64,000 nt of DNA from a gamma proteobacterium HIMB30 (GTDB taxonomy: Bacteria; Pseudomonadota; Gammaproteobacteria; Pseudomonadales; Litorivicinaceae): contig AGIG01000034.1 in the NCBI GenBank assembly GCA_000227525.2, positions 124,001 through 188,000 on the forward strand, given 5' to 3'. A model generated the notes under the pieces. It saw only the letters and a program-made list of their open reading frames with translations, was not told the origin of the DNA and did no database searches. The position numbers and the translations under genes were made by a program. The first letter of the stretch is position 1; every line of letters starts with the position of its first letter. Positions 1 through 64,000 of the stretch are shown in pieces.

Positions 1-1
1 A

Positions 2-1033
2 TCGATGGCAATTTTCATTGGAGCACTTGCTCTTCTTGGCTCAGGTGAACTCGAAGTTGGGCAATCGATGCTCACCGATAATCTTGACTACACGTATGGG
101 ATCGTTTGGCTTTTGGCTATCGCCAATGTGATCGGCACCGCCCTCTGTATTGTCCTAGCACCACAAATAGCACGTCTGACATCGATCCCATTTGTATTGG
201 TCGCACCCTTCGTCTTTATGATCATTACATTTGCCGCATTTCAATCCGGACAAGATGTTCTCGATTTAGCCGCACTGTTTTGTATTGGTATCTTGGGCAT
301 CCTGATGAAGCGGTTCGACTGGTCTCGTCCGGCTTTCTTGATTGGATTCGTACTCGCAAATCCAGTGGAAAATTTTTCAAATAATGCCTATCAAATAGCG
401 GGTATCCGGTTCGACGACAGCTTGGCAAAAGGCTTGGATTATTTATTTGGGCCGATTGTTATAACAATCGCGGTAATCACGATCATTTCAATTGTCGTTG
501 GTGTTCGCCAAGCGAAATTTATTCAGCCAGAAGGTGAACTCGCCACGGGAACCAAACGAGCACCTTTCAAATTTATTTTGACGCTCATCGCATTTACGGG
601 AATTTTTCTATTCAATATTGGATCTATCCCAGACTACGCTTGGACGGATGCAGTATTTCCCTTCGCCATCGGATGTACGGTATTGGTGATACTGCTTTAT
701 TTAATGATCCAGATGATGCTAAAGCCCGAATCAGATCCGCTGTTCGTTGATGGGGAAATCCAATCCACTCAAGACCATGAGCGTCCGTTGTGGAGCACGA
801 TCGGTTGGTTTATTGCACTTCTTTTAGGGACAGTTATTGCTGGTTTCATCATTTCGCTAAGCGTGTTTCTGACGTGCTTCTTTCGATTAAGAGCGGAACT
901 GACATGGCCGCGAACCCTCTTTATGTCCGCTTGTGGTATTTGTTTTATGGTGTTCATGGGATGGATGCTCAATCGAGAATTCCCAGGCGGACTTCTACAA
1001 TATTACGTCGCGCTTCCCTGGCCATTACGCTGA
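2..1033 (+). CDS. Tripartite tricarboxylate transporter permease, TctA C-terminal part fused to TctB (5' partial)
   Basis: The reading frame is open to the left edge, so the start and most of TctA lie outside the window. The first ~175 residues are hydrophobic and carry the late TctA signature (GILGILMKRFDW, then AFLIGFVLANPVE). After a hydrophilic linker (~residues 175-190), four more membrane segments end in PGGLLQ, which matches the small TctB subunit. TctA and TctB are usually separate proteins; here one frame runs through both. The family moves tricarboxylates or other carboxylates across the inner membrane with a periplasmic TctC protein, which is not visible here. The isomerase gene follows after 10 bp, so the two are probably co-transcribed. 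Confidence 0.85.
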   Translation, partial: SMAIFIGALALLGSGELEVGQSMLTDNLDYTYGIVWLLAIANVIGTALCIVLAPQIARLTSIPFVLVAPFVFMIITFAAFQSGQDVLDLAALFCIGILGILMKRFDWSRPAFLIGFVLANPVENFSNNAYQIAGIRFDDSLAKGLDYLFGPIVITIAVITIISIVVGVRQAKFIQPEGELATGTKRAPFKFILTLIAFTGIFLFNIGSIPDYAWTDAVFPFAIGCTVLVILLYLMIQMMLKPESDPLFVDGEIQSTQDHERPLWSTIGWFIALLLGTVIAGFIISLSVFLTCFFRLRAELTWPRTLFMSACGICFMVFMGWMLNREFPGGLLQYYVALPWPLR

Positions 1034-1043
1034 GAAATAAATC

Positions 1044-2135
1044 ATGAGTCAACAAACTTCATTCCCATTTGTATTCATGAGAGGTGGAACTTCACGCGGT
1101 CCATACATGCGCCGAACCGACCTCCCTCTCGATTTGGACGAATTAAGCAAAGTACTGATTTCATTAGTGGGCTCAGGTCAAAGCCTGAACATTGATGGAA
1201 TCGGTGGTGGAAATGCGGTGACCACCAAAGTCGCCATGCTCAGCCAGTCCGATGATCCATGGGCTGATGTGGACTATTTTTTCGCCCAGGTCGGCGTTGA
1301 TGATCAAACCGTCGATTACAAACCAACGTGTGGAAACATTTTATCCGGAGTTGGACCAGCTGCAATTGAAATGGGGTTAGTACAGGCATCTGATGGAGTA
1401 ACTGAAATAAACATCAAAGCAGTCAATACAGGTGCCAGAGTGATTGCAAAAGTACAGACTCCAGATCGCAACGTCAGTTATTTCGGTGATGCCACGATCG
1501 ACGGTGTTCCCGGCACATCATCTCCTATTGAATTGCTCTTTTTGGACGTAGCCGGCTCCTCGACTGGAAAACTATTTCCGACGGGCGCTATGACAGACAG
1601 AATTGGCGGGATCGACGTCACTTGTATGGACTTGGCGATGCCAATGGTCATTGCGAGGGCTGATAGTTTTGGTCTGACGGGCAACGAATCCGTTGACCAA
1701 TTGAACGGAAATACAGAATTCTTTAGTACGATGGAGCAGATACGTATTGAGGCTGGAAACTTAATGGGTATGGGAGACGTCACTCAATCGGTGACACCCA
1801 AGTTTGGCCTTCTGGCCGCTCATCAAACAACCGGACACATTATTTGTCGATATTTTATGCCCTGGAAAACCCATCCATCGCTAGCAGTCACAGGTAGTCA
1901 ATGCCTGGCATCTTGTGCTTTAGCTCCAGGAACCGTCGCTGACGACCTGATGGATGCCCCAAAAGAGCGGCCATCTCGAATCACTCTTCACCATCCTATG
2001 GGGACAATGGACGTACTCGTTGATTATGAAATCACTGCTGATGGCACTTTTATTCATCACTCAGCGGGACTCATACGAACGGCAAGAAAGCTCGCCTCGG
2101 GCGAGGTGTTCGCGCATATTCCAGCCAAGGAATAG
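1044..2135 (+). CDS. PrpF / 4-oxalomesaconate tautomerase (GalD-LigU) family isomerase
   Basis: The 363-residue length fits GalD-type tautomerases better than the longer PrpF. Family marks are GGTSRG (residues 14-19), the GIGGGNAVTTK segment (~52-62) and a PTCGN motif with Cys96, a candidate catalytic cysteine of the two-lobed diaminopimelate-epimerase-like fold. Members shift double bonds in tricarboxylic acids: aconitate isomers, methylaconitate or oxalomesaconate. The gene lies 10 bp behind a tricarboxylate-type permease, so isomerisation of an imported unsaturated tricarboxylate such as trans-aconitate is the most economical role. That substrate is inference; tautomerisation in a ring-cleavage pathway is the alternative. 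Confidence 0.85.
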   Translation: MSQQTSFPFVFMRGGTSRGPYMRRTDLPLDLDELSKVLISLVGSGQSLNIDGIGGGNAVTTKVAMLSQSDDPWADVDYFFAQVGVDDQTVDYKPTCGNILSGVGPAAIEMGLVQASDGVTEINIKAVNTGARVIAKVQTPDRNVSYFGDATIDGVPGTSSPIELLFLDVAGSSTGKLFPTGAMTDRIGGIDVTCMDLAMPMVIARADSFGLTGNESVDQLNGNTEFFSTMEQIRIEAGNLMGMGDVTQSVTPKFGLLAAHQTTGHIICRYFMPWKTHPSLAVTGSQCLASCALAPGTVADDLMDAPKERPSRITLHHPMGTMDVLVDYEITADGTFIHHSAGLIRTARKLASGEVFAHIPAKE

Positions 2136-2174
2136 CTCAAATCAGTTCGAGAATTTAGTGTTGTACCGACCGAG

Positions 2175-3239
2175 TCACAGCGCTGAAATCAAGCATCGTG
2201 TGAACTCCTTTGTACCCAGCTCGCCACCTAAATCTGGGGTTCGCTGGCTTTGGTTCTTGAGAACTGAATCAATCGCTTCGATCATTAGCACTGCAGTTTC
2301 AATAGCTTTTTCATTATTTTTCGATCGACCAATCCATTCGAACATCATGGCAACTGAAAGCATCAATGAGCATGGATTTGCTCGATTTTGACCCGCGATG
2401 TCAGGCGCTGATCCGTGCTGTGCCTGTGCCATGCATAATCCTTTCTCGGCGTTCGCATTAATTGATCCAGCAAGTCCTAGTGAACCCGATAGCTCAGAAG
2501 CCAAATCAGACAAAATATCCCCGTAAAAATTGGTAGTTACGACGATGTCATATTTCTCAGGTTGTCTGACTAGCAATGCAGCAAACGCATCAACGATGAG
2601 TTCTTCCGTCTCGATATCTGGAAATTCTCGAGCGACTTCACGAAAACACTCTAAAAATAATCCATCAGTCATTAGAAAGGAGTTAGCTTTGTGGACTGCA
2701 GCGATTTTTTTTCCACGACTGGCCGCTGCCAGAAAGGCTTGTTTGCAGATTCGCATGCAACAGCGACGAGTAATTTTTCGGATTGAAAGTGCCATATCGG
2801 GATCAGGCATCATTTCACCAACACCTTGATACATATTGCGATCGGGATAAAAACCCTCAGTATTTTCGCGGTAGATCACTAAGTCCATATCGGACGCTTT
2901 ATTAGGCAAAAATGGACGACTTATCGCAGGTCGAATATTTGCATACAAATCAAGGCCAATCCGAAACCCACCAGACACATTCCGCCCGCCCTCTGCCACC
3001 GGAGGATAATCCAAATGTGATTGCGGACCGAGGATCACTCCTTCGAAATCACGAATCGCAGATTCCAGTAACGTATCGCGTAGCGTGGTGCCATATCTCT
3101 CAAGCGATGAAAAACCGACGTCATCCTCATGAAACTCCACTTCGAGTCCGACTTTCTCGGCCGCAGTCATCGCAAACTCCGTAGTCGACTGCGAGATCTC
3201 TGGCCCAATCCCATCACACGGTAAAACCAATAGTTTCAT
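2175..3239 (-). CDS. Isopropylmalate/isocitrate/tartrate dehydrogenase family enzyme
   Basis: Protein of 354 residues starting MKLLVLPCDGIGPEI, the NAD(P)-dependent beta-decarboxylating dehydrogenase opening. An ORF extension to 3284 is rejected because the ATG at 3239 has GAGGTGT upstream and starts directly with the family motif. Substrate and metal motifs are present: YANIRP, a RENTEGFY segment, and the DILSDLASE metal/cofactor region. The family oxidatively decarboxylates 2-hydroxy acids with a Mg or Mn ion. The RENTEGFY motif and the lack of leu-pathway neighbours favour a catabolic enzyme (tartrate, homoisocitrate or isocitrate-like substrate) over LeuB. It converges on the isomerase gene with about 40 bp between the stops. 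Confidence 0.85.
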   Translation of the reverse strand: MKLLVLPCDGIGPEISQSTTEFAMTAAEKVGLEVEFHEDDVGFSSLERYGTTLRDTLLESAIRDFEGVILGPQSHLDYPPVAEGGRNVSGGFRIGLDLYANIRPAISRPFLPNKASDMDLVIYRENTEGFYPDRNMYQGVGEMMPDPDMALSIRKITRRCCMRICKQAFLAAASRGKKIAAVHKANSFLMTDGLFLECFREVAREFPDIETEELIVDAFAALLVRQPEKYDIVVTTNFYGDILSDLASELSGSLGLAGSINANAEKGLCMAQAQHGSAPDIAGQNRANPCSLMLSVAMMFEWIGRSKNNEKAIETAVLMIEAIDSVLKNQSQRTPDLGGELGTKEFTRCLISAL

Positions 3240-3327
3240 CGAAGACACCTCACTACGAACACACATAATCCATAACGATAGCATACATATGAATACTAAA
3301 AATTAGCTTGGTCGATGTGCATCGCAT

Positions 3328-4080
3328 TTAAATAACTAAAACAAGTTTGAGTCCGATACCTCCGAGCACGCAATAAACGAGTTTTTCGAAGATGGACTCA
3401 GAAATCTTTCCACCAATCATTTGACCGATCCACATACCTAAAAACAGGGGCAGTAACCCGAGAACCGAAAACATGAGGACGTTGAAATCAACCAGATTTT
3501 GTCGGTAGAAAAAAATAGCCTGCAGACCACCCATTACAGCGAATATTGTGCTGACCTGAAAAATGAAAGACCGTCGAGGTAATCGCTGAGACGCTAGATA
3601 TGTCAGAGTAACGGGTGCTGTAATTCCAACTGTACCGGCAAGAAAGCCTGTCGCCACCCCCGCCGGAAAAGCGACTTGTTTGGCTTTCGTTGCGCTAAGT
3701 GTCCGATCGATCTTCAATGATCGACTGATCAGGAAAACAAAGATCATGAGTCCCAACATCTGTGGGAGTAAGGTGGAGGCCTGGTATTTACTAAGAATCG
3801 ACACGCCAATCGCAATACCTGGAAGCATGCCTGCCATAAGATAAACCAGTTGCCATTGACGCTCGCTCGAGCCTCTGAATTGCCACATCTGCCAAAGGTT
3901 TGGAATCAATGTTGGTATAGCGACGATGACCAATGCCGTGACGACATCAAATAACGCGGTCACAACAGGGATGACGATCAGGGGTGTCCCGAATCCTAGA
4001 ACGCCCTTTACACATCCTGCAACAAAGAATGCAATGCCAATCAGAGCCAGGTTGATATCTGTCAACTGCTCAAGTCCCAT
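3328..4080 (-). CDS. TauE/SafE (TSUP) family membrane protein
   Basis: About 250 residues with seven to eight hydrophobic segments and the family N-terminal motif (FFVAGCVKGVLGFGTPLIV), repeated weakly in the second half (PAGVATGFLAGTVGITAPV), as expected from the internal duplication of TSUP carriers. The family exports or imports sulfonates, sulfite or C2-C3 acids. TTG 4083 and ATG 4080 are adjacent; the ATG after GGGGAAG is preferred. The gene lies about 90 bp downstream of the dehydrogenase start, on the same strand and ahead of it in transcription, so the two could share a transcript. The substrate cannot be read from sequence. Confidence 0.85.
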   Translation of the reverse strand: MGLEQLTDINLALIGIAFFVAGCVKGVLGFGTPLIVIPVVTALFDVVTALVIVAIPTLIPNLWQMWQFRGSSERQWQLVYLMAGMLPGIAIGVSILSKYQASTLLPQMLGLMIFVFLISRSLKIDRTLSATKAKQVAFPAGVATGFLAGTVGITAPVTLTYLASQRLPRRSFIFQVSTIFAVMGGLQAIFFYRQNLVDFNVLMFSVLGLLPLFLGMWIGQMIGGKISESIFEKLVYCVLGGIGLKLVLVI

Positions 4081-4203
4081 CAATCGCTTCCCCGTGAGAC
4101 CACATAGTCACCGTTGGCTAGTCGATCGATCAACACATCCAGATCTCCTCCCCGACACCTCGCTTCATGATGCCCGTTTCCGAGGCAATCGCTCTCGAGT
4201 GAC

Positions 4204-5424
4204 TTAATCCTCTGCGGGTGTTAAATCGGCAGTGCGATCCAATTGATAAAGCGGCGCAAACTGCCAACGACTCCAAATCAGAACCGTCGCTGCAATACCG
4301 GCCCCAAGAACACCCGTCACCACAGGCCCAAACATTGCGGCAAATGATCCACCTCGGAAGTCACCTGCCTCGTTACTTGTCTGAATAAAGAGCATGTTGA
4401 CGGCTGAGACACGACCCCTTAAATGGTCCGGTGTCGCCCTGTGGACCATTGCCAGACGAAGATTCATGCTGATCATGTCCGATGCGCCGTACACGAAGAG
4501 TGCTAACAAACTGAGCCAATAACTGTTAGAGATTGCAAAAACTAGGATGGATAAAGCGAATACAGTGAGCGCGATGAACAAACGTTGACCTGCTTGTCTC
4601 ATTGGTGGTCTTGAAGCCAATATCAATCCAACAGAAATACTGCCTAATGCTGGAGCCGCTCTCATGATCCCTAATGATTCCGCACCAACCTGTAAAACAT
4701 CGATGGCATAGATTGGCAACAGAACCATGACCGAACCGAAACCCACCATCAACATATCGACGGTCAATCCGCCAAGAATCACTGGCTGATTTTTTACAAA
4801 TCGTAGGCCATCAAAGAAAGATCTTAGGGTTCGATCAGTTGAGTGAGCAACTTTAAATGTGGGCACCAGATACAGATTCACAAAGGCGACTGCGATCAAA
4901 CTCGCGACCACAAAGTAAGTCGACCGATCCAACCACGCAATCAGCAATCCACCAACAGCCGGACCGAAAATCATGGCGGTGTTCCAGGCAGTGGTTGACA
5001 CAGCCACTGCACGATCCAATACGCTCTCGTGAACAATATTTGGAACGATCGCCTGCGAGGCGGGCCCCTGAAACGCCCTCCCTGTTCCGTGAATCACAAT
5101 TAATCCATAAATCGCCCACAGATCGGGATCCGGAACTGTCATCAAAAATCCAATGCCAATGACAGCGAGACCTTCAACGAATCCACAGACACGGAGCACC
5201 CAAATCCTTGGGACATAATCGATCACAATCCCAGAGACGAAGAAAAATGCATACACCGGAATAATTTGAGCGAGACCGACAAAAGCGAGACTCCACGCAT
5301 CACCGGTCAATTCATAGAGATGCCAGCCGAGAGTCATGACCAGCATGGTATTGGCAACACCCATCAACGAACGGCTGATCAAATACCCCATAAAGGGCGT
5401 ATCAAATAACCGTGGAGGCGTCAT
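4204..5424 (-). CDS. MFS transporter (MFS_3 / enterobactin-exporter-like)
   Basis: 406 residues with about twelve predicted membrane segments in two halves. The motif GIVIDYVPRIWVLRVCG occupies the loop 2-3 position of the MFS signature, and MVHRATPDHLRGRVSAVNMLFIQTSNEAGDFRGG is characteristic of the MFS_3 group of drug or siderophore exporters. The start codon overlaps the stop of the methyltransferase gene (ATGA at 5421-5424), so translation is probably coupled. With the methyltransferase and the small membrane protein upstream it forms a compact three-gene unit, consistent with modification and efflux of a small molecule. No substrate can be assigned. Confidence 0.88.
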   Translation of the reverse strand: MTPPRLFDTPFMGYLISRSLMGVANTMLVMTLGWHLYELTGDAWSLAFVGLAQIIPVYAFFFVSGIVIDYVPRIWVLRVCGFVEGLAVIGIGFLMTVPDPDLWAIYGLIVIHGTGRAFQGPASQAIVPNIVHESVLDRAVAVSTTAWNTAMIFGPAVGGLLIAWLDRSTYFVVASLIAVAFVNLYLVPTFKVAHSTDRTLRSFFDGLRFVKNQPVILGGLTVDMLMVGFGSVMVLLPIYAIDVLQVGAESLGIMRAAPALGSISVGLILASRPPMRQAGQRLFIALTVFALSILVFAISNSYWLSLLALFVYGASDMISMNLRLAMVHRATPDHLRGRVSAVNMLFIQTSNEAGDFRGGSFAAMFGPVVTGVLGAGIAATVLIWSRWQFAPLYQLDRTADLTPAED

Positions 5425-5921
5425 CGAATCCGCCTTGCAAACACTCCAGCTCTCACGGCTGGACTAGGGCTTGAGACGTCTTCAAAGCGCTCATCAATGA
5501 TGTCAAACGACGCCTCCAAGGCAGACGCCAATTCACCGGCCCTTAATAGAAAATCAGGATTACTCGGCTTGCCATAGACTTCGTTGCCCACTCCAAATGT
5601 CTCGTAGAGAAGGTAACCGCCGGACGCAACCAATTGAAAAAGTTCTGCAAAATGTGGTCGATACAAATAATTTGAAACGAGCACCAAATCGTATACATGG
5701 TCAGCGAGTGGCCATCGTTGACCTTCCAGATCCGTGCAAAGAAACTGAACCTCAGACTCTTGATACAGCGATGCGAGTTCCGGGTTTCGATCGACTGCGG
5801 TCACCGAAAACCCGAGGTCAGCCATCGCAAAAGCATGCCGACCAGATCCGGCGGCCACATCGATCGCTCGACTGGGAGCTACGGCATCGAGATGCCGGAG
5901 GATCCAAGGTGATGGATTCAT
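5421..5921 (-). CDS. Class I SAM-dependent methyltransferase
   Basis: About 166 residues. Motif I is AIDVAAGSGRHAFAMA, followed by an acidic residue at the end of strand 2 (TAVDRNPE) and a motif IV-like DLVLVSNYLYRP, the Rossmann-like SAM-binding core. It is short for the family, with little room for a separate substrate domain; relatives resemble the tellurite-resistance/TehB-type group. ATG 5921 is preferred over GTG 5930 because it overlaps the TGA of the upstream small ORF as ATGA. The stop overlaps the MFS start in the same way. Substrate unknown. Confidence 0.8.
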   Translation of the reverse strand: MNPSPWILRHLDAVAPSRAIDVAAGSGRHAFAMADLGFSVTAVDRNPELASLYQESEVQFLCTDLEGQRWPLADHVYDLVLVSNYLYRPHFAELFQLVASGGYLLYETFGVGNEVYGKPSNPDFLLRAGELASALEASFDIIDERFEDVSSPSPAVRAGVFARRIR

Positions 5922-6031
5922 AAGAACCACCAGACCAATAAGCCGCCAACGATAAATCCCTCGATCCAGCAGGCCATCATGACCATGAGCGGCCGTTCAT
6001 GAACGAACTGTTTGAGGAATTCGGTTAGCAT
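5918..6031 (-). CDS. Small single-span membrane protein (37 aa), coupled to methyltransferase
   Basis: Read directly from the minus strand: MLTEFLKQFVHERPLMVMM, then a hydrophobic stretch, ending GLLVWWFL. An amphipathic or charged N-terminus precedes one membrane helix that runs to the C-terminus. Its TGA (5920-5918) overlaps the ATG of the methyltransferase, repeating the overlap seen between the next two genes, which is the main argument that it is translated. A weak GGATC-type ribosome site lies upstream. It belongs to no family I recognise. Confidence 0.6.
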   Translation of the reverse strand: MLTEFLKQFVHERPLMVMMACWIEGFIVGGLLVWWFL

Positions 6032-6091
6032 TTTCGGATCCAAACACAAGGCGCGAAATTATCGCACCAATGTGTCAGTTGACCAAGATAG

Positions 6092-7639
6092 TTAACGTGC
6101 GGCGATTGCTCGCTTTGTCGCTTTTCGTTTTGGCGGTGCAAACCCGTCACGCTTCTGTTGCGATTGCTTTGCACTTGAAGGACTGCTGGACTTGGTACTG
6201 GTCGCGCCCTGCTTTCCGTGGCGAGGCTTTCCTGGTTTCGATCCACGTGACGGACGTTCCGCGGTCCATTCACGACGCTCAGAACGCTCACCATCACGCT
6301 TCGGACGCGACTGACGCGAATCAGTGCGACCACCAGCACTCGAATGATCTTGGTTCCACTCACGACGCTCGGAACGGTCATTGTCGCGACGACGCGATTG
6401 CGACGCACTGGCTGAACGGTCAGAGCGAGAATCATTTCTTTGGCCAGAACGCCTTGCTCCGGAGGACTTACCATGCTTCCGAGGCTGCGGTCTGCCTTTC
6501 GGCTTCCTCACTGGGAATGGAATTTCTGGTTCGAATCCGTCGGCAACTTCAAATTCCACCTCAACCTTCAGTAGATGCTGGATATCACGCATCAACCTAT
6601 GCTCGGTCGCACACACAAACGAAATCGCCTCACCCTTTTCACCAGCACGACCCGTGCGGCCGATGCGATGCACGTAATCTTCAGCCACCATCGGGAGCTC
6701 AAAATTAATGACATATGGGAGTTTCTGGATATCGATGCCACGAGCAGCAACATCAGTCGCTACCAGAATCCGAGCTGCACCGCGTTTAAACTTCTGTAAA
6801 GCTTTGGTACGTTGCGCCTGACTCTTATTACCATGCATCGCAACAGATGGCAGTCCGTCATCGGTCAAAGCGCGCGCGAGCTTGTCCGCACCAAATTTTG
6901 TTTTGGTGAAAACCAATACCTGATGCATGTTGTTTAACCCAATGAGCTGCGTTAACAGCTCACGCTTATTATGTTGATCAACATGCACAAAGGTCTGCTC
7001 AACAGATGAAGACACGGTATTTTCTTTGGAAACCGCGACTTCAACAGGGTTTGTTAAATACTTCGACGCGAGGTTTTTAATTCCCTTGTTATAAGTAGCC
7101 GAGAAAAGAAGTGTCTGGCGATTTGAGTGGCACTTCGAAATGATCAATTCGATATCACCAACGAATCCCATGTCCAACATCCGATCCGCCTCGTCCAGAA
7201 TCAGTGTTTGAACCTGCGACAAATCAATTGACCCTTGATTCAGATGATCAATGAGGCGACCCGGTGTTGCAATGACTAAATCAAGACCACCCCGTAGAGC
7301 CTTCATCTGCCCACCATAACTGACTCCACCAAAAATGCTTGTGTGCTTCAGTCCAAGCTTTTTCCCGTATTTGCGCACACTGTCAGCAACCTGCGCCGCA
7401 AGCTCGCGTGTCGGTGCCAAAACCAATGCACGTGGCGCATGCTGGGACTTTCCTGCGTAGAGTTTCTGAAGAACAGGTAAGGCAAAGGCTGCGGTTTTAC
7501 CGGTTCCTGTCTGAGCACCAGCGAGCACATCATTCCCTTCTAGAATCGCTGGAATGGCGTTAGCTTGTACTGGAGTCGCGGCGTCATACCCCGCGTTAGA
7601 GACGAGTTCGGGCAACAGCCCTAAGTCTTGGAAGCGCAT
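6092..7639 (-). CDS. rhlE: DEAD-box ATP-dependent RNA helicase, RhlE type
   Basis: 515 residues. The helicase core fills about the first 375: Q motif (FQDLGL and TPVQ), Walker A AQTGTGKT (42-49), PTREL, DEAD (149-152), SAT (180-182), then ATDVAARGID and HRIGRTGR in domain 2. The remaining ~130 residues form a basic, low-complexity Arg/Ser/Lys/Gly tail with a near repeat (two copies of SERREW). Such tails bind RNA non-specifically and are typical of RhlE/RhlB-like cold and ribosome-assembly helicases. The enzyme remodels RNA with ATP in the cytoplasm. A 147-bp untranslated region precedes the start. Confidence 0.93.
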   Translation of the reverse strand: MRFQDLGLLPELVSNAGYDAATPVQANAIPAILEGNDVLAGAQTGTGKTAAFALPVLQKLYAGKSQHAPRALVLAPTRELAAQVADSVRKYGKKLGLKHTSIFGGVSYGGQMKALRGGLDLVIATPGRLIDHLNQGSIDLSQVQTLILDEADRMLDMGFVGDIELIISKCHSNRQTLLFSATYNKGIKNLASKYLTNPVEVAVSKENTVSSSVEQTFVHVDQHNKRELLTQLIGLNNMHQVLVFTKTKFGADKLARALTDDGLPSVAMHGNKSQAQRTKALQKFKRGAARILVATDVAARGIDIQKLPYVINFELPMVAEDYVHRIGRTGRAGEKGEAISFVCATEHRLMRDIQHLLKVEVEFEVADGFEPEIPFPVRKPKGRPQPRKHGKSSGARRSGQRNDSRSDRSASASQSRRRDNDRSERREWNQDHSSAGGRTDSRQSRPKRDGERSERREWTAERPSRGSKPGKPRHGKQGATSTKSSSPSSAKQSQQKRDGFAPPKRKATKRAIAAR

Positions 7640-7786
7640 CTGGTGTCCAAATTGTCTGACGTCTGTGCGTCGTGGGCAGGCTCCGTCCTACGATCCATCG
7701 AAGGGATCACTCAACGCGAACCTGCGATACGCTGAGAGCGGCGGACAGTACAGACTGTTGGCGACCGATGCAAGAACTATTGAAAA

Positions 7787-9028
7787 TTAAACAACTTGCA
7801 GTCGCGACTGGTAGGGCTTCTCCTTGACTGGCAAGTGAACAATCGCCGACAAAAGGCCAGTCCCGACACCGACCCACCAAACCACATCGTAAGACCCAAA
7901 ACGATCATAGAAATCGCCACCAAGCCATACTCCAACGAAACTTCCGATTTGATGAGAAAGGAACACGAGCCCATAAAGTGTACCCATGTACTTGAGACCA
8001 TAAATATATGCGACAAGACCCGAAGTTAATGGCACTGTAGCGAGCCACAATGATCCGATGAGTGACGAAAAGATAAGCACTGTGACCGGTGTCATGGGTG
8101 TCAAAATAAACCACGAGAACAACAACGTTCGAGCCATGTAAATCCCGGCAAGAAGCAGACGCTTCGAGTATTTACCCCCCAAAGCCCCCGCAGTGATTGT
8201 TCCGATAATATTGAATACACCGATCACAGCGATGGAAACCGCCCCAAGATCAGCCGTATCTTTGACTCCAAGTTTCGCGAGGATCCCGTTTGGATCAATG
8301 GTGGCGCAAGCTTCAGTGACGAATGCTGGAAAGTGCGCCGTGATAAATGCCAATTGAAATCCGCAGCTAAAGAAACCGATAAAAATCAATACATAACTAG
8401 GATCTCTTATAGCAATATTTACAATTCTGGCGAGCGATTGCTCGATCTCATTCTTTGATGCTTTGGCGGGTGCCTTCAAAAAAGGCAGGCTTAACAGCGC
8501 AAGCAGGATCAAGCCCGAGTAAAACAAAAATACATTTTGCCAAGGCATCGAATTCAACAAATATTGAGTCAGTGGGGGCCCAACAATCTGGCCGGCGCTG
8601 CCGGCTGCAGTGGTGATTCCTAAGGCCAGTGAACGATGCTCATCCGAAGCAGCTCTTCCGACAACTCCAAGTACAACGCCAAAACCAGTACCGGCAATAC
8701 CGACACCTACCAAAATCTCTAACATCTGATGACTACTTGCAGTGGTCGCGATAGAGCTCAATGACAGGCCGAGCGCATAAATAACCACTCCCACAAGTAT
8801 GGCTTTACGGTCGCCCAATTTTTCAGCGAACGCGCCAAATAGGGGCGTAGCAATACCCCAGGCTAAATTCTGAATCGCAATGGCGAGCGAGAACTCCGTT
8901 CGAAACCAACCAAGATCGTTAGCAATCGGAATTTGAAATACGCCAAAACTTGCTCTGATCGCAAAACTAATCAAAAGAACCAACGATGCGGCGATCAGGA
9001 TTGGTGTAAATACTTGGCGAGACATCAT
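7787..9028 (-). CDS. MFS transporter, monocarboxylate/oxalate-formate (MCT/OFA) like
   Basis: 413 residues with about twelve membrane segments. The N-terminal half contains the ARASFGVFQIPIANDLGW segment and a PLFGAFAEKLGDRKAILVG loop 2-3 motif, typical of MCT-like bacterial carriers. Two ATGs open the gene; the outer one overlaps the stop of the upstream hydrolase gene as ATGA (9025-9028), so both are probably made from one message. The pairing with an isochorismatase-fold amidohydrolase suggests uptake of the hydrolase's substrate or export of its product. Substrate not assignable. Confidence 0.88.
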   Translation of the reverse strand: MMSRQVFTPILIAASLVLLISFAIRASFGVFQIPIANDLGWFRTEFSLAIAIQNLAWGIATPLFGAFAEKLGDRKAILVGVVIYALGLSLSSIATTASSHQMLEILVGVGIAGTGFGVVLGVVGRAASDEHRSLALGITTAAGSAGQIVGPPLTQYLLNSMPWQNVFLFYSGLILLALLSLPFLKAPAKASKNEIEQSLARIVNIAIRDPSYVLIFIGFFSCGFQLAFITAHFPAFVTEACATIDPNGILAKLGVKDTADLGAVSIAVIGVFNIIGTITAGALGGKYSKRLLLAGIYMARTLLFSWFILTPMTPVTVLIFSSLIGSLWLATVPLTSGLVAYIYGLKYMGTLYGLVFLSHQIGSFVGVWLGGDFYDRFGSYDVVWWVGVGTGLLSAIVHLPVKEKPYQSRLQVV

Positions 9029-9582
9029 GTATTCGTGGCCTTGATTTGTCGTAAACGTTTGACTAGCTGCAACATGCTTCCAAAACTCTCATCGCTCGTA
9101 TTCCGAACCCACTCAAACAAAACCATCTCGATCGTCACAATCATCGCTCCAGCAGCTTGCATCCGAGCCAGAGCCGCAATTTTGTCAATCGAATCTCGAG
9201 AAGCCACAAGATCAGTAACGACAAACACCTGCTTTTGTGCCTCCAATAGATCCATCACAGTCTGAAATACACAGACATGAGACTCCATCCCACAAACAAT
9301 CACCTGCTGTTGAGGCGCGATAACTTGGACCGAATGCTCTTTAATTGCCGAAAATGCAGTCTTATCCACACGCATCGCCGTCTTCGGGACCTCAAAAACG
9401 GTGTTGCCGAGTTTGGCGGCACAATGTTCTGTGACCACCACAGCAGCCTGCTGATCGCTCAACCAGGCCATCAATCGCTCGCACATTGAGGCAACCAGAT
9501 TACCGAATTCAACTTCGGGTACTAATCGTTCCTGCATATCAATGAACAATACAGACGCCCGGTGCCGATCGATTACTGCCAT
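9025..9582 (-). CDS. Isochorismatase-family cysteine hydrolase (YcaC-like)
   Basis: 185 residues with the catalytic triad of the family: Asp15 (LFIDMQERL), Lys74 (RVDKTAF) and Cys104 (VCGMESHVCVFQT). The cis-peptide segment before the cysteine is also present. Cys-containing members are amidases, nicotinamidases or YcaC-type hydrolases of unknown substrate, not true isochorismatases. It is the first gene of a two-gene unit with the overlapping MFS carrier. The ATG at 9582 follows AAGGAGAC. The intergenic region with the divergent AEC gene is about 97 bp. Confidence 0.88.
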   Translation of the reverse strand: MAVIDRHRASVLFIDMQERLVPEVEFGNLVASMCERLMAWLSDQQAAVVVTEHCAAKLGNTVFEVPKTAMRVDKTAFSAIKEHSVQVIAPQQQVIVCGMESHVCVFQTVMDLLEAQKQVFVVTDLVASRDSIDKIAALARMQAAGAMIVTIEMVLFEWVRNTSDESFGSMLQLVKRLRQIKATNT

Positions 9583-9679
9583 GATTGTCTCCTTGTGCGC
9601 GCATTAAGGCATGCAAACTCAGAATCCACAAGACGTCCATCTTTTATGGTTTAATCGCGCAAATGATTTGACGAACCTT

Positions 9680-10615
9680 ATGCTTCATATTTTTCTCAAC
9701 ACCCTGCCATTCTTTGCGTTAATAGCACTCGGCTACGGTGCAGCCAAAACCGCAATTTTTTCGAAAAACGCAACCGTCCACTTGACGAAATTCGTCTTTT
9801 ATTTCGCGCTCTCAGCGATGCTTTTTAAGTTCTCATCAAACCTTTCACTGAAAGAAATCCTTGAGTGGGACTTCATGGCCGCCTATTTGATTGGGTCGAT
9901 GGCGCTTTATGTGATGACCGCACTGATCGCAAGGCTCCGAGGAACCTCATTCGATATCTCGGTGATCGAAGCACAATGCTCGGTCATTGGAAATATGGGC
10001 TGGATGGGTCTGGCAATGATTCCGATTTTGCTCGGTGAGCAATCGATCAGCTATGTGATTATGGTGCTCATCATCGACCTCATCGTATTTGGTCCCTTGA
10101 TCGTTATCCTGCTTGTTGCGCATCGTGAAGGACAGATCAGCCTGAAAGTATTCCAGACAATTGGATTGGGTTTAATGAAGAATCCATTGGTGCTTTCAAT
10201 TTCAACAGGACTTCTTTGGGCAGCATTTGAAATCCCCGTTCCTGAACTCCTGAATCGCTTCATGACGATTCTCGGGGGCGCATCCACACCAGGCGCACTT
10301 TTTGCGATTGGCGCTTCGATGGCGTTCGCAGCCAAAGGGCAAATCGCAATCCCGCTCTATTTATCAGCGAACAAATTGATCATCCATCCATTGCTGGTCG
10401 GTATCGCATCATTACTCGTTTTCCAGATTGATCCATTCGCAAGCGCCGTCATGATTGCATGCGCAGCCATGCCTGTAGCCGGAAACGTGTATATGATTGC
10501 AACGCATTATGGCTTGCCAGGTGAGCGTATTTCGATTGCGATTTTGATCTCAACAACCGTAAGTATCGTCACCATCTCTCTAATTATCAGCTTGGTAACG
10601 CAGTTTTACACCTGA
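9680..10615 (+). CDS. AEC (auxin efflux carrier) family transporter
   Basis: About 311 residues with ten hydrophobic segments in two five-helix halves. The N-terminus (LNTLPFFALIALGYGAAK) and the mid-protein PGALFAIGASMAF motif are typical of AEC permeases such as MdcF or YwkB-like proteins, which move malonate, malate or similar anions. An ATG at 9611 would add 23 hydrophilic residues; I prefer ATG 9680 because the first helix of family members starts there, but 9611 has an AAGG motif nearby and cannot be excluded. The substrate is unknown. Confidence 0.85.
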   Translation: MLHIFLNTLPFFALIALGYGAAKTAIFSKNATVHLTKFVFYFALSAMLFKFSSNLSLKEILEWDFMAAYLIGSMALYVMTALIARLRGTSFDISVIEAQCSVIGNMGWMGLAMIPILLGEQSISYVIMVLIIDLIVFGPLIVILLVAHREGQISLKVFQTIGLGLMKNPLVLSISTGLLWAAFEIPVPELLNRFMTILGGASTPGALFAIGASMAFAAKGQIAIPLYLSANKLIIHPLLVGIASLLVFQIDPFASAVMIACAAMPVAGNVYMIATHYGLPGERISIAILISTTVSIVTISLIISLVTQFYT

Positions 10616-10663
10616 AATCAGAGCGATCTCGCGCTCACTATACCCCGCTCGTTTAAGGACCAA

Positions 10664-11545
10664 CTACTCACTTGCAGCGCTCGATTTAATTGGCTTTCGT
10701 GTCGCCAAATACACGCCGGCACTGGCGATGATAAAGCCGATCATATCGAGAGTCGTTAGCCCCTCATTTAATAATATCCATCCAATGATTGCGGCCACGG
10801 GTGGTACTAAAAAGAAGAGTGCTGATGTTTGGCTCGCCGAATTATGATTAATCAAATACATCAAAATCGAAAATGCACCAAAACTGACAGCAATCACCAA
10901 CCATCCCATCGATATCCCAAAAGACAAGGTCAATTTAATCGTAGGATCCTCAATCCACCACATCACGCATCCATGAAATACAGCGGCAGATAGAGCCTGA
11001 AATGCGTTATTCGTAGCAAGTGGCAGCGTCTGTGAAAACTTCCTTTGCCAAATCGTACCTGCGGTAATTGCAATCAGAGCAATCACATTGGCGATCAACC
11101 CATCAATTGCAAACTCAGATCCAAAGTCCACACCAAGAACGATCGCAGCACCACCGAATCCGAAGCTGAGTCCAATCCAATTTTTAAAAGAAATCTGCTC
11201 GCCCAATAGAAATCCGGCAAGAATCGCCGTCAGTATAGGCTGGATGCAGACGATCAGCGCCGATACTCCCGCTGGTATTCCGACACTGAATGAGTACCAG
11301 CAACCGCCTAAATACAACCCATGGAACAATAATCCGGTGATCACCGAATGCCTGAGATCACGACGATTGATTTTTGAAAACTCAGCGAGAACCCAGGCAA
11401 CGCCGAAAAAGCCGACAGCGACAATTGCAAACCGAAAAGCGAGAGCCGCAAAAGGAGTCGCGTCTTGAGTCGCGACCGAACCCGTCGCAAAAGCAGATGC
11501 CCAAAGAACGACAAAAGTTAATGGAAATACATATGAAACCAGCAT
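10664..11545 (-). CDS. EamA (DMT superfamily) permease
   Basis: 293 residues with ten predicted helices arising from two EamA repeats. The first repeat has FVVLWASAFATG and a later PAGVSALIVCIQPILTAILAGFLLGE segment; the second ends with a PPVAAIIGWILLNE region. Such proteins export amino acids and other metabolites across the inner membrane. The ATG at 11545 follows AAGGGGACCT. It lies 40 bp behind the preceding MFS gene on the same strand and may be co-transcribed with it. Substrate unknown. Confidence 0.88.
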   Translation of the reverse strand: MLVSYVFPLTFVVLWASAFATGSVATQDATPFAALAFRFAIVAVGFFGVAWVLAEFSKINRRDLRHSVITGLLFHGLYLGGCWYSFSVGIPAGVSALIVCIQPILTAILAGFLLGEQISFKNWIGLSFGFGGAAIVLGVDFGSEFAIDGLIANVIALIAITAGTIWQRKFSQTLPLATNNAFQALSAAVFHGCVMWWIEDPTIKLTLSFGISMGWLVIAVSFGAFSILMYLINHNSASQTSALFFLVPPVAAIIGWILLNEGLTTLDMIGFIIASAGVYLATRKPIKSSAASE

Positions 11546-11585
11546 AGGTCCCCTTCAAGGGCATCAGACGAACGGTTTTTTCCAA

Positions 11586-12761
11586 TCACACGGAGTTTTC
11601 GGCCTCGGGTATTGGATCTGATAATAATGATCGCATCGCAAGCAATCCTAAGACGGGACCCGGCAAAAGTAACCACACCACGTAGGTATCCAATCGATCG
11701 ACCCAACTGGTAAGAATCATAATGGAGCCAATCGAAAGAAAAAATCCAAGACTGTTTTGAATTGCCAACGCGCTGCCAACCATATCCGCGGGACATGATT
11801 TCGAGGAAATCGCCGAAAATTGTGCCGAATCAGCAATCACAAAGAACCCCCACACAAGTAACGCACACATCGCCACTCCTGGCACCGCCTCAATCAGTGG
11901 GTACATCAAGCATACAGATCCTGAAATCAATAACGACACGAAAGCGACACGCCCACTACCCCATTTCTGGCTCTTGATACCGCCCCACACGGCACCGAGC
12001 AATCCAACGCCGATCACTGCAAACGACCACAACGACACATCGATTGAGCTGCTCTCCGTCATCGCCGAAGCAACCAGCCAAGGGACCATCGTCCAGAAAG
12101 CATACAATTCCCACATGTGTCCAAAGTAGCCAAACGCAGACGCACGAAAACGTTTGATTTTAAAACTTTGAAAAACAGAACCCCACTGGATTGTCCCGGT
12201 TTGTTTGACTCCAAATGGGCCTTCGCCAATGAAGAGAACAGCCAAGCCTCCAACCATCGCAAGGGTTGAGACAAGGGTCAGTGTGACACGCCAATCGGCA
12301 GATAATAATAACCCACTGAAAAGATGCGGAGACGCCGTACCGAGGGTCAACATACCAACCATCATCCCAAGTCCAACACCGGGGAGATTTGAAGACCAAC
12401 TGACGATCAGTTTCATTCCAATTGGATAAATTCCGGCCAAGCTGATGCCAACGATGAATCGGTAGACCAGCCCTTCAGTCAGTCCAGTGGCTTGATAGGC
12501 AAATAGTAGATTTGCCACACATCCAAGGATCGAGGCGCAGAGAAAGATATGGGAAGGTGCGAAACGGTCAGCAACGTTTGATATCGCAAGACCCAAAGTT
12601 CCCATAATGAAACCGGCCTGAACAGCACCTGTCAGTAGTCCAATGTCCGATGGGATAAGACCCCATCGCGAGGTCAGATCAACTGAGACACCGTTCACAC
12701 TGAACCAAAGCGTACAGCCCAAAAACTGGGCGATCACAATGAGAATGATGGGCAAACGCAT
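11586..12761 (-). CDS. MFS transporter
   Basis: About 391 residues and twelve hydrophobic segments; the N-terminal region has QFLGCTLWFSVNGVSVDL and ISNVADRFAPSHIFL in the loop 2-3 position. The Trp/Phe-rich first helix is seen in MFS groups annotated as nitrate/cyanate or general metabolite carriers. TTG 12764 and ATG 12761 are adjacent; ATG chosen. It lies upstream of the EamA permease in the same direction. No substrate prediction is justified. Confidence 0.82.
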   Translation of the reverse strand: MRLPIILIVIAQFLGCTLWFSVNGVSVDLTSRWGLIPSDIGLLTGAVQAGFIMGTLGLAISNVADRFAPSHIFLCASILGCVANLLFAYQATGLTEGLVYRFIVGISLAGIYPIGMKLIVSWSSNLPGVGLGMMVGMLTLGTASPHLFSGLLLSADWRVTLTLVSTLAMVGGLAVLFIGEGPFGVKQTGTIQWGSVFQSFKIKRFRASAFGYFGHMWELYAFWTMVPWLVASAMTESSSIDVSLWSFAVIGVGLLGAVWGGIKSQKWGSGRVAFVSLLISGSVCLMYPLIEAVPGVAMCALLVWGFFVIADSAQFSAISSKSCPADMVGSALAIQNSLGFFLSIGSIMILTSWVDRLDTYVVWLLLPGPVLGLLAMRSLLSDPIPEAENSV

Positions 12762-12859
12762 CAAGCATCCTTGCTCGTTAACTAAACGAGCACCATACCT
12801 TTAACCTTAGGTCTCTGGCTACCGGCTGAATCTAATTTGGATGTTCGCTTGGGAGGCAA

Positions 12860-12884
12860 TTACGCCGACAGGACGTCGGCGTAA
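12860..12884 (-). terminator. Perfect 10-bp inverted repeat after the liv-type operon
   Basis: TTACGCCGAC, a five-base loop, then GTCGGCGTAA: a perfect 10-bp stem directly behind the stop of the last ABC gene. The U-tract in the minus direction is weak, so it could be a Rho-independent terminator with a poor tail or a 3' stabilising stem. Confidence 0.55.
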
Positions 12885-12887
12885 TCC

Positions 12888-13658
12888 TTAAATCGCGAGG
12901 TAATCGTGACGCAGCTGCTCGTTCTCGAGCACTTCTTCCGCTGAGCCATCAAAGACCACTGAACCGGTATCCATAATTACAGATCGGTCCGCAAGCTTCA
13001 AAGCAGCAACAGCATTCTGCTCGACGATAATTGTCGTGATTCCAAGAGACTTAATATCCCGCAAGGTACGTTCGATCTCTTGTACGATCACAGGAGCTAG
13101 CCCTTCATACGGCTCATCAAGTAGCAATAATTTGACATCGCGAGCAAGCGCACGACCAACAGCAAGCATCTGCTGCTCACCGCCTGACAAAGTCACGCCC
13201 TCTTGATTCCGACGTTCTTTGAGACGAGGGAATAGATCGTAAATACGATCGATCCCCCAACCAATCGGCTCTTCAATCTGAGCCAAAATCAAGTTCTCTT
13301 CGACTGAGAGCCCTGGGATGATCCGGCGATCTTCAGGAACCAAAGAGACTCCGCGTTGTGACGCTTCATACGCTTTCATCGTATGCAAAGCCTCATGATC
13401 CAACCAGATCTCGCCACGCCGTACCTCAGGGTCATCGCATCGCGCGATGGCTCGAAGCGTTGAGGTCTTACCCGCCCCGTTTCGTCCAAGCAATGCCAAG
13501 ATTTCGCCTTCGTGAATATTAAAGCTTACACCCTGGACGATATAGGATTCAGCATAATACGCATGAATGTCTTTCACCGAGCAAAACGCGGTCGGTGTTC
13601 CAAGGTTTGTTGTCTGCACAATCTCGGTCGGACCGTTATACACCTGTTGCTCCGTCAT
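12888..13658 (-). CDS. livF: Branched-chain amino acid type ABC transporter ATP-binding protein (LivF-like)
   Basis: 256 residues. Walker A GRNGAGKT (58-65), signature LSGGEQQ (157-163) and Walker B LLLLDEP (177-183) are intact. The order and the LAPVIVQEIE region after Walker B place it with LivF. It has about 25 extra residues before the usual family start, but the GTG/ATG-proximal start overlaps the LivG stop by 4 bp, which supports the long form. It energises import together with the LivG subunit. Last gene of the operon; the stem-loop at 12860 follows. Confidence 0.92.
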   Translation of the reverse strand: MTEQQVYNGPTEIVQTTNLGTPTAFCSVKDIHAYYAESYIVQGVSFNIHEGEILALLGRNGAGKTSTLRAIARCDDPEVRRGEIWLDHEALHTMKAYEASQRGVSLVPEDRRIIPGLSVEENLILAQIEEPIGWGIDRIYDLFPRLKERRNQEGVTLSGGEQQMLAVGRALARDVKLLLLDEPYEGLAPVIVQEIERTLRDIKSLGITTIIVEQNAVAALKLADRSVIMDTGSVVFDGSAEEVLENEQLRHDYLAI

Positions 13659-14413
13659 ACTTCCGCGCCTCCTAGATACGCTTCCTTGACCCGAGGATCG
13701 CCTTTAATTTCCTCCGGCAAACCCTCGACAATGACATGCCCTTGCGCAAGGACACTGATCCTCTCAGCAAGCGAAAACACCACGTGCATATCGTGCTCGA
13801 TAATCGCCATGGTAAGACCACGTCCAGCGATCGTTTTTAAGAGATCAATCGTATTGTTGGTATCAGCTCGTGCCATACCAGCCGTTGGTTCGTCGAGAAG
13901 CAATAATTTAGGCTCCTGTGACAGACACATCGCAAGTTCAAGCCGGCGTTTGTCACCACGAGATAGGGAACCGGCGATCACATCCCGCTTCTCCCAAAGA
14001 TTGACGTCATCCAAGAAATGATGCGCCTTGTCTAAAATATCAGCCTGCTGATCGCCCCGTGACCATAGATTGAGCTTAAACGCGCCATCACGGTGAGCGA
14101 GTAACGGAATCATCATATTTTCAAGAAGCGTTAGGTCGGTGTAAATCTCTGGTGTTTGGAACACTCGCGAGATCCCCAACTGATTAATCTGGTGTGGCTG
14201 CACACCAAGCATACTCTGGCCATTAAACATGATTGAGCCGGTATCTGGACTCAGTTTTCCAATAATGTTATTAAGCAACGTAGATTTACCGGCACCATTC
14301 GGTCCAATGATTGCGTGAACGGTTCCTTCTTTGACGGTCAAGTTCACATCATCCAACGCTTTAAGTCCGCCAAAGGAAAGGTTAACGCCGGAAATCTCAA
14401 GAATATTTGACAT
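13655..14413 (-). CDS. livG: Branched-chain amino acid type ABC transporter ATP-binding protein (LivG-like)
   Basis: 252 residues. Walker A GPNGAGKST (37-45) and Walker B LLLLDEPTAGMA are clear. The signature reads LSRGDKRRLELA in place of LSGGQ; this divergent form is common in LivG. The LivG-specific long insertion between Walker A and the signature (QLGISRVFQTPEIYTDLTLLENM) is present. It overlaps the downstream LivF gene by 4 bp and sits 11 bp behind LivM. Confidence 0.92.
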   Translation of the reverse strand: MSNILEISGVNLSFGGLKALDDVNLTVKEGTVHAIIGPNGAGKSTLLNNIIGKLSPDTGSIMFNGQSMLGVQPHQINQLGISRVFQTPEIYTDLTLLENMMIPLLAHRDGAFKLNLWSRGDQQADILDKAHHFLDDVNLWEKRDVIAGSLSRGDKRRLELAMCLSQEPKLLLLDEPTAGMARADTNNTIDLLKTIAGRGLTMAIIEHDMHVVFSLAERISVLAQGHVIVEGLPEEIKGDPRVKEAYLGGAEV

Positions 14414-14424
14414 AAAACTCTCCC

Positions 14425-15555
14425 TTACTCCGCACCATCTTTTTGGGTCTTATCAAAGAAACGACGCTTGATTCGCTCGATCCCTTCCATAATTCCGCCA
14501 GGCAAGAAAATCACTACCAGCATGAACAACAGACCAAGCGTTAGGTGCCATCCCTTCCCAACAAACAACGAGACCACACTCGCGATGAAGGTTCCTAGCG
14601 TATCGGGTAAAAATGAAAAGAGATCCACGAGAACTGACTTATCAATCGCAGAGAAAATATTTTCTGCATACTTGATGACCGCAGCACCAACGACTGGCCC
14701 TACCAAAGTGCCTATACCGCCGAGAATTGTCATCAAAACAACTTCTCCCGAAGCAGTCCATTGCATCCGCTCGGCACCAGCCAGAGGGTCCACCGCCGCC
14801 ATCAAACAACCGGCTAGACCGGCATACATGCCTGAGATTACGAAGGCTGCCAACTTGTAAGGACGTGTGTTCAATCCGGTATACATCATCCGCGTTTGAT
14901 TCGTTTTGATACCGCGAAGCATCGAGCCAAACGATGAGCGAGTGATTCGAATCGAAATATAAAACCCAACTATTAAGAAAAACGCACAAAAATAAAAGCC
15001 GAAAAGTCCATCCCAAGCTCCCATTTCGATGCCGAAGACATTTGTCGGAGGAATACCCGCACCAGCTTCCGCAGCACCATCGAGAACCCGAGGGTCAGCC
15101 GTTGTCAGCTGTAGCCCTGTCTCACCGTTTGTGATTGGCGTCAAAACCGAGTACGCCAAGTTGTATGACATCTGTGCAAGGGCCAGCGTCAAAATGGAAA
15201 AATAGATCCCGGTTCTTCGGAGACAAATGAAGCCGATAACTAACGAGAAAATCCCTGCGACCAGAGTCCCAAAAATGATTGCCGGGATGACGTTCATTGT
15301 CATCAACTTGAATATCCAGACTGTGGCGTATGATCCAACACCGATGAAGGCTGCGTGGCCAAACGAAAGATAGCCGGTTTGCCCGAATAGGATGTTAAAT
15401 CCAATTGCGAACAACCCAAAGATTGCAAACTTTTGCATCAAGTCTGGATAGGCTGCCCCGAACGGCTGTAGCCAGATCGGCATCGCCAGCACGACTGCTG
15501 TGAACGCTAAAAAGAGAGTTAAGTCCGAGCGTGGAGTAATTGTTGATTTCGCCAT
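14425..15555 (-). CDS. livM: Branched-chain amino acid type ABC transporter permease (LivM-like)
   Basis: 376 residues, about ten hydrophobic segments. The family motifs [18 protein letters not shown] near the N-terminus and the cytoplasmic coupling region ([14 protein letters not shown]) followed by [16 protein letters not shown] are present. It is somewhat longer than typical LivM, mainly from a periplasmic insert around residues 135-170. It forms the inner-membrane channel with LivH, whose stop is 3 bp upstream. Confidence 0.92.
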
Positions 15556-15558
15556 AAT

Positions 15559-16569
15559 TTAATCCTCCATGACTCCTTTTCGTCCCATCAAACCACGAGG
15601 ACGAACTAACAAAACAATCATCGCGATCAGATAAATAATAATCTGGTCAATGCCAGGGAAAATTGATTTTACTTCCGTCATCGAAGCCAACGACTGCAAA
15701 ATACCGAGCAAGAATCCCGCTGCGACTGCGCCCGGTAATGATCCCATACCCCCAACGACGACCACGACGAATGACAAGACAAGGAAGTCCATCCCCATGT
15801 GGTAATCGGGCGGTAATATCGGGGTGTACATCAGACCCGCTAGCCCGGAAACAACTGCAGCGATACCGAAGACTGTGCTGAACCGTTTGGTAATGTTAAT
15901 GCCGAGTAATTGTACAGTTTCCCGATCTGCCATCCCGGCGCGAACGACCATCCCGAACGTCGTAAACTGCAAGAAAGAGAAAACAGCAACAATAATTCCC
16001 ATCGAGAAAATAAAATAAACGAGTCGCCACGCGGGATACGCGAGGTCCATGCCTAACAATGCCCCTAAATTGACCGTACCGGTGAACAAATCAGGCGCAG
16101 ATTGCGGAATCGGGTTGGCTCCATACATTGCTTTGATAATTTCCTGCAAAACAATCGCCAATCCGAAGGTAACGAGAATTTGATCAGCATGCGGACGCTT
16201 ATAAAAATGCCGAATCAACCCTCGTTCCATCGCAAGACCGATCCCAAGCATGACTGGAACAGCCACTAACAATGAGATAGGAACAGACCAATCGATGATT
16301 AAAGTGCCGGTATCACCCAGCCACATTTCGAGGTAAGGAACATCCTTGTAAGCCTCGAAGAACGTCACCGATTCATCACGCACTTTTGCCGATGCTGTGA
16401 TCAGCTTATTCACTGTCACTGCACAGAAGGCACCGAGCATGAACAGCGCGCCGTGGGCAAAATTCACGACTCCAAGTGTTCCGAAAATTAGTGTAAGGCC
16501 CAATGCAATCAGTGCGTAAGCACCGCCTTTGTCCAGACCATTCAATATCTGTAGAAGAATAGCGTCCAC
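15559..16569 (-). CDS. livH: Branched-chain amino acid type ABC transporter permease (LivH-like)
   Basis: 336 residues. The hallmark N-terminus (GLDKGGAYALIALGLTLIFGTLGVVNFAHG) and the C-terminal VVVVGGMGSLPGAVAAGFLLG identify LivH. A soluble insertion of about 35 residues near positions 40-75 makes it longer than the ~300-residue E. coli protein. A 71-bp gap containing a stem-loop separates it from the binding-protein gene. Confidence 0.92.
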   Translation of the reverse strand: MDAILLQILNGLDKGGAYALIALGLTLIFGTLGVVNFAHGALFMLGAFCAVTVNKLITASAKVRDESVTFFEAYKDVPYLEMWLGDTGTLIIDWSVPISLLVAVPVMLGIGLAMERGLIRHFYKRPHADQILVTFGLAIVLQEIIKAMYGANPIPQSAPDLFTGTVNLGALLGMDLAYPAWRLVYFIFSMGIIVAVFSFLQFTTFGMVVRAGMADRETVQLLGINITKRFSTVFGIAAVVSGLAGLMYTPILPPDYHMGMDFLVLSFVVVVVGGMGSLPGAVAAGFLLGILQSLASMTEVKSIFPGIDQIIIYLIAMIVLLVRPRGLMGRKGVMED

Positions 16570-16595
16570 TTCAATTCTCTCTAGTAATTCGTAAG

Positions 16596-16627
16596 AAAAC
16601 GGGGAAGAGTGATCCCGTCCCCGTCTT
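16596..16627 (-). promoter_or_regulatory. Stem-loop between binding-protein and permease genes of the liv-type operon
   Basis: ACGGGGA (16599-16605) pairs with TCCCCGT (16618-16624). In minus-strand RNA the stem extends to 10 bp through AAG/UUU with one G-U pair, then a few U. It probably acts as a partial terminator or 3' stabiliser that lowers permease expression relative to the binding protein. Confidence 0.6.
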
Positions 16628-16640
16628 TAGTCGATGGTAA

Positions 16641-17993
16641 TTAAACCTTGTATGGTCCCAAATCACCTGCATACAGATCAGGTGAGTAGGTGACTTTGTC
16701 ACGATCGACAATGTCAACGACCGACAACAGGTCAAACTGACTTGATGGGTTCTGGTTACCACGTACAACAAGTACGTTCTTGAATACCTGGTGATCAGCA
16801 CCACGGTACAACGATGGTCCGTTGCCCATTCCGTCAAATTCATGATCCTCAAGGGCCTTGATGACCTGAACAGGATCAAATGTACCCGCGCGCTCTACGG
16901 CATCCGCGTAAAGAAGCGTCTGACAGTAGCATGTGTGCGCAGCCTGTGATGGTGGGAAACCATACTCTTGGCCAAATGACTTCGTGAACGCCTGAGAACC
17001 TGCATCCTGCAAACTCCAGTTCCAACCAGTCGAACCAATAATTCCCTTGATGTTCTCACCAGCACCCTGTGCCATCAGACGAGAGAATAGCGGTACGACG
17101 ATCTGGAAGTCCTTACCGTTCACCTGCTTATCAAGAAGACCGAACTGAATTGCTTGAGTCAGCGAGTTCACCATGTCCTTACCGTAGTGGTTCAAGACGA
17201 GTACGTCGGCACCAGAGTTTAGGACAGGTGTGATGTACTGAGAGAAGTCACCCGCACCAAGTGGCGTACGGACAGCGTTCACTGTTCCCCACTTCGCTTG
17301 CGCCGCAGTCGCGTCTTGAATCGACTTCTCTTGCGACCATCCCCATGTGTAGTCCGCAGTCAAGTGATACACCTGACGATCGCTACCGTACTCTGCTTGA
17401 AGTACTGGTGCGAGCGCAGCACCTGACATGTGCGCATTGAAGAAGTGACGGAAACCATAACGACGACGATCCTTACCAGTCGTATCGTTCGAATGGGTGA
17501 GACCCGCCATGAAAATCGTGCCCATCTCCTGAGCAAGTGCCTGAACAGCAATCGCAACACCTGATGAAGAGCCACCCGAGAACATGATTACGCCATCTTT
17601 CTCGATCATCCGCTTGGCCGAAGCACGTGCAGCGTCTGACTTAGTCTGAGTGTCACCAGTAACGAAGTCGACTTTCTTGCCGAGGATACCGTTACCTTTC
17701 AGGTTCATCGGCTTCATTGTCTGCATCATGCCGCCGTCACCTTCACCATTGAGGTGCTTCACAGCAAGCTTGAATGCACGTAATTCGTCCGCGCCCTCAT
17801 CAGCGTATGCGCCTGTCTGGGGAACGTTAAAGCCGAGTGTAACGGTCGCTTTGTTCGTAGGATCATTACGGAAACCATGGCCACCAGCATAGGCGCCTTG
17901 AATCCACAACGCTGGTGCGCTTAACGCTGCACCCGCTGCCAGTGATCCTTTCAAAAACGAACGGCGAGAAACCGAGGTTTTCTTGTCAGTCAT
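16641..17993 (-). CDS. ABC transporter periplasmic substrate-binding protein, Tat-exported (LivK-like family)
   Basis: About 450 residues. A twin-arginine signal (SRRSFLKG, then a hydrophobic AAGAALSAPALW region and a likely cleavage near AYA-GG) indicates export of a folded protein. The mature part is a type I periplasmic binding protein of the Peripla_BP_6 group. It is longer than classic LivK (~370) and closer in size to amide- or urea-type binding proteins, so the ligand need not be leucine. TTG 17999 is ignored; ATG 17993 has GGAG at ideal spacing. First gene of the five-gene operon. Confidence 0.9.
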   Translation of the reverse strand: MTDKKTSVSRRSFLKGSLAAGAALSAPALWIQGAYAGGHGFRNDPTNKATVTLGFNVPQTGAYADEGADELRAFKLAVKHLNGEGDGGMMQTMKPMNLKGNGILGKKVDFVTGDTQTKSDAARASAKRMIEKDGVIMFSGGSSSGVAIAVQALAQEMGTIFMAGLTHSNDTTGKDRRRYGFRHFFNAHMSGAALAPVLQAEYGSDRQVYHLTADYTWGWSQEKSIQDATAAQAKWGTVNAVRTPLGAGDFSQYITPVLNSGADVLVLNHYGKDMVNSLTQAIQFGLLDKQVNGKDFQIVVPLFSRLMAQGAGENIKGIIGSTGWNWSLQDAGSQAFTKSFGQEYGFPPSQAAHTCYCQTLLYADAVERAGTFDPVQVIKALEDHEFDGMGNGPSLYRGADHQVFKNVLVVRGNQNPSSQFDLLSVVDIVDRDKVTYSPDLYAGDLGPYKV

Positions 17994-18018
17994 AATCAAT
18001 CTCCAAAAATTATTGTTA

Positions 18019-18037
18019 TCTGTCTTGTCGAGACAGA
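18019..18037 (-). promoter_or_regulatory. Leader hairpin upstream of the liv-type operon
   Basis: TCTGTCT, five-base loop, AGACAGA: a perfect 7-bp stem about 25 bp upstream of the binding-protein start, close to its ribosome site. A role in mRNA stability or initiation is possible but unproven. Confidence 0.4.
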
Positions 18038-18109
18038 GCCAGCATATTGGAGATAATTGAAAGAGGTTTCAATTGGAAATCAGGAATTTGCGACGATTGG
18101 ATAACATTA

Positions 18110-18125
18110 TTTTGGCATACCAAAA
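18110..18125. promoter_or_regulatory. GntR/FCD-type palindromic operator upstream of the liv-type operon
   Basis: TTTTGGCATACCAAAA is an almost perfect 16-bp palindrome 117 bp upstream of the binding-protein start. Its core TTGGCATACCAA differs at one position from the TTGGTATACCAA core of FCD/UxuR-type GntR operators, and close relatives occur at four other places in this window. Confidence 0.6.
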
Positions 18126-18520
18126 TCGTGTTTAGACTAATGATTAAACTAAGGTCATCGCCTAATAACTTTATTAATTTGTACTAAAATGGAAGATCGT
18201 TCCGTTGAGCCGACCAGAACCTTTCCCGAGCACTAGTTTCTGAGGCATAAAAAGAAGGGCGCGCCACAGATGGATCAGGGTCGTAATCTCTTGGCCCCAA
18301 CGGGAGGATAAAGCTATTAGCCGTTTCCCACGCAGAATCAAATGCCTTCGCGCGACAAGTTCCTTAAAGCACAACACGGGGTTCGGGAGCGTAGACAACC
18401 GCGTAACAACTCTTGTCAAAATATGTTATCTACTCTAATTGAATTGTCGTTCCCAACAGCATTGTGGCCAATGCTTTGGTCATCCCTTCTATTTCGGATG
18501 CATCCCTGCGCTATTCAAAC
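18126..18520. other. Non-coding gap between the liv-type operon and the Lrp gene
   Basis: About 400 bp without a convincing gene. Short frames on both strands lack ribosome sites, have no recognisable composition and overlap each other. The stretch between ~18180 and 18420 is less AT-rich than a typical promoter region, so it may be a decayed gene remnant or hold an sRNA; no terminator or tRNA-like fold was seen. Confidence 0.4.
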
Positions 18521-18540
18521 TTGGTTTGATTTTAAACCAA
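18521..18540 (-). terminator. Possible terminator stem at the end of the Lrp gene
   Basis: TTGGTTT, six-base loop, AAACCAA: a perfect 7-bp stem overlapping the Lrp stop codon. It is AT-rich and lacks a clear U-tract. Confidence 0.35.
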
Positions 18541-19002
18541 CCGTGCCACACTCTCCTTCACTCGCCGCAGGGGAATTGATGATTCGATTGACGCGACCCC
18601 TTCAATCTTCGTGAGTTTACGAGTGAGGAAACGCTCAAACTCGTGTAAGTCGCTGACAGCAATTCGCAACAGATAATCAAAACCACCCGTCATCAACCAG
18701 CAGTCGACTACCTCCTGATAACGCGCGACCGCCTGCTCGAAAGTGACCAACCGATCATCTATCTGCTTATCAAGGCGAACTGAGACGAAGATGCTGAATC
18801 CAAAACCCAACTTTTCTTCAGAGATCAGCGCGGTGTAACCACGAATATACCCATCAGCCTCAAGCTTTTTAACTCGACGAGCGCATGGCGTTGGCGACAA
18901 GCCCACCTCATCAGCCAATTCCAACTGCGACAGTCGACCGTCCCGTTGAAGACGCTTCAAAATATTCTTATCAATCCCGTCGAGCACAGTACTTAACTCC
19001 AT
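18532..19002 (-). CDS. Lrp/AsnC family transcriptional regulator
   Basis: 156 residues. An N-terminal winged helix (DKNILKRLQRDGRLSQLELADEVGLSPTPCARRVKKLE) is followed by a RAM/AsnC ligand-binding domain, including the GGFDYLLRIAVSDL segment. It is divergent from the AceE-type gene with a 15-bp palindrome between them. Lrp-type regulators next to such E1 genes are known in Pseudomonas (mdeR with mdeB), where they control 2-oxobutyrate oxidation. Local, amino-acid-responsive control of the E1 gene and of itself is the likely role. Confidence 0.92.
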   Translation of the reverse strand: MELSTVLDGIDKNILKRLQRDGRLSQLELADEVGLSPTPCARRVKKLEADGYIRGYTALISEEKLGFGFSIFVSVRLDKQIDDRLVTFEQAVARYQEVVDCWLMTGGFDYLLRIAVSDLHEFERFLTRKLTKIEGVASIESSIPLRRVKESVARLV

Positions 19003-19007
19003 TTATT

Positions 19008-19022
19008 AACTAAATTTTAGTT
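19008..19022. promoter_or_regulatory. Palindromic Lrp-type site in the lrp/aceE divergon
   Basis: AACTAA-ATT-TTAGTT is a perfect 15-bp palindrome starting six bases upstream of the Lrp start. AT-rich symmetry and position fit autoregulation by the Lrp-type protein and control of the divergent E1 gene. Confidence 0.5.
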
Positions 19023-19118
19023 TAAATCACCAATAAATGAGAAAAAATACCATTAATTCGCTGAAAAAAACTCAAATGAGGATTTTATACTCCAGTTAAC
19101 GACAGAAGGAGTTGAGTA

Positions 19119-21797
19119 ATGAATCAATCCATCGAGCACTGGATCTCCGGTCAGATTGATGACGACATGCGTCAAGAGTGGATCGATGCACTCCGATCGA
19201 TCGTCCGAGAAGAAGGTAAGCAATCCGCGCAACTGCTTCTGGAAGCGCTAGGCGATGAAGCTCGCGTACTCGGGATTAATCATACCAAAGCCCCTTACTC
19301 TGCCTACCGGAATACCATCGCTCTCGAAGATCAGCCAGCGTATCCCGGGAATCTTGAGCTCGAGGAACAAATAACCTCAATTATGCGTTGGAACGCCCTT
19401 GCTATGGTTGTACGTGCCAATCAGACCTATGGCGAATTGGGCGGACATATTGCATCTTACGCGTCTTGCGCGGAGATCTTTGAACTCGGATTTAACCATT
19501 TTTTTCGTGCCCGTACCGACACCTTTGACGGTGATTTAGTCTACTTCCAACCTCACTCGGCACCTGGAGTCTACGCCCGTGCATTTTTGGAGGGACGCCT
19601 GACTGAGGACGATCTCGGTCGTTACAGACAAGAAGTACCAGGGGACGGACTTTGCTCATACCCTCACCCTTGGCTGATGAAAGATTTCTGGCAAGTACCA
19701 ACTGGCTCGATGGGGATTGGCCCAATCTCCGCGATCTATCAAGCGCGCTTTTTGCGCTACCTCGAACACCGGCAATTAGCCGAGAGCCAAGAGCGCCATG
19801 TGTGGGGAGTGTTTGGTGATGGTGAAATGGACGAGCCTGAATCTCTTGCGGCATTAACCCTGGCAGCCCGGGAAAATCTCGATAATCTGACATTTATCGT
19901 CAACTGTAATCTGCAACGGCTCGACGGCCCAGTCCGTGGCAACGGGCAAATCATCCAAGAGCTTGAGTCCTTATTTATCGGGGCTGGCTGGAATGTCATC
20001 AAAGTGCTGTGGGGGTCAGAATGGGATACGTTATTCGCCCTCGATCATGACCATGTCTTGTTGAAACGATTCTCAGAAACGCCAGATGGGGAGTATCAGA
20101 ATCTCGGATCCAAAGATGGCGACTATAATCGACATAAGTTCTTCGAGCAGGATCCTAAAACTGCAGCCCTGGCAAAACACATGACCGATGCCGAAATCAA
20201 TGCCCTGAAACGCGGAGGCCACGATTTCAAGAAGCTTTACGCCGCATTTGCTGCTGCCAAAGCGCATCAGGGTCAACCCACAGTGATACTTGCCAAAACC
20301 AAAAAAGGGTTTGGGATGGGCGGCGCAGGCGAATCAAAAATGACTGCTCATCAAGCAAAAAAGCTCGACATTGAGAGTCTGCTCGAATTTCGCGATCGCT
20401 TTGATTTACCACTCAATAATGATCAGGTGCGACGACTTGAATTCGTCAAACCATCAAAGGACTCTGCGGCAATACAATACTTACTAGAACGCCGTCATCA
20501 ATTGGGCGGTTTCTTACCAAAGCGGTATTCAACCACTGCGAATCAACTACCAAGCCGCCCCCCGATGACTGCCTATGCGAAGTCTGCAATCGAAGCAAAC
20601 GGTAAAGAGATGTCAACCACCATGGCATTAGTGCGGATTATCGGTGGTCTTTTACGTAATAAAGAGTTTGGAAAACGTCTTGTCCCAATTGTGGCCGATG
20701 AAGCCCGCACCTTTGGCATGCAAACCCTCTTCCATCAAATAGGGATTTATTCGCCCCATGGCCAAATCTACGAACCCGAGGATGCGGGCTCTGTCGTGTC
20801 ATACAAAGAAGCAAAGGATGGGCAACTGCTTGAAGAGGGCATCTCCGAAGCTGGCGCTATTAGTTCATGGACGGCCGCAGCAACTGCCTATTCCGCTCAC
20901 AACATTGAATTGCTGCCGATCTATATCTTTTACTCGATGTTCGGCTTTCAACGAATTGGGGACCTTATCTGGGCCGCAGCAGATCAACGAGCGCGCGGAT
21001 TTTTGTTCGGCGCAACAGCCGGGCGAACCACCCTCTCCGGCGAAGGACTCCAGCATCAAGATGGCTCGAGCCATTTGATCGCCGCAACCATTCCCAATTG
21101 CAGGGCCTATGACCCCTGCTTTGCTCATGAACTGGCGGTCATTGTGGAATATGGAATTCAACGCATGTACGACCAACAACGGGATGAATTTTTTTACATC
21201 ACGTTAATGAACGAGAACTACTCGCATCCATCACGTTCCGATGGGATTGATGACGACATTATTCGCGGTATGTATCTTTATGAGTCACTCGGTGACGTCG
21301 CATTGCCTCGCGTGCGTCTACTCGGGTCAGGAACCATTCTCAAGCAGGTCATTGAGGCGGCACGTCTGCTAACCGAGCACTTCAAAGTCCGTTGTGAGAT
21401 TTATTCAGTCACTTCATTTAGCGAGCTCGCTCGCGACGCACAAACAATTGAACGAGCGCGCCGACTGACTGCCGACGCAGAGGAATCCCAAATCTCGAAA
21501 TATTTAAAGGGCAGCGATCCAATTGTATGCGCAACTGATTATGTGCGGTCGGTACCCTCGCAGGTAAGCCCCTATCTGAGTGCCCCGTTCCAGATTCTCG
21601 GCACTGATGGATTCGGACGTTCCGCCAATCGTCAGGCGTTACGAGATTTCTTCGAGGTCAGTGCGGCACATATCGCATTGACCGCAATCACTTCATTAAT
21701 TGATACAGGCGCGCTCCCAACCGAGTCGCGGCAGCAAGCAATTGAAGCGTTCGGGATTCAAATGCCTGTATCGAAATCGGCTCCCTGGAACCAATAG
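19119..21797 (+). CDS. Homodimeric AceE-type 2-oxoacid dehydrogenase E1 (pyruvate or 2-oxobutyrate)
   Basis: 892 residues, full length for AceE (887 in E. coli). The thiamine diphosphate motif runs from GDGE (233-236) to NCN (262-264), and QPHSAPG (144-150) holds active-site histidine 146. ATG 19119 follows AAGGAG. No E2 (aceF) or E3 gene is adjacent, although aceE is normally followed by aceF. With an Lrp-type gene divergent, the arrangement resembles mdeR/mdeB of Pseudomonas putida, whose E1 prefers 2-oxobutyrate and borrows E2/E3. I infer a second, amino-acid-responsive E1; a displaced main aceE is the alternative. A terminator follows. Confidence 0.88.
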   Translation: MNQSIEHWISGQIDDDMRQEWIDALRSIVREEGKQSAQLLLEALGDEARVLGINHTKAPYSAYRNTIALEDQPAYPGNLELEEQITSIMRWNALAMVVRANQTYGELGGHIASYASCAEIFELGFNHFFRARTDTFDGDLVYFQPHSAPGVYARAFLEGRLTEDDLGRYRQEVPGDGLCSYPHPWLMKDFWQVPTGSMGIGPISAIYQARFLRYLEHRQLAESQERHVWGVFGDGEMDEPESLAALTLAARENLDNLTFIVNCNLQRLDGPVRGNGQIIQELESLFIGAGWNVIKVLWGSEWDTLFALDHDHVLLKRFSETPDGEYQNLGSKDGDYNRHKFFEQDPKTAALAKHMTDAEINALKRGGHDFKKLYAAFAAAKAHQGQPTVILAKTKKGFGMGGAGESKMTAHQAKKLDIESLLEFRDRFDLPLNNDQVRRLEFVKPSKDSAAIQYLLERRHQLGGFLPKRYSTTANQLPSRPPMTAYAKSAIEANGKEMSTTMALVRIIGGLLRNKEFGKRLVPIVADEARTFGMQTLFHQIGIYSPHGQIYEPEDAGSVVSYKEAKDGQLLEEGISEAGAISSWTAAATAYSAHNIELLPIYIFYSMFGFQRIGDLIWAAADQRARGFLFGATAGRTTLSGEGLQHQDGSSHLIAATIPNCRAYDPCFAHELAVIVEYGIQRMYDQQRDEFFYITLMNENYSHPSRSDGIDDDIIRGMYLYESLGDVALPRVRLLGSGTILKQVIEAARLLTEHFKVRCEIYSVTSFSELARDAQTIERARRLTADAEESQISKYLKGSDPIVCATDYVRSVPSQVSPYLSAPFQILGTDGFGRSANRQALRDFFEVSAAHIALTAITSLIDTGALPTESRQQAIEAFGIQMPVSKSAPWNQ

Positions 21798-21817
21798 TCT
21801 CCACAGGAGATTAAGGA

Positions 21818-21850
21818 GCCGCGTCTGCCACAAGCGGGCGCGGCTTTTTA
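21818..21850 (+). terminator. Rho-independent terminator after the AceE-type gene
   Basis: GCCGCG pairs with CGCGGC (21839-21844), a short inner stem is possible, and TTTTTATTT follows. Classic form and position 20 bp behind the stop. Confidence 0.85.
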
Positions 21851-21883
21851 TTTGACTAATCAACTCGCTTTTGATTTACTGAA

Positions 21884-21897
21884 TTCTGAATTCAGAA
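21884..21897. promoter_or_regulatory. Perfect palindrome upstream of the GntR gene (likely autoregulatory operator)
   Basis: TTCTGAATTCAGAA is a perfect 14-bp palindrome ending 12 bp before the GntR start codon. A binding site there would block transcription or initiation of the gntR-phyH-dehydrogenase operon. Confidence 0.6.
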
Positions 21898-21909
21898 CTC
21901 AAAAAATGT

Positions 21910-22560
21910 ATGCAAATCAATAAAACAGATCTTGTGGATCAAGTGTACGACTCCATCCGCAAACAAATTCTTTCTGGAGTTCTCAATCCAGAATCACCGC
22001 TTCGACAGGAAGAGCTCGCTGAACAACTGGGCGTTAGTCGGCAACCCATTAGCCATGCGCTGGTGTTGCTCGAACGCGAAGGATTGATCTCTGATTACGG
22101 CCGAAAAGGCAAAATGGTCGCGCCAATCGTGCCCGAACAACTCCGCGATCTCTATCAAGTTCGAGGCGCAATTGACGGCCTGGCGGCCTATTTGTGCGCG
22201 ATGCGTATTGATAATGAGCTTAAAGAGCTTCTTCATACACTCATCGAGCAAGGAGAAACAGCAACTCAAACTGGTTCGATCCAGTCACTGGCCTTTGCCG
22301 ACATCGCTTTCCACCGCGCTCTTTATGAGCGATCGGGCAACCCCGAAATCACGCGACTTGCGGATCAATCATGGAGCCATATGGTTCGCTCGATGCATCA
22401 AGTGCTCGAGAATCAAACCATACGGACTGGGATCTGGGACGACCATCGTGCGATCGCTGATGCGATTATCGCTGGAGACCCAGAACTTGCCCGCGAACGG
22501 GCCACTAACCATGCAAGCTCAGCAGGTCAAATGACGTATCAACGTTTGACCGATTCATAA
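21910..22560 (+). CDS. GntR family transcriptional regulator (FadR/FCD subfamily)
   Basis: 216 residues. The N-terminal winged helix includes LRQEELAEQLGVSRQPISHALVLLEREGLI, and an all-helical FCD effector domain follows with the metal-ligand-like pattern (FADIAFHRALYERSGNPE and later DDHRAIADAI). First gene of a plus-strand operon with a PhyH-type dioxygenase (21-bp gap) and a SAF-domain dehydrogenase. A perfect palindrome lies just upstream. FCD regulators usually sense carboxylic acids or sugar acids, so the operon probably handles such a compound. Confidence 0.9.
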   Translation: MQINKTDLVDQVYDSIRKQILSGVLNPESPLRQEELAEQLGVSRQPISHALVLLEREGLISDYGRKGKMVAPIVPEQLRDLYQVRGAIDGLAAYLCAMRIDNELKELLHTLIEQGETATQTGSIQSLAFADIAFHRALYERSGNPEITRLADQSWSHMVRSMHQVLENQTIRTGIWDDHRAIADAIIAGDPELARERATNHASSAGQMTYQRLTDS

Positions 22561-22581
22561 CAACAAAACGAGGAGATATCC

Positions 22582-23370
22582 ATGAAACTAACGGAACAAC
22601 AACTCGAACAATTCGATCGCGAGGGTTATCTGTTTTTGCCCAATCTGTTCTCGGCTGAAGAAGCTGCATTCCTGAAAGGCGAGGCGGAAGCCATTTATCA
22701 GATGGATCGAAAAGAAGTGTGGCGAGAAACCAGTGGTGTCGCACGGACAGCCTTCGCAGCACACACTTATAACGAGGGATTTCGACGTCTCGGATCGCAT
22801 CCACGCCTGATCGACCCAGTTGAGCAACTTCTTGATGGCAAGGTGTATATGCACCAATACAAAGTCAACGCCAAGGCACCGTTCGATGGTGCTGTGTGGC
22901 AGTGGCACCAAGACTATGGAACCTGGAAGCGTGATGATGAAATGCCAGAGCCAAGGGCCATGAATATCAGTGTTTTCCTCGATGATGTGACGGCAGCCAA
23001 TGGTCCCCTTCTCTTCATTCCGGGTAGCCACAAACAGGGTGTTGTTAAGGCAGGACATGACCTCGAAACCACGAGCTACCCACTGTGGACGTTGGATCGA
23101 GAGACGGTCACCGAACTTGCTGAGCAAGGTGGTTGTGTTGCACCAACTGGATCAGCTGGAAGCGTACTCTTGTTCTCTTCATTACTGGTCCATGCGAGCC
23201 CACCCAATATCTCACCGTTTGGTCGGACGATTGTGTATCTTTCGCTCTGTGAAACCAGTAATCACATCCGCGCGTTCAACCGCGAAGAGTGGATAGCGCA
23301 CCGTGACTTTACCCCGATCCAAGCGCTGGACGATGACTGTCTTCAAGAACTACTGCACGAACCAGCCTAA
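22582..23370 (+). CDS. Phytanoyl-CoA dioxygenase (PhyH) family Fe(II)/2-oxoglutarate oxygenase
   Basis: 262 residues. The iron triad is His109-x-Asp111 (WQWHQDYGTW) and His204 (SSLLVHASPPN), with Arg215 (PFGRTIVY) placed to bind 2-oxoglutarate. The regions around VYMHQYKVNAKAPF and GPLLFIPGSH resemble ectoine hydroxylase (EctD), but no ectoine genes are nearby and the GntR/dehydrogenase context suggests a catabolic hydroxylation. ATG follows GAGGAG. The enzyme hydroxylates a small molecule in the cytoplasm; the substrate is unknown. Confidence 0.88.
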   Translation: MKLTEQQLEQFDREGYLFLPNLFSAEEAAFLKGEAEAIYQMDRKEVWRETSGVARTAFAAHTYNEGFRRLGSHPRLIDPVEQLLDGKVYMHQYKVNAKAPFDGAVWQWHQDYGTWKRDDEMPEPRAMNISVFLDDVTAANGPLLFIPGSHKQGVVKAGHDLETTSYPLWTLDRETVTELAEQGGCVAPTGSAGSVLLFSSLLVHASPPNISPFGRTIVYLSLCETSNHIRAFNREEWIAHRDFTPIQALDDDCLQELLHEPA

Positions 23371-23384
23371 GGAAAGTATCCGCA

Positions 23385-24683
23385 ATGTATATTTACGATG
23401 ACCTTGTCCAGCGAGCCGAACGACCAGTCCAAGTCGGATTAATCGGAGCCGGAAAATTCGGATCCATGTTCCTGAGCCAGGTGCCAACTACGGTTGGACT
23501 TGAAGTCAAAGCCATCGCTGATCTGGATCCGGACCGCGCGAGACAAGCCTGTCGTAATGTGGGTTGGAGCGAAGAGCTCATCAAAAAGACAGAGTTCTTT
23601 GACAGCACCCAAACCATGATTGACGCAGGCGGAATTGATGTGTTGGTTGAATCCACCGGCAATCCACTCGCTGGGATTGCGCACGCAAAAATGGCGATCA
23701 CGAGCAAAACACACATCGTGATGGTCAACGTCGAGGCAGACGTACTCGCCGGTGGAATTCTTGCCAAAGAAGCCCGGGAGGCAGGCATCGTTTATTCGAT
23801 GGCTTACGGCGACCAACCCGCACTAACTATTGAACTGGTTGAGTGGGCGCGGGCGACTGGCTTTAACGTGGTTGCAGCCGGCAAAGGCACCAAGTATTTA
23901 CCGGAGTACCACTACTCGACTCCCGATACCATTTGGGACCACTATGGTCTCACCCCGGAACAGGCCGCGCAGGCGGGGATGAACAGCCAAATGTTCAACA
24001 GCTTCCTCGATGGAACCAAGTCCGCATTGGAAATGGCTGCAATCTCAAATGGCACAGGTCTCAAGGCACCCGATGACGGCTTATTATTCCCGCCTGCAGG
24101 GATGGATGATCTGGCACACATCCTTCGCCCCCGATCCGTGGGTGGACAACTCGATGACAGTGGCATGGTCGAGGTCGTCACCTCAGTTGAGCGTGATGGT
24201 CGACCGGTCTACAGAGACCTCCGCTGGGGCGTTTATGTCGTCATCGAAGCACCCAACGATTATGCTTCAGCCTGCTTTAAGCAGTATGGGATGAATACCG
24301 ACTCAACCGGTCGCTATTCTGCGATGTACAAACCTTTCCATTTAATTGGTCTTGAACTCAACATATCGATCCTCTCAGCCGCGCTTTTGAATAAACCAAC
24401 CGGCTCGACCTTGGACTTCAACAGCGACGTCGTGGCAACCGCCAAACGCGATCTAAAGGCCGGTGAAATGCTCGATGGCGAAGGTGGATTTACTGTCTAT
24501 GGCAAGCTGATGCCTGCAAGCAAATCACTGGCTGTTGGCGGCTTACCGATCGGTCTTGCTCACCGCGTGAAACTCAAGAACAACGTCAATAAAGACCAGC
24601 CCATTGCGTGGGCGGATGTCGATATTGACATGACGACTCAAGCCGTTTCTACCCGAAAAGCGATGGAAGAGCTCTACCGCTAG
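23385..24683 (+). CDS. Homoserine-dehydrogenase-like NAD(P)-binding protein with C-terminal SAF domain
   Basis: 432 residues. A Rossmann fold opens with VGLIGAGKFGSMF (residues ~18-30), followed by a substrate domain (VVAAGKGTKYLPEYHYSTPDT) and a C-terminal SAF domain (~350-415: ATAKRDLKAGEMLDGEGGFTVYG). Such proteins are often annotated as homoserine dehydrogenase or FlgA-like, but they are a separate, poorly characterised oxidoreductase family. The gene lies 14 bp behind the PhyH gene. Its TAG overlaps the stop of the converging DUF4387 gene. Oxidation of the dioxygenase product is a reasonable guess, nothing more. Confidence 0.82.
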   Translation: MYIYDDLVQRAERPVQVGLIGAGKFGSMFLSQVPTTVGLEVKAIADLDPDRARQACRNVGWSEELIKKTEFFDSTQTMIDAGGIDVLVESTGNPLAGIAHAKMAITSKTHIVMVNVEADVLAGGILAKEAREAGIVYSMAYGDQPALTIELVEWARATGFNVVAAGKGTKYLPEYHYSTPDTIWDHYGLTPEQAAQAGMNSQMFNSFLDGTKSALEMAAISNGTGLKAPDDGLLFPPAGMDDLAHILRPRSVGGQLDDSGMVEVVTSVERDGRPVYRDLRWGVYVVIEAPNDYASACFKQYGMNTDSTGRYSAMYKPFHLIGLELNISILSAALLNKPTGSTLDFNSDVVATAKRDLKAGEMLDGEGGFTVYGKLMPASKSLAVGGLPIGLAHRVKLKNNVNKDQPIAWADVDIDMTTQAVSTRKAMEELYR

Positions 24684-24991
24684 TCTGGAATCTCAAGGCT
24701 CAACAGCGGTGCATGCTGTTGGGCCCCATAGACATCAGTCTCGCCAAATGCACCAGACGAACGCATCCGCTTGATGGTCACTTTGATGGCAAGCGCAGGC
24801 TCAAACTCAACCACGGCGATCACATCGCTGACTGAAATACCAAATAAGCCTGCAAACGCTTCCGCCGACAACACTTTTGAACGAACAACATGCTCGAAAT
24901 CATCATGATTGGCAAACAACACATCAAAAGTGAGTTCAAACGGGCCTGCATTCTTTGACCGAATAACTGTTGCCAGATCTGATAATTTCAT
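24680..24991 (-). CDS. DUF4387 family protein
   Basis: 103 residues, full length for DUF4387. Family traits are the N-terminal LSDLATVIRSKNAGPFELTFDVLF and the following D-rich segment. These small proteins are nearly always encoded next to, or fused with, an AtuA/DUF1446 protein, as here (4-bp overlap with the upstream gene), and probably form a complex with it. The biochemical role is unknown. The gene end overlaps the stop of the converging SAF-domain gene. Confidence 0.85.
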   Translation of the reverse strand: MKLSDLATVIRSKNAGPFELTFDVLFANHDDFEHVVRSKVLSAEAFAGLFGISVSDVIAVVEFEPALAIKVTIKRMRSSGAFGETDVYGAQQHAPLLSLEIPD

Positions 24992-26376
24992 CGGACTTCC
25001 CCCAGATTCTGAATCCGCATCGGAAAAGGACTCACTGGATCATCAACGATCATCAGATGATAAACGCTGAATTCATAAACCACACCGTGCGAGATATCAG
25101 ATGGCGAATATGGGAAAGCGAGATTCCCCGCAGTCGACTGTCGACCCGGATAGCCAAAATGAAGCAACGTGGAACGAGCAAAGGAACACACGGTATCAGC
25201 CAGTGATTGGGTTTTTGCGACCACCTCAATTACCAAACCAACTTCATGCGGACGCTGATCGATTAAAGGCTCCAAATCACCCATGACGCCATTTTGTCCA
25301 TACACACGGAAGAGTAACTGAGCCTCACTCGGATCAATTGACTCAAAGTTCGCAAACACGCGATCGCGAACGGCCTTCAAAACGACATCCAACTGTTGAA
25401 TCAAATCAGGAGCGCGAATCCCAGCGATCGAAATTGTTCTAAACCCCACGGGCTGGGCACCTTCGAGCTTGATTGTATAGTCTGTACCCTTCTGTAACTG
25501 AGTTCCTGTCACGCGCACTCGTCGCTCATCCATTTGCTCGAAGTGACACGTGGAGAGATCCAATACGCCACCGGGACCTGGCAGGTATCGAGGATCAGTC
25601 TTTTCATACAGCGTATGCGCCGCCACTGACGTGACTGTGCATTTTCGCTCGGGACTCAGCGCTTCAAGTGTGAAACCAGACTCATCGATCACACCGATCA
25701 TGCAGTCGGATCCACTTCCGGGGGTTGCAGCAATTGCGGCGCATTCGAGAATTTTCCCGAGATGTAGGGATAAGGCCTCAGAGAAACCAGCTCGAATCGG
25801 AACGGCGGCGAAAACCGCTGGATCGTAACAGCGACCTGTGACAATGATCTGCGCACCTTGGTCAAGCGCCTCAATAATGGGTTCAACGCCCATTTGAGCG
25901 ACAATATGGGAGGATTTCTCAATCGCATCCTGCGTCAACGGAGGTACCGGATCAAGCTCTGTAATACGACCTGAATGAAGTGCTGATATCAGGGAGTCAC
26001 GATTCTGATCCGAAGCAATGTCCGCGACGCGAGCACAGCGCCCGAGATCACAAAGCACTTCGTCAACGATCTCCAAGCACCAGGCAAGATGAGGCTCTGC
26101 ACCCGCTCCACCGGCAGTTCCGATGAGTATAGGGATGTCTAGATCGAGACCTGCTTCGATCATCAGCAACAGATCGCGCTTGACTGCATCGCGATTCGTG
26201 AATGATTCACCTGACCCCAGATAATAGGGCCCAGGGTCTGTCGATCCAGCATCTACAGCAATCACGTCCGGATGACGAGCCAAGCCGGCTCGAAACGATG
26301 ACTCAGGAAACCCGTAGCCAAGAATAGCTGTCGGAGACAGGATGGTGACGTGACGTGACACGCTCAAGTCTCTCAT
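24988..26376 (-). CDS. Acyclic terpene utilisation AtuA-like (DUF1446) family protein
   Basis: 462 residues. The N-terminal region (GYGFPESSFRAGL, then DAGSTDPGPYYLGSG) and the ITGRCYDPAVF-like VTGRCYDPAVFAA motif are typical of DUF1446. AtuA was named from terpene degradation clusters in Pseudomonas, but most DUF1446/DUF4387 pairs occur in other acid-catabolism operons and no enzyme activity is firmly assigned. No other atu genes are present here, so a terpene role is not supported. The start is the ATG at 26376; its ribosome site is weak. Confidence 0.87.
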   Translation of the reverse strand: MRDLSVSRHVTILSPTAILGYGFPESSFRAGLARHPDVIAVDAGSTDPGPYYLGSGESFTNRDAVKRDLLLMIEAGLDLDIPILIGTAGGAGAEPHLAWCLEIVDEVLCDLGRCARVADIASDQNRDSLISALHSGRITELDPVPPLTQDAIEKSSHIVAQMGVEPIIEALDQGAQIIVTGRCYDPAVFAAVPIRAGFSEALSLHLGKILECAAIAATPGSGSDCMIGVIDESGFTLEALSPERKCTVTSVAAHTLYEKTDPRYLPGPGGVLDLSTCHFEQMDERRVRVTGTQLQKGTDYTIKLEGAQPVGFRTISIAGIRAPDLIQQLDVVLKAVRDRVFANFESIDPSEAQLLFRVYGQNGVMGDLEPLIDQRPHEVGLVIEVVAKTQSLADTVCSFARSTLLHFGYPGRQSTAGNLAFPYSPSDISHGVVYEFSVYHLMIVDDPVSPFPMRIQNLGEVR

Positions 26377-26404
26377 TGGATCAGCGCGATCCGAGAGTCA
26401 GGCA

Positions 26405-26596
26405 TTACTTCTCAAGCGGACAAGTCGAAAAGCCGATCAAAGAATACAGCCCACAACGCTCAAAAAGACCAGTCGCCAATGGAATAATTCCGATCAAACC
26501 CCAACTGCCGACTGCACCGACCATCACCAGCCCGATTAGAAATGAGCCAAATAAAATTCGCGCCCACTTATCTGCACCACCTACGTTTGTCTTCAT
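26405..26596 (-). CDS. DUF2892 small inner-membrane protein
   Basis: 63 residues with the DUF2892 pattern: a short N-terminus (MKTNVGGADKWARILFG) and two hydrophobic segments around GSWGLIGIIPLATGLFERCGLYSLIGFSTC, with two cysteines near the end. ATG 26596 is preferred over ATG 26602 because AGGAG lies eight bases upstream of it. Related domains form the membrane part of YgaP-type rhodaneses. It sits alone between the AtuA gene and znuA. Confidence 0.85.
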   Translation of the reverse strand: MKTNVGGADKWARILFGSFLIGLVMVGAVGSWGLIGIIPLATGLFERCGLYSLIGFSTCPLEK

Positions 26597-26661
26597 ACGC
26601 ATTCTCCTTTGAAAAAATTATCAAACCATAGTGCTCTGAAAGATTCTTTGAGATAGGTCAA

Positions 26662-27612
26662 TTATCTTCCCGATTGAGCGAAGCACGACTCAAAGGCCTT
26701 GGCCATCGCTAGAATCATCTGCGGATAATAATCTTTATTCACCATAGCGCTATCTCCGAGTGGATCGAGCTCAGCCGTCATTACATCGAGTCCCTCGGCC
26801 AAAGAATCCAAAACTGCTGGCGAAAACTGTGGCTCTCGATACACGCACCTCGCATCCGAATGCGCAAGATAGTCTCTGATTTCTCTGACAACCTTCGCAC
26901 TCGGAGCCATCTCAGGGTTCAGCGTCAGAACCGCCGGTGATCTCAAATCAAATCGTTTTTCAAAATACTGAAATGCGTCATGAAATACGACATATGACTG
27001 ATTGCGATAAGGTTTAAGTTGAGTCTCCACTTCGCGAGAAATCTGCTCCAACCGAATTTGAAATTGTTCAAAATTCGTCTGATAAACCGGATGACCTTGA
27101 GGGTCAGCCTTCGATAACACGCCGACAAGATATTCAGCGACGGCTATCGCGTTATTGGGGTCAAGCCAAAGATGCAGGTCATCACTGTGGGCATCGTGAT
27201 CATGCCCGTGGTGATGTGAGTGTGAATGCGACGTTATCGACTCTTTTTCTAAAACACCTATTTTGCGTGTTTCCCAAAGTCGAATTCCGGGCGCATCGGT
27301 CAATCGAATCACTTGAGCGTCATTGAATGACCGTAACGGCTTTTCCAAAAACGACTCCAACCCAGGATCTACCAAAATGACAAAATCTGCCTGTTGTAGC
27401 ATTCGTGCGTGCGACGGTTTAAGAGAAAAATGATGAGGTGATGCAGAACCTTTTAATAACAGATCGGCCTGCGCCCTTTCACCCACAACAGCAACGACAA
27501 TGGCTTGAATGGGCGCAATCGACGAGACGATGCGTAAACCATCAGCGTAAGCCTGCGATGAGAACATCAGGATGGCAGATAACAACGCCACCCAACTCAG
27601 GTTGTTGCGCAA
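26662..27612 (-). CDS. znuA: Zinc ABC transporter periplasmic binding protein ZnuA
   Basis: 316 residues from a TTG at 27612, which has AGGAG six bases upstream. A longer ATG frame to 27651 would begin inside the Zur box and is unlikely. A signal peptide (LLSAILMFSSQAYA) leads the mature protein. Zinc-site residues are seen in PHHFSLKPS, in the His-rich acidic loop (HSHSHHHGHDHD) followed by LHLWLDP, and in VVFHDAFQYF. It captures periplasmic Zn(II) for ZnuBC. Divergent from znuCB-zur across a shared operator. Confidence 0.93.
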   Translation of the reverse strand: MRNNLSWVALLSAILMFSSQAYADGLRIVSSIAPIQAIVVAVVGERAQADLLLKGSASPHHFSLKPSHARMLQQADFVILVDPGLESFLEKPLRSFNDAQVIRLTDAPGIRLWETRKIGVLEKESITSHSHSHHHGHDHDAHSDDLHLWLDPNNAIAVAEYLVGVLSKADPQGHPVYQTNFEQFQIRLEQISREVETQLKPYRNQSYVVFHDAFQYFEKRFDLRSPAVLTLNPEMAPSAKVVREIRDYLAHSDARCVYREPQFSPAVLDSLAEGLDVMTAELDPLGDSAMVNKDYYPQMILAMAKAFESCFAQSGR

Positions 27613-27635
27613 TGAAACTCTCCTCGCGATAAAAG

Positions 27636-27650
27636 TGTTATGATATAACA
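27636..27650. promoter_or_regulatory. Zur box in the znuA/znuC divergent promoter
   Basis: TGTTAT-GAT-ATAACA, a perfect interrupted palindrome matching the core of the gammaproteobacterial Zur consensus (GTTATA-type half sites). It lies between the divergent znuA and znuC starts and would let zinc-loaded Zur repress both. Confidence 0.85.
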
Positions 27651-27685
27651 TTACGGCAGTTCCAATAAAGCAGGACCGTGCTTAC

Positions 27686-28453
27686 ATGTCAGAACAAGCA
27701 CTCATCCAACTCACCAACGCAGGCTATCAAGCCACTGATAAATGGCTGGTGCGCGATGTATCATTCACCGTCAATCAAGGTGAGATTGTGACGCTGATTG
27801 GGCCAAACGGTTCAGGGAAATCAACCACAGCAAAAATGGCTCTCGGTATTTTGAAACCGACCATCGGCCAAGCATTTCGAGTACCGGGACTTAAAGTCGC
27901 CTACGTCCCGCAAAAACTGACCATTGACTGGACCCTTCCACTCGACGTTGAGCACTTTTTCCGCCTCACAAGCAAACCATCCAATGAGGCACAATATCGT
28001 GCGATCGAAGCGACAGGAATCGCGCATCTACTGAACCAAGAACTTCGTTCCCTGTCGGGCGGCGAATTTCAGCGAGTTTTAATCGCGCGAGCGATTGCTC
28101 GTGAGCCTAATTTACTGGTGCTTGATGAGCCCGTTCAGGGGGTCGATTTTTCAGGGGAAAATGAACTGTACCAACTGATCGGAACGATACGCGATGATTT
28201 AAATTGCGGAATCCTCATGATCTCACACGACCTACACGTGGTGATGGCAAAAACTGATCAAGTGATCTGTCTTAATGGCCATGTCTGCTGTTCAGGCTCG
28301 CCCATCACAGTGTCTCAGACGGACGAATTTCAGGCACTTTTTGGTGTCCGCGGACATGCGGATATTGCGCTTTATCAACACCATCATGATCATCATCATG
28401 GGGCCGATGGATCGATCACCGACAATCATCATGCTGGATGTAGCCATGATTGA
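27686..28453 (+). CDS. znuC: Zinc ABC transporter ATP-binding protein ZnuC
   Basis: 255 residues. Walker A GPNGSGKST (39-47), signature LSGGEFQR and Walker B LLVLDEP are intact. The last ~30 residues are a histidine-rich tail (QHHHDHHHG, DNHHAGCSHD), which could sense or store zinc. It energises ZnuA/B import. The end overlaps the znuB start, so the two are translationally coupled. Confidence 0.93.
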   Translation: MSEQALIQLTNAGYQATDKWLVRDVSFTVNQGEIVTLIGPNGSGKSTTAKMALGILKPTIGQAFRVPGLKVAYVPQKLTIDWTLPLDVEHFFRLTSKPSNEAQYRAIEATGIAHLLNQELRSLSGGEFQRVLIARAIAREPNLLVLDEPVQGVDFSGENELYQLIGTIRDDLNCGILMISHDLHVVMAKTDQVICLNGHVCCSGSPITVSQTDEFQALFGVRGHADIALYQHHHDHHHGADGSITDNHHAGCSHD

Positions 28454-29264
28454 TGACTTTTTCGTTCGTGCACTCTTTGCAGGCGCGGGTCTCGCAGTGA
28501 TGGCCGGGCCACTGGGATGCTTTGTCATCTGGAAACGCATGGCATATTTCGGTGACACGCTCTCTCATGGAGCGCTGCTCGGAGTTGCAATCGGCCTCTT
28601 ATTTGAGCTCCATCTTGAACTCTCGGTATTTCTCGTCTGCACTCTCATCGCGATCACACTTTTTATGATGCAACGACGGAGCAGTATCTCATCCGATGCG
28701 CTCTTAGGGATCTTGGCTCATGCATCTCTAGCGATTGGCCTCGTTGTACTCTCTCTGATGACGTGGATTCGAGTTGATCTGCTGGGTCTCTTATTTGGCG
28801 ATATCCTCGCTGTCACGCATCGTGATCTCGCCATCATCGCGGGCACGCTTGGCATCAGCAGCATCATTCTAGCGATCATCTGGAGATCATTGTTTGCTGC
28901 GACTGTTAGCCGAGACCTGGCTGAAGCGGAAGGACTAAATCCACAACGGGCAGAAATTATTTTTATGCTACTGATCGCATCAGTCATCGCCGTCGCGATA
29001 AAAATCGTCGGGGTCCTGTTGATCACGTCATTATTGATTATTCCAGCGGCCACAGCGCGTCGTATTTCGACATCGCCTGGGCAAATGATGTTGGCCTCAT
29101 CCACGATTGGTTTTTCCGCAGTCATCCTTGGACTCACGGGATCGCTTAATCTCGACACTCCATCAGGTCCCAGTATTGTTGTTGCGGCGGTAATACTCTT
29201 TCTGGTTTCAATGACACCACTGGCGCACCAGATCCGGATCCGTTTAGCCGGGAGCTCGACATGA
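28446..29264 (+). CDS. znuB: Zinc ABC transporter permease ZnuB
   Basis: 272 residues, eight or nine hydrophobic segments, with the ABC-3 family motif GDTLSHGALLGVAIG and a C-terminal LLIIPAATARR region. ATG 28446 (after GGATG) overlaps the last codons of znuC; the open frame continues upstream to 28275 but that part reads antisense-like low-complexity sequence and is not part of the family. It forms the Zn(II) channel of the inner membrane. Confidence 0.92.
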   Translation: MIDDFFVRALFAGAGLAVMAGPLGCFVIWKRMAYFGDTLSHGALLGVAIGLLFELHLELSVFLVCTLIAITLFMMQRRSSISSDALLGILAHASLAIGLVVLSLMTWIRVDLLGLLFGDILAVTHRDLAIIAGTLGISSIILAIIWRSLFAATVSRDLAEAEGLNPQRAEIIFMLLIASVIAVAIKIVGVLLITSLLIIPAATARRISTSPGQMMLASSTIGFSAVILGLTGSLNLDTPSGPSIVVAAVILFLVSMTPLAHQIRIRLAGSST

Positions 29265-29680
29265 GTGAGATTAAGCTGACAAAAAATCAAGGTCTCGTTC
29301 TTAAGGTGCTCGAATCACACCAAAGCCCCCTCACTGCGTACACGATTCTTGAACGACTCAACGATTCAGGTCTACGAGCACCGCCACAGGTCTACCGTGC
29401 ACTCGACAAACTGATCGATTTGGGGCTGATCCACAAACTAGAAAGCATCAACAGCTTCATCGCATGCCAACACCGGCATTGCACATCACATCAGATAACG
29501 AGCTTTGCAATTTGTGAGTCATGCCAATGCGTCTCCGAAATCGTCAACGCTGAGTTTGAACAAACGCTGCATGGTCTGGCGGAGAACGCGGGATTGATAC
29601 CGAGACACTCAACAATCGAAATTCACGGGCTGTGTACCGCCTGCAGAAATACTCGGATTGATGGTCAAATTCTGGATTAG
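29261..29680 (+). CDS. zur: Zinc uptake regulator Zur (Fur family)
   Basis: 139 residues. A winged helix (QVYRALDKLIDLGLIHKLESINSF) precedes zinc ligands: CQHRHC, then CESCQC and CTAC for the structural site. Its ATG overlaps the znuB stop (ATGA), so it is the last gene of znuCB-zur and is itself under the Zur box, giving negative feedback. The position in the operon and the short C-terminal part identify Zur over Fur or PerR. Confidence 0.93.
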   Translation: MSEIKLTKNQGLVLKVLESHQSPLTAYTILERLNDSGLRAPPQVYRALDKLIDLGLIHKLESINSFIACQHRHCTSHQITSFAICESCQCVSEIVNAEFEQTLHGLAENAGLIPRHSTIEIHGLCTACRNTRIDGQILD

Positions 29681-30306
29681 ACGATCTTCGCTTCGATCAA
29701 TGCCATCGATGTTTGGATCGTATCCTTCGCCAACCAATTTGTGTCCTCGCCCTCTCCATATTCAATCAGTATCCGCATGTAATTCTTCCAATGCCTGACC
29801 AACCGGAACGAGATGACTTGAAGATCTCCTGGTGACTTTTCTGGCAGAGCGACCGCGAGCACGCCCGATAATTTGCTCTCGATTCTCTGCATTAATTGTT
29901 GGTCCCACACAATCAAATCAGGATCACTCATAACGCCGGCTTCTCCGTAAAGTACCCACCGGTTCTGCTTCAGTTCCTGCGTAAACACCTCAATAAATAG
30001 TTGGACAGCCGACTCGAGTGAACCGCCCTTAATCAGGAGCGCCGACATTTGATCGAATAACTCAGACACTCCCGACAAAAACGGTTCACCTAACGCCTTG
30101 ATGATGTCATTCACGCCATCAAAGTAGCGATAGACAGTCGCGATGTTGCAGCCAGCCCGCCTCGAGATTTCTCGGGTGGACATACCAGCAAACCCCCTCT
30201 CTTCAAGGAGCTCACAAGACACCTTTAGGATCAGCTCGTATTTCTCTAATGCCCTTTTTTGGACCGGAATACTCCGCTGCGTGGGTTCCATCAATGATTC
30301 GTTCAT
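29677..30306 (-). CDS. TetR/AcrR family transcriptional regulator
   Basis: 209 residues. The N-terminal HTH is typical: GMSTREISRRAGCNIATVYRYF. The C-terminal helical ligand domain is not assignable. Its stop overlaps that of zur in convergent orientation. A small AT-rich inverted repeat lies just upstream of its start. The target genes are not evident; the nearest divergent gene is the tandem-HTH protein. Confidence 0.88.
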   Translation of the reverse strand: MNESLMEPTQRSIPVQKRALEKYELILKVSCELLEERGFAGMSTREISRRAGCNIATVYRYFDGVNDIIKALGEPFLSGVSELFDQMSALLIKGGSLESAVQLFIEVFTQELKQNRWVLYGEAGVMSDPDLIVWDQQLMQRIESKLSGVLAVALPEKSPGDLQVISFRLVRHWKNYMRILIEYGEGEDTNWLAKDTIQTSMALIEAKIV

Positions 30307-30312
30307 TCTTTA

Positions 30313-30327
30313 ATTATTACCGATAAT
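30313..30327. promoter_or_regulatory. Short inverted repeat upstream of the TetR gene
   Basis: ATTAT-TACCG-ATAAT, seven bases upstream of the TetR start. Position suits an autoregulatory operator, but the half sites are short. Confidence 0.3.
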
Positions 30328-30390
30328 GCGAAATGAAACCCTCTTATTTTGAGTCAAGCATGTCATTTGAGGATTAAAAATAATCAACAA

Positions 30391-30418
30391 TTGACATAAA
30401 GCAATCAATACTTATAAA
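30391..30418 (+). promoter_or_regulatory. Sigma-70 type promoter of the tandem-HTH gene
   Basis: TTGACA (30391-30396) and TATAAA (30413-30418) separated by 16 bp, about 50 bp upstream of the GTG start. A near-consensus promoter. Confidence 0.65.
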
Positions 30419-30468
30419 TTAATCATCGAGAAAACAATAAGTAAGGCAAATAATGACTGGAGGTCAGT

Positions 30469-30789
30469 GTGCGTTTGTCAAAAGCCCTCGACTATTTCGG
30501 CTCAATCAAAGCATTAGCCAACGCCTTGGAGCTCAATCCATCCACGGTGCAGGCTTGGAAAAAATCTGGTTTAGTCCCAGGGAAATGGGAGGCTGTTATT
30601 AGCGAATTAATGCGGCAATCTCACCCCCAAAAAATTAAACAAAAAGACATCTCTGTTGATTCGATCATCGCCCAGCACGGCTCTGTGAAGGCTGTCGCTC
30701 AGCTTCTCAAAGTCACGCCCAACACAGTCTATCGTTGGCGAGATTCTGGACGGATCCCAAGCGAATCCATCGAGAAGCTCGTTGGTTAG
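30469..30789 (+). CDS. Tandem Cro-like helix-turn-helix protein
   Basis: 106 residues. Two copies of the same DNA-binding unit: residues ~5-43 (FGSIKALANALELNPSTVQAW) and ~66-104 (HGSVKAVAQLLKVTPNTVYRW). Both resemble the DicC/Cro-like HTH found in small phage-type repressors, joined by a basic linker. Start is GTG 30469 with GGAGG upstream and a strong promoter. A single chain with two Cro units may act as a covalent pseudo-dimer. No phage genes surround it. Confidence 0.8.
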   Translation: MRLSKALDYFGSIKALANALELNPSTVQAWKKSGLVPGKWEAVISELMRQSHPQKIKQKDISVDSIIAQHGSVKAVAQLLKVTPNTVYRWRDSGRIPSESIEKLVG

Positions 30790-30811
30790 CTGAGTCGAAG
30801 AGGCCTAAACC

Positions 30812-31222
30812 ATGCCAACCTTTACAGACGAGAACTCAGCTCTCGGAGACTTGAATAGTCGGGTCAAAATTCCTTGTTGTTTACCTGCAATCCTCGGGAT
30901 GTTGATATCACTAGGCGCCTACCTCTTCGCGAGAGACGCGAGTGGTTACGGATTGTGGCTACCTGTCGTTCTATTGTTCGGAATTATTTTGACAACACTG
31001 TGTTACTGGTCAGAAAAGGAAGAGCAAATGCTTATCGAGGGCGACGATCCTTGTTTGTCCTCAACGGCTACCGAAACAATCAAACCAGACCTGACCTTGT
31101 GGCTTAAAATGCAAGGGATCTACCTGGTTTCAGTTGCCACCATTTTCGGTGTGTTAAGTGTCATTGGTGACCCGGTATTCGCGATGTACTTAGATCTGAA
31201 AGGGTCATTCCTCGATCCATGA
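30812..31222 (+). CDS. Hypothetical membrane protein (136 aa)
   Basis: A hydrophilic start, two close membrane segments (about residues 24-42 and 48-66), an acidic cytoplasmic or periplasmic stretch (SEKEEQMLIEGDD), and a third segment near 100-118. The ATG follows GAGG, 22 bp after the tandem-HTH gene. Its TGA overlaps the next start (ATGA), so all three genes are probably one transcript. Family not recognised. Confidence 0.65.
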   Translation: MPTFTDENSALGDLNSRVKIPCCLPAILGMLISLGAYLFARDASGYGLWLPVVLLFGIILTTLCYWSEKEEQMLIEGDDPCLSSTATETIKPDLTLWLKMQGIYLVSVATIFGVLSVIGDPVFAMYLDLKGSFLDP

Positions 31223-31518
31223 GAGTCAGAATGGAAGCTCCCTGCTTCGGCGTTCTGTGCTGTTTAGTTGGTTGCGCCAATGTCTCGAGTTCTTTCAATT
31301 CCAGCGAGCAGCAACACGAGTCGGTTCAAGCACCCAGCACCTCAGTCAAAATGGCGCTTGATCATCAGGAGCCTCAGCAGAACGAAAACTTCAAATGCTT
31401 CTACGTTCCGGTCAGCACATCCACCGACGAACAATTAGGTGTAACGCTCCACTCGAAGGAGTGCCCCGAGCGGATACAGTATGATTTTACAAAAGGTAAT
31501 TGGCAGATCGCGGAATAA
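31219..31518 (+). CDS. Small predicted lipoprotein (99 aa)
   Basis: The N-terminus contains a short hydrophobic segment ending in LVGC, a lipobox with Cys19, followed by a polar Ser/Gln-rich linker. The rest (CFYVPVSTSTDEQLGVTLHS) is of unknown fold. The start overlaps the upstream membrane-protein stop as ATGA. The signal part is short and has little basic charge, so lipidation is probable but not certain. Confidence 0.6.
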   Translation: MRVRMEAPCFGVLCCLVGCANVSSSFNSSEQQHESVQAPSTSVKMALDHQEPQQNENFKCFYVPVSTSTDEQLGVTLHSKECPERIQYDFTKGNWQIAE

Positions 31519-31593
31519 AAGAATCTTCAAGTCTTCACAAACTACGACATGTTCCCAGCACACGGCGAGAGCGTCGGCATGCTTGTCTGGGAT

Positions 31594-31803
31594 TCAGATT
31601 TGATCACTCGGCAGTTTAGTGAATGGGATCGGACTACCGAGCACAACAAACCGTAATAACCCGTAAGGTACCCCCAACACCACAAAAAAGATCAAAATAT
31701 CGAGGTCATCGCCGAGACCTAAAAGGACGACCATCAATCCGATCATTGAAATTGCAAATAGAATCGTTAAAAACCAATCCACAACGAGTAACGCGCGACG
31801 CAT
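31594..31803 (-). CDS. Small two-span membrane protein (69 aa)
   Basis: Starts MRRALLVVDWFLTILFAIS, with two hydrophobic segments separated by GLGDDLD and a polar C-terminus. ATG 31803 has AGAGGA eight bases upstream; the longer frame from TTG 31830 is less likely. It faces the lipoprotein gene end to end. No family recognised. Confidence 0.55.
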   Translation of the reverse strand: MRRALLVVDWFLTILFAISMIGLMVVLLGLGDDLDILIFFVVLGVPYGLLRFVVLGSPIPFTKLPSDQI

Positions 31804-31968
31804 CACAAATATCCTCTGCGGTCCCATCAACCAGAAAGCGGCGATTATTACCCAATACAGCTGCAGCCGGCAATCTTGCGGCGAATAGCGTCGAACTCAC
31901 TGAAGCATTGACCGAAATGACAGCGCATGATCGGGATCCGTCATACGCTGCCAATGGATCAGAACGTC

Positions 31969-32472
31969 TCAGGTATGTTCCAGGATCACGTTTTTCAAAT
32001 CGACCGGAGCGAAAATTTCAACCCAATATCCGTCCGGATCTTTGATAAATGCGATTCCTTTCATCGAGCCATCATTGGGTCGCTTCACGAACTCAACACC
32101 CATCGATTCAAAACGATCACAAGCCGCATTGACATCGGGAACCGAGACACAGATATGACCGAAACCCTTGGGGTCGCTGTTACCGTTATGATAGCCATCG
32201 AAGTCGTCATCGGTTTCAGTACCATGATTATGGGTCAGCTCTAATAAGCCCGATTGCCGAGCTAACCATCCAATACGCTCCGCACGATCCGACGGCATCT
32301 CGTCAGTCAGTCCAGCTTCAAAGCCCAAAAAGTACAGACTGAAGCCCATACTATCGAAGGTAAATGTTTCGATTAATGTGGCACCAAGAATCTCGCGATA
32401 AAAATGAAGAGAACGCTGTGGGTCTTTCACGCGCAACATGGAATGATTTAATTTAAATCCGGATGTCGACAT
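31969..32472 (-). CDS. gloA: Lactoylglutathione lyase (glyoxalase I)
   Basis: 167 residues, the longer eukaryote-like GloA form with conserved NHSMLRVKDPQRSL, FSLYFLGFE and GYHNGNSDPKGFGHI. Predicted metal ligands are His10, Glu78, His106 and Glu152. It isomerises the methylglyoxal-glutathione adduct to S-lactoylglutathione in the cytoplasm. AAGGA precedes the ATG. The GTAGTA-N6-TACTAC palindrome lies about 60 bp upstream, shared with the GMC operon and the enolase gene, which ties the enzyme to a regulon that may produce methylglyoxal. Confidence 0.93.
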   Translation of the reverse strand: MSTSGFKLNHSMLRVKDPQRSLHFYREILGATLIETFTFDSMGFSLYFLGFEAGLTDEMPSDRAERIGWLARQSGLLELTHNHGTETDDDFDGYHNGNSDPKGFGHICVSVPDVNAACDRFESMGVEFVKRPNDGSMKGIAFIKDPDGYWVEIFAPVDLKNVILEHT

Positions 32473-32530
32473 AGTTGTTGTCCTTTAGATACCCTGTGGT
32501 TGGATTGTTACAAAGCAATCGATTGGGTTG

Positions 32531-32548
32531 GTAGTACATCGATACTAC
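32531..32548. promoter_or_regulatory. GTAGTA-N6-TACTAC palindrome upstream of gloA (copy 1)
   Basis: GTAGTA-CATCGA-TACTAC; the inner six bases are themselves nearly symmetric. It lies between the gloA start and the dioxygenase stop and overlaps that stop codon by a few bases. Two further intergenic copies with identical half sites and spacing are at 35617 and 49847. Confidence 0.7.
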
Positions 32549-33309
32549 GACTGGCCCAACTCGACCGGCCCTGACTCATACATTACGTTGACTCGAATCA
32601 CGTACTTAGGCGCCCCATCATGGAGAACATCGCCAGCGTGGAGCACTGATCGATCGTGAATTCCATGTCGGAAAAATAACGCTCTTCCACAACATGGTTT
32701 CACTCGACGAACGACCGTCTGACCGTCCAATAAAAGGGTATCGCCACCCTCAACACCCTCTTGTTCACCATTTAAGTACAACAGCATCGACAACATCGAA
32801 CGACCAGTTTTCCAATACTCGAGACTCTGTGTTTTCTTATTCACAGCAAACCCTGGCCAATCGCCGTCCAGGTGTGGCTTGAATTCTTGGCCGACCGTGT
32901 AGCGATAAGTGTTAAAGCGGTGACTCAATGCACCCATACTTTGCCGACCCTCAATGATCGATGGAATGAAGGCTTCGATGCGGGAAAACAATACCTCAGC
33001 ATCTCGTGGATGAGCCATCCAATGAACAGTTGTGTTCTGGCGCATCCCGGGCGGAGTTTGAATACCAGGTGCCGCTTGCCTAAATCCCAAGGCCTCGGTC
33101 AAGGCAATCAAGCACTCACTTTCTGCTCGCGAGATCACGCCATCCACCTGAAACGCCAACTTGTGATCAAAGCTAAGGTCTAGATAACTATGCGCACCAC
33201 GTATCCCCCGATCTAACACGCTTTGATTGGCACGAAATATCGGTGTGTGTTCTTCAAAACCACCATCAGGCAATGAACCCAGATCTGTGGCAACAACCTC
33301 AACGCTCAT
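32545..33309 (-). CDS. 2-oxoglutarate/Fe(II) oxygenase, prolyl-4-hydroxylase-like
   Basis: 254 residues. The catalytic core has His146-x-Asp148 (FKPHLDGD) and distal His224 (SVLHAGD), with a basic residue near 235-239 (KYVIRVNVMY) for 2-oxoglutarate. The first ~60 residues are extra. The P4H alpha-subunit-like fold hydroxylates protein or peptide side chains, or small molecules. GAGGA precedes the ATG. It lies between the gloA operator and the terminator of the GMC operon, so it is probably transcribed on its own. Substrate unknown. Confidence 0.8.
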   Translation of the reverse strand: MSVEVVATDLGSLPDGGFEEHTPIFRANQSVLDRGIRGAHSYLDLSFDHKLAFQVDGVISRAESECLIALTEALGFRQAAPGIQTPPGMRQNTTVHWMAHPRDAEVLFSRIEAFIPSIIEGRQSMGALSHRFNTYRYTVGQEFKPHLDGDWPGFAVNKKTQSLEYWKTGRSMLSMLLYLNGEQEGVEGGDTLLLDGQTVVRRVKPCCGRALFFRHGIHDRSVLHAGDVLHDGAPKYVIRVNVMYESGPVELGQS

Positions 33310-33321
33310 CTATCAGTCCTC

Positions 33322-33355
33322 ACAAAAAAGCCCAGCGCGCGACGCGCACCGGGCT
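33322..33355 (-). terminator. Rho-independent terminator of the GMC operon
   Basis: In minus-strand orientation AGCCC...GGGCT closes a GC-rich stem (with two mismatches) followed by TTTTTT. It begins about 20 bp after the GMC stop and ends just before the dioxygenase gene. Confidence 0.85.
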
Positions 33356-33374
33356 CTCTGTCAACGAGTCATCC

Positions 33375-34946
33375 TTAGATGGTTCTCGCCGCCATTTCTT
33401 TAGCGATGTAATCAGCTTGTCTAATCGCAAGCGTCACAATTGTGAGCGTTGGATTTTCCGCAGCACCGGTCGTGAACTGAGAGCCATCCGATACAAACAG
33501 GTTCGGAATGTCATGCGTCTGACCCCACTTATTCACAACACCGTCTCGCGCTTTCGCCGACATCCGGTTGGTTCCCAAGTTATGGGTCGACGGATACGGC
33601 GGCGTTGGGAATACTCTTGTCGCCCCAACTGCGTCGTAGAGATCCGAGCCTTGCTTCCATGCATGATTCCGCATCGCGATATCATTTGGGTGATCATCAA
33701 AGTGGACATTCGGTGCAGGCAAACCAAACTGATCTTTAACATCATGATTCAGTGTGATTCGGTTTGTTTCTTGAGGCATATCCTCACCGACAATCCACAT
33801 ACCAGCCATATTTTCATACGAATCTAACGCGGATGTGAACTCACGACCCCATGCACCTGGATTCAAAAATGCCGCCATAAATGGCAACCCTAACGCGAGT
33901 GTTTCGAGCTCGTAGCCACCCACAAAACCTCGCGACGGATCATGTCGAGCCTCGTCGGTGACGATTCCCGCCATTGTTGTCCCGCGCCAAAAACGAACCG
34001 GCTTGTCAAAGGTCGCATACACTGATGCGGTTACATGACGCATATAGTTTCGACCGACCTGACCAGAGCTATTTGCAAGACCGTCGGGGAACATTGACGT
34101 CGCTGAGTTTAGGAGAAGTCGAGGACTCTCGATCGAGTTACCCGCCACGGCAACGACTCGAGCCTTCTGAAGCTGCTGATTGCCATCTTTATCAGCATAA
34201 AGAACACCAGTTACCTTTCCAGATTTATCGTGTTCGATCTTCAACGCTTGAGCGTTCGTCCGCACCTCCAGGTTCCCAGTCGCTTCGCCTTGCGGGATAT
34301 CCGTGTATGCAGCAGACCATTTTGCTCCAAATTTACATCCCTGGAAGCAAAAACCGACCTGTTGACAACTCGTCCGACCATCACGAGGTTCGCTATTAAT
34401 CGCCATCCGACCCGTGTGAACATTTTTATAGCCGAGCTTTTTCGCGCCAGCCTCAAAAACTTTAAAGTTATTATTCCCTGGAAGGCCAGGAATCCCATTG
34501 GTTCTCGTTACACCGAGCTTCTTTTCCGCTTTATCGTAGTATGGCTCGAGCTCTGATAGACCGATTGGCCAATCAAGCAAATTCGCGCCTTGAACGTCAC
34601 CATAAACAGTTTGAGTTTTGAACTCATGCTCCTGAAAACGGAGTGACGCACCTGCCCAATGCACCGTTGATCCGCCAACCGCTTTCACAATCCACGACGG
34701 CAAACCAGAAAAATCCTTTGCTACACGCCAGTCTCCTGATGTCGTCCGGGCATCCAACCAACTAATCTGACCAAAGCTACCCCACTCATCGTTTTGGTAG
34801 TCTTGCGGTAAATGACGGCCGCCAGCCTCCAGACACACCACCTTGACGCCCTTTTGAGCAAGCTCATTAGACAAGACGCCACCACCTGCGCCAGAACCAA
34901 TTACGACAACAACACCATCATTGTTCAAATCAAATTTCGCACTCAT
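33375..34946 (-). CDS. GMC family FAD-dependent oxidoreductase (membrane-type sugar/alcohol dehydrogenase large subunit)
   Basis: 523 residues. FAD motif VVIGSGAGGG (~14-23) and C-terminal HNLGTNRMS with active-site histidine, then a NPTLTIVTLA end typical of gluconate, sorbitol or FAD-glucose dehydrogenase large subunits. TTG 34961 is rejected in favour of ATG 34946, which has GGAG. It has no signal of its own and is probably carried out with its Tat-exported partner encoded 27 bp upstream. It oxidises a sugar, sugar acid or alcohol at the periplasmic face. The usual cytochrome c third subunit is not encoded here. Confidence 0.9.
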   Translation of the reverse strand: MSAKFDLNNDGVVVVIGSGAGGGVLSNELAQKGVKVVCLEAGGRHLPQDYQNDEWGSFGQISWLDARTTSGDWRVAKDFSGLPSWIVKAVGGSTVHWAGASLRFQEHEFKTQTVYGDVQGANLLDWPIGLSELEPYYDKAEKKLGVTRTNGIPGLPGNNNFKVFEAGAKKLGYKNVHTGRMAINSEPRDGRTSCQQVGFCFQGCKFGAKWSAAYTDIPQGEATGNLEVRTNAQALKIEHDKSGKVTGVLYADKDGNQQLQKARVVAVAGNSIESPRLLLNSATSMFPDGLANSSGQVGRNYMRHVTASVYATFDKPVRFWRGTTMAGIVTDEARHDPSRGFVGGYELETLALGLPFMAAFLNPGAWGREFTSALDSYENMAGMWIVGEDMPQETNRITLNHDVKDQFGLPAPNVHFDDHPNDIAMRNHAWKQGSDLYDAVGATRVFPTPPYPSTHNLGTNRMSAKARDGVVNKWGQTHDIPNLFVSDGSQFTTGAAENPTLTIVTLAIRQADYIAKEMAARTI

Positions 34947-34973
34947 TATCTTTTTCTCCAAATCTTCCGATGA

Positions 34974-35498
34974 TTAGATCCACGTGATGTCATCAAAGCC
35001 ACGATTGATGTATCCACCCTTCGTGTAGGATTCACCTTCGTAACCAAACAATGGCCATACGTCTTTGTTGTTATAGAGACCGGTAATGAGGTTCCCCCGC
35101 ATCGTTTGGAAAAATGAGCTTTGCTCCATCGAACGCAGAATTTCAACACGCTCAAGCTCCCAAGGAACCGAGAGATAGTCAGCATATCCTCTGCCTTGTG
35201 CTGCCGCGTCTAAGGCCGATACACCGGCTGCGATCTTGTCTTTAGAATCAGCTGAATCAAATCCTTTGACCGCGGCGGCATAATATTCATCCGCAACATG
35301 ATTGTGTGGGTATATATCCCGAGCCATCTGAATCAGCGTTGCCATTTCTCTTGGCGCGACGTGTTTCGTCTCCATTGCCCAAGCAGCTGTACTGCCAGCA
35401 ACGAAACCAGTACCAACCGCTAGGCCAGCACCGACGACCATGCACCGCTTGAGAAGCTCTCGGCGGCTAATCCCTTTCGATGAAGTGATTGTTTCCAT
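34974..35498 (-). CDS. Gluconate-2-dehydrogenase subunit 3-like small subunit, Tat-exported
   Basis: 174 residues. Twin-arginine signal ISRRELLKR and hydrophobic GAGLAVGTGFVAGS, with a likely cleavage near AWA-ME. The mature part (MATLIQMARDIYPHNHVADEYY) is the subunit-3 or gamma-subunit type that accompanies GMC dehydrogenases and escorts them through the Tat system. It is the first gene of the two-gene operon. Upstream lie two different palindromes (35602 and 35617). Confidence 0.85.
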   Translation of the reverse strand: METITSSKGISRRELLKRCMVVGAGLAVGTGFVAGSTAAWAMETKHVAPREMATLIQMARDIYPHNHVADEYYAAAVKGFDSADSKDKIAAGVSALDAAAQGRGYADYLSVPWELERVEILRSMEQSSFFQTMRGNLITGLYNNKDVWPLFGYEGESYTKGGYINRGFDDITWI

Positions 35499-35601
35499 TA
35501 CTACCTTTCCTCGTTGTTATTGTAGAAATCGCTTCCGCTTTTAGACGACGAACCGATCAAATGCCCGGAACGACGCGATAACTACGAATAATATGTGACA
35601 C

Positions 35602-35613
35602 TTGGGATACCAA
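35602..35613. promoter_or_regulatory. TTGGNATACCAA operator upstream of the GMC operon
   Basis: TTGGGATACCAA, 104 bp upstream of the small-subunit start and three bases from the GTAGTA palindrome. The identical 12-mer recurs at 36135, upstream of the RHH gene. Confidence 0.55.
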
Positions 35614-35616
35614 ATG

Positions 35617-35634
35617 GTAGTAGCGGAGTACTAC
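35617..35634. promoter_or_regulatory. GTAGTA-N6-TACTAC palindrome upstream of the GMC operon (copy 2)
   Basis: GTAGTA-GCGGAG-TACTAC, about 120 bp upstream of the small-subunit start. Same half sites and spacing as the copies at 32531 and 49847. Confidence 0.7.
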
Positions 35635-35749
35635 ATCTGAAAATATTGGATAATAAATTCGTGTGATTTTTTAATATGTTAGTGAAAATTTTGAGATGCT
35701 CGAGAGCTCGTCATCGAGTGATGACGATCAACGATGGCCTACCAAAACG

Positions 35750-36052
35750 TTAACTGGCTTGGCGCTGCCGCAGATCTTCCATTCGCGTTGCGAGCCGATT
35801 ATCCATGTAGATCAAGCATGCCGACCGCAACAACGACGTGAAGTTTTGAGGCGCTCCCTGAAGCTCCATCACTTCTCGATGTAACTTCGAGATAAAACCG
35901 GGTGTGGTAAACCCCTGTGACTCAGCGACCTCATCGAGTATCGACCAATAAAGGCCCTCGAGACGAATGCTTGTTACCTGGCCATCGAGCCGGATACTTC
36001 TCGAAACGTAAGAATAGTTGTCAGGATCTTGCCCAGCAAAAATCTGACACAT
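35750..36052 (-). CDS. Ribbon-helix-helix domain protein (RHH_4 type)
   Basis: 100 residues. The family start MCQIFAGQDPDNYSY is followed by SRSIRLDGQVTSIRLEGLYW, the DNA-binding ribbon and first helix, and by a helical remainder (FISKLHREVMELQG). Such proteins bind DNA as dimers and are often annotated as arylsulfotransferase-like by mistake. The upstream region has a TTGGGATACCAA palindrome identical to the one before the GMC operon. Its targets are unknown; it is a candidate regulator for the neighbouring operons. Confidence 0.85.
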   Translation of the reverse strand: MCQIFAGQDPDNYSYVSRSIRLDGQVTSIRLEGLYWSILDEVAESQGFTTPGFISKLHREVMELQGAPQNFTSLLRSACLIYMDNRLATRMEDLRQRQAS

Positions 36053-36134
36053 AGCAACCCTCCTGGTGCGTGCTTGTTATTTTTATATTGTTCAAGCTTT
36101 GAGAATACACGGTCACCGAAGAATCACAAGTAGT

Positions 36135-36146
36135 TTGGGATACCAA
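36135..36146. promoter_or_regulatory. TTGGNATACCAA operator upstream of the RHH gene
   Basis: TTGGGATACCAA, 83 bp upstream of the RHH start. A degenerate second site (TTGGTATTCCTTGG) lies about 50 bp further upstream. Confidence 0.5.
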
Positions 36147-36221
36147 GATGATAAAAATCACGATTAAGACGAAATTTGGGGCATGTTTGCACCACTTTGG
36201 TATTCCTTGGTGATATTTTGA

Positions 36222-36920
36222 TCACTCGGTTTCGAGCGCAAAATCCACCAGACTTTGCGCATGAAGCGCTGTTGTATCAAGCACAGGTAGTTGCGTATGA
36301 TCTTGGTCAATCAATAATCCGATTTCAGTACACCCAAGAATTACGCCGCTCGCTCCTTGGCGAGATAAGTCTTTGATAACCCTCAGAAACACATCACGTG
36401 AGCTGTCATTGATCTCACCATGACAAAGCTCTTCATAAATGATTCGATGAACCGCCTGCCGTTGCTCCTCATTCGGGATGATCACATCGATTCCGAAGTG
36501 TCTGTGGAGTCGATCGGATAAAAATGATTTTTCCATTGTAAATCGGGTGCCTAACAAACCGAGACACAAGTGATCATTTCGTGAGGCGAATGCGCCAAGC
36601 GCATCACCAATATGTAAGCAAGGGACATTGATCCCGTCACAGACTTGATCGAATACGATATGCATCGTGTTTGTACAAATTGCGATGCAATCAGCTCTTG
36701 CCATGATGAGTTGGTTCGCTGCGTCTCCTAAAATGACGGCGGCGCCATCCCAATTGCCGTCAGACTGGCACTGTTCGATCTCAGCGAAATCCACACTCAC
36801 CATGACGATTTTCGCTGAATGAAAACCGCCCAATTCGCGATTAACCGAACGATTGATTAGCGAATAATAGGTTTGTGTGCTTTCCCAACTCATCCCGCCG
36901 ATGAGGCCGATTGTTTTCAT
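36222..36920 (-). CDS. Aspartate/glutamate racemase family protein
   Basis: 232 residues beginning MKTIGLIGGMSWEST, the usual start of this family. The two catalytic cysteines are Cys82 (ICTNTMH) and Cys197 (LGCTEI). The enzyme inverts the alpha carbon of aspartate, glutamate or a related amino acid without cofactor. ATG 36920 overlaps the stop of the upstream small membrane-protein gene as ATGA, which settles the start. YgeA-type broad-specificity racemases are the closest group. Confidence 0.9.
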   Translation of the reverse strand: MKTIGLIGGMSWESTQTYYSLINRSVNRELGGFHSAKIVMVSVDFAEIEQCQSDGNWDGAAVILGDAANQLIMARADCIAICTNTMHIVFDQVCDGINVPCLHIGDALGAFASRNDHLCLGLLGTRFTMEKSFLSDRLHRHFGIDVIIPNEEQRQAVHRIIYEELCHGEINDSSRDVFLRVIKDLSRQGASGVILGCTEIGLLIDQDHTQLPVLDTTALHAQSLVDFALETE

Positions 36921-37063
36921 AAACCGAACCAACCGCCTAATTCACCAAGATAGAGAACCAGGAGTACGAAAGAGATTCCTTTCCAAACCCACAAATTCTG
37001 ACGAAGCTCTTCTGCTTCTTTTTCAAGCACAACTAGATCAGTATCGTCTTGCTCTTGCTTCAT
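36917..37063 (-). CDS. Small single-span membrane protein (48 aa), coupled to racemase
   Basis: Reads MKQEQDDTDLVVLEKEAEEL, then a charged amphipathic helix, then one hydrophobic segment (WKGISFVLLVLYLGELGGW), ending FGL. A strong AAGGAAA ribosome site lies upstream, and its TGA overlaps the racemase ATG, so translation of the two is coupled. The acidic, probably coiled-coil N-terminus would lie in the cytoplasm. No family recognised. Confidence 0.7.
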   Translation of the reverse strand: MKQEQDDTDLVVLEKEAEELRQNLWVWKGISFVLLVLYLGELGGWFGL

Positions 37064-37192
37064 ATTTGCTTTCCTTCCGCAATATCATGGCTGAGATGGT
37101 GCCAGATTTGTCGAACAAACACCCGATCTTGAATTCTAACCCGTGATGGTTTCATACTTCTTACCGTGTTTTGGATCATCTGAGTGAGTGAC

Positions 37193-37543
37193 ATGGGCAA
37201 ACTCAAACAATTCATCTTAACCGTTGTGTACACAGTAATTTGCGGTTCAGTATCGAGCGCTCTGGCTCAACCGCCTTTTACGTTCAAATGCTTTGAAGCC
37301 GGATCGGGTCGCGATTTTCGATTTGAAGTACCCGCTAGTGGAAAAGGTGAGCTCGTCCTTTTACCTGGATTCCCCGTCAAATCCAGAGATCGTCTTCCTG
37401 TTAATGGATTTGCATCGAAAAACTCGTTCCGTTTCGGAAACGAGATCGAGGGTGGGCTGTTTCGAAACGGCGTATTCTATTATCACAAACACAATAGTTC
37501 GACTGGCACCAAGATCGTCAATGGCGCCTGTAAATTGATTTAA
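37193..37543 (+). CDS. Small secreted protein of unknown function
   Basis: 116 residues. A signal peptide (FILTVVYTVICGSVSSALAQ) is followed by a ~90-residue beta-rich mature region with two cysteines (CFEAG near the start, GACKLI at the end), placed to form one disulfide. The ATG at 37193 lacks a strong ribosome site; GTG 37184 is in frame. It converges on the small gene at 37549. Confidence 0.6.
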   Translation: MGKLKQFILTVVYTVICGSVSSALAQPPFTFKCFEAGSGRDFRFEVPASGKGELVLLPGFPVKSRDRLPVNGFASKNSFRFGNEIEGGLFRNGVFYYHKHNSSTGTKIVNGACKLI

Positions 37544-37548
37544 TCGTG

Positions 37549-37722
37549 CTAAAGAATACGGCACCAACCTTTTTGGCCGAGCAATTGATCGAATCCTCTC
37601 AGCTCGCGGTAGTGGCACTGAGCGGCTTCATAGTCGAGGATGGCATAACCACAAAAAGTTAACACTGCGGCGATACAGAACATCGTAATGACTGTTTGCT
37701 TATGATATCGAATCCAACTCAT
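37549..37722 (-). CDS. Small membrane-anchored protein (57 aa)
   Basis: Reads MSWIRYHKQTVITMFCIAAV, a basic start plus one hydrophobic segment (an uncleaved anchor or signal), then a polar part with three cysteines (QCHYRELRGFDQLLGQ, KGWCRIL). Codon use is unremarkable and a weak GAG-type ribosome site precedes the ATG. It converges on the secreted-protein gene with 5 bp between the stops. No family recognised. Confidence 0.5.
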   Translation of the reverse strand: MSWIRYHKQTVITMFCIAAVLTFCGYAILDYEAAQCHYRELRGFDQLLGQKGWCRIL

Positions 37723-37934
37723 CAAATGATCTCGTCAACGGTCTTTTGTTTATCGACGATTGATGGGAAAACTATAGTGAATGAGGCATTTATTGCTAAT
37801 CGCATTTCAGAATCACCATCCAGTTGATCCGACAACGGCAGTGAATCAGTGAAACATCTGTGACAAAAATCTTTAGCCGCTCGTGGTCTGGAATCTCGCA
37901 GGGAGACCGCTTCCCGAACTCACGGTCGTCGACG

Positions 37935-38882
37935 TTAAGGGATTCCCAGTCGACAGCGCAAATCGTCTGACATCGGATGCGTCGTCAATTTCGTCCCTGC
38001 TTGGCGCACCAAGCCGGGCAACCGATCAGAAAGTATTTCCTCTAACTGACGCGCAATCTCAAACAAAGCATCCAGGTCGACATCGCACCGATATCCATCG
38101 AAAATCAACGCATGGACCAAGTCCTCAGTACAGACATTACCGGTCGCTCCAGGAGCATAGGGACAACCCCCAATACCACCGATCGACGCATCCAAATGAC
38201 GGATACCTGCATCGATTCCAGCCAACGCGTTTGCGATGCCCAACCCCCGTGTGTTGTGAAGATGCAAGGTAACTTCAATCTCAGGAAATTCATCAATGAT
38301 CGCCTGACACAGGCCAAAGATCTGATGAGGGGTCGCTGTGCCCACAGTATCTGCAAGAGTTAGTGAGTCGATGCCAACATCCAGATAACGTTTCGCCCAT
38401 TCCAGCACCATCGATGGATCAACCGAGCCAACAAAAGGACATCCGAAAGCCGTGGCCAGAGTCCCGTTAACCTTCAATGATCCTCGGTTTGCACAAATCT
38501 CCCGAAACTGATTCAACGAATCATCACAAGTCATTCGAAGATTCGCCATGTTGTGTGCATTACTGACCGACATCACAATGTTTACTTCATCGAGATCGAC
38601 AGCGAGAGCTCGCTCGAGACCTCGGATGTTTGGAATTAGTGCGCTGTAGACCACACCTGGAACACGCTCTATTGCATCCAGAACGGCCTCAGCATCAGCT
38701 AACAAGGGGACAGCTTTCGGTGACACAAACGAAGTGACTTCGATTTTCGACAAGCCAGTTTTTGATAACTGATTCAGCAAACGGATTTTATCGGCAGTCT
38801 CCACAAACTGACCCGCGCTCTGAAGACCATCACGCATGCCAACTTCTTGAATACGGATCACATCACTTGGCACATCACGCAT
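37935..38882 (-). CDS. HMG-CoA lyase family enzyme (3-hydroxy-3-methylglutaryl-CoA or citramalyl-CoA lyase)
   Basis: 315 residues. Signature VGMRDGLQ (Arg17, Asp18), LHLHN with metal-binding histidines 207 and 209, and GGCPYAPGATGN with catalytic Cys240. The ATG at 38882 shares a base with the TGA of the CoA-transferase gene, so the two are coupled. In HMG-CoA lyase this cuts HMG-CoA to acetyl-CoA and acetoacetate; a close relative in Chloroflexus cuts (R)-citramalyl-CoA to pyruvate and acetyl-CoA. The adjacent CoA-transferase suggests that the lyase's CoA substrate is made in this operon. Confidence 0.9.
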   Translation of the reverse strand: MRDVPSDVIRIQEVGMRDGLQSAGQFVETADKIRLLNQLSKTGLSKIEVTSFVSPKAVPLLADAEAVLDAIERVPGVVYSALIPNIRGLERALAVDLDEVNIVMSVSNAHNMANLRMTCDDSLNQFREICANRGSLKVNGTLATAFGCPFVGSVDPSMVLEWAKRYLDVGIDSLTLADTVGTATPHQIFGLCQAIIDEFPEIEVTLHLHNTRGLGIANALAGIDAGIRHLDASIGGIGGCPYAPGATGNVCTEDLVHALIFDGYRCDVDLDALFEIARQLEEILSDRLPGLVRQAGTKLTTHPMSDDLRCRLGIP

Positions 38883-40075
38883 CAGAGCTCTCCGCACACC
38901 TTTTTAATCATATCTGCATCAAGACCGAGCTCTTCCAAGATTTCCGCATTATGTGCCCCCAGTTGAGGACCAAGCCAACGTGTTTCACCAGGAGTCTTAG
39001 ACAATTTGGGAACCGCTGAAGGCATGAACAGATCAAGACCCGACTGCAGCGGATGATGCTCAATTGCGCCGCGCGCTTTGAGTTGCTCGTCTTCGAAGAC
39101 CTCAGCAACCGAATTGATCCCAGATGCAGGCACAGACGCAGCCTCAAGAATGTCGAGAGCCTCGGTCAAAGTGACCGACGCGGACCAGCTACCCAAGATT
39201 TCATCAAGCTCATCAGACGCCGCAGCCCGGCCGTCGTTATGTTTGAATCGCGAGTCATCTGCCACATCAGGTCGACCGATGGCCTGCATGAGCCTTTGAA
39301 AAATACTGTCTCCGTTTGCGGCCAAGACCAAGTAACGCCCATCCCTCGTCATATAAGTATTGGATGGTGCGATACCGGGAAGACTTGAGCCCGTTCGCTC
39401 ACGCACAGTACCGTCTGCCCCATACTCAGGAATCAAGCTTTCAGTCACCGCAAGAACAGACTCAATCAGAGACACATCCACCACTTGGCCTTCACCCGTT
39501 TGTTCCGCATGACGCAATGCCATTAAGGTCCCGACGACGCCATACAGTGAAGCCAGCGTATCGCCAATACTGACGCCTGTTCGAACCGGAGCGCGATCCG
39601 CATAGCCAATGAGATACCGTAATCCACCGATCGCTTCGGCGATCGCAGCAAAACCTGGCTTCCCTGCATACGGCCCTGACTGCCCGTAACCAGAAACTCG
39701 AAGCATGACAAGCTTTGGATTCAAATCCGATAACCTGTCCCAACCCAGATTCCACTTCTCAAGCGTACCAGGTCTAAAATTCTCAACGAGGACGTCGGCG
39801 TCCTTAACCAGATCACACAAAACGGCCTGAGCATCCGCATCTTTTAGGTTGAGCGTTAGGGATTTTTTGTTACGACTCTGCGAATACCACCAAAGTGACG
39901 TATCACCGTCCATTTTTCGCCATTTGCGCAACGGATCACCGATTCCTGGCGGTTCAATTTTGATCACTTCCGCCCCAAACTGGGCCAGTAAGGCACCCGC
40001 ATAGGGTCCAGCAATCAATGAACCCATTTCAATCACACGAACACCCTTCAAGGGTCCTGTTATTGGATCAGGCAT
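38882..40075 (-). CDS. Class III (CaiB/BaiF, formyl-CoA transferase type) CoA-transferase
   Basis: About 397 residues. The N-terminus (LKGVRVIEMGSLIAGPYAG) and the RPGTLEKWNLGW segment are typical. Asp172 (GVSIGDTLASLYG) is the candidate catalytic aspartate that forms the acyl-anhydride. It moves CoA from a donor such as succinyl-CoA to a carboxylic acid. The start is ATG 40075 after GAGAGGT, not TTG 40081. It links the TRAP-imported acid to the downstream lyase in the proposed pathway. Confidence 0.9.
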   Translation of the reverse strand: MPDPITGPLKGVRVIEMGSLIAGPYAGALLAQFGAEVIKIEPPGIGDPLRKWRKMDGDTSLWWYSQSRNKKSLTLNLKDADAQAVLCDLVKDADVLVENFRPGTLEKWNLGWDRLSDLNPKLVMLRVSGYGQSGPYAGKPGFAAIAEAIGGLRYLIGYADRAPVRTGVSIGDTLASLYGVVGTLMALRHAEQTGEGQVVDVSLIESVLAVTESLIPEYGADGTVRERTGSSLPGIAPSNTYMTRDGRYLVLAANGDSIFQRLMQAIGRPDVADDSRFKHNDGRAAASDELDEILGSWSASVTLTEALDILEAASVPASGINSVAEVFEDEQLKARGAIEHHPLQSGLDLFMPSAVPKLSKTPGETRWLGPQLGAHNAEILEELGLDADMIKKVCGEL

Positions 40076-40086
40076 ACCCAACCTCT

Positions 40087-40971
40087 CTACCCTGATTCCC
40101 GATTTGAGGAGGAATACTGGGCTGATATTTCGTAGTACTCATTAAAACCGACACGCTCTCTTAATTCCCCAAAATCCATTAAATCCAGAGCGCTTTGATT
40201 CCTCATAGCACGCAGCGAATCCGTCATCGCCTTCATTGCTGCGGCTAACAAAGTCAACGGATATGCAGCAAGTGAATAACCAATGGCCTGTAATGCCTCA
40301 AGCGGCAGCTCGGGAGTCAAACCGCCTTCGACGATATTCGCCATCTTCGGACCCGGCAGCGACCGACAAATCTCTGTCATCTCAGATTCCGTTTGAGGAG
40401 CCTCGATAAACAAAATGTCAGCTCCCAATTCAGCAAACCGAGCAGATCGCTCAATCGCTTCAGCAAGACCATGCTCATGCCGCGAATCGGTTCTCGCTAG
40501 AATGAGAGTTTCTGGACCACCTGTAGCCATGAGTTCATTGCGAGCATCCACAGCAGCGCGAATCCGATCAAACGCTTCATCTCTTGAAACAACCGCTTTT
40601 CCCGGGGTGTGGCCGCATCGCTTTGGCGCCACTTGATCCTCAATCATCACAGCTGCGGCACCCGCTCGGGCCAAGCCAATGACGGTTCGCCGGACGTTCA
40701 TGGCGTTACCGTATCCAGTGTCACCGTCTGCGATCAGCGGGATTTGGATCGCGGACGCGATGTACCCGGCATGATCGACGACTTCGCCGTAACTCATCAA
40801 ACCCAAATCTGGCGCACCCAATTTTGTCGCTGAAGCCGCAAATCCAGACATGAAGGTCAGAGGATAGCCCTCTTGTTCTATCAATTTTGCGGACAATGCA
40901 TCAAAGCAACACGGCATTAAATGACATCTGTCTTCAGCTAATAAGGTGCGCAGATCCTTGGCTGTACTCAT
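40087..40971 (-). CDS. Isocitrate lyase / PEP mutase family enzyme
   Basis: 294 residues. Mg-binding DGDTGYG (82-88) and the active-site loop KRCGH (117-121) with the catalytic cysteine are intact. The loop is the form used by true C-C lyases such as 2-methylisocitrate, dimethylmalate or oxaloacetate-cleaving enzymes; phosphonate enzymes differ. The N-terminal extension to 41034 is rejected; ATG 40971 sits 5 bp after the TRAP permease stop. It probably cleaves a branched hydroxy-diacid in the same pathway as the CoA enzymes. Confidence 0.87.
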   Translation of the reverse strand: MSTAKDLRTLLAEDRCHLMPCCFDALSAKLIEQEGYPLTFMSGFAASATKLGAPDLGLMSYGEVVDHAGYIASAIQIPLIADGDTGYGNAMNVRRTVIGLARAGAAAVMIEDQVAPKRCGHTPGKAVVSRDEAFDRIRAAVDARNELMATGGPETLILARTDSRHEHGLAEAIERSARFAELGADILFIEAPQTESEMTEICRSLPGPKMANIVEGGLTPELPLEALQAIGYSLAAYPLTLLAAAMKAMTDSLRAMRNQSALDLMDFGELRERVGFNEYYEISAQYSSSNRESG

Positions 40972-40975
40972 CTTG

Positions 40976-42250
40976 TTACCACTTGAACGGAATGTAGAGA
41001 GCCAGATCTGGAACAATGTAGAGCACAAATACACAGACCAGCATCATAATCAAGAACGGCCAAACGCCAGACGCAACTTCGCCCAGAGAGACTTTCGCAA
41101 CCGATTGAATCACGTAGAGGTTCAAGCCAACTGGAGGCGTAATCAGCGCGCATTCAACCATGATCACCATGTATATTCCGAACCAGATTGGATCAAATCC
41201 GAGTCCCATTGCTGCTGGTAGCAAAACTGGAGTCATGATCAAAATCATCGACAATGTTTCGAAAACCAGTCCCATCACCAACAACACAGCCGACACGATT
41301 AAGATAAAAATAATCGGTCCATCGATATTCATCGCAATAAATGCAGAAATGTCCTGAGGTACACGATAGAGAGCGAGCGCTTTACCAAACACTTTCGCCG
41401 CCGCGATGATGATCAAAATCGCTGTTGTAGTGACAGCACTCTCTTTGACTGCTTCCCAAAAACTTTGCCATGTCAATCGACGAAGCCAAAACGCTGTAAT
41501 GATCACCGCTGCAACGAATCCAACGGCAGACGCCTCCGTAGGCGTAAATGCACCGGAATAGAGTCCACCAACAATCAAGACCGCAAGGGTCACCGAGGGC
41601 AAAGCGCGTTTCGTCGATTCTTTTCGTTCCAACCATGATGCTTTAGGCATCTGCTTGTACTGATCTGAAAATCTGGCATAGATCATGGAAAAGCCAACAA
41701 AAAAGGTAACCAAAAGCAGACCCGGTCCAATACCTGCCAGGAATAATGCGATGACGGATTCCTCAGCCACAAAGCCAAACACAATCATCGGAATCGATGG
41801 AGGAATCAAAATACCGAGCGTCCCACCAGCCGCAAGTAACCCATAGACAAAACGGCGGTCGTATCCGCGATTAACCATCTCGGGTATCGCAACTGTACCG
41901 ATGGTGGCGGCAGTCGCCACCGAGGAGCCCGAGATTGCCGCAAACAGCCCACAGCTTAGAATGGTTGCCACGGCCAATCCGCCCGGCCAATGGCCAACCC
42001 AAGCTTGCACTGCACTGAACAGATCACGCCCCACCCCGCCCTTCAGCAACACATTCGACATCAACAGGAACAGCGGCACCGCCAGCAAAATGAACCCGTC
42101 TAATGTCGAGAGAATCGCTTGTGGTGCCATCAAAGGAGAAAATCCGCCAAGGAACAACATACCAAGGCCGATGCCCCCCAGAGCGAACGCAACTGGAACA
42201 CCAATTAAAAGAAGACTGAAGAGGCAAACGACAATGACAAGTATCGTCAT
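40976..42250 (-). CDS. dctM: TRAP transporter large permease subunit DctM
   Basis: 424 residues with about twelve hydrophobic segments. DctM signatures include the AISGSSVATAATIGTVAIPEM region and LIPPSIPMIVFGFVAEESVIALFLAG. It is the sodium-coupled elevator subunit. The start overlaps the DctQ stop (ATGA). Confidence 0.93.
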   Translation of the reverse strand: MTILVIVVCLFSLLLIGVPVAFALGGIGLGMLFLGGFSPLMAPQAILSTLDGFILLAVPLFLLMSNVLLKGGVGRDLFSAVQAWVGHWPGGLAVATILSCGLFAAISGSSVATAATIGTVAIPEMVNRGYDRRFVYGLLAAGGTLGILIPPSIPMIVFGFVAEESVIALFLAGIGPGLLLVTFFVGFSMIYARFSDQYKQMPKASWLERKESTKRALPSVTLAVLIVGGLYSGAFTPTEASAVGFVAAVIITAFWLRRLTWQSFWEAVKESAVTTTAILIIIAAAKVFGKALALYRVPQDISAFIAMNIDGPIIFILIVSAVLLVMGLVFETLSMILIMTPVLLPAAMGLGFDPIWFGIYMVIMVECALITPPVGLNLYVIQSVAKVSLGEVASGVWPFLIMMLVCVFVLYIVPDLALYIPFKW

Positions 42251-42756
42251 TCGTGACTACCTCCAAGACTCACGATGTCATTCCCCCACAACGCTTTCAA
42301 TTCGCAAGCGGCTTGGGCAAATAACAATAAAAATCCTAGTGGAACTGGGAGTTCTGCAACCCAGGTCGGCAGGTTGAGAAGAGAGCCGGTGGTTCTTCCC
42401 CGAACCCAACTCTCATAAAAAATATCCCAACCCCAAAAAACGATCACAATCGAGAAAACCAGAATAGCCATCAGTGACAATGCCACACAGACTTTTTGTG
42501 CGCTTCGCGGCAATAAGCTGGTTAACGCATTCACAGTGATGTGTTGCCGAAGCGTCAGAACCCAGGCCATTGCAAGCAAACATCCCCAGATCAGACACAA
42601 CTGGCTGACCTCAGCGGCCCAAGTTGTTGGTTTGATGAAGAAATATCGAGCGACGACCTCGTAAGTTAGAAATAGACCTGTCACGGCCAAAAGTGTCGCT
42701 CCAAACAATCCTGCCCAAACAGATAGTTGGTTAATCAATCGCATGATCACGTTCAC
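42247..42756 (-). CDS. dctQ: TRAP transporter small permease subunit DctQ
   Basis: 169 residues (GTG 42756), or 165 from ATG 42744. Four hydrophobic segments in the usual DctQ arrangement, with EVVARYFFIKPTTWAAEVSQL after the first helix. It supports DctM in the membrane. The gap to the DctP gene holds a stem-loop. Confidence 0.9.
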   Translation of the reverse strand: MNVIMRLINQLSVWAGLFGATLLAVTGLFLTYEVVARYFFIKPTTWAAEVSQLCLIWGCLLAMAWVLTLRQHITVNALTSLLPRSAQKVCVALSLMAILVFSIVIVFWGWDIFYESWVRGRTTGSLLNLPTWVAELPVPLGFLLLFAQAACELKALWGNDIVSLGGSHE

Positions 42757-42766
42757 CGAATGTAAC

Positions 42767-42788
42767 GCGACCCTCGTAAGAGGGCCGC
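42767..42788 (-). promoter_or_regulatory. Stem-loop between dctP and dctQ
   Basis: In minus-strand RNA GCGGCCCUC-UUAC-GAGGGUCGC forms a 9-bp stem with one G-U pair and a four-base loop. The pair is G-U only on the transcribed strand. No U-tract follows, so stabilisation or attenuation is likelier than full termination. Confidence 0.6.
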
Positions 42789-42802
42789 CCTTTGGGACGA
42801 AA

Positions 42803-43783
42803 TTATTGGCTCGCCGCGTCTAAAATCGTTTTACCCAAATCACCAGTCGCTTGGAGATACGAATCGTAAACAGGCTGAGACACCGCCTTCCACGCTTCAA
42901 GTTCTTGATCTGTCAGCTCGACAACGGTCATTCCATTGGCCTTTGCTGCTGCGTAGGCGTCAGCCTCGATCTGAGTCATCGCGTCGCGAACACTTTCCTG
43001 CGCGACGTTGGCTGCTGCTCGGATATGCCCTTGAATCTCCGATGACAAACCGTTCCACCAATCGGTGTTAACGACCACAACAAATTCAATGTCCGCATGG
43101 TTGGTCACAGTAATTGTATCCATCACTTCCCAAAGCTTCCGTGACTTCACACCGGAGACACCCGTCATACCGATATCGACCGTACCGCGTTGATAGGCCA
43201 GATACTGCTCTGATCCAGAAATCAGGGTCGGTGCTCCGCCTGCTGCTGTTACGAAATCACCGAGCGTTTTCCCGAAAACACGCGCCTTCTTTCCTTTCAT
43301 GTCCGCAGGCGTTCGTATTGGCCCACCCTTCGATAAAAGGACTGCTCCACCATATGCCTGCCAGTAAAGTATCTGCCCACCGGTCTTTGCAACTTCCTTT
43401 TCAATGGTCGTTCTCACAACGCTACCTTCGGCAACTGCAGCTCGCACTTTCGCTTCTGAGTTCAACAAAAACGGCATGTAAAAGACATCAACCACCGGTG
43501 CATCACCAACGTATCGAGTCAAGGATGCAACACCCGCCTCAATTGCCCCAGAACCGACTGCCGCCGGAACCTCTTTATCCTTATAAAGCTGCGCGCTGTC
43601 ATAGATCTCGACATCGATAGCGCCATTAGTTCGAGTTTCGACCTCTTTCTCGAAGACGAGTAAATTTTGTCCAAGATGGCTTTTGAGTGGTAATTGAAGA
43701 GATATCCTCATCTTGTCTGCGGCTTGAGCTGTTCCAGCGACTAGTGTCAAACCGAGTGCTGCCACGGCTATTTTTTTCAACAT
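42803..43783 (-). CDS. dctP: TRAP transporter periplasmic solute-binding protein DctP
   Basis: 326 residues. Signal peptide (IAVAALGLTLVAGTAQA) followed by a DctP-type mature protein with KARVFGKTLGDFVTAAGG near the conserved arginine that pairs with the ligand carboxylate. GAGGA lies before the ATG. First gene of an operon with dctQM, an ICL/PEP-mutase enzyme, CoA-transferase and lyase. The ligand is thus probably a mono- or dicarboxylate, perhaps C5-branched. Confidence 0.93.
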   Translation of the reverse strand: MLKKIAVAALGLTLVAGTAQAADKMRISLQLPLKSHLGQNLLVFEKEVETRTNGAIDVEIYDSAQLYKDKEVPAAVGSGAIEAGVASLTRYVGDAPVVDVFYMPFLLNSEAKVRAAVAEGSVVRTTIEKEVAKTGGQILYWQAYGGAVLLSKGGPIRTPADMKGKKARVFGKTLGDFVTAAGGAPTLISGSEQYLAYQRGTVDIGMTGVSGVKSRKLWEVMDTITVTNHADIEFVVVVNTDWWNGLSSEIQGHIRAAANVAQESVRDAMTQIEADAYAAAKANGMTVVELTDQELEAWKAVSQPVYDSYLQATGDLGKTILDAASQ

Positions 43784-43945
43784 GATTTAATCCTCATTAT
43801 TGTTATCGATTGTGTTTGGTTGCCCTGCAGGACGAAATTTCGCCATACGAGTCCCAGTGGTTATACCTGTCTACCGAAGAGATTTGCAATACCAAAATCC
43901 TACTTTTAGAAAATTTATTTGATTTACTTTGGAAAAAGTCGATAT

Positions 43946-43957
43946 AAGGTATACCAA
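43946..43957. promoter_or_regulatory. GntR/FCD-type operator in the TRAP/GntR divergon
   Basis: AAGGTATACCAA; its inner GGTATACC is a perfect palindrome and a near match to the TTGGTATACCAA class. It lies 17 bp before the GntR start and about 160 bp upstream of dctP, suiting control of both. Confidence 0.55.
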
Positions 43958-43973
43958 ATAACAACTATCACGG

Positions 43974-44609
43974 ATGGGTATGACAGATTCGCTCAGCCTC
44001 AAGGCAAGGAAAAAAACTGAAGAATTCATCTTGCAGGGCATTTTGAAAGCCGGCGATAAGATCACAGAACGCGATCTAGCCGAGCGGCTTAGCATGTCCA
44101 GGGCGCCTGTTCGCGAAGCGATTCGGGAGCTTATCGGGGTTGGGCTTCTAGAACAAATCAGCGCCAGACAAATTATTGTCCGTCAATTACTGTTGTCCGA
44201 GGTGAAAGAAATCTTCTCAATCCGAGCGATGCTGGAAGGCAAAGCTGCAGCCTCAGCCGCTGAACGATTTCAGACGGTAGATCTCATTAAGCTTGAAACA
44301 CTTCATGAAGACATGAAGCGAGTTGCAGGTAGCGACGACCTTTCAGATTACTTTGATCTGAATATTCAGTTCCATAAGGTCATTCACACAGTCGCAGAAT
44401 CCCCTCGCCTGATGAACTTAATCGATCAAGTGATGCGCGAATCACTGGTATTCAGAAGTCGAAGCCTGGCTGATTACGAGAATATTCAGAAATCAATCGA
44501 AGAGCATGAACAGCTGGTCAAGGCATTCAAGGCACATGACGATGAATTGGCTTCAATCTTAATGGCCCGTCACATCGAGGGCGGATTTAACCGACTCGAA
44601 CTCTTGTAG
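43974..44609 (+). CDS. GntR family transcriptional regulator (FCD subfamily)
   Basis: 211 residues. Winged helix around ITERDLAERLSMSRAPVREAIRELIGVGLLEQ, then an FCD domain with FDLNIQFHKVIHTVAESPRL and EEHEQLVKAFKAHD, which supply metal and ligand-binding residues. Divergent from the TRAP/CoA-transferase operon, so it probably senses the imported acid or its product. ATG 43974 and ATG 43980 are both possible; neither has a strong ribosome site. Confidence 0.9.
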   Translation: MGMTDSLSLKARKKTEEFILQGILKAGDKITERDLAERLSMSRAPVREAIRELIGVGLLEQISARQIIVRQLLLSEVKEIFSIRAMLEGKAAASAAERFQTVDLIKLETLHEDMKRVAGSDDLSDYFDLNIQFHKVIHTVAESPRLMNLIDQVMRESLVFRSRSLADYENIQKSIEEHEQLVKAFKAHDDELASILMARHIEGGFNRLELL

Positions 44610-44610
44610 C

Positions 44611-45282
44611 TCAATCCAACGTTATTCCGACGATTTCGTTATGGAAATCAACTTCAATCAATGATTGTTGGAAAAACGTTGTGCCGAGAATGGCATCGAT
44701 ATTTGCGGTGTCCATTAACTGACGGAGTGCACCGGTCGCGATACCAAATGTTTCAGTTAATGACTGATCTCCCACAAGGAGCGAGCAGGCAACTGTCTCG
44801 ACTTCAAACGCTCCGAGCATCGGATGGAAATCATGCTGTTTTCCCAGTGCCTGTCCGAACACAGCCGTGTCATCACTCCTGAGGTAAGACAACCCAGCAC
44901 CAGTGTCCAGAATACAGCTCAACCGTTCCTCGCCAATCTGGCAATGAACCGTGGGTGAGCCCATGACAAATGCAGTCTCATCACCGTCAATTGATACGTC
45001 GAGCCGAGCGAGCGTATTATTTGCGACGTCAAAGCCCAACACAGCGTCGGAAAACGCATCAACGCCAACCAATCCAACAGCAGCAAATGGAAGACTTTCC
45101 TGTATCTCAGTCCAGGTATAACTACCAAACCTCGAATTTAACTGCACCACTGAGCCCAGCACGCGCACCGGAATATCTGGCCCTAACGATACCGGAGACC
45201 CCGTATCAATGATAAGGCACCCCTCGTTGAAATCAGCGCAAAGAATGCCTCCACGCACAACGACTTCGATTGACTCTGGCAC
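44611..45282 (-). CDS. Single-chain double retropepsin-like aspartic protease
   Basis: 223 residues from GTG 45282 (AGGGGG upstream). Two DTG triads, Asp26-Thr-Gly (LIIDTGSPVSLG) and Asp126-Thr-Gly (CILDTGAGLSYL), lie exactly 100 residues apart. Each is followed at equal distance by a hydrophobic-hydrophobic-Gly segment (around Gly73 and Gly200), the second element of the retropepsin active site. The protein is therefore an internal duplication that could form a pepsin-like active site in one chain. No signal peptide, so it is probably cytoplasmic. It lies 49 bp behind a secreted Ser-rich protein gene. Proteolytic activity is inferred. Confidence 0.72.
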   Translation of the reverse strand: MPESIEVVVRGGILCADFNEGCLIIDTGSPVSLGPDIPVRVLGSVVQLNSRFGSYTWTEIQESLPFAAVGLVGVDAFSDAVLGFDVANNTLARLDVSIDGDETAFVMGSPTVHCQIGEERLSCILDTGAGLSYLRSDDTAVFGQALGKQHDFHPMLGAFEVETVACSLLVGDQSLTETFGIATGALRQLMDTANIDAILGTTFFQQSLIEVDFHNEIVGITLD

Positions 45283-45331
45283 AAATCATCCCCCTTGCGT
45301 TTGAGGCCTCAGTGTACTGCGATTTGATCAA

Positions 45332-46129
45332 TTAATAATAGCTTCGGCGGTCTGCAGAAATACTGGAGGATGATTCACTTTCGGCAGCCTCAGAAACAGC
45401 CTCTTCACCAGATTCTGTAGACGGCACCGAGGTGTCAACTGATTCTGAACCGCCTATGCTCACCATCGTTGAATCACTGCTGGCAGCCTCGGAAAAACTT
45501 TCACCTGATGACACGCTACCTGAATCAGATCCAGTATCCGAGCTGTCAATCGCAGGCCCACCACTTCTCCAATTCACACGATCGATTTTCTTGGGAACCA
45601 TTTCTTTACCGCGAGCACGGATCAGAGCCAAAACCCGCCTCATACCACCATGATGACTGCGCTTGAGCGCGTCTTCGATTAACTGAACTTCGGCACTGGA
45701 AAGTGTTAATGCTTGAATCCAGCTGAACTTACGCGACGTCTGTATCTCAATAACAGCGGTGGAAACACCCGCTGATCGCATCGCAGGAAATGTCACTTCA
45801 GTCGATTGGCTTTTGTCGAACGCATTCGTCAGTTTGAGCCTGTTCAAACCAAGCCGAGGCCTGACTTGAATAACCGTATTCCGTCGAATCGGCCCCAAAT
45901 CAGTCCCGTTGAGCTCCACCAAATAAGTGCTCAGTAAGCCTTGGAGATTCCTGACAGTACTGGATTGATCTGCCGAACTATCAATAAACGCCAAGACGGC
46001 GTCGCCTTGGCTTTGAGACAACGCGTCGAGGACTGACGCTTGTGAGTCGAGTCTCTGCGCACTATCAGCGTTTAATCCGGTCGACAGGATGATAGAAACA
46101 ATTACTAATCCAACCTTTATTTTCAGCAC
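45332..46129 (-). CDS. Secreted protein with Ser-rich acidic C-terminus, unknown function
   Basis: 265 residues from GTG 46129. A signal peptide (VGLVIVSIILSTGLNA) leads a ~170-residue region of unknown fold. The last ~70 residues are almost all Ser, Asp, Glu, Gly and Ala (SDTGSDSGSVSSGESFS and similar), a likely disordered tail, ending in RRSYY. Same strand as the double-retropepsin gene, 49 bp upstream of it. Family not recognised. Confidence 0.65.
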   Translation of the reverse strand: MLKIKVGLVIVSIILSTGLNADSAQRLDSQASVLDALSQSQGDAVLAFIDSSADQSSTVRNLQGLLSTYLVELNGTDLGPIRRNTVIQVRPRLGLNRLKLTNAFDKSQSTEVTFPAMRSAGVSTAVIEIQTSRKFSWIQALTLSSAEVQLIEDALKRSHHGGMRRVLALIRARGKEMVPKKIDRVNWRSGGPAIDSSDTGSDSGSVSSGESFSEAASSDSTMVSIGGSESVDTSVPSTESGEEAVSEAAESESSSSISADRRSYY

Positions 46130-46326
46130 GGCCTAATGCTCTCTCACTCGAACACAGTTTCTATCGGCTAAAAACGCTCGCCCTATAGGACGTCGTGACC
46201 TTTTAACAGCGATTGGCCGGAGCATCCTTGGATCATTAATCGAGTAAGCGCGCCCCTCGGCTCGCACGAATCATCAAGGTTGACAAGGATTCACTCGATC
46301 ATTACCCGGCGAATTTATCAGAAAAA

Positions 46327-46539
46327 TCAGTTTATCAGCGCTGCCGAACCGGTAGCGAGATCCCTAATCAATCGTATTCTATCGATTTCATCTTGTGATT
46401 CAGAACCTACGCGACTTTCGATCAGTTGATCAACTTCCGTAGCCATCCCTTCGCTGATCAGCGCCCGGCACTGTGCAAAAAGACTAATATCCAGACAATT
46501 CAGATCACGCTCAAATTCAAGCTTTGTTAATACTGACAT
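46327..46539 (-). CDS. Small hypothetical helical protein (70 aa)
   Basis: Starts MSVLTKLEFERDLNCLDISL and is mainly alpha-helical and charged (IESRVGSESQDEIDRIRLIRDL). GGAG lies eight bases upstream of the ATG. No domain recognised. It stands about 200 bp upstream of the Ser-rich protein gene on the same strand. Confidence 0.55.
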   Translation of the reverse strand: MSVLTKLEFERDLNCLDISLFAQCRALISEGMATEVDQLIESRVGSESQDEIDRIRLIRDLATGSAALIN

Positions 46540-46710
46540 TTTTATTCTCCGTCAAAAAAACAGCACTAATAGTCAATGCAAGAAAAATGCCAATAATTTT
46601 GAGAGGCAGGTATAACCCAACCACAACTGGCAGGAGCGATAATCCAGTATTACTCTAGGCACACGTTTCTAGGCCCACGTTCTGATTTCGAGATTTCTAA
46701 AGGTATTCAA

Positions 46711-47106
46711 TTGACGCACGCCACCATTTATCACAACCCCAACTGCAGTAAATCAAGAGATGCGCTGCGCTTTTTGCAAGATTCAGGCATCAATCCAAAA
46801 ATCATTTTGTACTTAAAAAATGGATGGACCGCTCAGACTTTGCAAGCATTAAAGGCATCTTCGGGCCTCGACTGGCGACAAATGCTAAGGCCAGACGCTC
46901 AATCTGAACTGCACAACGCATTGATCAACAATGACTTCGAAACAATTGTTCAACATATCATCGAGCGACCAGCCGCTGTTGAAAGACCTTTCGTTGTGAC
47001 GAACAAGGGGACCCGATTATGCCGGCCGATCAATACAATCTTGGAGATCATCGATTGGCGTCCCAAAACACCATGGCTGACTGAAAAAGGAGTTCAGGTA
47101 ATTTAA
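46711..47106 (+). CDS. ArsC/Spx family arsenate-reductase-like protein (YfgD type)
   Basis: 131 residues from TTG 46711, with AAAGG upstream. The thioredoxin-like fold opens with IYHNPNCSKSRDALRF and catalytic Cys12, followed by a conserved RP-containing segment (IIERPAAVERPFVV) for oxyanion binding. Glutaredoxin-coupled arsenate reductases share this layout, but with no ars genes here the YfgD-like subgroup of uncertain role is more likely. Confidence 0.85.
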   Translation: MTHATIYHNPNCSKSRDALRFLQDSGINPKIILYLKNGWTAQTLQALKASSGLDWRQMLRPDAQSELHNALINNDFETIVQHIIERPAAVERPFVVTNKGTRLCRPINTILEIIDWRPKTPWLTEKGVQVI

Positions 47107-47108
47107 TC

Positions 47109-47201
47109 TCACGACAAAACCATGATCACGATGACCGTGCCTGCAATGATCAGCCAATTCACCCACCAAGCTTTCGTTGGTTTGTTATCGTTACCCTGCA
47201 T
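47109..47201 (-). CDS. Small single-span membrane protein (30 aa)
   Basis: Reads MQGNDNKPTKAWWVNW, then one hydrophobic helix ending in VIMVLS. GAGGG lies upstream of the ATG. It converges on the ArsC-like gene. The polar N-terminus, Trp belt and helix are those of a genuine mini membrane protein, but length alone makes the call uncertain. Confidence 0.4.
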   Translation of the reverse strand: MQGNDNKPTKAWWVNWLIIAGTVIVIMVLS

Positions 47202-47284
47202 GGATCACACCCTCTACTGCCTCAGAACACGGTAAACCCTTTGCGGGATTGGGTCCAATAGCGGGAAAACCAAAATCCAATAAA

Positions 47285-47310
47285 AAAGGCTGAGTGGTGA
47301 CTCAGCCTTT
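47285..47310. terminator. Bidirectional Rho-independent terminator
   Basis: AAAGGCTGAGT-GGTG-ACTCAGCCTTT, a perfect 11-bp stem with a GNRA-like loop. Six A on the left give a U6 tail for minus-strand transcripts (from the operon starting at 49687); three T serve the plus strand. Confidence 0.8.
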
Positions 47311-47625
47311 CCTGGTTTCGACTCGCCCATTTCAAGGATACGCTCAATTGCAAGCGGTCAATCGGCCTCTGTTATCCGTTTGCCTGTCAAAACAGACGCC
47401 CTCAGCGGGACTCTTACGGATCGCCCAGAATTCGCTTGCCGGTTTCTCATGATGAGAAACATTTACGAAACTAGTGTTTACTATCGCAGATTTCTCTACG
47501 CATTCAACAATTCAATGGTCGAGCCCCGGTGTTGCATCTGCGTAAAAACCAGCGAGGTGAACGAGACAACAACGGTTCGAATCACCACTCACGAGACCTA
47601 GGCAAATGCCAAGAGCTGTCTCTCT
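47311..47625. other. Intergenic region without convincing genes
   Basis: Around 315 bp between the terminator and the coiled-coil gene. A 73-codon plus-strand frame (47380-47601) has no ribosome site or recognisable content. Nothing else visible. Confidence 0.4.
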
Positions 47626-48303
47626 TCAGGAATATTCAGAAACTTCGAGTACCATGTCGATTAGCTGATGGATTCGTTTATTATTCCCGGCAATCGCCAC
47701 TCTATTTTGATCCGATTCTGCGTTCAGCTTTTCAATGTGGGCTGTATTTTCGGCGACGGTTTCAACCAAACCGTCACAAATCTCATTTAACTCATCGATC
47801 ATTTCATTCGATACCGAATATTCTTCATCGAGTACTTCCTGCATCACACGATCATGATGAAGGTCTGTTGATGCGGCAGCTAATACAATCTCATCGGTAA
47901 AACCAGCAGAGCTACTATTCACAGCGATCATTTGTTTATTAATCTCGACAAGGGATTGATTAATTCGGATAAGACCACGGTTGATTTCTATCCTCGCTTT
48001 CAGATGCTCAATGAGTAGTTTGAGGGTCGCGAATTTTGCATGAATTTTCTTTTCCTCTTCTTCGGTCTCGATATGATTGAGCTCGTGCAAACAAATGGCC
48101 AGATGTGACTCCAGTCCTTTGGTTGCAAGATCACGGAGCGCGACACCATTAGCCGTGGTATTGGCCAGAATATGAAAATGATTTTCTTCAACTTTTGAGC
48201 GATGTAGTCCTGCCTTCGCCGTGTTTTCGCTCACTCTAGCGGATAGCTCATAAATGAGATTCTGGATCCTTTTTAACTTTTCAATTTTGACCTCGGTACC
48301 CAT
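47626..48303 (-). CDS. Hypothetical coiled-coil protein (225 aa), third gene of uncharacterised operon
   Basis: Almost entirely helical with heptad-like spacing and recurrent ENTAHIEKLNAESDQN and INRGLIRINQSLVEINKQM type segments, which suggests long coiled coils. The pattern of Ile-Asn-x-x-Leu repeats recalls tail-fibre or toxic-anion-resistance (TelA-like) helices, without a secure match. AGGAG precedes the ATG. No membrane segment or signal peptide. Forty bases behind the second gene of the operon. Function unknown. Confidence 0.65.
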   Translation of the reverse strand: MGTEVKIEKLKRIQNLIYELSARVSENTAKAGLHRSKVEENHFHILANTTANGVALRDLATKGLESHLAICLHELNHIETEEEEKKIHAKFATLKLLIEHLKARIEINRGLIRINQSLVEINKQMIAVNSSSAGFTDEIVLAAASTDLHHDRVMQEVLDEEYSVSNEMIDELNEICDGLVETVAENTAHIEKLNAESDQNRVAIAGNNKRIHQLIDMVLEVSEYS

Positions 48304-48342
48304 AAATTCTCCTGTGTCTTAATCTCTGACTTAAAAACTCAG

Positions 48343-48858
48343 CTAATCGACATTTGATCCCACAATATTTCCAGCCAATAAAAATTCTAGTGGTGTGATG
48401 GGTTGCACCATGTACTGATCGAGATTCAACAGTGTTCCTAACTCGTTTGCGATCTCCTGGCCTTCGGAAAGTGCGGTATGGGTATCAACTTCCTTTTGCT
48501 GATATCGAATACCCAGCTCGAAAAATCGGGAGGCAAACTCAAGGGGAATATAGATTGTCACAGGACCGTTTACCGTCGCCATTGTCTGAAAGCAAGTCTC
48601 GTTGTCAGCCGTTGGCATGGGGGGTGGAGCTTCTCCTCCAGCGGTTGCGATCATTACCTCTTCTTCATGGCTGGCGATCGCCTTCATCGCCGCCCGAAAG
48701 ATAATATCAAGCCCTGTTTTAGACCGGAGCGCGATACGAATTCGGAGCGCTCTAAGCTCTCTCGAGTCTCCCGACGACGATACCGCTTTCTCGAAACCAT
48801 TCTTTGCGGTGTCTCGCTCTTTTGCTTTCCCACCACCAAGCCAGTTCAACAGACCCAT
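48343..48858 (-). CDS. Hypothetical protein (171 aa), second gene of uncharacterised operon
   Basis: A basic glycine-rich start (MGLLNWLGGGKAKERDTAKN), an alpha/beta body with ETCFQTMATVNGPVTIYIPLEFASRFFELGIRY, and a helical end. Soluble, no signal. It lies 14 bp behind the first gene and 40 bp before the coiled-coil gene. No family recognised. Confidence 0.65.
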   Translation of the reverse strand: MGLLNWLGGGKAKERDTAKNGFEKAVSSSGDSRELRALRIRIALRSKTGLDIIFRAAMKAIASHEEEVMIATAGGEAPPPMPTADNETCFQTMATVNGPVTIYIPLEFASRFFELGIRYQQKEVDTHTALSEGQEIANELGTLLNLDQYMVQPITPLEFLLAGNIVGSNVD

Positions 48859-48871
48859 CGTTTGACCCCAG

Positions 48872-49687
48872 TTAATACTTTGAAACTTTTTCTAAGATCA
48901 CATCGTGTCTAAGATCGGGGACATCGAGCCACGTCGATCCCGGAGAATCTCGCTTAACCATCGCCTGCAACAGCGCACTCGTTCCCACCCAAACAATCTC
49001 GCTTAAATCAGCAGCCTGTCTTTTCAGTCCTTGAACGGCCACTGTTAACGCATACGGATCATTGACCAAAATAAAGTTAGGCGCATCACTGAGCTTCAAA
49101 ACATCAGGGTTATTTTTCGTTCGGCTAAAGATTGGCATCCGGATCACCCGCTGACTTGCAGCGATGAGACGTTTCGCAACACCACCTGCCTCTTCAATTT
49201 CCTCGAGCACGATACAGAGCTCGTTATCCTCGGCATCCTCTGTGATCAATTTCGATAGCTCGACAGAGCTCCCTGGAGCAGTTGGCGTCAAAATTTCTCG
49301 TGGACTGACTTGATCAATGCCAACAAATCTGATGATCTCAGAAAAAGCAAGCGCTGTGTCGTCATCGAGCGCCGCATACTTCAGTCGATTCTTCCTTAAC
49401 TTCAATGCATTAATCAGTGATTCAAATTGCTCTAGCGCTTCAGGCGCGTAGGGATTAGCGGCAACTACCCGCAATGGACGACTGTCCTTCACATCGTCCC
49501 AATCTGCGAATTCTCTCAAGACAGCACGTTGCCGAGCATCATTCGTTAGCTCAAGCGTACTCAGCGGACATACATCAACTTCGACCCAATATCGCTTACC
49601 ATCCTTGCTCAAGGCGTCAGCCAATGGATTAGCCGTATCGCCCCATGTTGCGTTGGTCACAATCAGATTAGCGTTACTGATTCCCAT
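48872..49687 (-). CDS. Hypothetical protein, possible uroporphyrinogen-III-synthase-like fold; first gene of uncharacterised operon
   Basis: 271 residues in two alternating alpha/beta halves. The first opens with LIVTNATWGDTANPLADALS and holds VVAANPYAPEALEQF; the second has NFILVNDPYALTVAVQGL and IVWVGTSALLQAMV. The layout (a strand-turn-helix opening, then NDPYAL and a VG-T-AL segment) resembles the HemD fold, but the known substrate-binding residues cannot be confirmed and hem genes are absent. A haem role is not claimed. Soluble. Confidence 0.6.
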   Translation of the reverse strand: MGISNANLIVTNATWGDTANPLADALSKDGKRYWVEVDVCPLSTLELTNDARQRAVLREFADWDDVKDSRPLRVVAANPYAPEALEQFESLINALKLRKNRLKYAALDDDTALAFSEIIRFVGIDQVSPREILTPTAPGSSVELSKLITEDAEDNELCIVLEEIEEAGGVAKRLIAASQRVIRMPIFSRTKNNPDVLKLSDAPNFILVNDPYALTVAVQGLKRQAADLSEIVWVGTSALLQAMVKRDSPGSTWLDVPDLRHDVILEKVSKY

Positions 49688-49846
49688 ACTTTAATCCTGT
49701 ATCTAACCATTCAGACACTACACTGATCGATTATTAAAAGCACCTACAAACCTTGGAGCGATCAATCGAGACACGCTGAGAAAACCGGACTGAGAACGAC
49801 TGAACACCCCTCACGACACTGCCAAAAACACTGCAGATACCGCTTG

Positions 49847-49864
49847 GTAGTAGTGCAATACTAC
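49847..49864. promoter_or_regulatory. GTAGTA-N6-TACTAC palindrome upstream of the enolase-superfamily gene (copy 3)
   Basis: GTAGTA-GTGCAA-TACTAC, 53 bp upstream of the start codon. Flanked by CTTG on the left and by CCAAG on the right, so the symmetry extends further than in copies 1 and 2. Confidence 0.72.
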
Positions 49865-49916
49865 CCCAAGGTCATAATTGTTGGGCAGAGTGAGAGACTG
49901 ACCAGGCGAGGTTTTC

Positions 49917-51008
49917 ATGAATCAACCACGTGTTTCCAGTATCAATATTATATCGGTTGATTTGCCGTTACGACAGCCTATCGTTTCTGCGGTCGGGCGC
50001 TATGACAAATGGCCATTCATTATTACTGAAATAACTCTCGACAACGGCATCGTTGGCAATAGTTATATTTGTCCTTACCTCGTCAACTTCACAGACCCCA
50101 TCGAGCGGGTAATCCAAGAGCTTTTCAAACTCTTCGAAAATCAACCACTCGCTCCCTCGGCGTTCTATGAAATCGGGATGAACAAATTAAGTTTACTCGG
50201 CCGCTCTGGAATCGCGATGTACTCGCTCGCGGCCCTCGATATCGCGTTTTGGGATGCGAGTGCTAAGGTTGCAGACCGGCCATTGTGTGAACATCTAGGC
50301 GGCACCCTCGGCGATGTAAAAGCATACAACTCCGGTGGGCTTTGGCTACATACACCAGAACAACTGGCTCAGGAAGCAAGCGAGCTTAGGGGTGAGGGTA
50401 ACTTTTCTTCCCTTAAAATCCGTTTGGGTCGAAAGACATTGGATCAAGACTTAAAAGCTATTGAGGCAGTCAGATCCCAAATGAACCCTGATGACGATCT
50501 CTTGTGCGACTTCAATCAGGTCCTGGGCTTTACTGAAGCGCGTCGACGCCTGCAAGGCTTGGATGACCAAGGTCTTTACTGGTTTGAGGAGCCCATTCCT
50601 TACCATGAATTCAGAAACTACAACGAACTCCGCCAACATCTTTCGACAACACTCATTTTCGGTGAGAACTTTCATGGAATCGATCACGCCACTCTGAGTC
50701 TCGAACTCAAATCAAGTGATGCGATCATGCCAGATCTGATGCGAATCGGCGGGGTGTCTGGATGGCTCAAAACCGCAGCACTCGCAGAGGCCTACAGAAA
50801 GCCTTTATCGTCCCACCTCTATCACGAAGCCTCTGCGCATTTGATGCGAGTAACACCCACTGCGGATTATTTAGAGTGGATGAATTGGGTTGACCCGTTA
50901 TTAATAGAGCCTTACCGAATCAAAGATGGACGCCTCATTATCCCGGAGCGTCCAAGCGTTGGGCTTGAATTCAATCGAAACGTGATCGAAAAATATCGGG
51001 TGCGTTAA
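49917..51008 (+). CDS. Mandelate-racemase-like enolase superfamily enzyme
   Basis: 363 residues, close in length and C-terminal sequence to mandelate racemase. Metal ligands are Asp198, Glu224 and Glu250; Asp273 and His300 form the base dyad, with Glu320 as the acid (SSHLYHEASAH, TADYLEW). The K-x-K motif of mandelate racemase reads Lys167-Ile-Arg169 (LKIRLG), so the second base is arginine. That change is known in acid-sugar dehydratases and argues against racemisation. A dehydration of a sugar acid or related hydroxy acid is likely. GAGG precedes the ATG; a palindromic operator lies upstream. A weak AT-rich inverted repeat (51067-51094) follows. Confidence 0.88.
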   Translation: MNQPRVSSINIISVDLPLRQPIVSAVGRYDKWPFIITEITLDNGIVGNSYICPYLVNFTDPIERVIQELFKLFENQPLAPSAFYEIGMNKLSLLGRSGIAMYSLAALDIAFWDASAKVADRPLCEHLGGTLGDVKAYNSGGLWLHTPEQLAQEASELRGEGNFSSLKIRLGRKTLDQDLKAIEAVRSQMNPDDDLLCDFNQVLGFTEARRRLQGLDDQGLYWFEEPIPYHEFRNYNELRQHLSTTLIFGENFHGIDHATLSLELKSSDAIMPDLMRIGGVSGWLKTAALAEAYRKPLSSHLYHEASAHLMRVTPTADYLEWMNWVDPLLIEPYRIKDGRLIIPERPSVGLEFNRNVIEKYRVR

Positions 51009-51098
51009 AGGGACAGTTGAGAAGAGACCGATGCTGGTGCTCAGAGTCCTCTTGGATCCTCATTAACCAAATACTACAAAATCATAATATTTGGAGTA

Positions 51099-52106
51099 TC
51101 AACTAAGGGCAGACCCAGTGGTCTCTCGGATTATCAATTCCGCTGACACAAGTGTATCGGTCTTAGGTAATTCCGGGTGCTTGATGCGATCAATAAGAGT
51201 TTTTGCGAGCGTCTTACCCAACAATCGTGGGCAAATTCCCATGGTTGATAATGGCGGATCTGCGATAGCGGCGTCCGTAATGTCATCAAATCCAAAAACC
51301 GAAACGTCTCGACCAATCTGAAGGTTCAACCGTCTAATCGCCACACAAGCTCCAAGCGCAACCATATCGCCGTTACATATGAGCCCAGTAATGTCTGGTC
51401 GTGCCTTCAGTAAGTCGATTGCGCTATTTAATCCTTGGATTTTTGAATCAGGACAGTCCCATACGAGTGTCTCAGTAATCCCATTATCAGTCAGGGCATT
51501 CCTGTACCCCTCTATTCTTTCTGATCTCACTTGAGCGGAATCAATGCCCCCAAAGTAAGCTATTCGACTATGACCTTGGGAAATCAAATACTCTGTCGCG
51601 TTATAGGTAGCCGCCGAGTTTTGAATACCAACATGATCGAACGGCGAGTCTATCGGCGATCGTAGGAATGTTACTGTGGGGATTTGTGAGCGACTCAACA
51701 TATCCATCGCGTGCATGGACGCGTCATTTGTGGGTACCCAAATCAGTCCGGCGCGACCATGACTCACGAAAGCCTCAAGATTTTCGAATTCCCGCTCGAT
51801 TTCAAGCTCACTATCCAGAATCGAGACAAAGTATCCCAAGTCATTCAGATAACCGCTCACACCACTAATGACTTCGGCGTTAAATGGGTTGATGATCTGA
51901 TGAATAACCATCCCTATTTCGTTGGTCACACCTGATCGCATGGATGCGGCTCTTGCATCCTTGATGTAGTTCAATCTTTCTGCAACATGCAATACTTTTT
52001 CAGTCGTTGTCTTGGATATTCGACCTTTGCCACGCAACACCTGACTTGCTGTTGTAACAGACACCCCAGCAGCAGCAGCGACAGTTTTCAAATTTGCCTT
52101 TTTCAT
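51099..52106 (-). CDS. LacI family transcriptional regulator
   Basis: 335 residues. The HTH is VAAAAGVSVTTASQVLRGKGRISKTTTEKV, followed by a PBP1-like sugar-binding core (GLIWVPTNDASM, LICNGDMVALGA). It is divergent from the ABC sugar operon and converges on the enolase gene. Two CG-centred sites lie upstream (near 52116 and at 52214), as expected of LacI operators. It probably represses the ABC/GH63 operon until the imported glycoside is present. Confidence 0.92.
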   Translation of the reverse strand: MKKANLKTVAAAAGVSVTTASQVLRGKGRISKTTTEKVLHVAERLNYIKDARAASMRSGVTNEIGMVIHQIINPFNAEVISGVSGYLNDLGYFVSILDSELEIEREFENLEAFVSHGRAGLIWVPTNDASMHAMDMLSRSQIPTVTFLRSPIDSPFDHVGIQNSAATYNATEYLISQGHSRIAYFGGIDSAQVRSERIEGYRNALTDNGITETLVWDCPDSKIQGLNSAIDLLKARPDITGLICNGDMVALGACVAIRRLNLQIGRDVSVFGFDDITDAAIADPPLSTMGICPRLLGKTLAKTLIDRIKHPELPKTDTLVSAELIIRETTGSALS

Positions 52107-52213
52107 CTCGATTAGGTGTAACGTTTTTTCATCATTCGATCAACAAAAAAGCCATAAACGACAGCCAAATATCCTATTGGCATCGAACGATTCCGAATAA
52201 TTATTGACATTTG

Positions 52214-52227
52214 ATACAACGTTATAC
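52214..52227. promoter_or_regulatory. LacI-type operator upstream of the ABC sugar operon
   Basis: ATACAACGTTATAC, a near-palindrome centred on CG as in LacI-family operators. A second partial site (GTGTAACGTT) lies near 52116 before the LacI start. Confidence 0.6.
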
Positions 52228-52240
52228 CAATCTTGGAATG

Positions 52241-52252
52241 TTGGAATACCAA
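52241..52252. promoter_or_regulatory. TTGGNATACCAA operator upstream of the ABC sugar operon
   Basis: TTGGAATACCAA, 55 bp upstream of the binding-protein start, and preceded by an upstream CCAATCTTGG half-palindrome. Same class as the sites at 18112, 35602 and 36135. Confidence 0.5.
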
Positions 52253-52306
52253 TGTTTATCAAAAATAAGTAAGAGTCCATTTGGACCAAAAAAGAGGATT
52301 GAATTA

Positions 52307-53566
52307 ATGAAGATCAAACACTCAGTTATCGGTTTGACCGTGGGGTGCGCTATCTCCCTAAGTGTAAATGCAGAGGTTTTGTTCTGGTCAACACAGGCAA
52401 AGCCAGCGCAGGAAACTCAGGCAATGCGCGAGCAAGTATTGTCGTCATCAGCTACCAAGGTAAGCTACCAGGCTAATGATGGCGGGCCATGGCTGACTCG
52501 TTTGCAGGCTGAATTGAAAGCCGGTTCAGGCGAAATCGGTGTCTTAGGCGCGTTGCATGGCGATTTTGCTGCGATGAACCCCGACGATTTAGTTGATCTA
52601 GATTCACTTGGGCTTGGAGCTGCAAGCGCCACTTTTAACGACCTAGCAAAGCTGGGTACAAGTTCTGCGCAATACATCCCATGGATGCAAGCAAGCTATG
52701 TGATGGCTGCGAATAAAAAAGCACTCAAATATCTACCTGAAGGTGCTGACGTCGATTCGTTAACTTATGACCAGTTAATCGCTTGGGCGAGTAACGTTCA
52801 GAAAGAGACGGGATCGGCAAAATTTGGGTTTCCAGCCGGACCCAAAGGGTTAAAGCATCGATTTTTCCAGGGCTATTTGTACCCGTCTTACACCGATGGT
52901 GTTGTACGTACATTTGCTTCCGACAAAGCGGTCAAGGCTTGGGAAAAATTTCGTGAACTTTGGGCAGTCACCAACCCAGCGTCAACTAATTATTCGTTTC
53001 TCCAAGAACAGCTTCTTAGCGAAGAGGTCTGGATCGCGTTCGATCATACTTCGCGGTTAGCGAATGCCTTTAACGAGAGACCAAATGACTTTGTGGCATT
53101 CCCAGCGCCAGCCGGCCCTGAAGGAAGAGGTTTCATGCCCGTTATTGCTGGAATCGCAATTCCACGGACCGCACCAAATATGAACGAAGCCAAAAATGTC
53201 GTAAAACACATGCTGGACCCTAAAACACAACTAGCAACACTGAGGGCAACCAATTTCTTCCCAGTAGTGGATGTTGATCTTCCGTCTGATCTACCGCCTG
53301 CGGTCCAAGCTGCGGGCGGAGCTATCGCGAAGATGAGCGGCTCACCTGACGCAAACCCAGGCCTTCTTCCTGCAGGATTGGGAAGTAAAGGCGGCGATTT
53401 TAATCGCATCTTTGTGGACAGCTTCGAAAGAATCGTGCTGGCTAATCAAGATATAAGAGCAGTGCTCAATGATCAAAAGCCGAAATTACAGGCGATCATG
53501 AATGAAACCGGTGCACCTTGCTGGGCACCAGACGCTCCATCTAACGGTGCCTGTCCAGTAGAGTAA
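52307..53566 (+). CDS. ABC transporter sugar-binding protein (family 1, MalE/UgpB type)
   Basis: 419 residues. A signal peptide (VIGLTVGCAISLSVNA) precedes a type I extracellular binding protein with an aromatic-rich ligand region and a C-terminal pair of cysteines. The frame is open upstream to 52211, but ATG 52307 has GAGGA eight bases before it. It binds a carbohydrate for the two downstream permeases. The downstream GH63-like hydrolase makes glucosyl- or mannosylglycerate a plausible ligand. Confidence 0.9.
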   Translation: MKIKHSVIGLTVGCAISLSVNAEVLFWSTQAKPAQETQAMREQVLSSSATKVSYQANDGGPWLTRLQAELKAGSGEIGVLGALHGDFAAMNPDDLVDLDSLGLGAASATFNDLAKLGTSSAQYIPWMQASYVMAANKKALKYLPEGADVDSLTYDQLIAWASNVQKETGSAKFGFPAGPKGLKHRFFQGYLYPSYTDGVVRTFASDKAVKAWEKFRELWAVTNPASTNYSFLQEQLLSEEVWIAFDHTSRLANAFNERPNDFVAFPAPAGPEGRGFMPVIAGIAIPRTAPNMNEAKNVVKHMLDPKTQLATLRATNFFPVVDVDLPSDLPPAVQAAGGAIAKMSGSPDANPGLLPAGLGSKGGDFNRIFVDSFERIVLANQDIRAVLNDQKPKLQAIMNETGAPCWAPDAPSNGACPVE

Positions 53567-53572
53567 TCCAAA

Positions 53573-53602
53573 GGATGTGGTCCGGATCTCGGGACCACAT
53601 CC
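53573..53602 (+). promoter_or_regulatory. Strong stem-loop between the sugar-binding-protein and permease genes
   Basis: GGATGTGGTCC pairs perfectly with GGACCACATCC: an 11-bp stem with an eight-base loop and no U-tract. It probably blocks 3' exonucleases and raises binding-protein mRNA, as the malE-malF intergenic stems do. Confidence 0.7.
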
Positions 53603-53624
53603 ACCCTAGAACCGGAAATAGTAC

Positions 53625-54482
53625 GTGTGGAATCAAGCTAAAAAGTTACCTTATTTGCTGATCGCGCCATCTGCCGCGTTCCTCATGATCTTTTTTCTGT
53701 ATCCGTTTGCTTCAGTGATTACTCAAGCCTTCGAGCACTCGTCAACGGATGGGTATTCACTGACAAATTTCCAAGAAGTGTTCAGTCACTGGAAGTTCTC
53801 GATATCCCTTGAGAACACGCTGCTACTCACAGCAGCAGTCGTTCCGATTCAATTAGCTTTGGCTCTGTTGATGGCGACTATGGTTAATAGCATGAGAAAA
53901 GGTCGTGACTTAATTCTCTATATTTGGACCATTCCATTAGGTATTTCCGACCTAGCAGCCGGCATCATTTGGCTAGTCATTTTTGAACAGACGGGCTTCC
54001 TGAATTCATTAATGCTAAATTTGGGACTGATCGAACGACCGGTTGCCCTTCTAACCTATCAAAATCCGATGATGATATTCGTTGCGATTGCGCTTGCAGA
54101 GATATGGCGAGCCACAGCGATCATGCTAGTAATTCTTGTCGCTGGTATTGGACTTATCCCGAGAGAATATTATGAGGCTGCTAGCGTCTTTAGGGCTTCT
54201 AAATGGCAACAATTTATACGAATAACGTTGCCGCTACTAAAGCCTTCGTTACAAACGGCCCTAATACTCCGAGTAATCCTTGCATTTGAGGTATTTGCGG
54301 TCGTTGCTGCCCTCGGAGGAACCCTTTTCCCAGTACTGATGGGAGAAACATATATCTATCAATTTGATCTATTAAATAGTGGGGCCGCAGCTGCAATTGC
54401 GTTAGTGATCTTAGGCCTTTCGATCGCATTCACACTAATCGTTTTGCGTATTCTAAAAGTACCTAAAGGGGTAACGATGTGA
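53625..54482 (+). CDS. ABC sugar transporter permease (MalF/UgpA type)
   Basis: 285 residues and six hydrophobic segments. The coupling loop reads EYYEAASVFRASKWQQFIRITLPLLKPS, the EAA motif of carbohydrate permeases. Start is GTG 53625. It overlaps the next permease gene (TGATG). Confidence 0.92.
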   Translation: MWNQAKKLPYLLIAPSAAFLMIFFLYPFASVITQAFEHSSTDGYSLTNFQEVFSHWKFSISLENTLLLTAAVVPIQLALALLMATMVNSMRKGRDLILYIWTIPLGISDLAAGIIWLVIFEQTGFLNSLMLNLGLIERPVALLTYQNPMMIFVAIALAEIWRATAIMLVILVAGIGLIPREYYEAASVFRASKWQQFIRITLPLLKPSLQTALILRVILAFEVFAVVAALGGTLFPVLMGETYIYQFDLLNSGAAAAIALVILGLSIAFTLIVLRILKVPKGVTM

Positions 54483-55303
54483 TGACGCATAGCGTAGCCT
54501 CAGGCAAATCTATACGCTTCCTGTATATCGCCTCGATAGTCCTTCTTTGCGCCTGGGTCTTAGGCCCTCTGTATTTGTTGGCAGTGAATGCGCTGTCGTC
54601 GCCCGACACTATTAACCAGTTCCCAATGAACCTCATTCCCGAATTCGACCTGGAAAGCTTAATATTCTTTGCAAACTTTTACGGCATGCTCGATGCACTA
54701 ATTAACTCGATCACAGTAGCCCTGTTCACCATGTGCTTTTCCATCTGTCTCGGTGCGCCGGCAGGGTATGCGCTGGCGAGATTTGATTTCGTGGGAAAAG
54801 AGTTGTTTCGAGTCATAATTCTCATGACTCGAGCATTTCCACTTCCTTTGTTGGCACTTCCCTTAGCTGTTTTCTTCATAGAAACAGGCTTAGACGATAC
54901 CGCATTCGGGTTATCTTTAGTTCACACGACTCTTGCTCTACCATTTGCGATTCTAATCACTTTTTCTTTATTTTCTGGCGTCCCGCGTGAGCTTGAAGAA
55001 GCCGCATGGACATTGGGCTGCAATCGCTTCGCGGCGTTTAGATTCGTTATTCTCCCTCTCATCCTTCCAGGAATTACTGCGTCGGCTATATTCGCTTTTG
55101 TGATTTCATGGAATGAGGTTTTCGCATCTGCGGTTCTGACAATTCAGAATCGTACGCTCACAGCATTTCTGCTTCAAAATCTTGATACAGCCCCGCTCCA
55201 TCTGAAATTTGCTGGTGGATTTATTCTGGTCGTACCAGCAATTGTTTTCATATTCGCTGTCCGAAAATACCTATTTGCCATGTGGGGCATTTCAAACAGA
55301 TAA
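54482..55303 (+). CDS. ABC sugar transporter permease (MalG/UgpE type)
   Basis: 273 residues, six membrane segments. The EAA loop is ELEEAAWTLGCNRFAAFRFVILPLILPG. ATG 54482 overlaps the TGA of the first permease; GTG 54479 is the alternative. It pairs with the upstream permease. Confidence 0.92.
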   Translation: MTHSVASGKSIRFLYIASIVLLCAWVLGPLYLLAVNALSSPDTINQFPMNLIPEFDLESLIFFANFYGMLDALINSITVALFTMCFSICLGAPAGYALARFDFVGKELFRVIILMTRAFPLPLLALPLAVFFIETGLDDTAFGLSLVHTTLALPFAILITFSLFSGVPRELEEAAWTLGCNRFAAFRFVILPLILPGITASAIFAFVISWNEVFASAVLTIQNRTLTAFLLQNLDTAPLHLKFAGGFILVVPAIVFIFAVRKYLFAMWGISNR

Positions 55304-55316
55304 AAACGGAAAACTT

Positions 55317-56360
55317 ATGGCAATCATCGAAATCAAAAATATCGCTAAAACATTCGGAACCTATGAGGCCTTAAAGGACATCAATTTAACTGTTGAAGAT
55401 CAGGAATTTATGGTTTTACTTGGTGCATCTGGATGCGGGAAAACAACTCTTTTGAGAATTATTGCAGGTCTCGAATCCCCTACTCAGGGCGAAGTTTGGA
55501 TTGGCGATCGGAGAATTGATCACCTACCGGCGCGTGAGAGAGGGATCAGCATGGTATTTCAGAATTATGCAATCTTTCCTCACATGACCGTAGCCGAAAA
55601 CATCGGATTTGGTTTGAAGATGTCGAAAATACCTGCAGACGAACTTAAACGACGTGTTGAAAAAAATGCTGAACTGATGCACATCGAGCATCTACTCAAG
55701 CGATATTCAGGTGAATTATCAGGGGGTCAGCGACAGCGAGTAGCGGTGGCAAGAGCACTCGCCATGGAACCTGACGTCATTTTGATGGATGAACCTCTAT
55801 CAAATTTAGATGCACTTCTCAGACTAGAAATGCGGGCAGAGTTGAAAGGTGTTCTGCAACAAAGCAATACAACCGCAATTTATGTTACTCACGATCAAGT
55901 CGAGGCGATGAGCCTTGCCGATCGAGTGAGTGTTATGAATGCTGGCGAGATAGTGCAAGCTGATAAACCCATGGAGCTATACCGTAATCCAGCGACTCAG
56001 TTTGTCGCAAGCTTTATAGGGAGCCCGCCGATGAATTTTTTAATTGCCTCTAACACTAGTAACGGTTTCTGGGTAATCGAAAACGAGACCTTATCCGGTC
56101 CGTCCATTGCTGAACAATCAATCCTATTGGCAATTCGTCCAGAAGACGTAAGGTTGTCTGATTCCGGCTTACCTGCCGTCGTTCGTTTGGTTGAACCTCT
56201 CGGTCCTCACTTACTTGTAACTACGGACGTAGGATCCAACCAATTTAGAGCAATTCTTGACTCAGATAGCCAGATACAAGAAGGACAAAAAATCTTTTTG
56301 AAACCGAATGTCGAGCGAATTCGATGGTTTCACCCTGAAACATACCGCGCAGTTTTTTAA
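55317..56360 (+). CDS. ABC sugar transporter ATP-binding protein (MalK/UgpC type)
   Basis: 347 residues. Walker A GASGCGKTT (36-44), signature LSGGQRQR and Walker B DVILMDEPLSNLDA are intact. A C-terminal TOBE-like regulatory domain (~235-345, with LLAIRPEDVRLSD) is typical of carbohydrate importers. The frame extends upstream, but ATG 55317 starts right before the family sequence. It powers the two permeases. Confidence 0.93.
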   Translation: MAIIEIKNIAKTFGTYEALKDINLTVEDQEFMVLLGASGCGKTTLLRIIAGLESPTQGEVWIGDRRIDHLPARERGISMVFQNYAIFPHMTVAENIGFGLKMSKIPADELKRRVEKNAELMHIEHLLKRYSGELSGGQRQRVAVARALAMEPDVILMDEPLSNLDALLRLEMRAELKGVLQQSNTTAIYVTHDQVEAMSLADRVSVMNAGEIVQADKPMELYRNPATQFVASFIGSPPMNFLIASNTSNGFWVIENETLSGPSIAEQSILLAIRPEDVRLSDSGLPAVVRLVEPLGPHLLVTTDVGSNQFRAILDSDSQIQEGQKIFLKPNVERIRWFHPETYRAVF

Positions 56361-56373
56361 AAGAGTACATACG

Positions 56374-57672
56374 ATGACAAAAATGATGGCGGATCAAGCT
56401 ATAGAAACAATAAAGGCCAACGATAAGGGCCGTTATACGGTCCCAACGCATGGACTATATCCATTTCAATGGAACTGGGATAGTTGCCTAACCGCTTTAG
56501 GCTTTTCACACTTTGATATGGAACGGGCCTGGATTGAAATTGAGACTTTGTTGGAGCATCAGTGGGACGATGGCATGGTGCCACACATCATCTTTCACGA
56601 AGGTAACGAGGGATACTTTCCAGGACCAACAGTTTGGAATACAGGTCGTCCAGTACCAACAAGCGGAATCACACAACCTCCAGTCGCCGGCTATTGTTTG
56701 CGAAAAATTTATGAACGGACTTCCGATCGAGCGCACTATCACGATCGGCTCAAGCTATTGGTCAAAAAAATTTATAAATGGCATTCATGGTTTTTCGAAA
56801 ACCGAGATCCAGAAAACACTGGCCTTGTGGCAATAATTCATCCATGGGAATCCGGTCGTGACAACTCGATTGATTGGGATCTCGCGCTTGACGATGTGCC
56901 TCAAGACGGTGTCGCACCATTTATAAGGCGAGATACGCAACACGCCGATCCCGAACATAGGCCGACCGAAAATCAATATCAGCGATACATCTGGTTGGTT
57001 CAGCATTTCGCTTCCCTTGATTGGCAAAACTCGGTCCTGCACGACTCTTCACCCTTCAAAATCGTGGATCCCGGCTTCAATGCGATGCTAATCCGATCCA
57101 TTCAGGATCTCGCATTTCTAGCAACTGAAATCCAAGAGCAACAGATTGCAGAAGAATCTCTGGTTATGGCTGGAAAAGCCATAAAGGCGCTTGAGAGTCT
57201 TTGGGATGACGGATTAGATCAATATGTTTGTTACGACCGCAGCCGCAGTTGCTTGGTCAGAAATGCTTCAATCGGCGGGCTGATACCAGTTCTTGTAAAC
57301 ATCCCCAATCATCGAAAAGAAAGAATCGCACAGTCAATCACTAATCATGACTGCAAATTCGGTATACCGAGCCAAAATCCTCAAAGTATCGAGTTCGAAA
57401 GGTATCGTTACTGGCGTGGTCCCGTTTGGCTCATTATCAACTACATGATCAGCGAAGGACTGAAAGATCAGCCTTCCGTTAGGAATTCAATCATTGAGCA
57501 GAGCTTAGAGCTTATCGAACAGAGTGGTTTTGCCGAATACTACGATCCTATTGATGGAAAGCCATGTGGCGGCCAGACATTCTCATGGACTGCGGCGATG
57601 GTTTTAGAATTTCTCGGAGAATCAGTAAATGAACAGGCATCGCCATCCGGAGAACTACAACCAACTGACTGA
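56374..57672 (+). CDS. GH63-like glycoside hydrolase (mannosylglycerate/glucosylglycerate hydrolase type)
   Basis: 432 residues of an (alpha/alpha)6 barrel. Near the N-terminus is FQWNWDS (Asp36), then HPWESGRDNSIDWD with Asp163 as candidate acid, and near the end GFAEYYDP with Glu388 as candidate base, followed by CGGQTFSWTAA. These features recall bacterial GH63 hydrolases of mannosylglycerate and glucosylglycerate, compatible solutes. It has no signal peptide, so the glycoside would be imported intact by the ABC system and cut in the cytoplasm. The start is ATG 56374; the gene follows the ATPase by 13 bp. Trehalase-like or other alpha-glycosidase roles remain possible. Confidence 0.82.
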   Translation: MTKMMADQAIETIKANDKGRYTVPTHGLYPFQWNWDSCLTALGFSHFDMERAWIEIETLLEHQWDDGMVPHIIFHEGNEGYFPGPTVWNTGRPVPTSGITQPPVAGYCLRKIYERTSDRAHYHDRLKLLVKKIYKWHSWFFENRDPENTGLVAIIHPWESGRDNSIDWDLALDDVPQDGVAPFIRRDTQHADPEHRPTENQYQRYIWLVQHFASLDWQNSVLHDSSPFKIVDPGFNAMLIRSIQDLAFLATEIQEQQIAEESLVMAGKAIKALESLWDDGLDQYVCYDRSRSCLVRNASIGGLIPVLVNIPNHRKERIAQSITNHDCKFGIPSQNPQSIEFERYRYWRGPVWLIINYMISEGLKDQPSVRNSIIEQSLELIEQSGFAEYYDPIDGKPCGGQTFSWTAAMVLEFLGESVNEQASPSGELQPTD

Positions 57673-57853
57673 TATTTCGACCAAATGCTTGCTACCGATC
57701 ATGCCTAGGAACGCGGTCACGGAGGCTAATGATTAAGGTCCGAAAAACATGTACTAGGTATTCTGCAGCGGCCGCTTCTCAGTGGAACTTGTGACAACAG
57801 AGCGAGCCTGCCTGATACCCTCCTCAATCAAGCAAGAACCATCAGTCGGATCA

Positions 57854-58984
57854 CTAGCTTCTGAGGCTCCATGAGAACAAAAGCTGATACAACGCACAGA
57901 CAAGAATCAAACCGAACCCAATCAGAATTCCAGTATGCTGAGTCACCAGCCCAATTACAGCCGGACCCAACATAATACCGCCATAGCCGAAGGTAGCCAC
58001 GCTCGCCAAACCCTGTCCAGGGGTCACAAACGAGTCATTCGCTGCACGCGCACACCCCAAGGGAAATACAGGTGCTAACCCTAAGCCAAGCAATAAAAAT
58101 CCGACTAATACGATGCTGTAATCCGGACCTATTAAAATAATACTGATACCGATCGTCGCGAGCCATCCACCAACACCACAGACGCGAGCTGCTCCATAAC
58201 GGTCCACGAAACCATCTGCCAGCATTCGGCCGAGAAACATCGCAAAACTAAAAAGCATAAAACTACCTAACGCCATCGCTTCAGTCAGAGCGAATCGCTC
58301 GGTCACAAAAATGGCTGCCCAGTCAGCGACAGCACCTTCAGCCAACGCTGCACCGAACATCAATAACCCGACGAACAATAAATTTTTCTTGGGCCATGCA
58401 AACATCGGCGCACTTTCACTGACTGTCGACCCAATCCAATCGACTCGCGACGCTTTCAATGCAAGAAGGCCCATCATTCCGCTGATCATCAGAAAATGAT
58501 GCATCACCGTGAAGTCGACCTGAACGGCCAAGAACCCAATCAAGCCACCAATACCGGCGAAAAGACTCCAGTAGGCATGGAGTGACGACATTATCGATTT
58601 GGATCCTTGTCGTTCAACTTCGGCGCCCCAACCGTTCATCGCAACATCGAGGGCGCCAAGTGAAGCACCAAATATTGCGACACAGACGGTGAGCTCCCAT
58701 ACGGAACCGGCAAACGAAATCAGTATCAGTGAAATCAAAGTCGCCCAAGTCAGATAACGCGTCACTCTGACCGCGCCGCAGCGATCGATCGCTCGTCCAG
58801 ATAACGGAAACGAAGCGACACTCGCCATAGCGAGTACCAGCAACACACCACCCAACTCAACAGCTTCCATACCGAACTGATTTTTCAGTGACGGAATCCG
58901 TGACGCCCAGGAACCGAAACTGGCGCCCGCAATCGCAAACGTGATGACCACGGATCGATTCGCTTTTGCCCAAATTTCTTTCAA
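57854..58984 (-). CDS. MFS transporter (YbjJ / fucose-permease-like)
   Basis: 376 residues, twelve hydrophobic segments. Typical markers are IAGASFGSWASRIPSLKNQFGM, GALDVAMNGWGAEVE and LGLAPVFPLGCARAAND. The ORF starts at a TTG (58984) with GGATAAT upstream; the exact start is uncertain. The family includes YbjJ, of unknown substrate, and sugar permeases. It lies at the end of the SDR/TAXI-TRAP strand with 90 bp between. Confidence 0.87.
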   Translation of the reverse strand: MKEIWAKANRSVVITFAIAGASFGSWASRIPSLKNQFGMEAVELGGVLLVLAMASVASFPLSGRAIDRCGAVRVTRYLTWATLISLILISFAGSVWELTVCVAIFGASLGALDVAMNGWGAEVERQGSKSIMSSLHAYWSLFAGIGGLIGFLAVQVDFTVMHHFLMISGMMGLLALKASRVDWIGSTVSESAPMFAWPKKNLLFVGLLMFGAALAEGAVADWAAIFVTERFALTEAMALGSFMLFSFAMFLGRMLADGFVDRYGAARVCGVGGWLATIGISIILIGPDYSIVLVGFLLLGLGLAPVFPLGCARAANDSFVTPGQGLASVATFGYGGIMLGPAVIGLVTQHTGILIGFGLILVCALYQLLFSWSLRS

Positions 58985-59074
58985 ATTATCCAGATTTTTT
59001 CCTCACTGATTTCATCTCTTTCGATCAGTCAAAATTGCTAAGAAAGCCCAAAGAGTTGTGTCTAGCACACCGAT

Positions 59075-59866
59075 CTATTCAGAACCAATCTGGTGAATGA
59101 TTGAGTCAAGAGAGGCAATCAAACGACGACCAAAGGCGTCATCAACCACGGCAGAATGCGGAGATCCAAAGTCTCCCGCATCATTATCAAAATACTCACC
59201 AGTTCGCTTCGAATCGCTCGGGTCGGTCACCAGACGGACCAAGATATCAGCACCAATATTGAGATCTTTACCTTCAATACCGAACCCCTCTTTAACCATT
59301 TTTGTCGCCAACAGGGACCCCGGATTGACAGAGATCACACTCGGTCCATTGGTGAGTTCATTCGCTACATATCGCGACCAAGCGGTCATCGCGAGCTTAC
59401 TTTGAGCATAGGCTTCCATGTCACCCATTGCCCTAAATTGCTCCAACGCATCGAGATCGACAGGCGCCTGTGCTGCCGATGAGACATTCAGAATAACGCC
59501 TTGGGTATCAATAATTGGCAACAGCTTGCGAGTGATCAGGTAGGGAGCAATCGTATTCACCTCAAAGCGAATGTCCCGATTCGTTAGTGTTTGCGTTACA
59601 GGTGCTTTTAATACCCCGGCGTTATTCACAACCGCATATAAACACTCGTGTTGCTGCAGAATTTGCCGACACATTCCTCGGACATCTGATAGGTTCGCGA
59701 GGTCGGCTAGCCATGGCTCGATCTGCCCAACCGTGGTTTCGGTCAATGATTCGAGTTTCTGTTGGTCACGGCCATGAGCCAAGATCCGATAACCAAGTAC
59801 TGCTAATTTTTGAGTGGCGAGTTGCCCAATGCCGTCTGTCGCACCCGTGATTAGGATCGTCTTCAT
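59075..59866 (-). CDS. Short-chain dehydrogenase/reductase (SDR) family protein
   Basis: 263 residues. Cofactor motif TGATDGIG (7-14), NNAG (around 84) and YAQSK catalytic pair (Tyr-x-x-x-Lys) are intact. The layout and the RVTDPSDSKRTGEYFD end resemble the retinol-dehydrogenase-like SDRs that reduce or oxidise small carbonyls. GGAG lies before the ATG. It is downstream of the TAXI-TRAP permease (80 bp) on the same strand. Confidence 0.9.
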   Translation of the reverse strand: MKTILITGATDGIGQLATQKLAVLGYRILAHGRDQQKLESLTETTVGQIEPWLADLANLSDVRGMCRQILQQHECLYAVVNNAGVLKAPVTQTLTNRDIRFEVNTIAPYLITRKLLPIIDTQGVILNVSSAAQAPVDLDALEQFRAMGDMEAYAQSKLAMTAWSRYVANELTNGPSVISVNPGSLLATKMVKEGFGIEGKDLNIGADILVRLVTDPSDSKRTGEYFDNDAGDFGSPHSAVVDDAFGRRLIASLDSIIHQIGSE

Positions 59867-59945
59867 GTGTTATCACTCCGTAAACACGATTTGCTCAATT
59901 TCTTGTCTCATTTCGATAACGATAGGACCTCTTCGAGCGACGTTC

Positions 59946-61706
59946 TCATCGTACCAAGAGTATTGCAAGACCAAGAAACACAAGTCCAAGACGCTCCAAA
60001 AACCTAAACCTGCTAATCAAACCATAGGAACAAACAGTGATACCAGCCGCTATTTTCAATGTAAAAATCAATGCAAATACGAAATCGTTCAAAGTCACGA
60101 TTTCAGGATGAATGATCATCCCGACAGGAATGATATAAAGACCGATCCCAATGGCCATGGCGGACATTGCGACCTTTAACCAGTTCTCTTCAACCATACC
60201 GGCAGCAATAAACACACCTCCACAGACTGGTGGGGTAATGGTTGATAAGAGTGCATACCAAAAAACAAATAAGTGAACAATCAGCGGATCAAGTCCTTGA
60301 TCGATCAACGCAGGTCCAGCAACCGAAACACAAATCACATACGCTGCTGTCGTCGGAACCTCCATCCCAAGGAAGAGACACGCAATTGCTGTCAGCACGA
60401 GAGTTAAGTAAAGACTATCTCCCGAAAGGGACAAGATCAGAGAGGTGATCTTCACTCCCAGACCAGTCATCGCTAACACCCCAATGATGAGAGAAGCACA
60501 CAAGATAATTGATGCGATCATTGAAATCTGGCGGCCCGAGATGATCATCGCCTGACCCAAGCGCTCAAAGCCTCGATTGAGATCAATTCGAGCATCCGAA
60601 CCGCTGAACAATAAGCACACGGCAACGACCGCTGCCAACGCTGCGGCATACTGCGGGGTATAACCGCTAAACATCAGCCAAAGGAGAACAACAAAGGGTA
60701 TCGCAAAGAATCCAACAGTAATCAGTAGTTCAAATCGATTCGGCTGATCCGAGATATCGACTGGCTTTAGGTCAAATAAATCAGCGTAGCGATTCACGCC
60801 AATCCATACCGTAAAAAAGTAAAGCAAAGCGGGTATCGAGGCGGCAAGAATGATATCGGTATACGGTATACCAGTTAACTCGACCATAATGAACGCTCCC
60901 GCACCCATCAGGGGAGGCATGATTTGCCCTCCTGTCGACGCCACGGCCTCGATCGCACCCGCGACCCGTTTCGGATAACCCAAGCGCTGCATCGTCGGTA
61001 ACGTAACCATTCCCGTGGAGGCCACATTGGCAGATGCAGATCCAGAAATTGAACCAAAAAGCGCAGACGAGATGACAGAGACTTTGGCTGCACCACCTTT
61101 TAAGTGTCCAGACGAAGCGATGGCTAGATTCATGAAGCCCCGTCCGGCCTCACCCGCGTTCAACACGGCACCGAAGATCAAAAATATAGAAATAATTGAA
61201 ACTGATACACCGGTTAGCGAGCCCCATAAGCCCCCCTCTGTGATGATCAACGTGCCCAGAAAACTCCCCACTGGGATCCCACCATGACCGAAATCGCCGG
61301 GGATCAAATGACCGAAAAATCCATACAACAAAAACAAGGCGGTCACAATCGGCAACGGTAATCCGACGGTTCGCCTTGCCATTTCTAGAACTGTGACGAT
61401 GAGGACAGTTGCAATCGCATACTGCGTAGATCCCTCTAGAAAACCGTATTGATCCGACAATGCAGACTCATAAAAGACTAAGTAGATACAGGCGGATGCG
61501 GCTAGACAAAACCATATCCCGTCTCGAATTGATCGCGTGGGCGACGCGTAAGTAATCAGGAAAATCCATGGCAGTGCGACCAACAAGTGCAATGGTCGCG
61601 AAATTAAACTCGGAGTCAGGCCTGAGAAAATCAGATACACATGAAAGATCACGGATAACAACCCGACAACAATCCAGAATTGATGTTGAGATCCCTGATC
61701 TTTCAT
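59946..61706 (-). CDS. TAXI-type TRAP transporter fused permease (DctQM)
   Basis: 586 residues and about sixteen hydrophobic segments, the 4TM plus 12TM fused form that accompanies TAXI binding proteins. Motifs include ALFGSISGSASANVASTGMVTLPTM and VASTGGQIMPPLMGAGAFIM. It would import a carboxylate, amino acid or similar anion with sodium. A perfect 8-bp stem-loop lies between it and the binding-protein gene and borders its start. Confidence 0.92.
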   Translation of the reverse strand: MKDQGSQHQFWIVVGLLSVIFHVYLIFSGLTPSLISRPLHLLVALPWIFLITYASPTRSIRDGIWFCLAASACIYLVFYESALSDQYGFLEGSTQYAIATVLIVTVLEMARRTVGLPLPIVTALFLLYGFFGHLIPGDFGHGGIPVGSFLGTLIITEGGLWGSLTGVSVSIISIFLIFGAVLNAGEAGRGFMNLAIASSGHLKGGAAKVSVISSALFGSISGSASANVASTGMVTLPTMQRLGYPKRVAGAIEAVASTGGQIMPPLMGAGAFIMVELTGIPYTDIILAASIPALLYFFTVWIGVNRYADLFDLKPVDISDQPNRFELLITVGFFAIPFVVLLWLMFSGYTPQYAAALAAVVAVCLLFSGSDARIDLNRGFERLGQAMIISGRQISMIASIILCASLIIGVLAMTGLGVKITSLILSLSGDSLYLTLVLTAIACLFLGMEVPTTAAYVICVSVAGPALIDQGLDPLIVHLFVFWYALLSTITPPVCGGVFIAAGMVEENWLKVAMSAMAIGIGLYIIPVGMIIHPEIVTLNDFVFALIFTLKIAAGITVCSYGLISRFRFLERLGLVFLGLAILLVR

Positions 61707-61714
61707 GGGTCATC

Positions 61715-61734
61715 GCGCTCAGCTCCCTGAGCGC
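61715..61734 (-). promoter_or_regulatory. Stem-loop between TAXI binding-protein and permease genes
   Basis: GCGCTCAG-CTCC-CTGAGCGC: a perfect 8-bp stem with a four-base loop, 8 bp upstream of the permease ATG. It may hide the permease ribosome site as well as protect the upstream message. Confidence 0.65.
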
Positions 61735-61746
61735 TTTCAACTCGGT

Positions 61747-62703
61747 TTAGTGATGACCAGCGAGAGTCGCCCCAACCTCCTGATAATAGCGCTTCGCCCC
61801 GGGATGAATTTCAGTCAATACATTGGCAAGCATGTCGAGGTCGACACCATTCCACCACTTCGCCGCACTACCCAAAGACTTCTTACTTTCCCAGTAGGCT
61901 TTTGTCAGCGTGTACGCAACATCATCACTCATGTCTGTGGTTGTGAAGGCTACAACTGGGAGTGATGTTGTCTGAATATCGCCTGTTTGGCCGGCGTAGG
62001 TGCCCGCTGGAATCGTCAATCGTGTGCGCTTCGATGCTTTAATTTGGTCATCAGTCAATGACAATACAGTGACGCCAGCGGATGCAGCAGCCTCTATCAC
62101 GTTTGGAGCTGGGTACGAGCCGGCCGTTACAAATCCGTCGATTTGACCATTCTTGAGTGCAGGCACAGCATTCGACAGCTCAACTTCAGCGAGATCCACT
62201 TTCCCTTCGAGACCAAATAATTTTAAGTATTTCGCACCCTCTTTCGCACCAAACGAGCCCTTACCCAATAAAATCGTTTTTCCTTCCATACCCGCGAAGT
62301 CTTTAACCCCACTCTTATCAGACATCACAAAATGCATGGTTAACGAAGGGATTGGGAATAAGGCCCGTATTTCATCAAAGCGGGGGTGACTTTTATCTTT
62401 GAACATCGCTTTGCCCCCGCGCGCGAGCTTGACCAAAACTGGCGGGGTTGTGAAAACGTAGTTATTCGTACGCCCCTTCACTTCCATGACGTTTTGGACT
62501 GATCCTTGGCTTTCTTCCAAAGTCATAGTGATGGTTGAGTTAGTCCCGTTTTTGACCGCTTCCGATAATTCAACACCCATTTGATAGTATGACGATGTTG
62601 ATTTGGCCGACTTATAGGTGATGCGAGTTTCCGCGTGTCCGATGGTCGCGGACATTAATAAACTGATTGCCGATGATATTCCGATCAATGATTTAAGCTT
62701 CAT
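61747..62703 (-). CDS. TAXI family TRAP transporter solute-binding protein
   Basis: 318 residues. Signal peptide (SLIGISSAISLLMSATIGHA) followed by the TAXI layout, with ITYKSAKSTSSYYQMGVEL at the N-terminus and LGKGSFGAKEGAKYLKLFGL in the middle. AAGGAG precedes the ATG. First gene of an operon with the fused permease and probably the SDR. Ligand unknown; glutamate and other anions are known for the family. Confidence 0.92.
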   Translation of the reverse strand: MKLKSLIGISSAISLLMSATIGHAETRITYKSAKSTSSYYQMGVELSEAVKNGTNSTITMTLEESQGSVQNVMEVKGRTNNYVFTTPPVLVKLARGGKAMFKDKSHPRFDEIRALFPIPSLTMHFVMSDKSGVKDFAGMEGKTILLGKGSFGAKEGAKYLKLFGLEGKVDLAEVELSNAVPALKNGQIDGFVTAGSYPAPNVIEAAASAGVTVLSLTDDQIKASKRTRLTIPAGTYAGQTGDIQTTSLPVVAFTTTDMSDDVAYTLTKAYWESKKSLGSAAKWWNGVDLDMLANVLTEIHPGAKRYYQEVGATLAGHH

Positions 62704-62982
62704 GCCGTTTCTCCTTTTTTGTTATGCGCTTGATTACCTCAAAAGAGCCAAGTGTTTTCAACAAAATATTTGAGTCCTTTTCGGTAGAAAGGAGAGATAT
62801 GCGATTGCATCGACGAGGCTAAAAACCTTTAGACCATGTACGGACAGCAATACTCAAAGCAATATTAGTTTGAGTTACGAACATGTAGCTAAAATACGAT
62901 ATTCAATGCACTTGAACCCTGTTACTCTCGCGCTTTGAATGATCTTAAGACATCGCCATCGCAAACAAAAAGTTCCAATAAT

Positions 62983-63996
62983 ATGAAGCCGCATGACCAC
63001 ATTTCTCCCGAACCTGAAATGATCCAAAGCTTGCACGCCATTGGACTACTCGATAATCCCGAATACGCTCAATTTTCGGCTCTGACGGGTGGTGTGTCGT
63101 CGGACATTTGGAAAGTTGACACCGACCGCCAGACGTATTGCGTAAAACGAGCCCTCGCCAAACTCAAGGTTCAAGCGGACTGGTTTGCACCCGTCGAAAG
63201 AAATAAATACGAAGTGTGTTGGTACCGATTTGCCAATCAATATGTACCAGGATCCGCTCCGAAAATATTGGCTCATGATGAGCGTATGATGCTTTTTGCC
63301 ATGGAATTTTTAGAGCCGAGCACATATAAGCTCTGGAAAACTGAGTTACTCGAAGGCCGCGTTGACCCAATTTATGCGGGTTGGATGGGTGGTACTCTCG
63401 GAAAGATTCACGCAAAAGCCGCAAATGATCCGTCGGTTAAGGATCTATTCCCGCCCAATGAAATTTTTCATGCCATTCGGCTTGAGCCATACCTCGAGGC
63501 AACTGCGCTCGAGCACCCTGACCTAAAAGACACACTATTTTCCCTGAGTAAACGGACCCGTGAAACAAGCCTCACCCTCATCCATGGAGACGTCAGTCCA
63601 AAGAACATCCTACTTGGACCCAAGGGTGTGGTTATCTTAGATGCAGAGTGTGCCTGCCTTGGGGACCCTGCGTTTGATCTCGCCTTCTGCCTCAATCATT
63701 TTCTCCTCAAGTGCATTTGGGACCCAACTAATCGTGGCGCACTGCTATCGTGTTTCGAGGCAATGGTGGTGAGTTATTTAGATCAAATCACTTGGGAAGA
63801 CCCCAACCACCTTGAGTTCCGGACGGCCACATTACTTCCGGGACTATTCTTAGCGCGGGTTGATGGAAAGTCGCCAGTGGAATACATCACGAAAGAGGTC
63901 GATAAAAATAAAATTAGACGATGCGCTCGATCACTTCTCTCTAACCCTGCGAGCAAGCTCATAGATGTCGCGCAGGCATGGAAAAAGGAACTCTAA
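62983..63996 (+). CDS. APH-fold phosphotransferase (aminoglycoside/choline kinase-like)
   Basis: 337 residues from ATG 62983 (a TTG at 62935 is in frame but has no ribosome site). The kinase core has a glycine loop LTGGVSSDIWKV, catalytic HGDVSPKNIL and metal-binding ILDAECACLGDPAFD. Members phosphorylate small hydroxyl compounds such as choline, homoserine or hydroxylysine. Divergent from the TAXI-TRAP operon. Its TAA is followed at once by an ATG (63997), probably the start of another gene cut by the window edge. Confidence 0.87.
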   Translation: MKPHDHISPEPEMIQSLHAIGLLDNPEYAQFSALTGGVSSDIWKVDTDRQTYCVKRALAKLKVQADWFAPVERNKYEVCWYRFANQYVPGSAPKILAHDERMMLFAMEFLEPSTYKLWKTELLEGRVDPIYAGWMGGTLGKIHAKAANDPSVKDLFPPNEIFHAIRLEPYLEATALEHPDLKDTLFSLSKRTRETSLTLIHGDVSPKNILLGPKGVVILDAECACLGDPAFDLAFCLNHFLLKCIWDPTNRGALLSCFEAMVVSYLDQITWEDPNHLEFRTATLLPGLFLARVDGKSPVEYITKEVDKNKIRRCARSLLSNPASKLIDVAQAWKKEL

Positions 63997-64000
63997 ATGG

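Follow-up and report, generated by a model that had tools for sequence, protein, structure and literature searches.

A conserved promoter palindrome as the likely site of an RHH_4 ribbon-helix-helix regulator in a marine gammaproteobacterium

The window, by which we mean the whole stretch of 64,000 nucleotides of the HIMB30 genome that was analysed, holds three copies of a palindrome, GTAGTA-N6-TACTAC (class A), near genes for a glyoxalase, a GMC oxidoreductase and an enolase-superfamily enzyme, together with a gene for a ribbon-helix-helix protein of the RHH_4 family. The features discussed below are listed by position; further rows are orthologous sites in related genomes of the genus.

31969..32472, minus strand: gloA, lactoylglutathione lyase (NCBIfam TIGR00068, 185 bits, cut-off 120; Pfam Glyoxalase)
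32504..32509, minus strand: -10-like hexamer AACAAT, 22-27 bases past the site; promoter inferred, no transcript data
32531..32548, minus strand: class A palindrome GTAGTA-N6-TACTAC(C), toward gloA; exact; gloA preceded by orthologous sites in 7 further rows
32545..33309, minus strand: 2OG-Fe(II) oxygenase superfamily protein, gene 3 of the GMC cluster (Pfam PF13640)
33375..34961, minus strand: GMC oxidoreductase (Pfam GMC_oxred_N and GMC_oxred_C)
34974..35498, minus strand: 174-aa protein with a twin-arginine-like N-terminus; conserved GMC partner in relatives
35590..35595, minus strand: -10-like hexamer CATATT, 22-27 bases past the site; inferred
35602..35613, no strand assigned: class B palindrome TTGGGATACCAA, in the GMC promoter, flanked by the class A site and the -10
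35617..35634, minus strand: class A palindrome, toward the GMC operon; exact; orthologous sites in 7 further rows
35750..36052, minus strand: RHH_4 ribbon-helix-helix protein, proposed class A binder and activator (PF13467, E 2e-21; co-inherited with the site)
36135..36146, no strand assigned: second copy of the class B palindrome, TTGGGATACCAA, before the RHH_4 gene
49847..49864, plus strand: class A palindrome, toward the enolase-superfamily gene; exact; orthologous sites in 3 further rows
49886..49891, plus strand: -10-like hexamer CAGAGT, 22-27 bases past the site; inferred, with a weak consensus match
49917..51008, plus strand: enolase-superfamily, sugar-acid dehydratase-like gene (MR_MLE; Pfam MR_MLE_N and MR_MLE_C)
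51099-52106: LacI-family protein, a sugar-type regulator, beside the dehydratase gene

Gene calls came from our own ORF script, and some genes were missed. We take the 174-aa protein, which matched nothing in Pfam and NCBIfam searches, to be gluconate-2-dehydrogenase-subunit-3-like. The best NCBIfam match of the MR_MLE gene was talarate/galactarate dehydratase, at 178 bits and under its cut-off of 500. The class B palindrome at 35602..35613 is likely the site of a second regulator.

The three class A palindromes of the window are real and not chance occurrences. A first-pass annotation had reported three exact copies, all of them intergenic. The first claim held, with zero mismatches in 3/3 at 32531-32548, 35617-35634 and 49847-49864. 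The second held in part: the latter two lie between called genes, and 32531-32548 covers the final four bases (stop codon included) of the 2OG-Fe(II) oxygenase ORF, despite which it is the upstream region of gloA. When up to two mismatches were allowed, shuffled windows gave a mean of 0.37 matches and reached three or more in 1 of 100 shuffles; the observed matches set against this test are all three exact. The whole genome (2,168,870 bases in 36 contigs) has four exact copies of the motif and one of its reversed control. At up to two mismatches on one strand the reversed control is the commoner (146 versus 22), and we therefore place weight only on exact and near-exact copies. The fourth exact copy (C9:200903) is intergenic, between the gene for a PQQ-associated ABC substrate-binding protein and pqqB, and the inner bases of the four are CATCGA, GCGGAG, GTGCAA and AATATC. 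A random distribution in the genome, which would have refuted the first-pass reading, was not found: each of the four copies falls in intergenic DNA, with one of them reaching the end of an ORF. Across a class sample of 276 genomes, an exact copy was present in 15, and more than one only in the HIMB30 genome.

Among the Litoricola/Litorivicinus kin, palindromes stand before the same genes, with the halves conserved and the inner bases mostly different. Loss of the motif in close relatives, the other outcome that would have told against it, was not seen either, as all 8 genus genomes in which an RHH_4 gene was found carry at least one exact copy. The base after the site is C in 29/29 genus site rows, and a -10-like nAnnnT begins at +22 in 24 of the 29; over offsets 1-37 the count averages 2.7, and the second-highest is 7. 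This fixed spacing puts the centre of the site near -42.5, a class II activator position. The site itself occupies the -35 region, which has no -35 consensus, and the -10 keeps to a single distance, often with a G upstream of it. The sites thereby fit what defines a class II activator site, namely a centre near -41.5, constant spacing to the -10 and a weak -35, an inference from sequence alone. Since many of the 29 rows belong to sister species, they are not independent. For the aldolase site and the four dehydrogenase sites the strand was picked after viewing the sequence; excluding the four dehydrogenase rows, the count is 20/25. A strict -10 test was failed by all four pqqAB sites and by the aldolase site.

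The link of the palindrome to PQQ is patchy. No site at up to two mismatches was found at pqqB in four genomes (G014, G016, G017 and G020), while G015 (95% complete, 410 contigs) keeps the pqqAB and dehydrogenase sites, with neither RHH_4 nor GMC found. In favour of a link to RHH_4, G011 has a GMC-gloA gene set without sites, and RHH_4 was not found in it.

The RHH_4 protein of the window matches PF13467 over residues 16-82 (E 2e-21, 76.3 bits, cut-off 25). Its structure model (pLDDT 91.5), with strands at 15-22 and 25-32 and helices at 33-45, 50-65 and 71-99, meets the RHH_4 fold criterion of a beta strand followed by two helices. The uncharacterised Bordetella protein BP1543 (3kk4; RHH_4, PF13467) matches it in sequence (family-profile E 5.8e-36) and in predicted fold (TM 0.83). 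Permuted single-chain Arc matched the model with a probability of 0.94 but an E of 0.16, ranking behind three ZapA chains, and a tblastn search of phages with the protein returned no hits. In the literature searched we found no binding site, target or role for the RHH_4 family, and no paper presenting the half-site letters as a regulon or activator site. 3KK4 is named in PMC3999925 only as a modelling template, and one paper prints COG4321 beside iorA without giving a function.

Outside the genus, the site and RHH_4 are inherited together. A genome scan yielded 431 pattern-matched stretches, 421 of which encode RHH_4 relatives; far loci were reached via a profile of the local protein, and the best 80 of the 421 minus the nine closest make up 71 far loci. 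These contain 51 motif matches at up to one mismatch, where 90 permuted half sites (motif included) gave a mean of 1.7 and a next best of 8. With up to two mismatches, a site lies within 1.2 kb upstream at 68/71 (permutations: mean 3.1, next best 12) and none was found there at the remaining three. It usually stands upstream of a DJ-1/PfpI-RHH_4 operon. Removal of near-duplicates from the 68 left 48 sites. Each had been picked as the stretch within 1200 bp upstream that best fits GTAGTA-N6-TACTAC, and half-site conservation among them thus partly reflects this selection. Neither the following C nor the -10 is affected by it, and the genus geometry recurs: C in 48/48, A in 45/48 and T in 40/48, with the best hexamer at +22 in 20 sites and at +21 in 5.

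The DJ-1 genes provide a further comparison. A sequence pattern found one at 65 of the 71 loci (L088, L095, L110, L121, L146 and L149 went uncounted), and all 65 of these RHH_4-linked genes have the site at up to one mismatch of 12; among close DJ-1 orthologs without RHH_4 it was found in 0/18. One DJ-1 gene without RHH_4 (L254) has a palindrome with two mismatches. RHH_4 retains the site while its neighbour varies between DJ-1, VOC and GMC. In 28 RHH_4 genomes, hand-picked from the 71 loci for spread, there are 31 strict matches, one of them without a locus and left out. The 30 examined comprise 23 at the RHH_4 operon, 6 inside ORFs, and a single other intergenic one, which precedes a glyoxalase gene and has TATAAT at +22. 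Five of the 28 genomes gave no strict match, as the site they carry departs from the strict motif.

Past the 80 best-matching relatives the link is weaker, and more distant RHH_4 proteins are often without a site. Of eight class-sample genomes with a strong RHH_4 match, four have a site within 1.5 kb (HIMB30 itself, G290, G253 and, with two mismatches, G232); no site lies within that distance in G103, G147, G225 and G314. The exact copy of G232 is away from RHH_4 and lacks the promoter geometry. Among order relatives, the site near RHH_4 has 0, 1 and 2 mismatches in G042, G025 and G030, respectively; G036 has none near RHH_4, and shows the promoter geometry in 2/5 of its exact copies.

The site, its conservation, its promoter geometry and its co-inheritance with RHH_4 are thus established. 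We think it likely, with a probability of about 0.78, that RHH_4 is the binder of the palindrome and an autoregulating activator of carbonyl detoxification; binding, activation and the carbonyl signal are inferred. In this model, GTAGTA-N6-TANTACC would be the binding site of the protein encoded at 35750-36052, probably with two RHH dimers on the two half sites, their centres 12 bp apart, for which there are neither binding data nor a complex prediction. The site would lie just upstream of the -35 element and partly take its place, with a centre some 42.5 bp ahead of the expected start, and from this position we infer that RHH_4 is a class II activator of promoters that have a -10 and no good -35. 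In many bacteria with a close relative, RHH_4 may activate its own operon, in which its partner is a DJ-1/PfpI or a glyoxalase-like (VOC) gene, putative targets in carbonyl detoxification. In the Litorivicinus relatives the regulon would have widened to the GMC dehydrogenase operon, gloA and the sugar-acid dehydratase and, in some species, to pqqAB and a PQQ-type sugar dehydrogenase, and so would have grown toward sugar oxidation.

The first-pass annotation had read the palindrome as a dimeric-regulator site marking an undescribed regulon, which the orthologous promoters, the fixed -10 distance and the co-inheritance support; "undescribed" rests only on the literature searched. It had named the RHH protein as one candidate and left repression or activation open. 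The data now point to the local RHH_4 protein, without binding data, and to activation, without expression data. Its theme of sugar or alcohol oxidation, acid dehydration and glyoxalase held, and in this genome it also takes in PQQ synthesis and a sugar dehydrogenase of the PQQ type.

Repression released on a signal remains a possible reading of RHH_4 binding. RHH autorepressors are common, RelB being an example (PMC2812701), and a protein on the site, which reaches into the -35 region, could obstruct polymerase. What speaks against repression is that the -35 has no consensus and the -10 lies at one exact distance, a fixed spacing that a repressor does not need. It is less likely that the palindrome is bound by a different regulator, such as a response regulator of the LuxR/NarL type, which would activate the metabolic genes and the RHH_4 operon alike and leave RHH_4 a mere target. 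LuxR-type regulators do activate genes of PQQ-dependent alcohol oxidation and acetate metabolism in Pseudomonas (PMC12997753, PMC5715377), the CrbR site at -52 to -36 occupies about the same promoter position as the palindrome, the HIMB30 genome encodes three GerE-domain proteins, and G015 keeps its pqq sites in the apparent absence of RHH_4. However, close DJ-1 orthologs without RHH_4 are also without the site, no neighbour family other than DJ-1, RHH_4 and the ORF antisense to both exceeds 15/71 loci (families were judged by eye, without a profile), and the near confinement of the strict motif to the RHH_4 operon in the 28 genomes is the pattern of a local autoregulator. CrbR/ErdR itself was rejected as the binder, the ACTU sites compared (PMC5715377) having a GAC-N4-GTC-like core that differs from GTAGTA-N6-TANTACC.

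The LacI-family protein, a sugar-type regulator that adjoins the site at 49847, is a very unlikely binder. In LacI operators the centre is usually a CG, without a variable 6-bp gap. A central-CG palindrome beside a conserved lacI, the criterion for a LacI operator, is borne out neither by the four sets of inner bases given above nor by the gene neighbourhood, lacI being absent from the two genes that flank the orthologous site on each side in L038, L040 and L053. Far genomes keep the site together with RHH_4. Chance recurrence or a mobile repeat is all but excluded. The motif is short, and single exact copies occur in 13 genomes in which RHH_4 was not found (12 of them in the class sample), but 11 of these 13 copies are inside ORFs and only one has the promoter geometry, whereas the window copies are intergenic, conserved in position and phased to the -10. 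Orthologous conservation refutes chance, and the differing inner bases and flanks show that the sites are not copies of one repeat or mobile element.

Activation by this fold has precedent, as AmrZ is both an activator and a repressor (PMC3325190). AmrZ and other activating ribbon-helix-helix regulators have the RHH fold in common with RHH_4 but belong to a different subfamily. The AmrZ site is not known to be related to the palindrome, which recurs at one exact promoter position across two bacterial classes. CrbR/ErdR and AgmR/ErbR (LuxR-type) offer a parallel in their inverted repeat just upstream of the promoter, in activation and in an overlap with PQQ metabolism (PMC5715377, PMC12997753), although their protein family and the CrbR sites differ. 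NemR (TetR family) and FrmR (CsoR/RcnR family) are cysteine-containing, carbonyl-responsive repressors of other folds that control glyoxalase or aldehyde-detoxifying genes. RHH_4 resembles them as a cysteine-containing regulator tied to such genes, though its signal is not established.

For a widespread family that previously had a crystal structure and no function in the literature searched, these results suggest a probable DNA site, along with the layout of its promoters and a set of targets. They predict that class II activation can be the work of a ribbon-helix-helix protein and, for this marine genus, which oxidative sugar genes are co-expressed. Since RHH_4 is tied to DJ-1/PfpI and glyoxalase genes, the physiological signal of the family can be tested directly.

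A bolder reading, which we consider unlikely, is that RHH_4 senses reactive carbonyls directly, a new chemistry of transcriptional sensing. Removal of the initiator methionine would bare an N-terminal cysteine, a 1,2-aminothiol, which could form a thiazolidine with an aldehyde such as methylglyoxal or formaldehyde and so make RHH_4 an activator. Its targets would be glyoxalase, DJ-1 and, in the genus, aldehyde-making dehydrogenases. The Met-Cys start, which was read from alignment to the query with several ORFs staying open further upstream, is absent from three distant members without a site (G103, G225 and G314). Of the 80 close members of the family that were examined, all have Cys2 directly after the inferred start codon and 79 have Cys79, and in the alignment 3kk4 shares the Met-Cys pair.

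The first-pass annotation reported three copies of the class A palindrome, GTAGTA-N6-TACTAC, in the window, and this claim held at each position:

32531-32548: class A palindrome, exact
35617-35634: class A palindrome, exact
49847-49864: class A palindrome, exact

A genome-wide pattern search (2.17 Mb; the window belongs to contig C3) found one further exact copy on another contig, at C9:200903, directly past a gene for a PQQ-associated ABC substrate-binding protein (a TIGR03863 match, under the cut-off) and ahead of pqqB, and thus upstream of pqq genes. Near matches lie at C9:198616 and C32:1189. The first is in the region shared by two divergent genes, one for a PQQ-type sugar dehydrogenase (Pfam GSDH) and one for a PQQ-associated beta-propeller protein (TIGR03866, under the cut-off); the second stands 68 bp ahead of a class II aldolase/adducin gene. 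Exact copies are present in 14 of the 22 genus genomes, HIMB30 included. Reading the DNA around these copies showed that sites recur before the operon encoding a 174-aa protein and GMC, and before gloA, pqqAB, the sugar dehydrogenase gene and the enolase-superfamily gene. The half sites are constant across the genus, while the six bases between them, like the flanks, mostly vary. Such a pattern is what selection on a protein-binding site would leave, which we consider the likely nature of the palindrome, in the absence of binding data.

The sites share a strict promoter geometry. A C directly follows the second half site in all 29 gene-oriented genus sites (six promoter types), and an nAnnnT hexamer starts exactly 22 bases past the site in 24, against a mean of 2.7 and a second-highest count of 7 over offsets 1-37. 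The strand of four dehydrogenase sites was picked after inspection; without them the count is 20/25. The five sites without the hexamer 22 bases on are those of pqqAB (four) and of the aldolase gene (one). Among 48 non-redundant sites from RHH_4 relatives outside the nine closest (far sites), the C is present in 48, the second hexamer base is A in 45, the last is T in 40, and a G stands two bases ahead of the hexamer in 33. Transcription usually starts 7 bases past the -10 element, which would centre the site at about -42.5. The site's own end occupies the -35 region, which has no -35 consensus. This geometry probably represents a class II activator promoter, with start sites and activation both inferred from sequence alone.

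The ribbon-helix-helix protein RHH_4 is linked to the site well beyond the genus. A profile scan of named genomes yielded 421 relatives, of which the best 80 were kept; setting aside the nine closest left 71 far loci. These contain 51 occurrences of the motif at ≤1 mismatch, compared with a mean of 1.7 over 90 distinct half-site permutations, and 68 have a site at ≤2 mismatches within 1.2 kb upstream (permutation mean 3.1); L095, L110 and L121 have none by these limits. Usually the site lies 65-110 bp ahead of a DJ-1/PfpI gene followed by RHH_4, as in Vibrio, Shewanella, Aliagarivorans, Thalassolituus, Rhizobium and others (Pfam DJ-1_PfpI identity was confirmed for one such gene). Apart from DJ-1, RHH_4 and an ORF running antisense to these, no neighbour family exceeds 15 of the 71 loci, as judged by eye. 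RHH_4 and the site can persist where the neighbour gene differs. In G290, an exact site stands in the gap separating RHH_4 from a divergent glyoxalase-like gene, with TATACT at the expected hexamer place and a twin-arginine-type protein resembling that of the window encoded next; in L146, the site precedes a glyoxalase-like gene upstream of RHH_4.

An unknown factor could instead bind the site, and two controls bear on this alternative. All 65 RHH_4-linked DJ-1 genes have a site (46 with no mismatch, 19 with one of 12); the genes were found by sequence pattern, and six of the 71 loci yielded none and were left out. Among 18 closely related DJ-1 orthologs (57-66% identical) whose genomes yielded no RHH_4, 17 are at ≥3 mismatches and one at 2. 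The sole sampled genome with RHH_4 adjoining such a gene, G253, has a site with one mismatch. At genome scale, 28 whole genomes selected among the 71 yielded 31 matches to the strict pattern GTAGTA-N6-TANTACC, spread over 23 of them. Thirty were examined: 23 lie at the RHH_4 operon, six within ORFs and one, in Oceanospirillum beijerinckii, before a glyoxalase-family gene and followed by TATAAT at the expected distance. Thirteen genomes that yielded no RHH_4 carry an exact palindrome; it falls within an ORF in 11 of them and has the promoter geometry in one. Together, these controls favour RHH_4 over an unknown factor and support the local RHH protein, named as one candidate in the first-pass annotation, albeit without binding data. 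Roughly one site per genome, placed ahead of an operon that encodes a DNA-binding protein, is a pattern that suggests autoregulation, which is likely here but inferred. We put the reading of RHH_4 as an autoregulating class II activator at roughly 0.78; its support is sequence evidence, and nothing shows binding or activation.

Separately, the DJ-1 gene of L254 (G297), without RHH_4, has GTAGCA-N6-TGCTACC 40 bp upstream, possibly a variant site of another regulator.

Within the genus, the RHH_4 gene (35750-36052, minus strand) adjoins the GMC operon in the genomes read, one gene apart in G014. RHH_4 was found in 8 of 22 genomes, all with at least one exact motif. Of the 14 where it was not found, eight lack the exact motif and six have at least one; four of these six are 61-91% complete (G012, G018, G019, G021). 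G015 (95% complete, 410 contigs), which has the motif, is a real difficulty for RHH_4 as the binder. G011 has a 61%-identical GMC, similar partner genes and gloA, with neither RHH_4 found nor sites there (L234, L235); its only palindrome is an orphan at L235:4447, in the position of the relatives' dehydratase gene.

The link thins beyond the best 80 relatives. Among the eight genomes of the class sample that match RHH_4 strongly, four have a site nearby (HIMB30 and G290 exact, G253 one mismatch, G232 two, over the strict 12 bases) and four do not (G147, G103, G225, G314), the last three being of one genus and lacking the Met-Cys start. G232 also has an exact copy away from RHH_4, without promoter geometry. 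Near RHH_4 in four order relatives, G042 has 0 mismatches, G025 one and G030 two; G036 has no site. The site therefore belongs to one RHH_4 subfamily rather than the whole family. G036 (2.5 Mb, another family, distant RHH_4) carries five exact palindromes away from RHH_4 (L044-L048), two with promoter geometry and three without, preceding an integrase-like gene, a PEP-CTERM-like gene and others (named by eye).

The local RHH_4 protein comprises 100 residues with an RHH_4 domain. A confident structure model predicts two strands and three helices and matches one solved relative, 3kk4 (TM 0.83), labelled just uncharacterized BP1543. Cys2, R21, G24, V26-T27-S28, R30, E32, W36, E60, N70, F71, S73, L75 and R76 are invariant in 80 close members, and Cys79 is present in 79. 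A distance of 12 bp between the half-site centres would suit two adjacent RHH dimers, an arrangement inferred from known RHH complexes without binding data. The literature searched, with subscription journals mostly outside its scope, contained no description of the motif or of RHH_4 function, and the sections naming 3KK4 or COG4321 in two papers gave no function.

The common predicted targets are DJ-1/PfpI and glyoxalase genes. DJ-1 proteins act as deglycases or glyoxalases. These targets make reactive carbonyls the likeliest candidate signal, by inference. In Litorivicinus kin, the predicted targets include lactoylglutathione lyase (185 bits, cut-off 120), the GMC oxidoreductase and the enolase-superfamily dehydratase, with pqqAB, the sugar dehydrogenase and the aldolase added in some species. 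The PQQ link is not core: G014, G016, G017 and G020 carry pqqB without a site, and G016 and G017 retain decayed remnants at their dehydrogenase.

At C9:198616 (L016 15617-15645), a third half site follows 11 bp on (GTAGTA-N6-TAATAC-N5-TACCAC); it is absent from the three orthologous rows compared. The pattern could reflect cooperative RHH binding, for which there are no binding data. ORF reading suggests that this contig also carries proteorhodopsin-like and carotenoid-like genes (L016 277-4506), some 10 kb away from the PQQ cluster.

A second palindrome, TTGGNATACCAA, which we take to resemble a GntR/FCD-type operator, has four copies in the window (18112, 35602, 36135 and 52241). The copy at the GMC promoter sits downstream of the class A site and ahead of the -10, possibly placed as a repressor site would be. 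By eye, no such element occupies this place in L043, L050 or L051, and similar elements do in L039, L040, L049 and L054.
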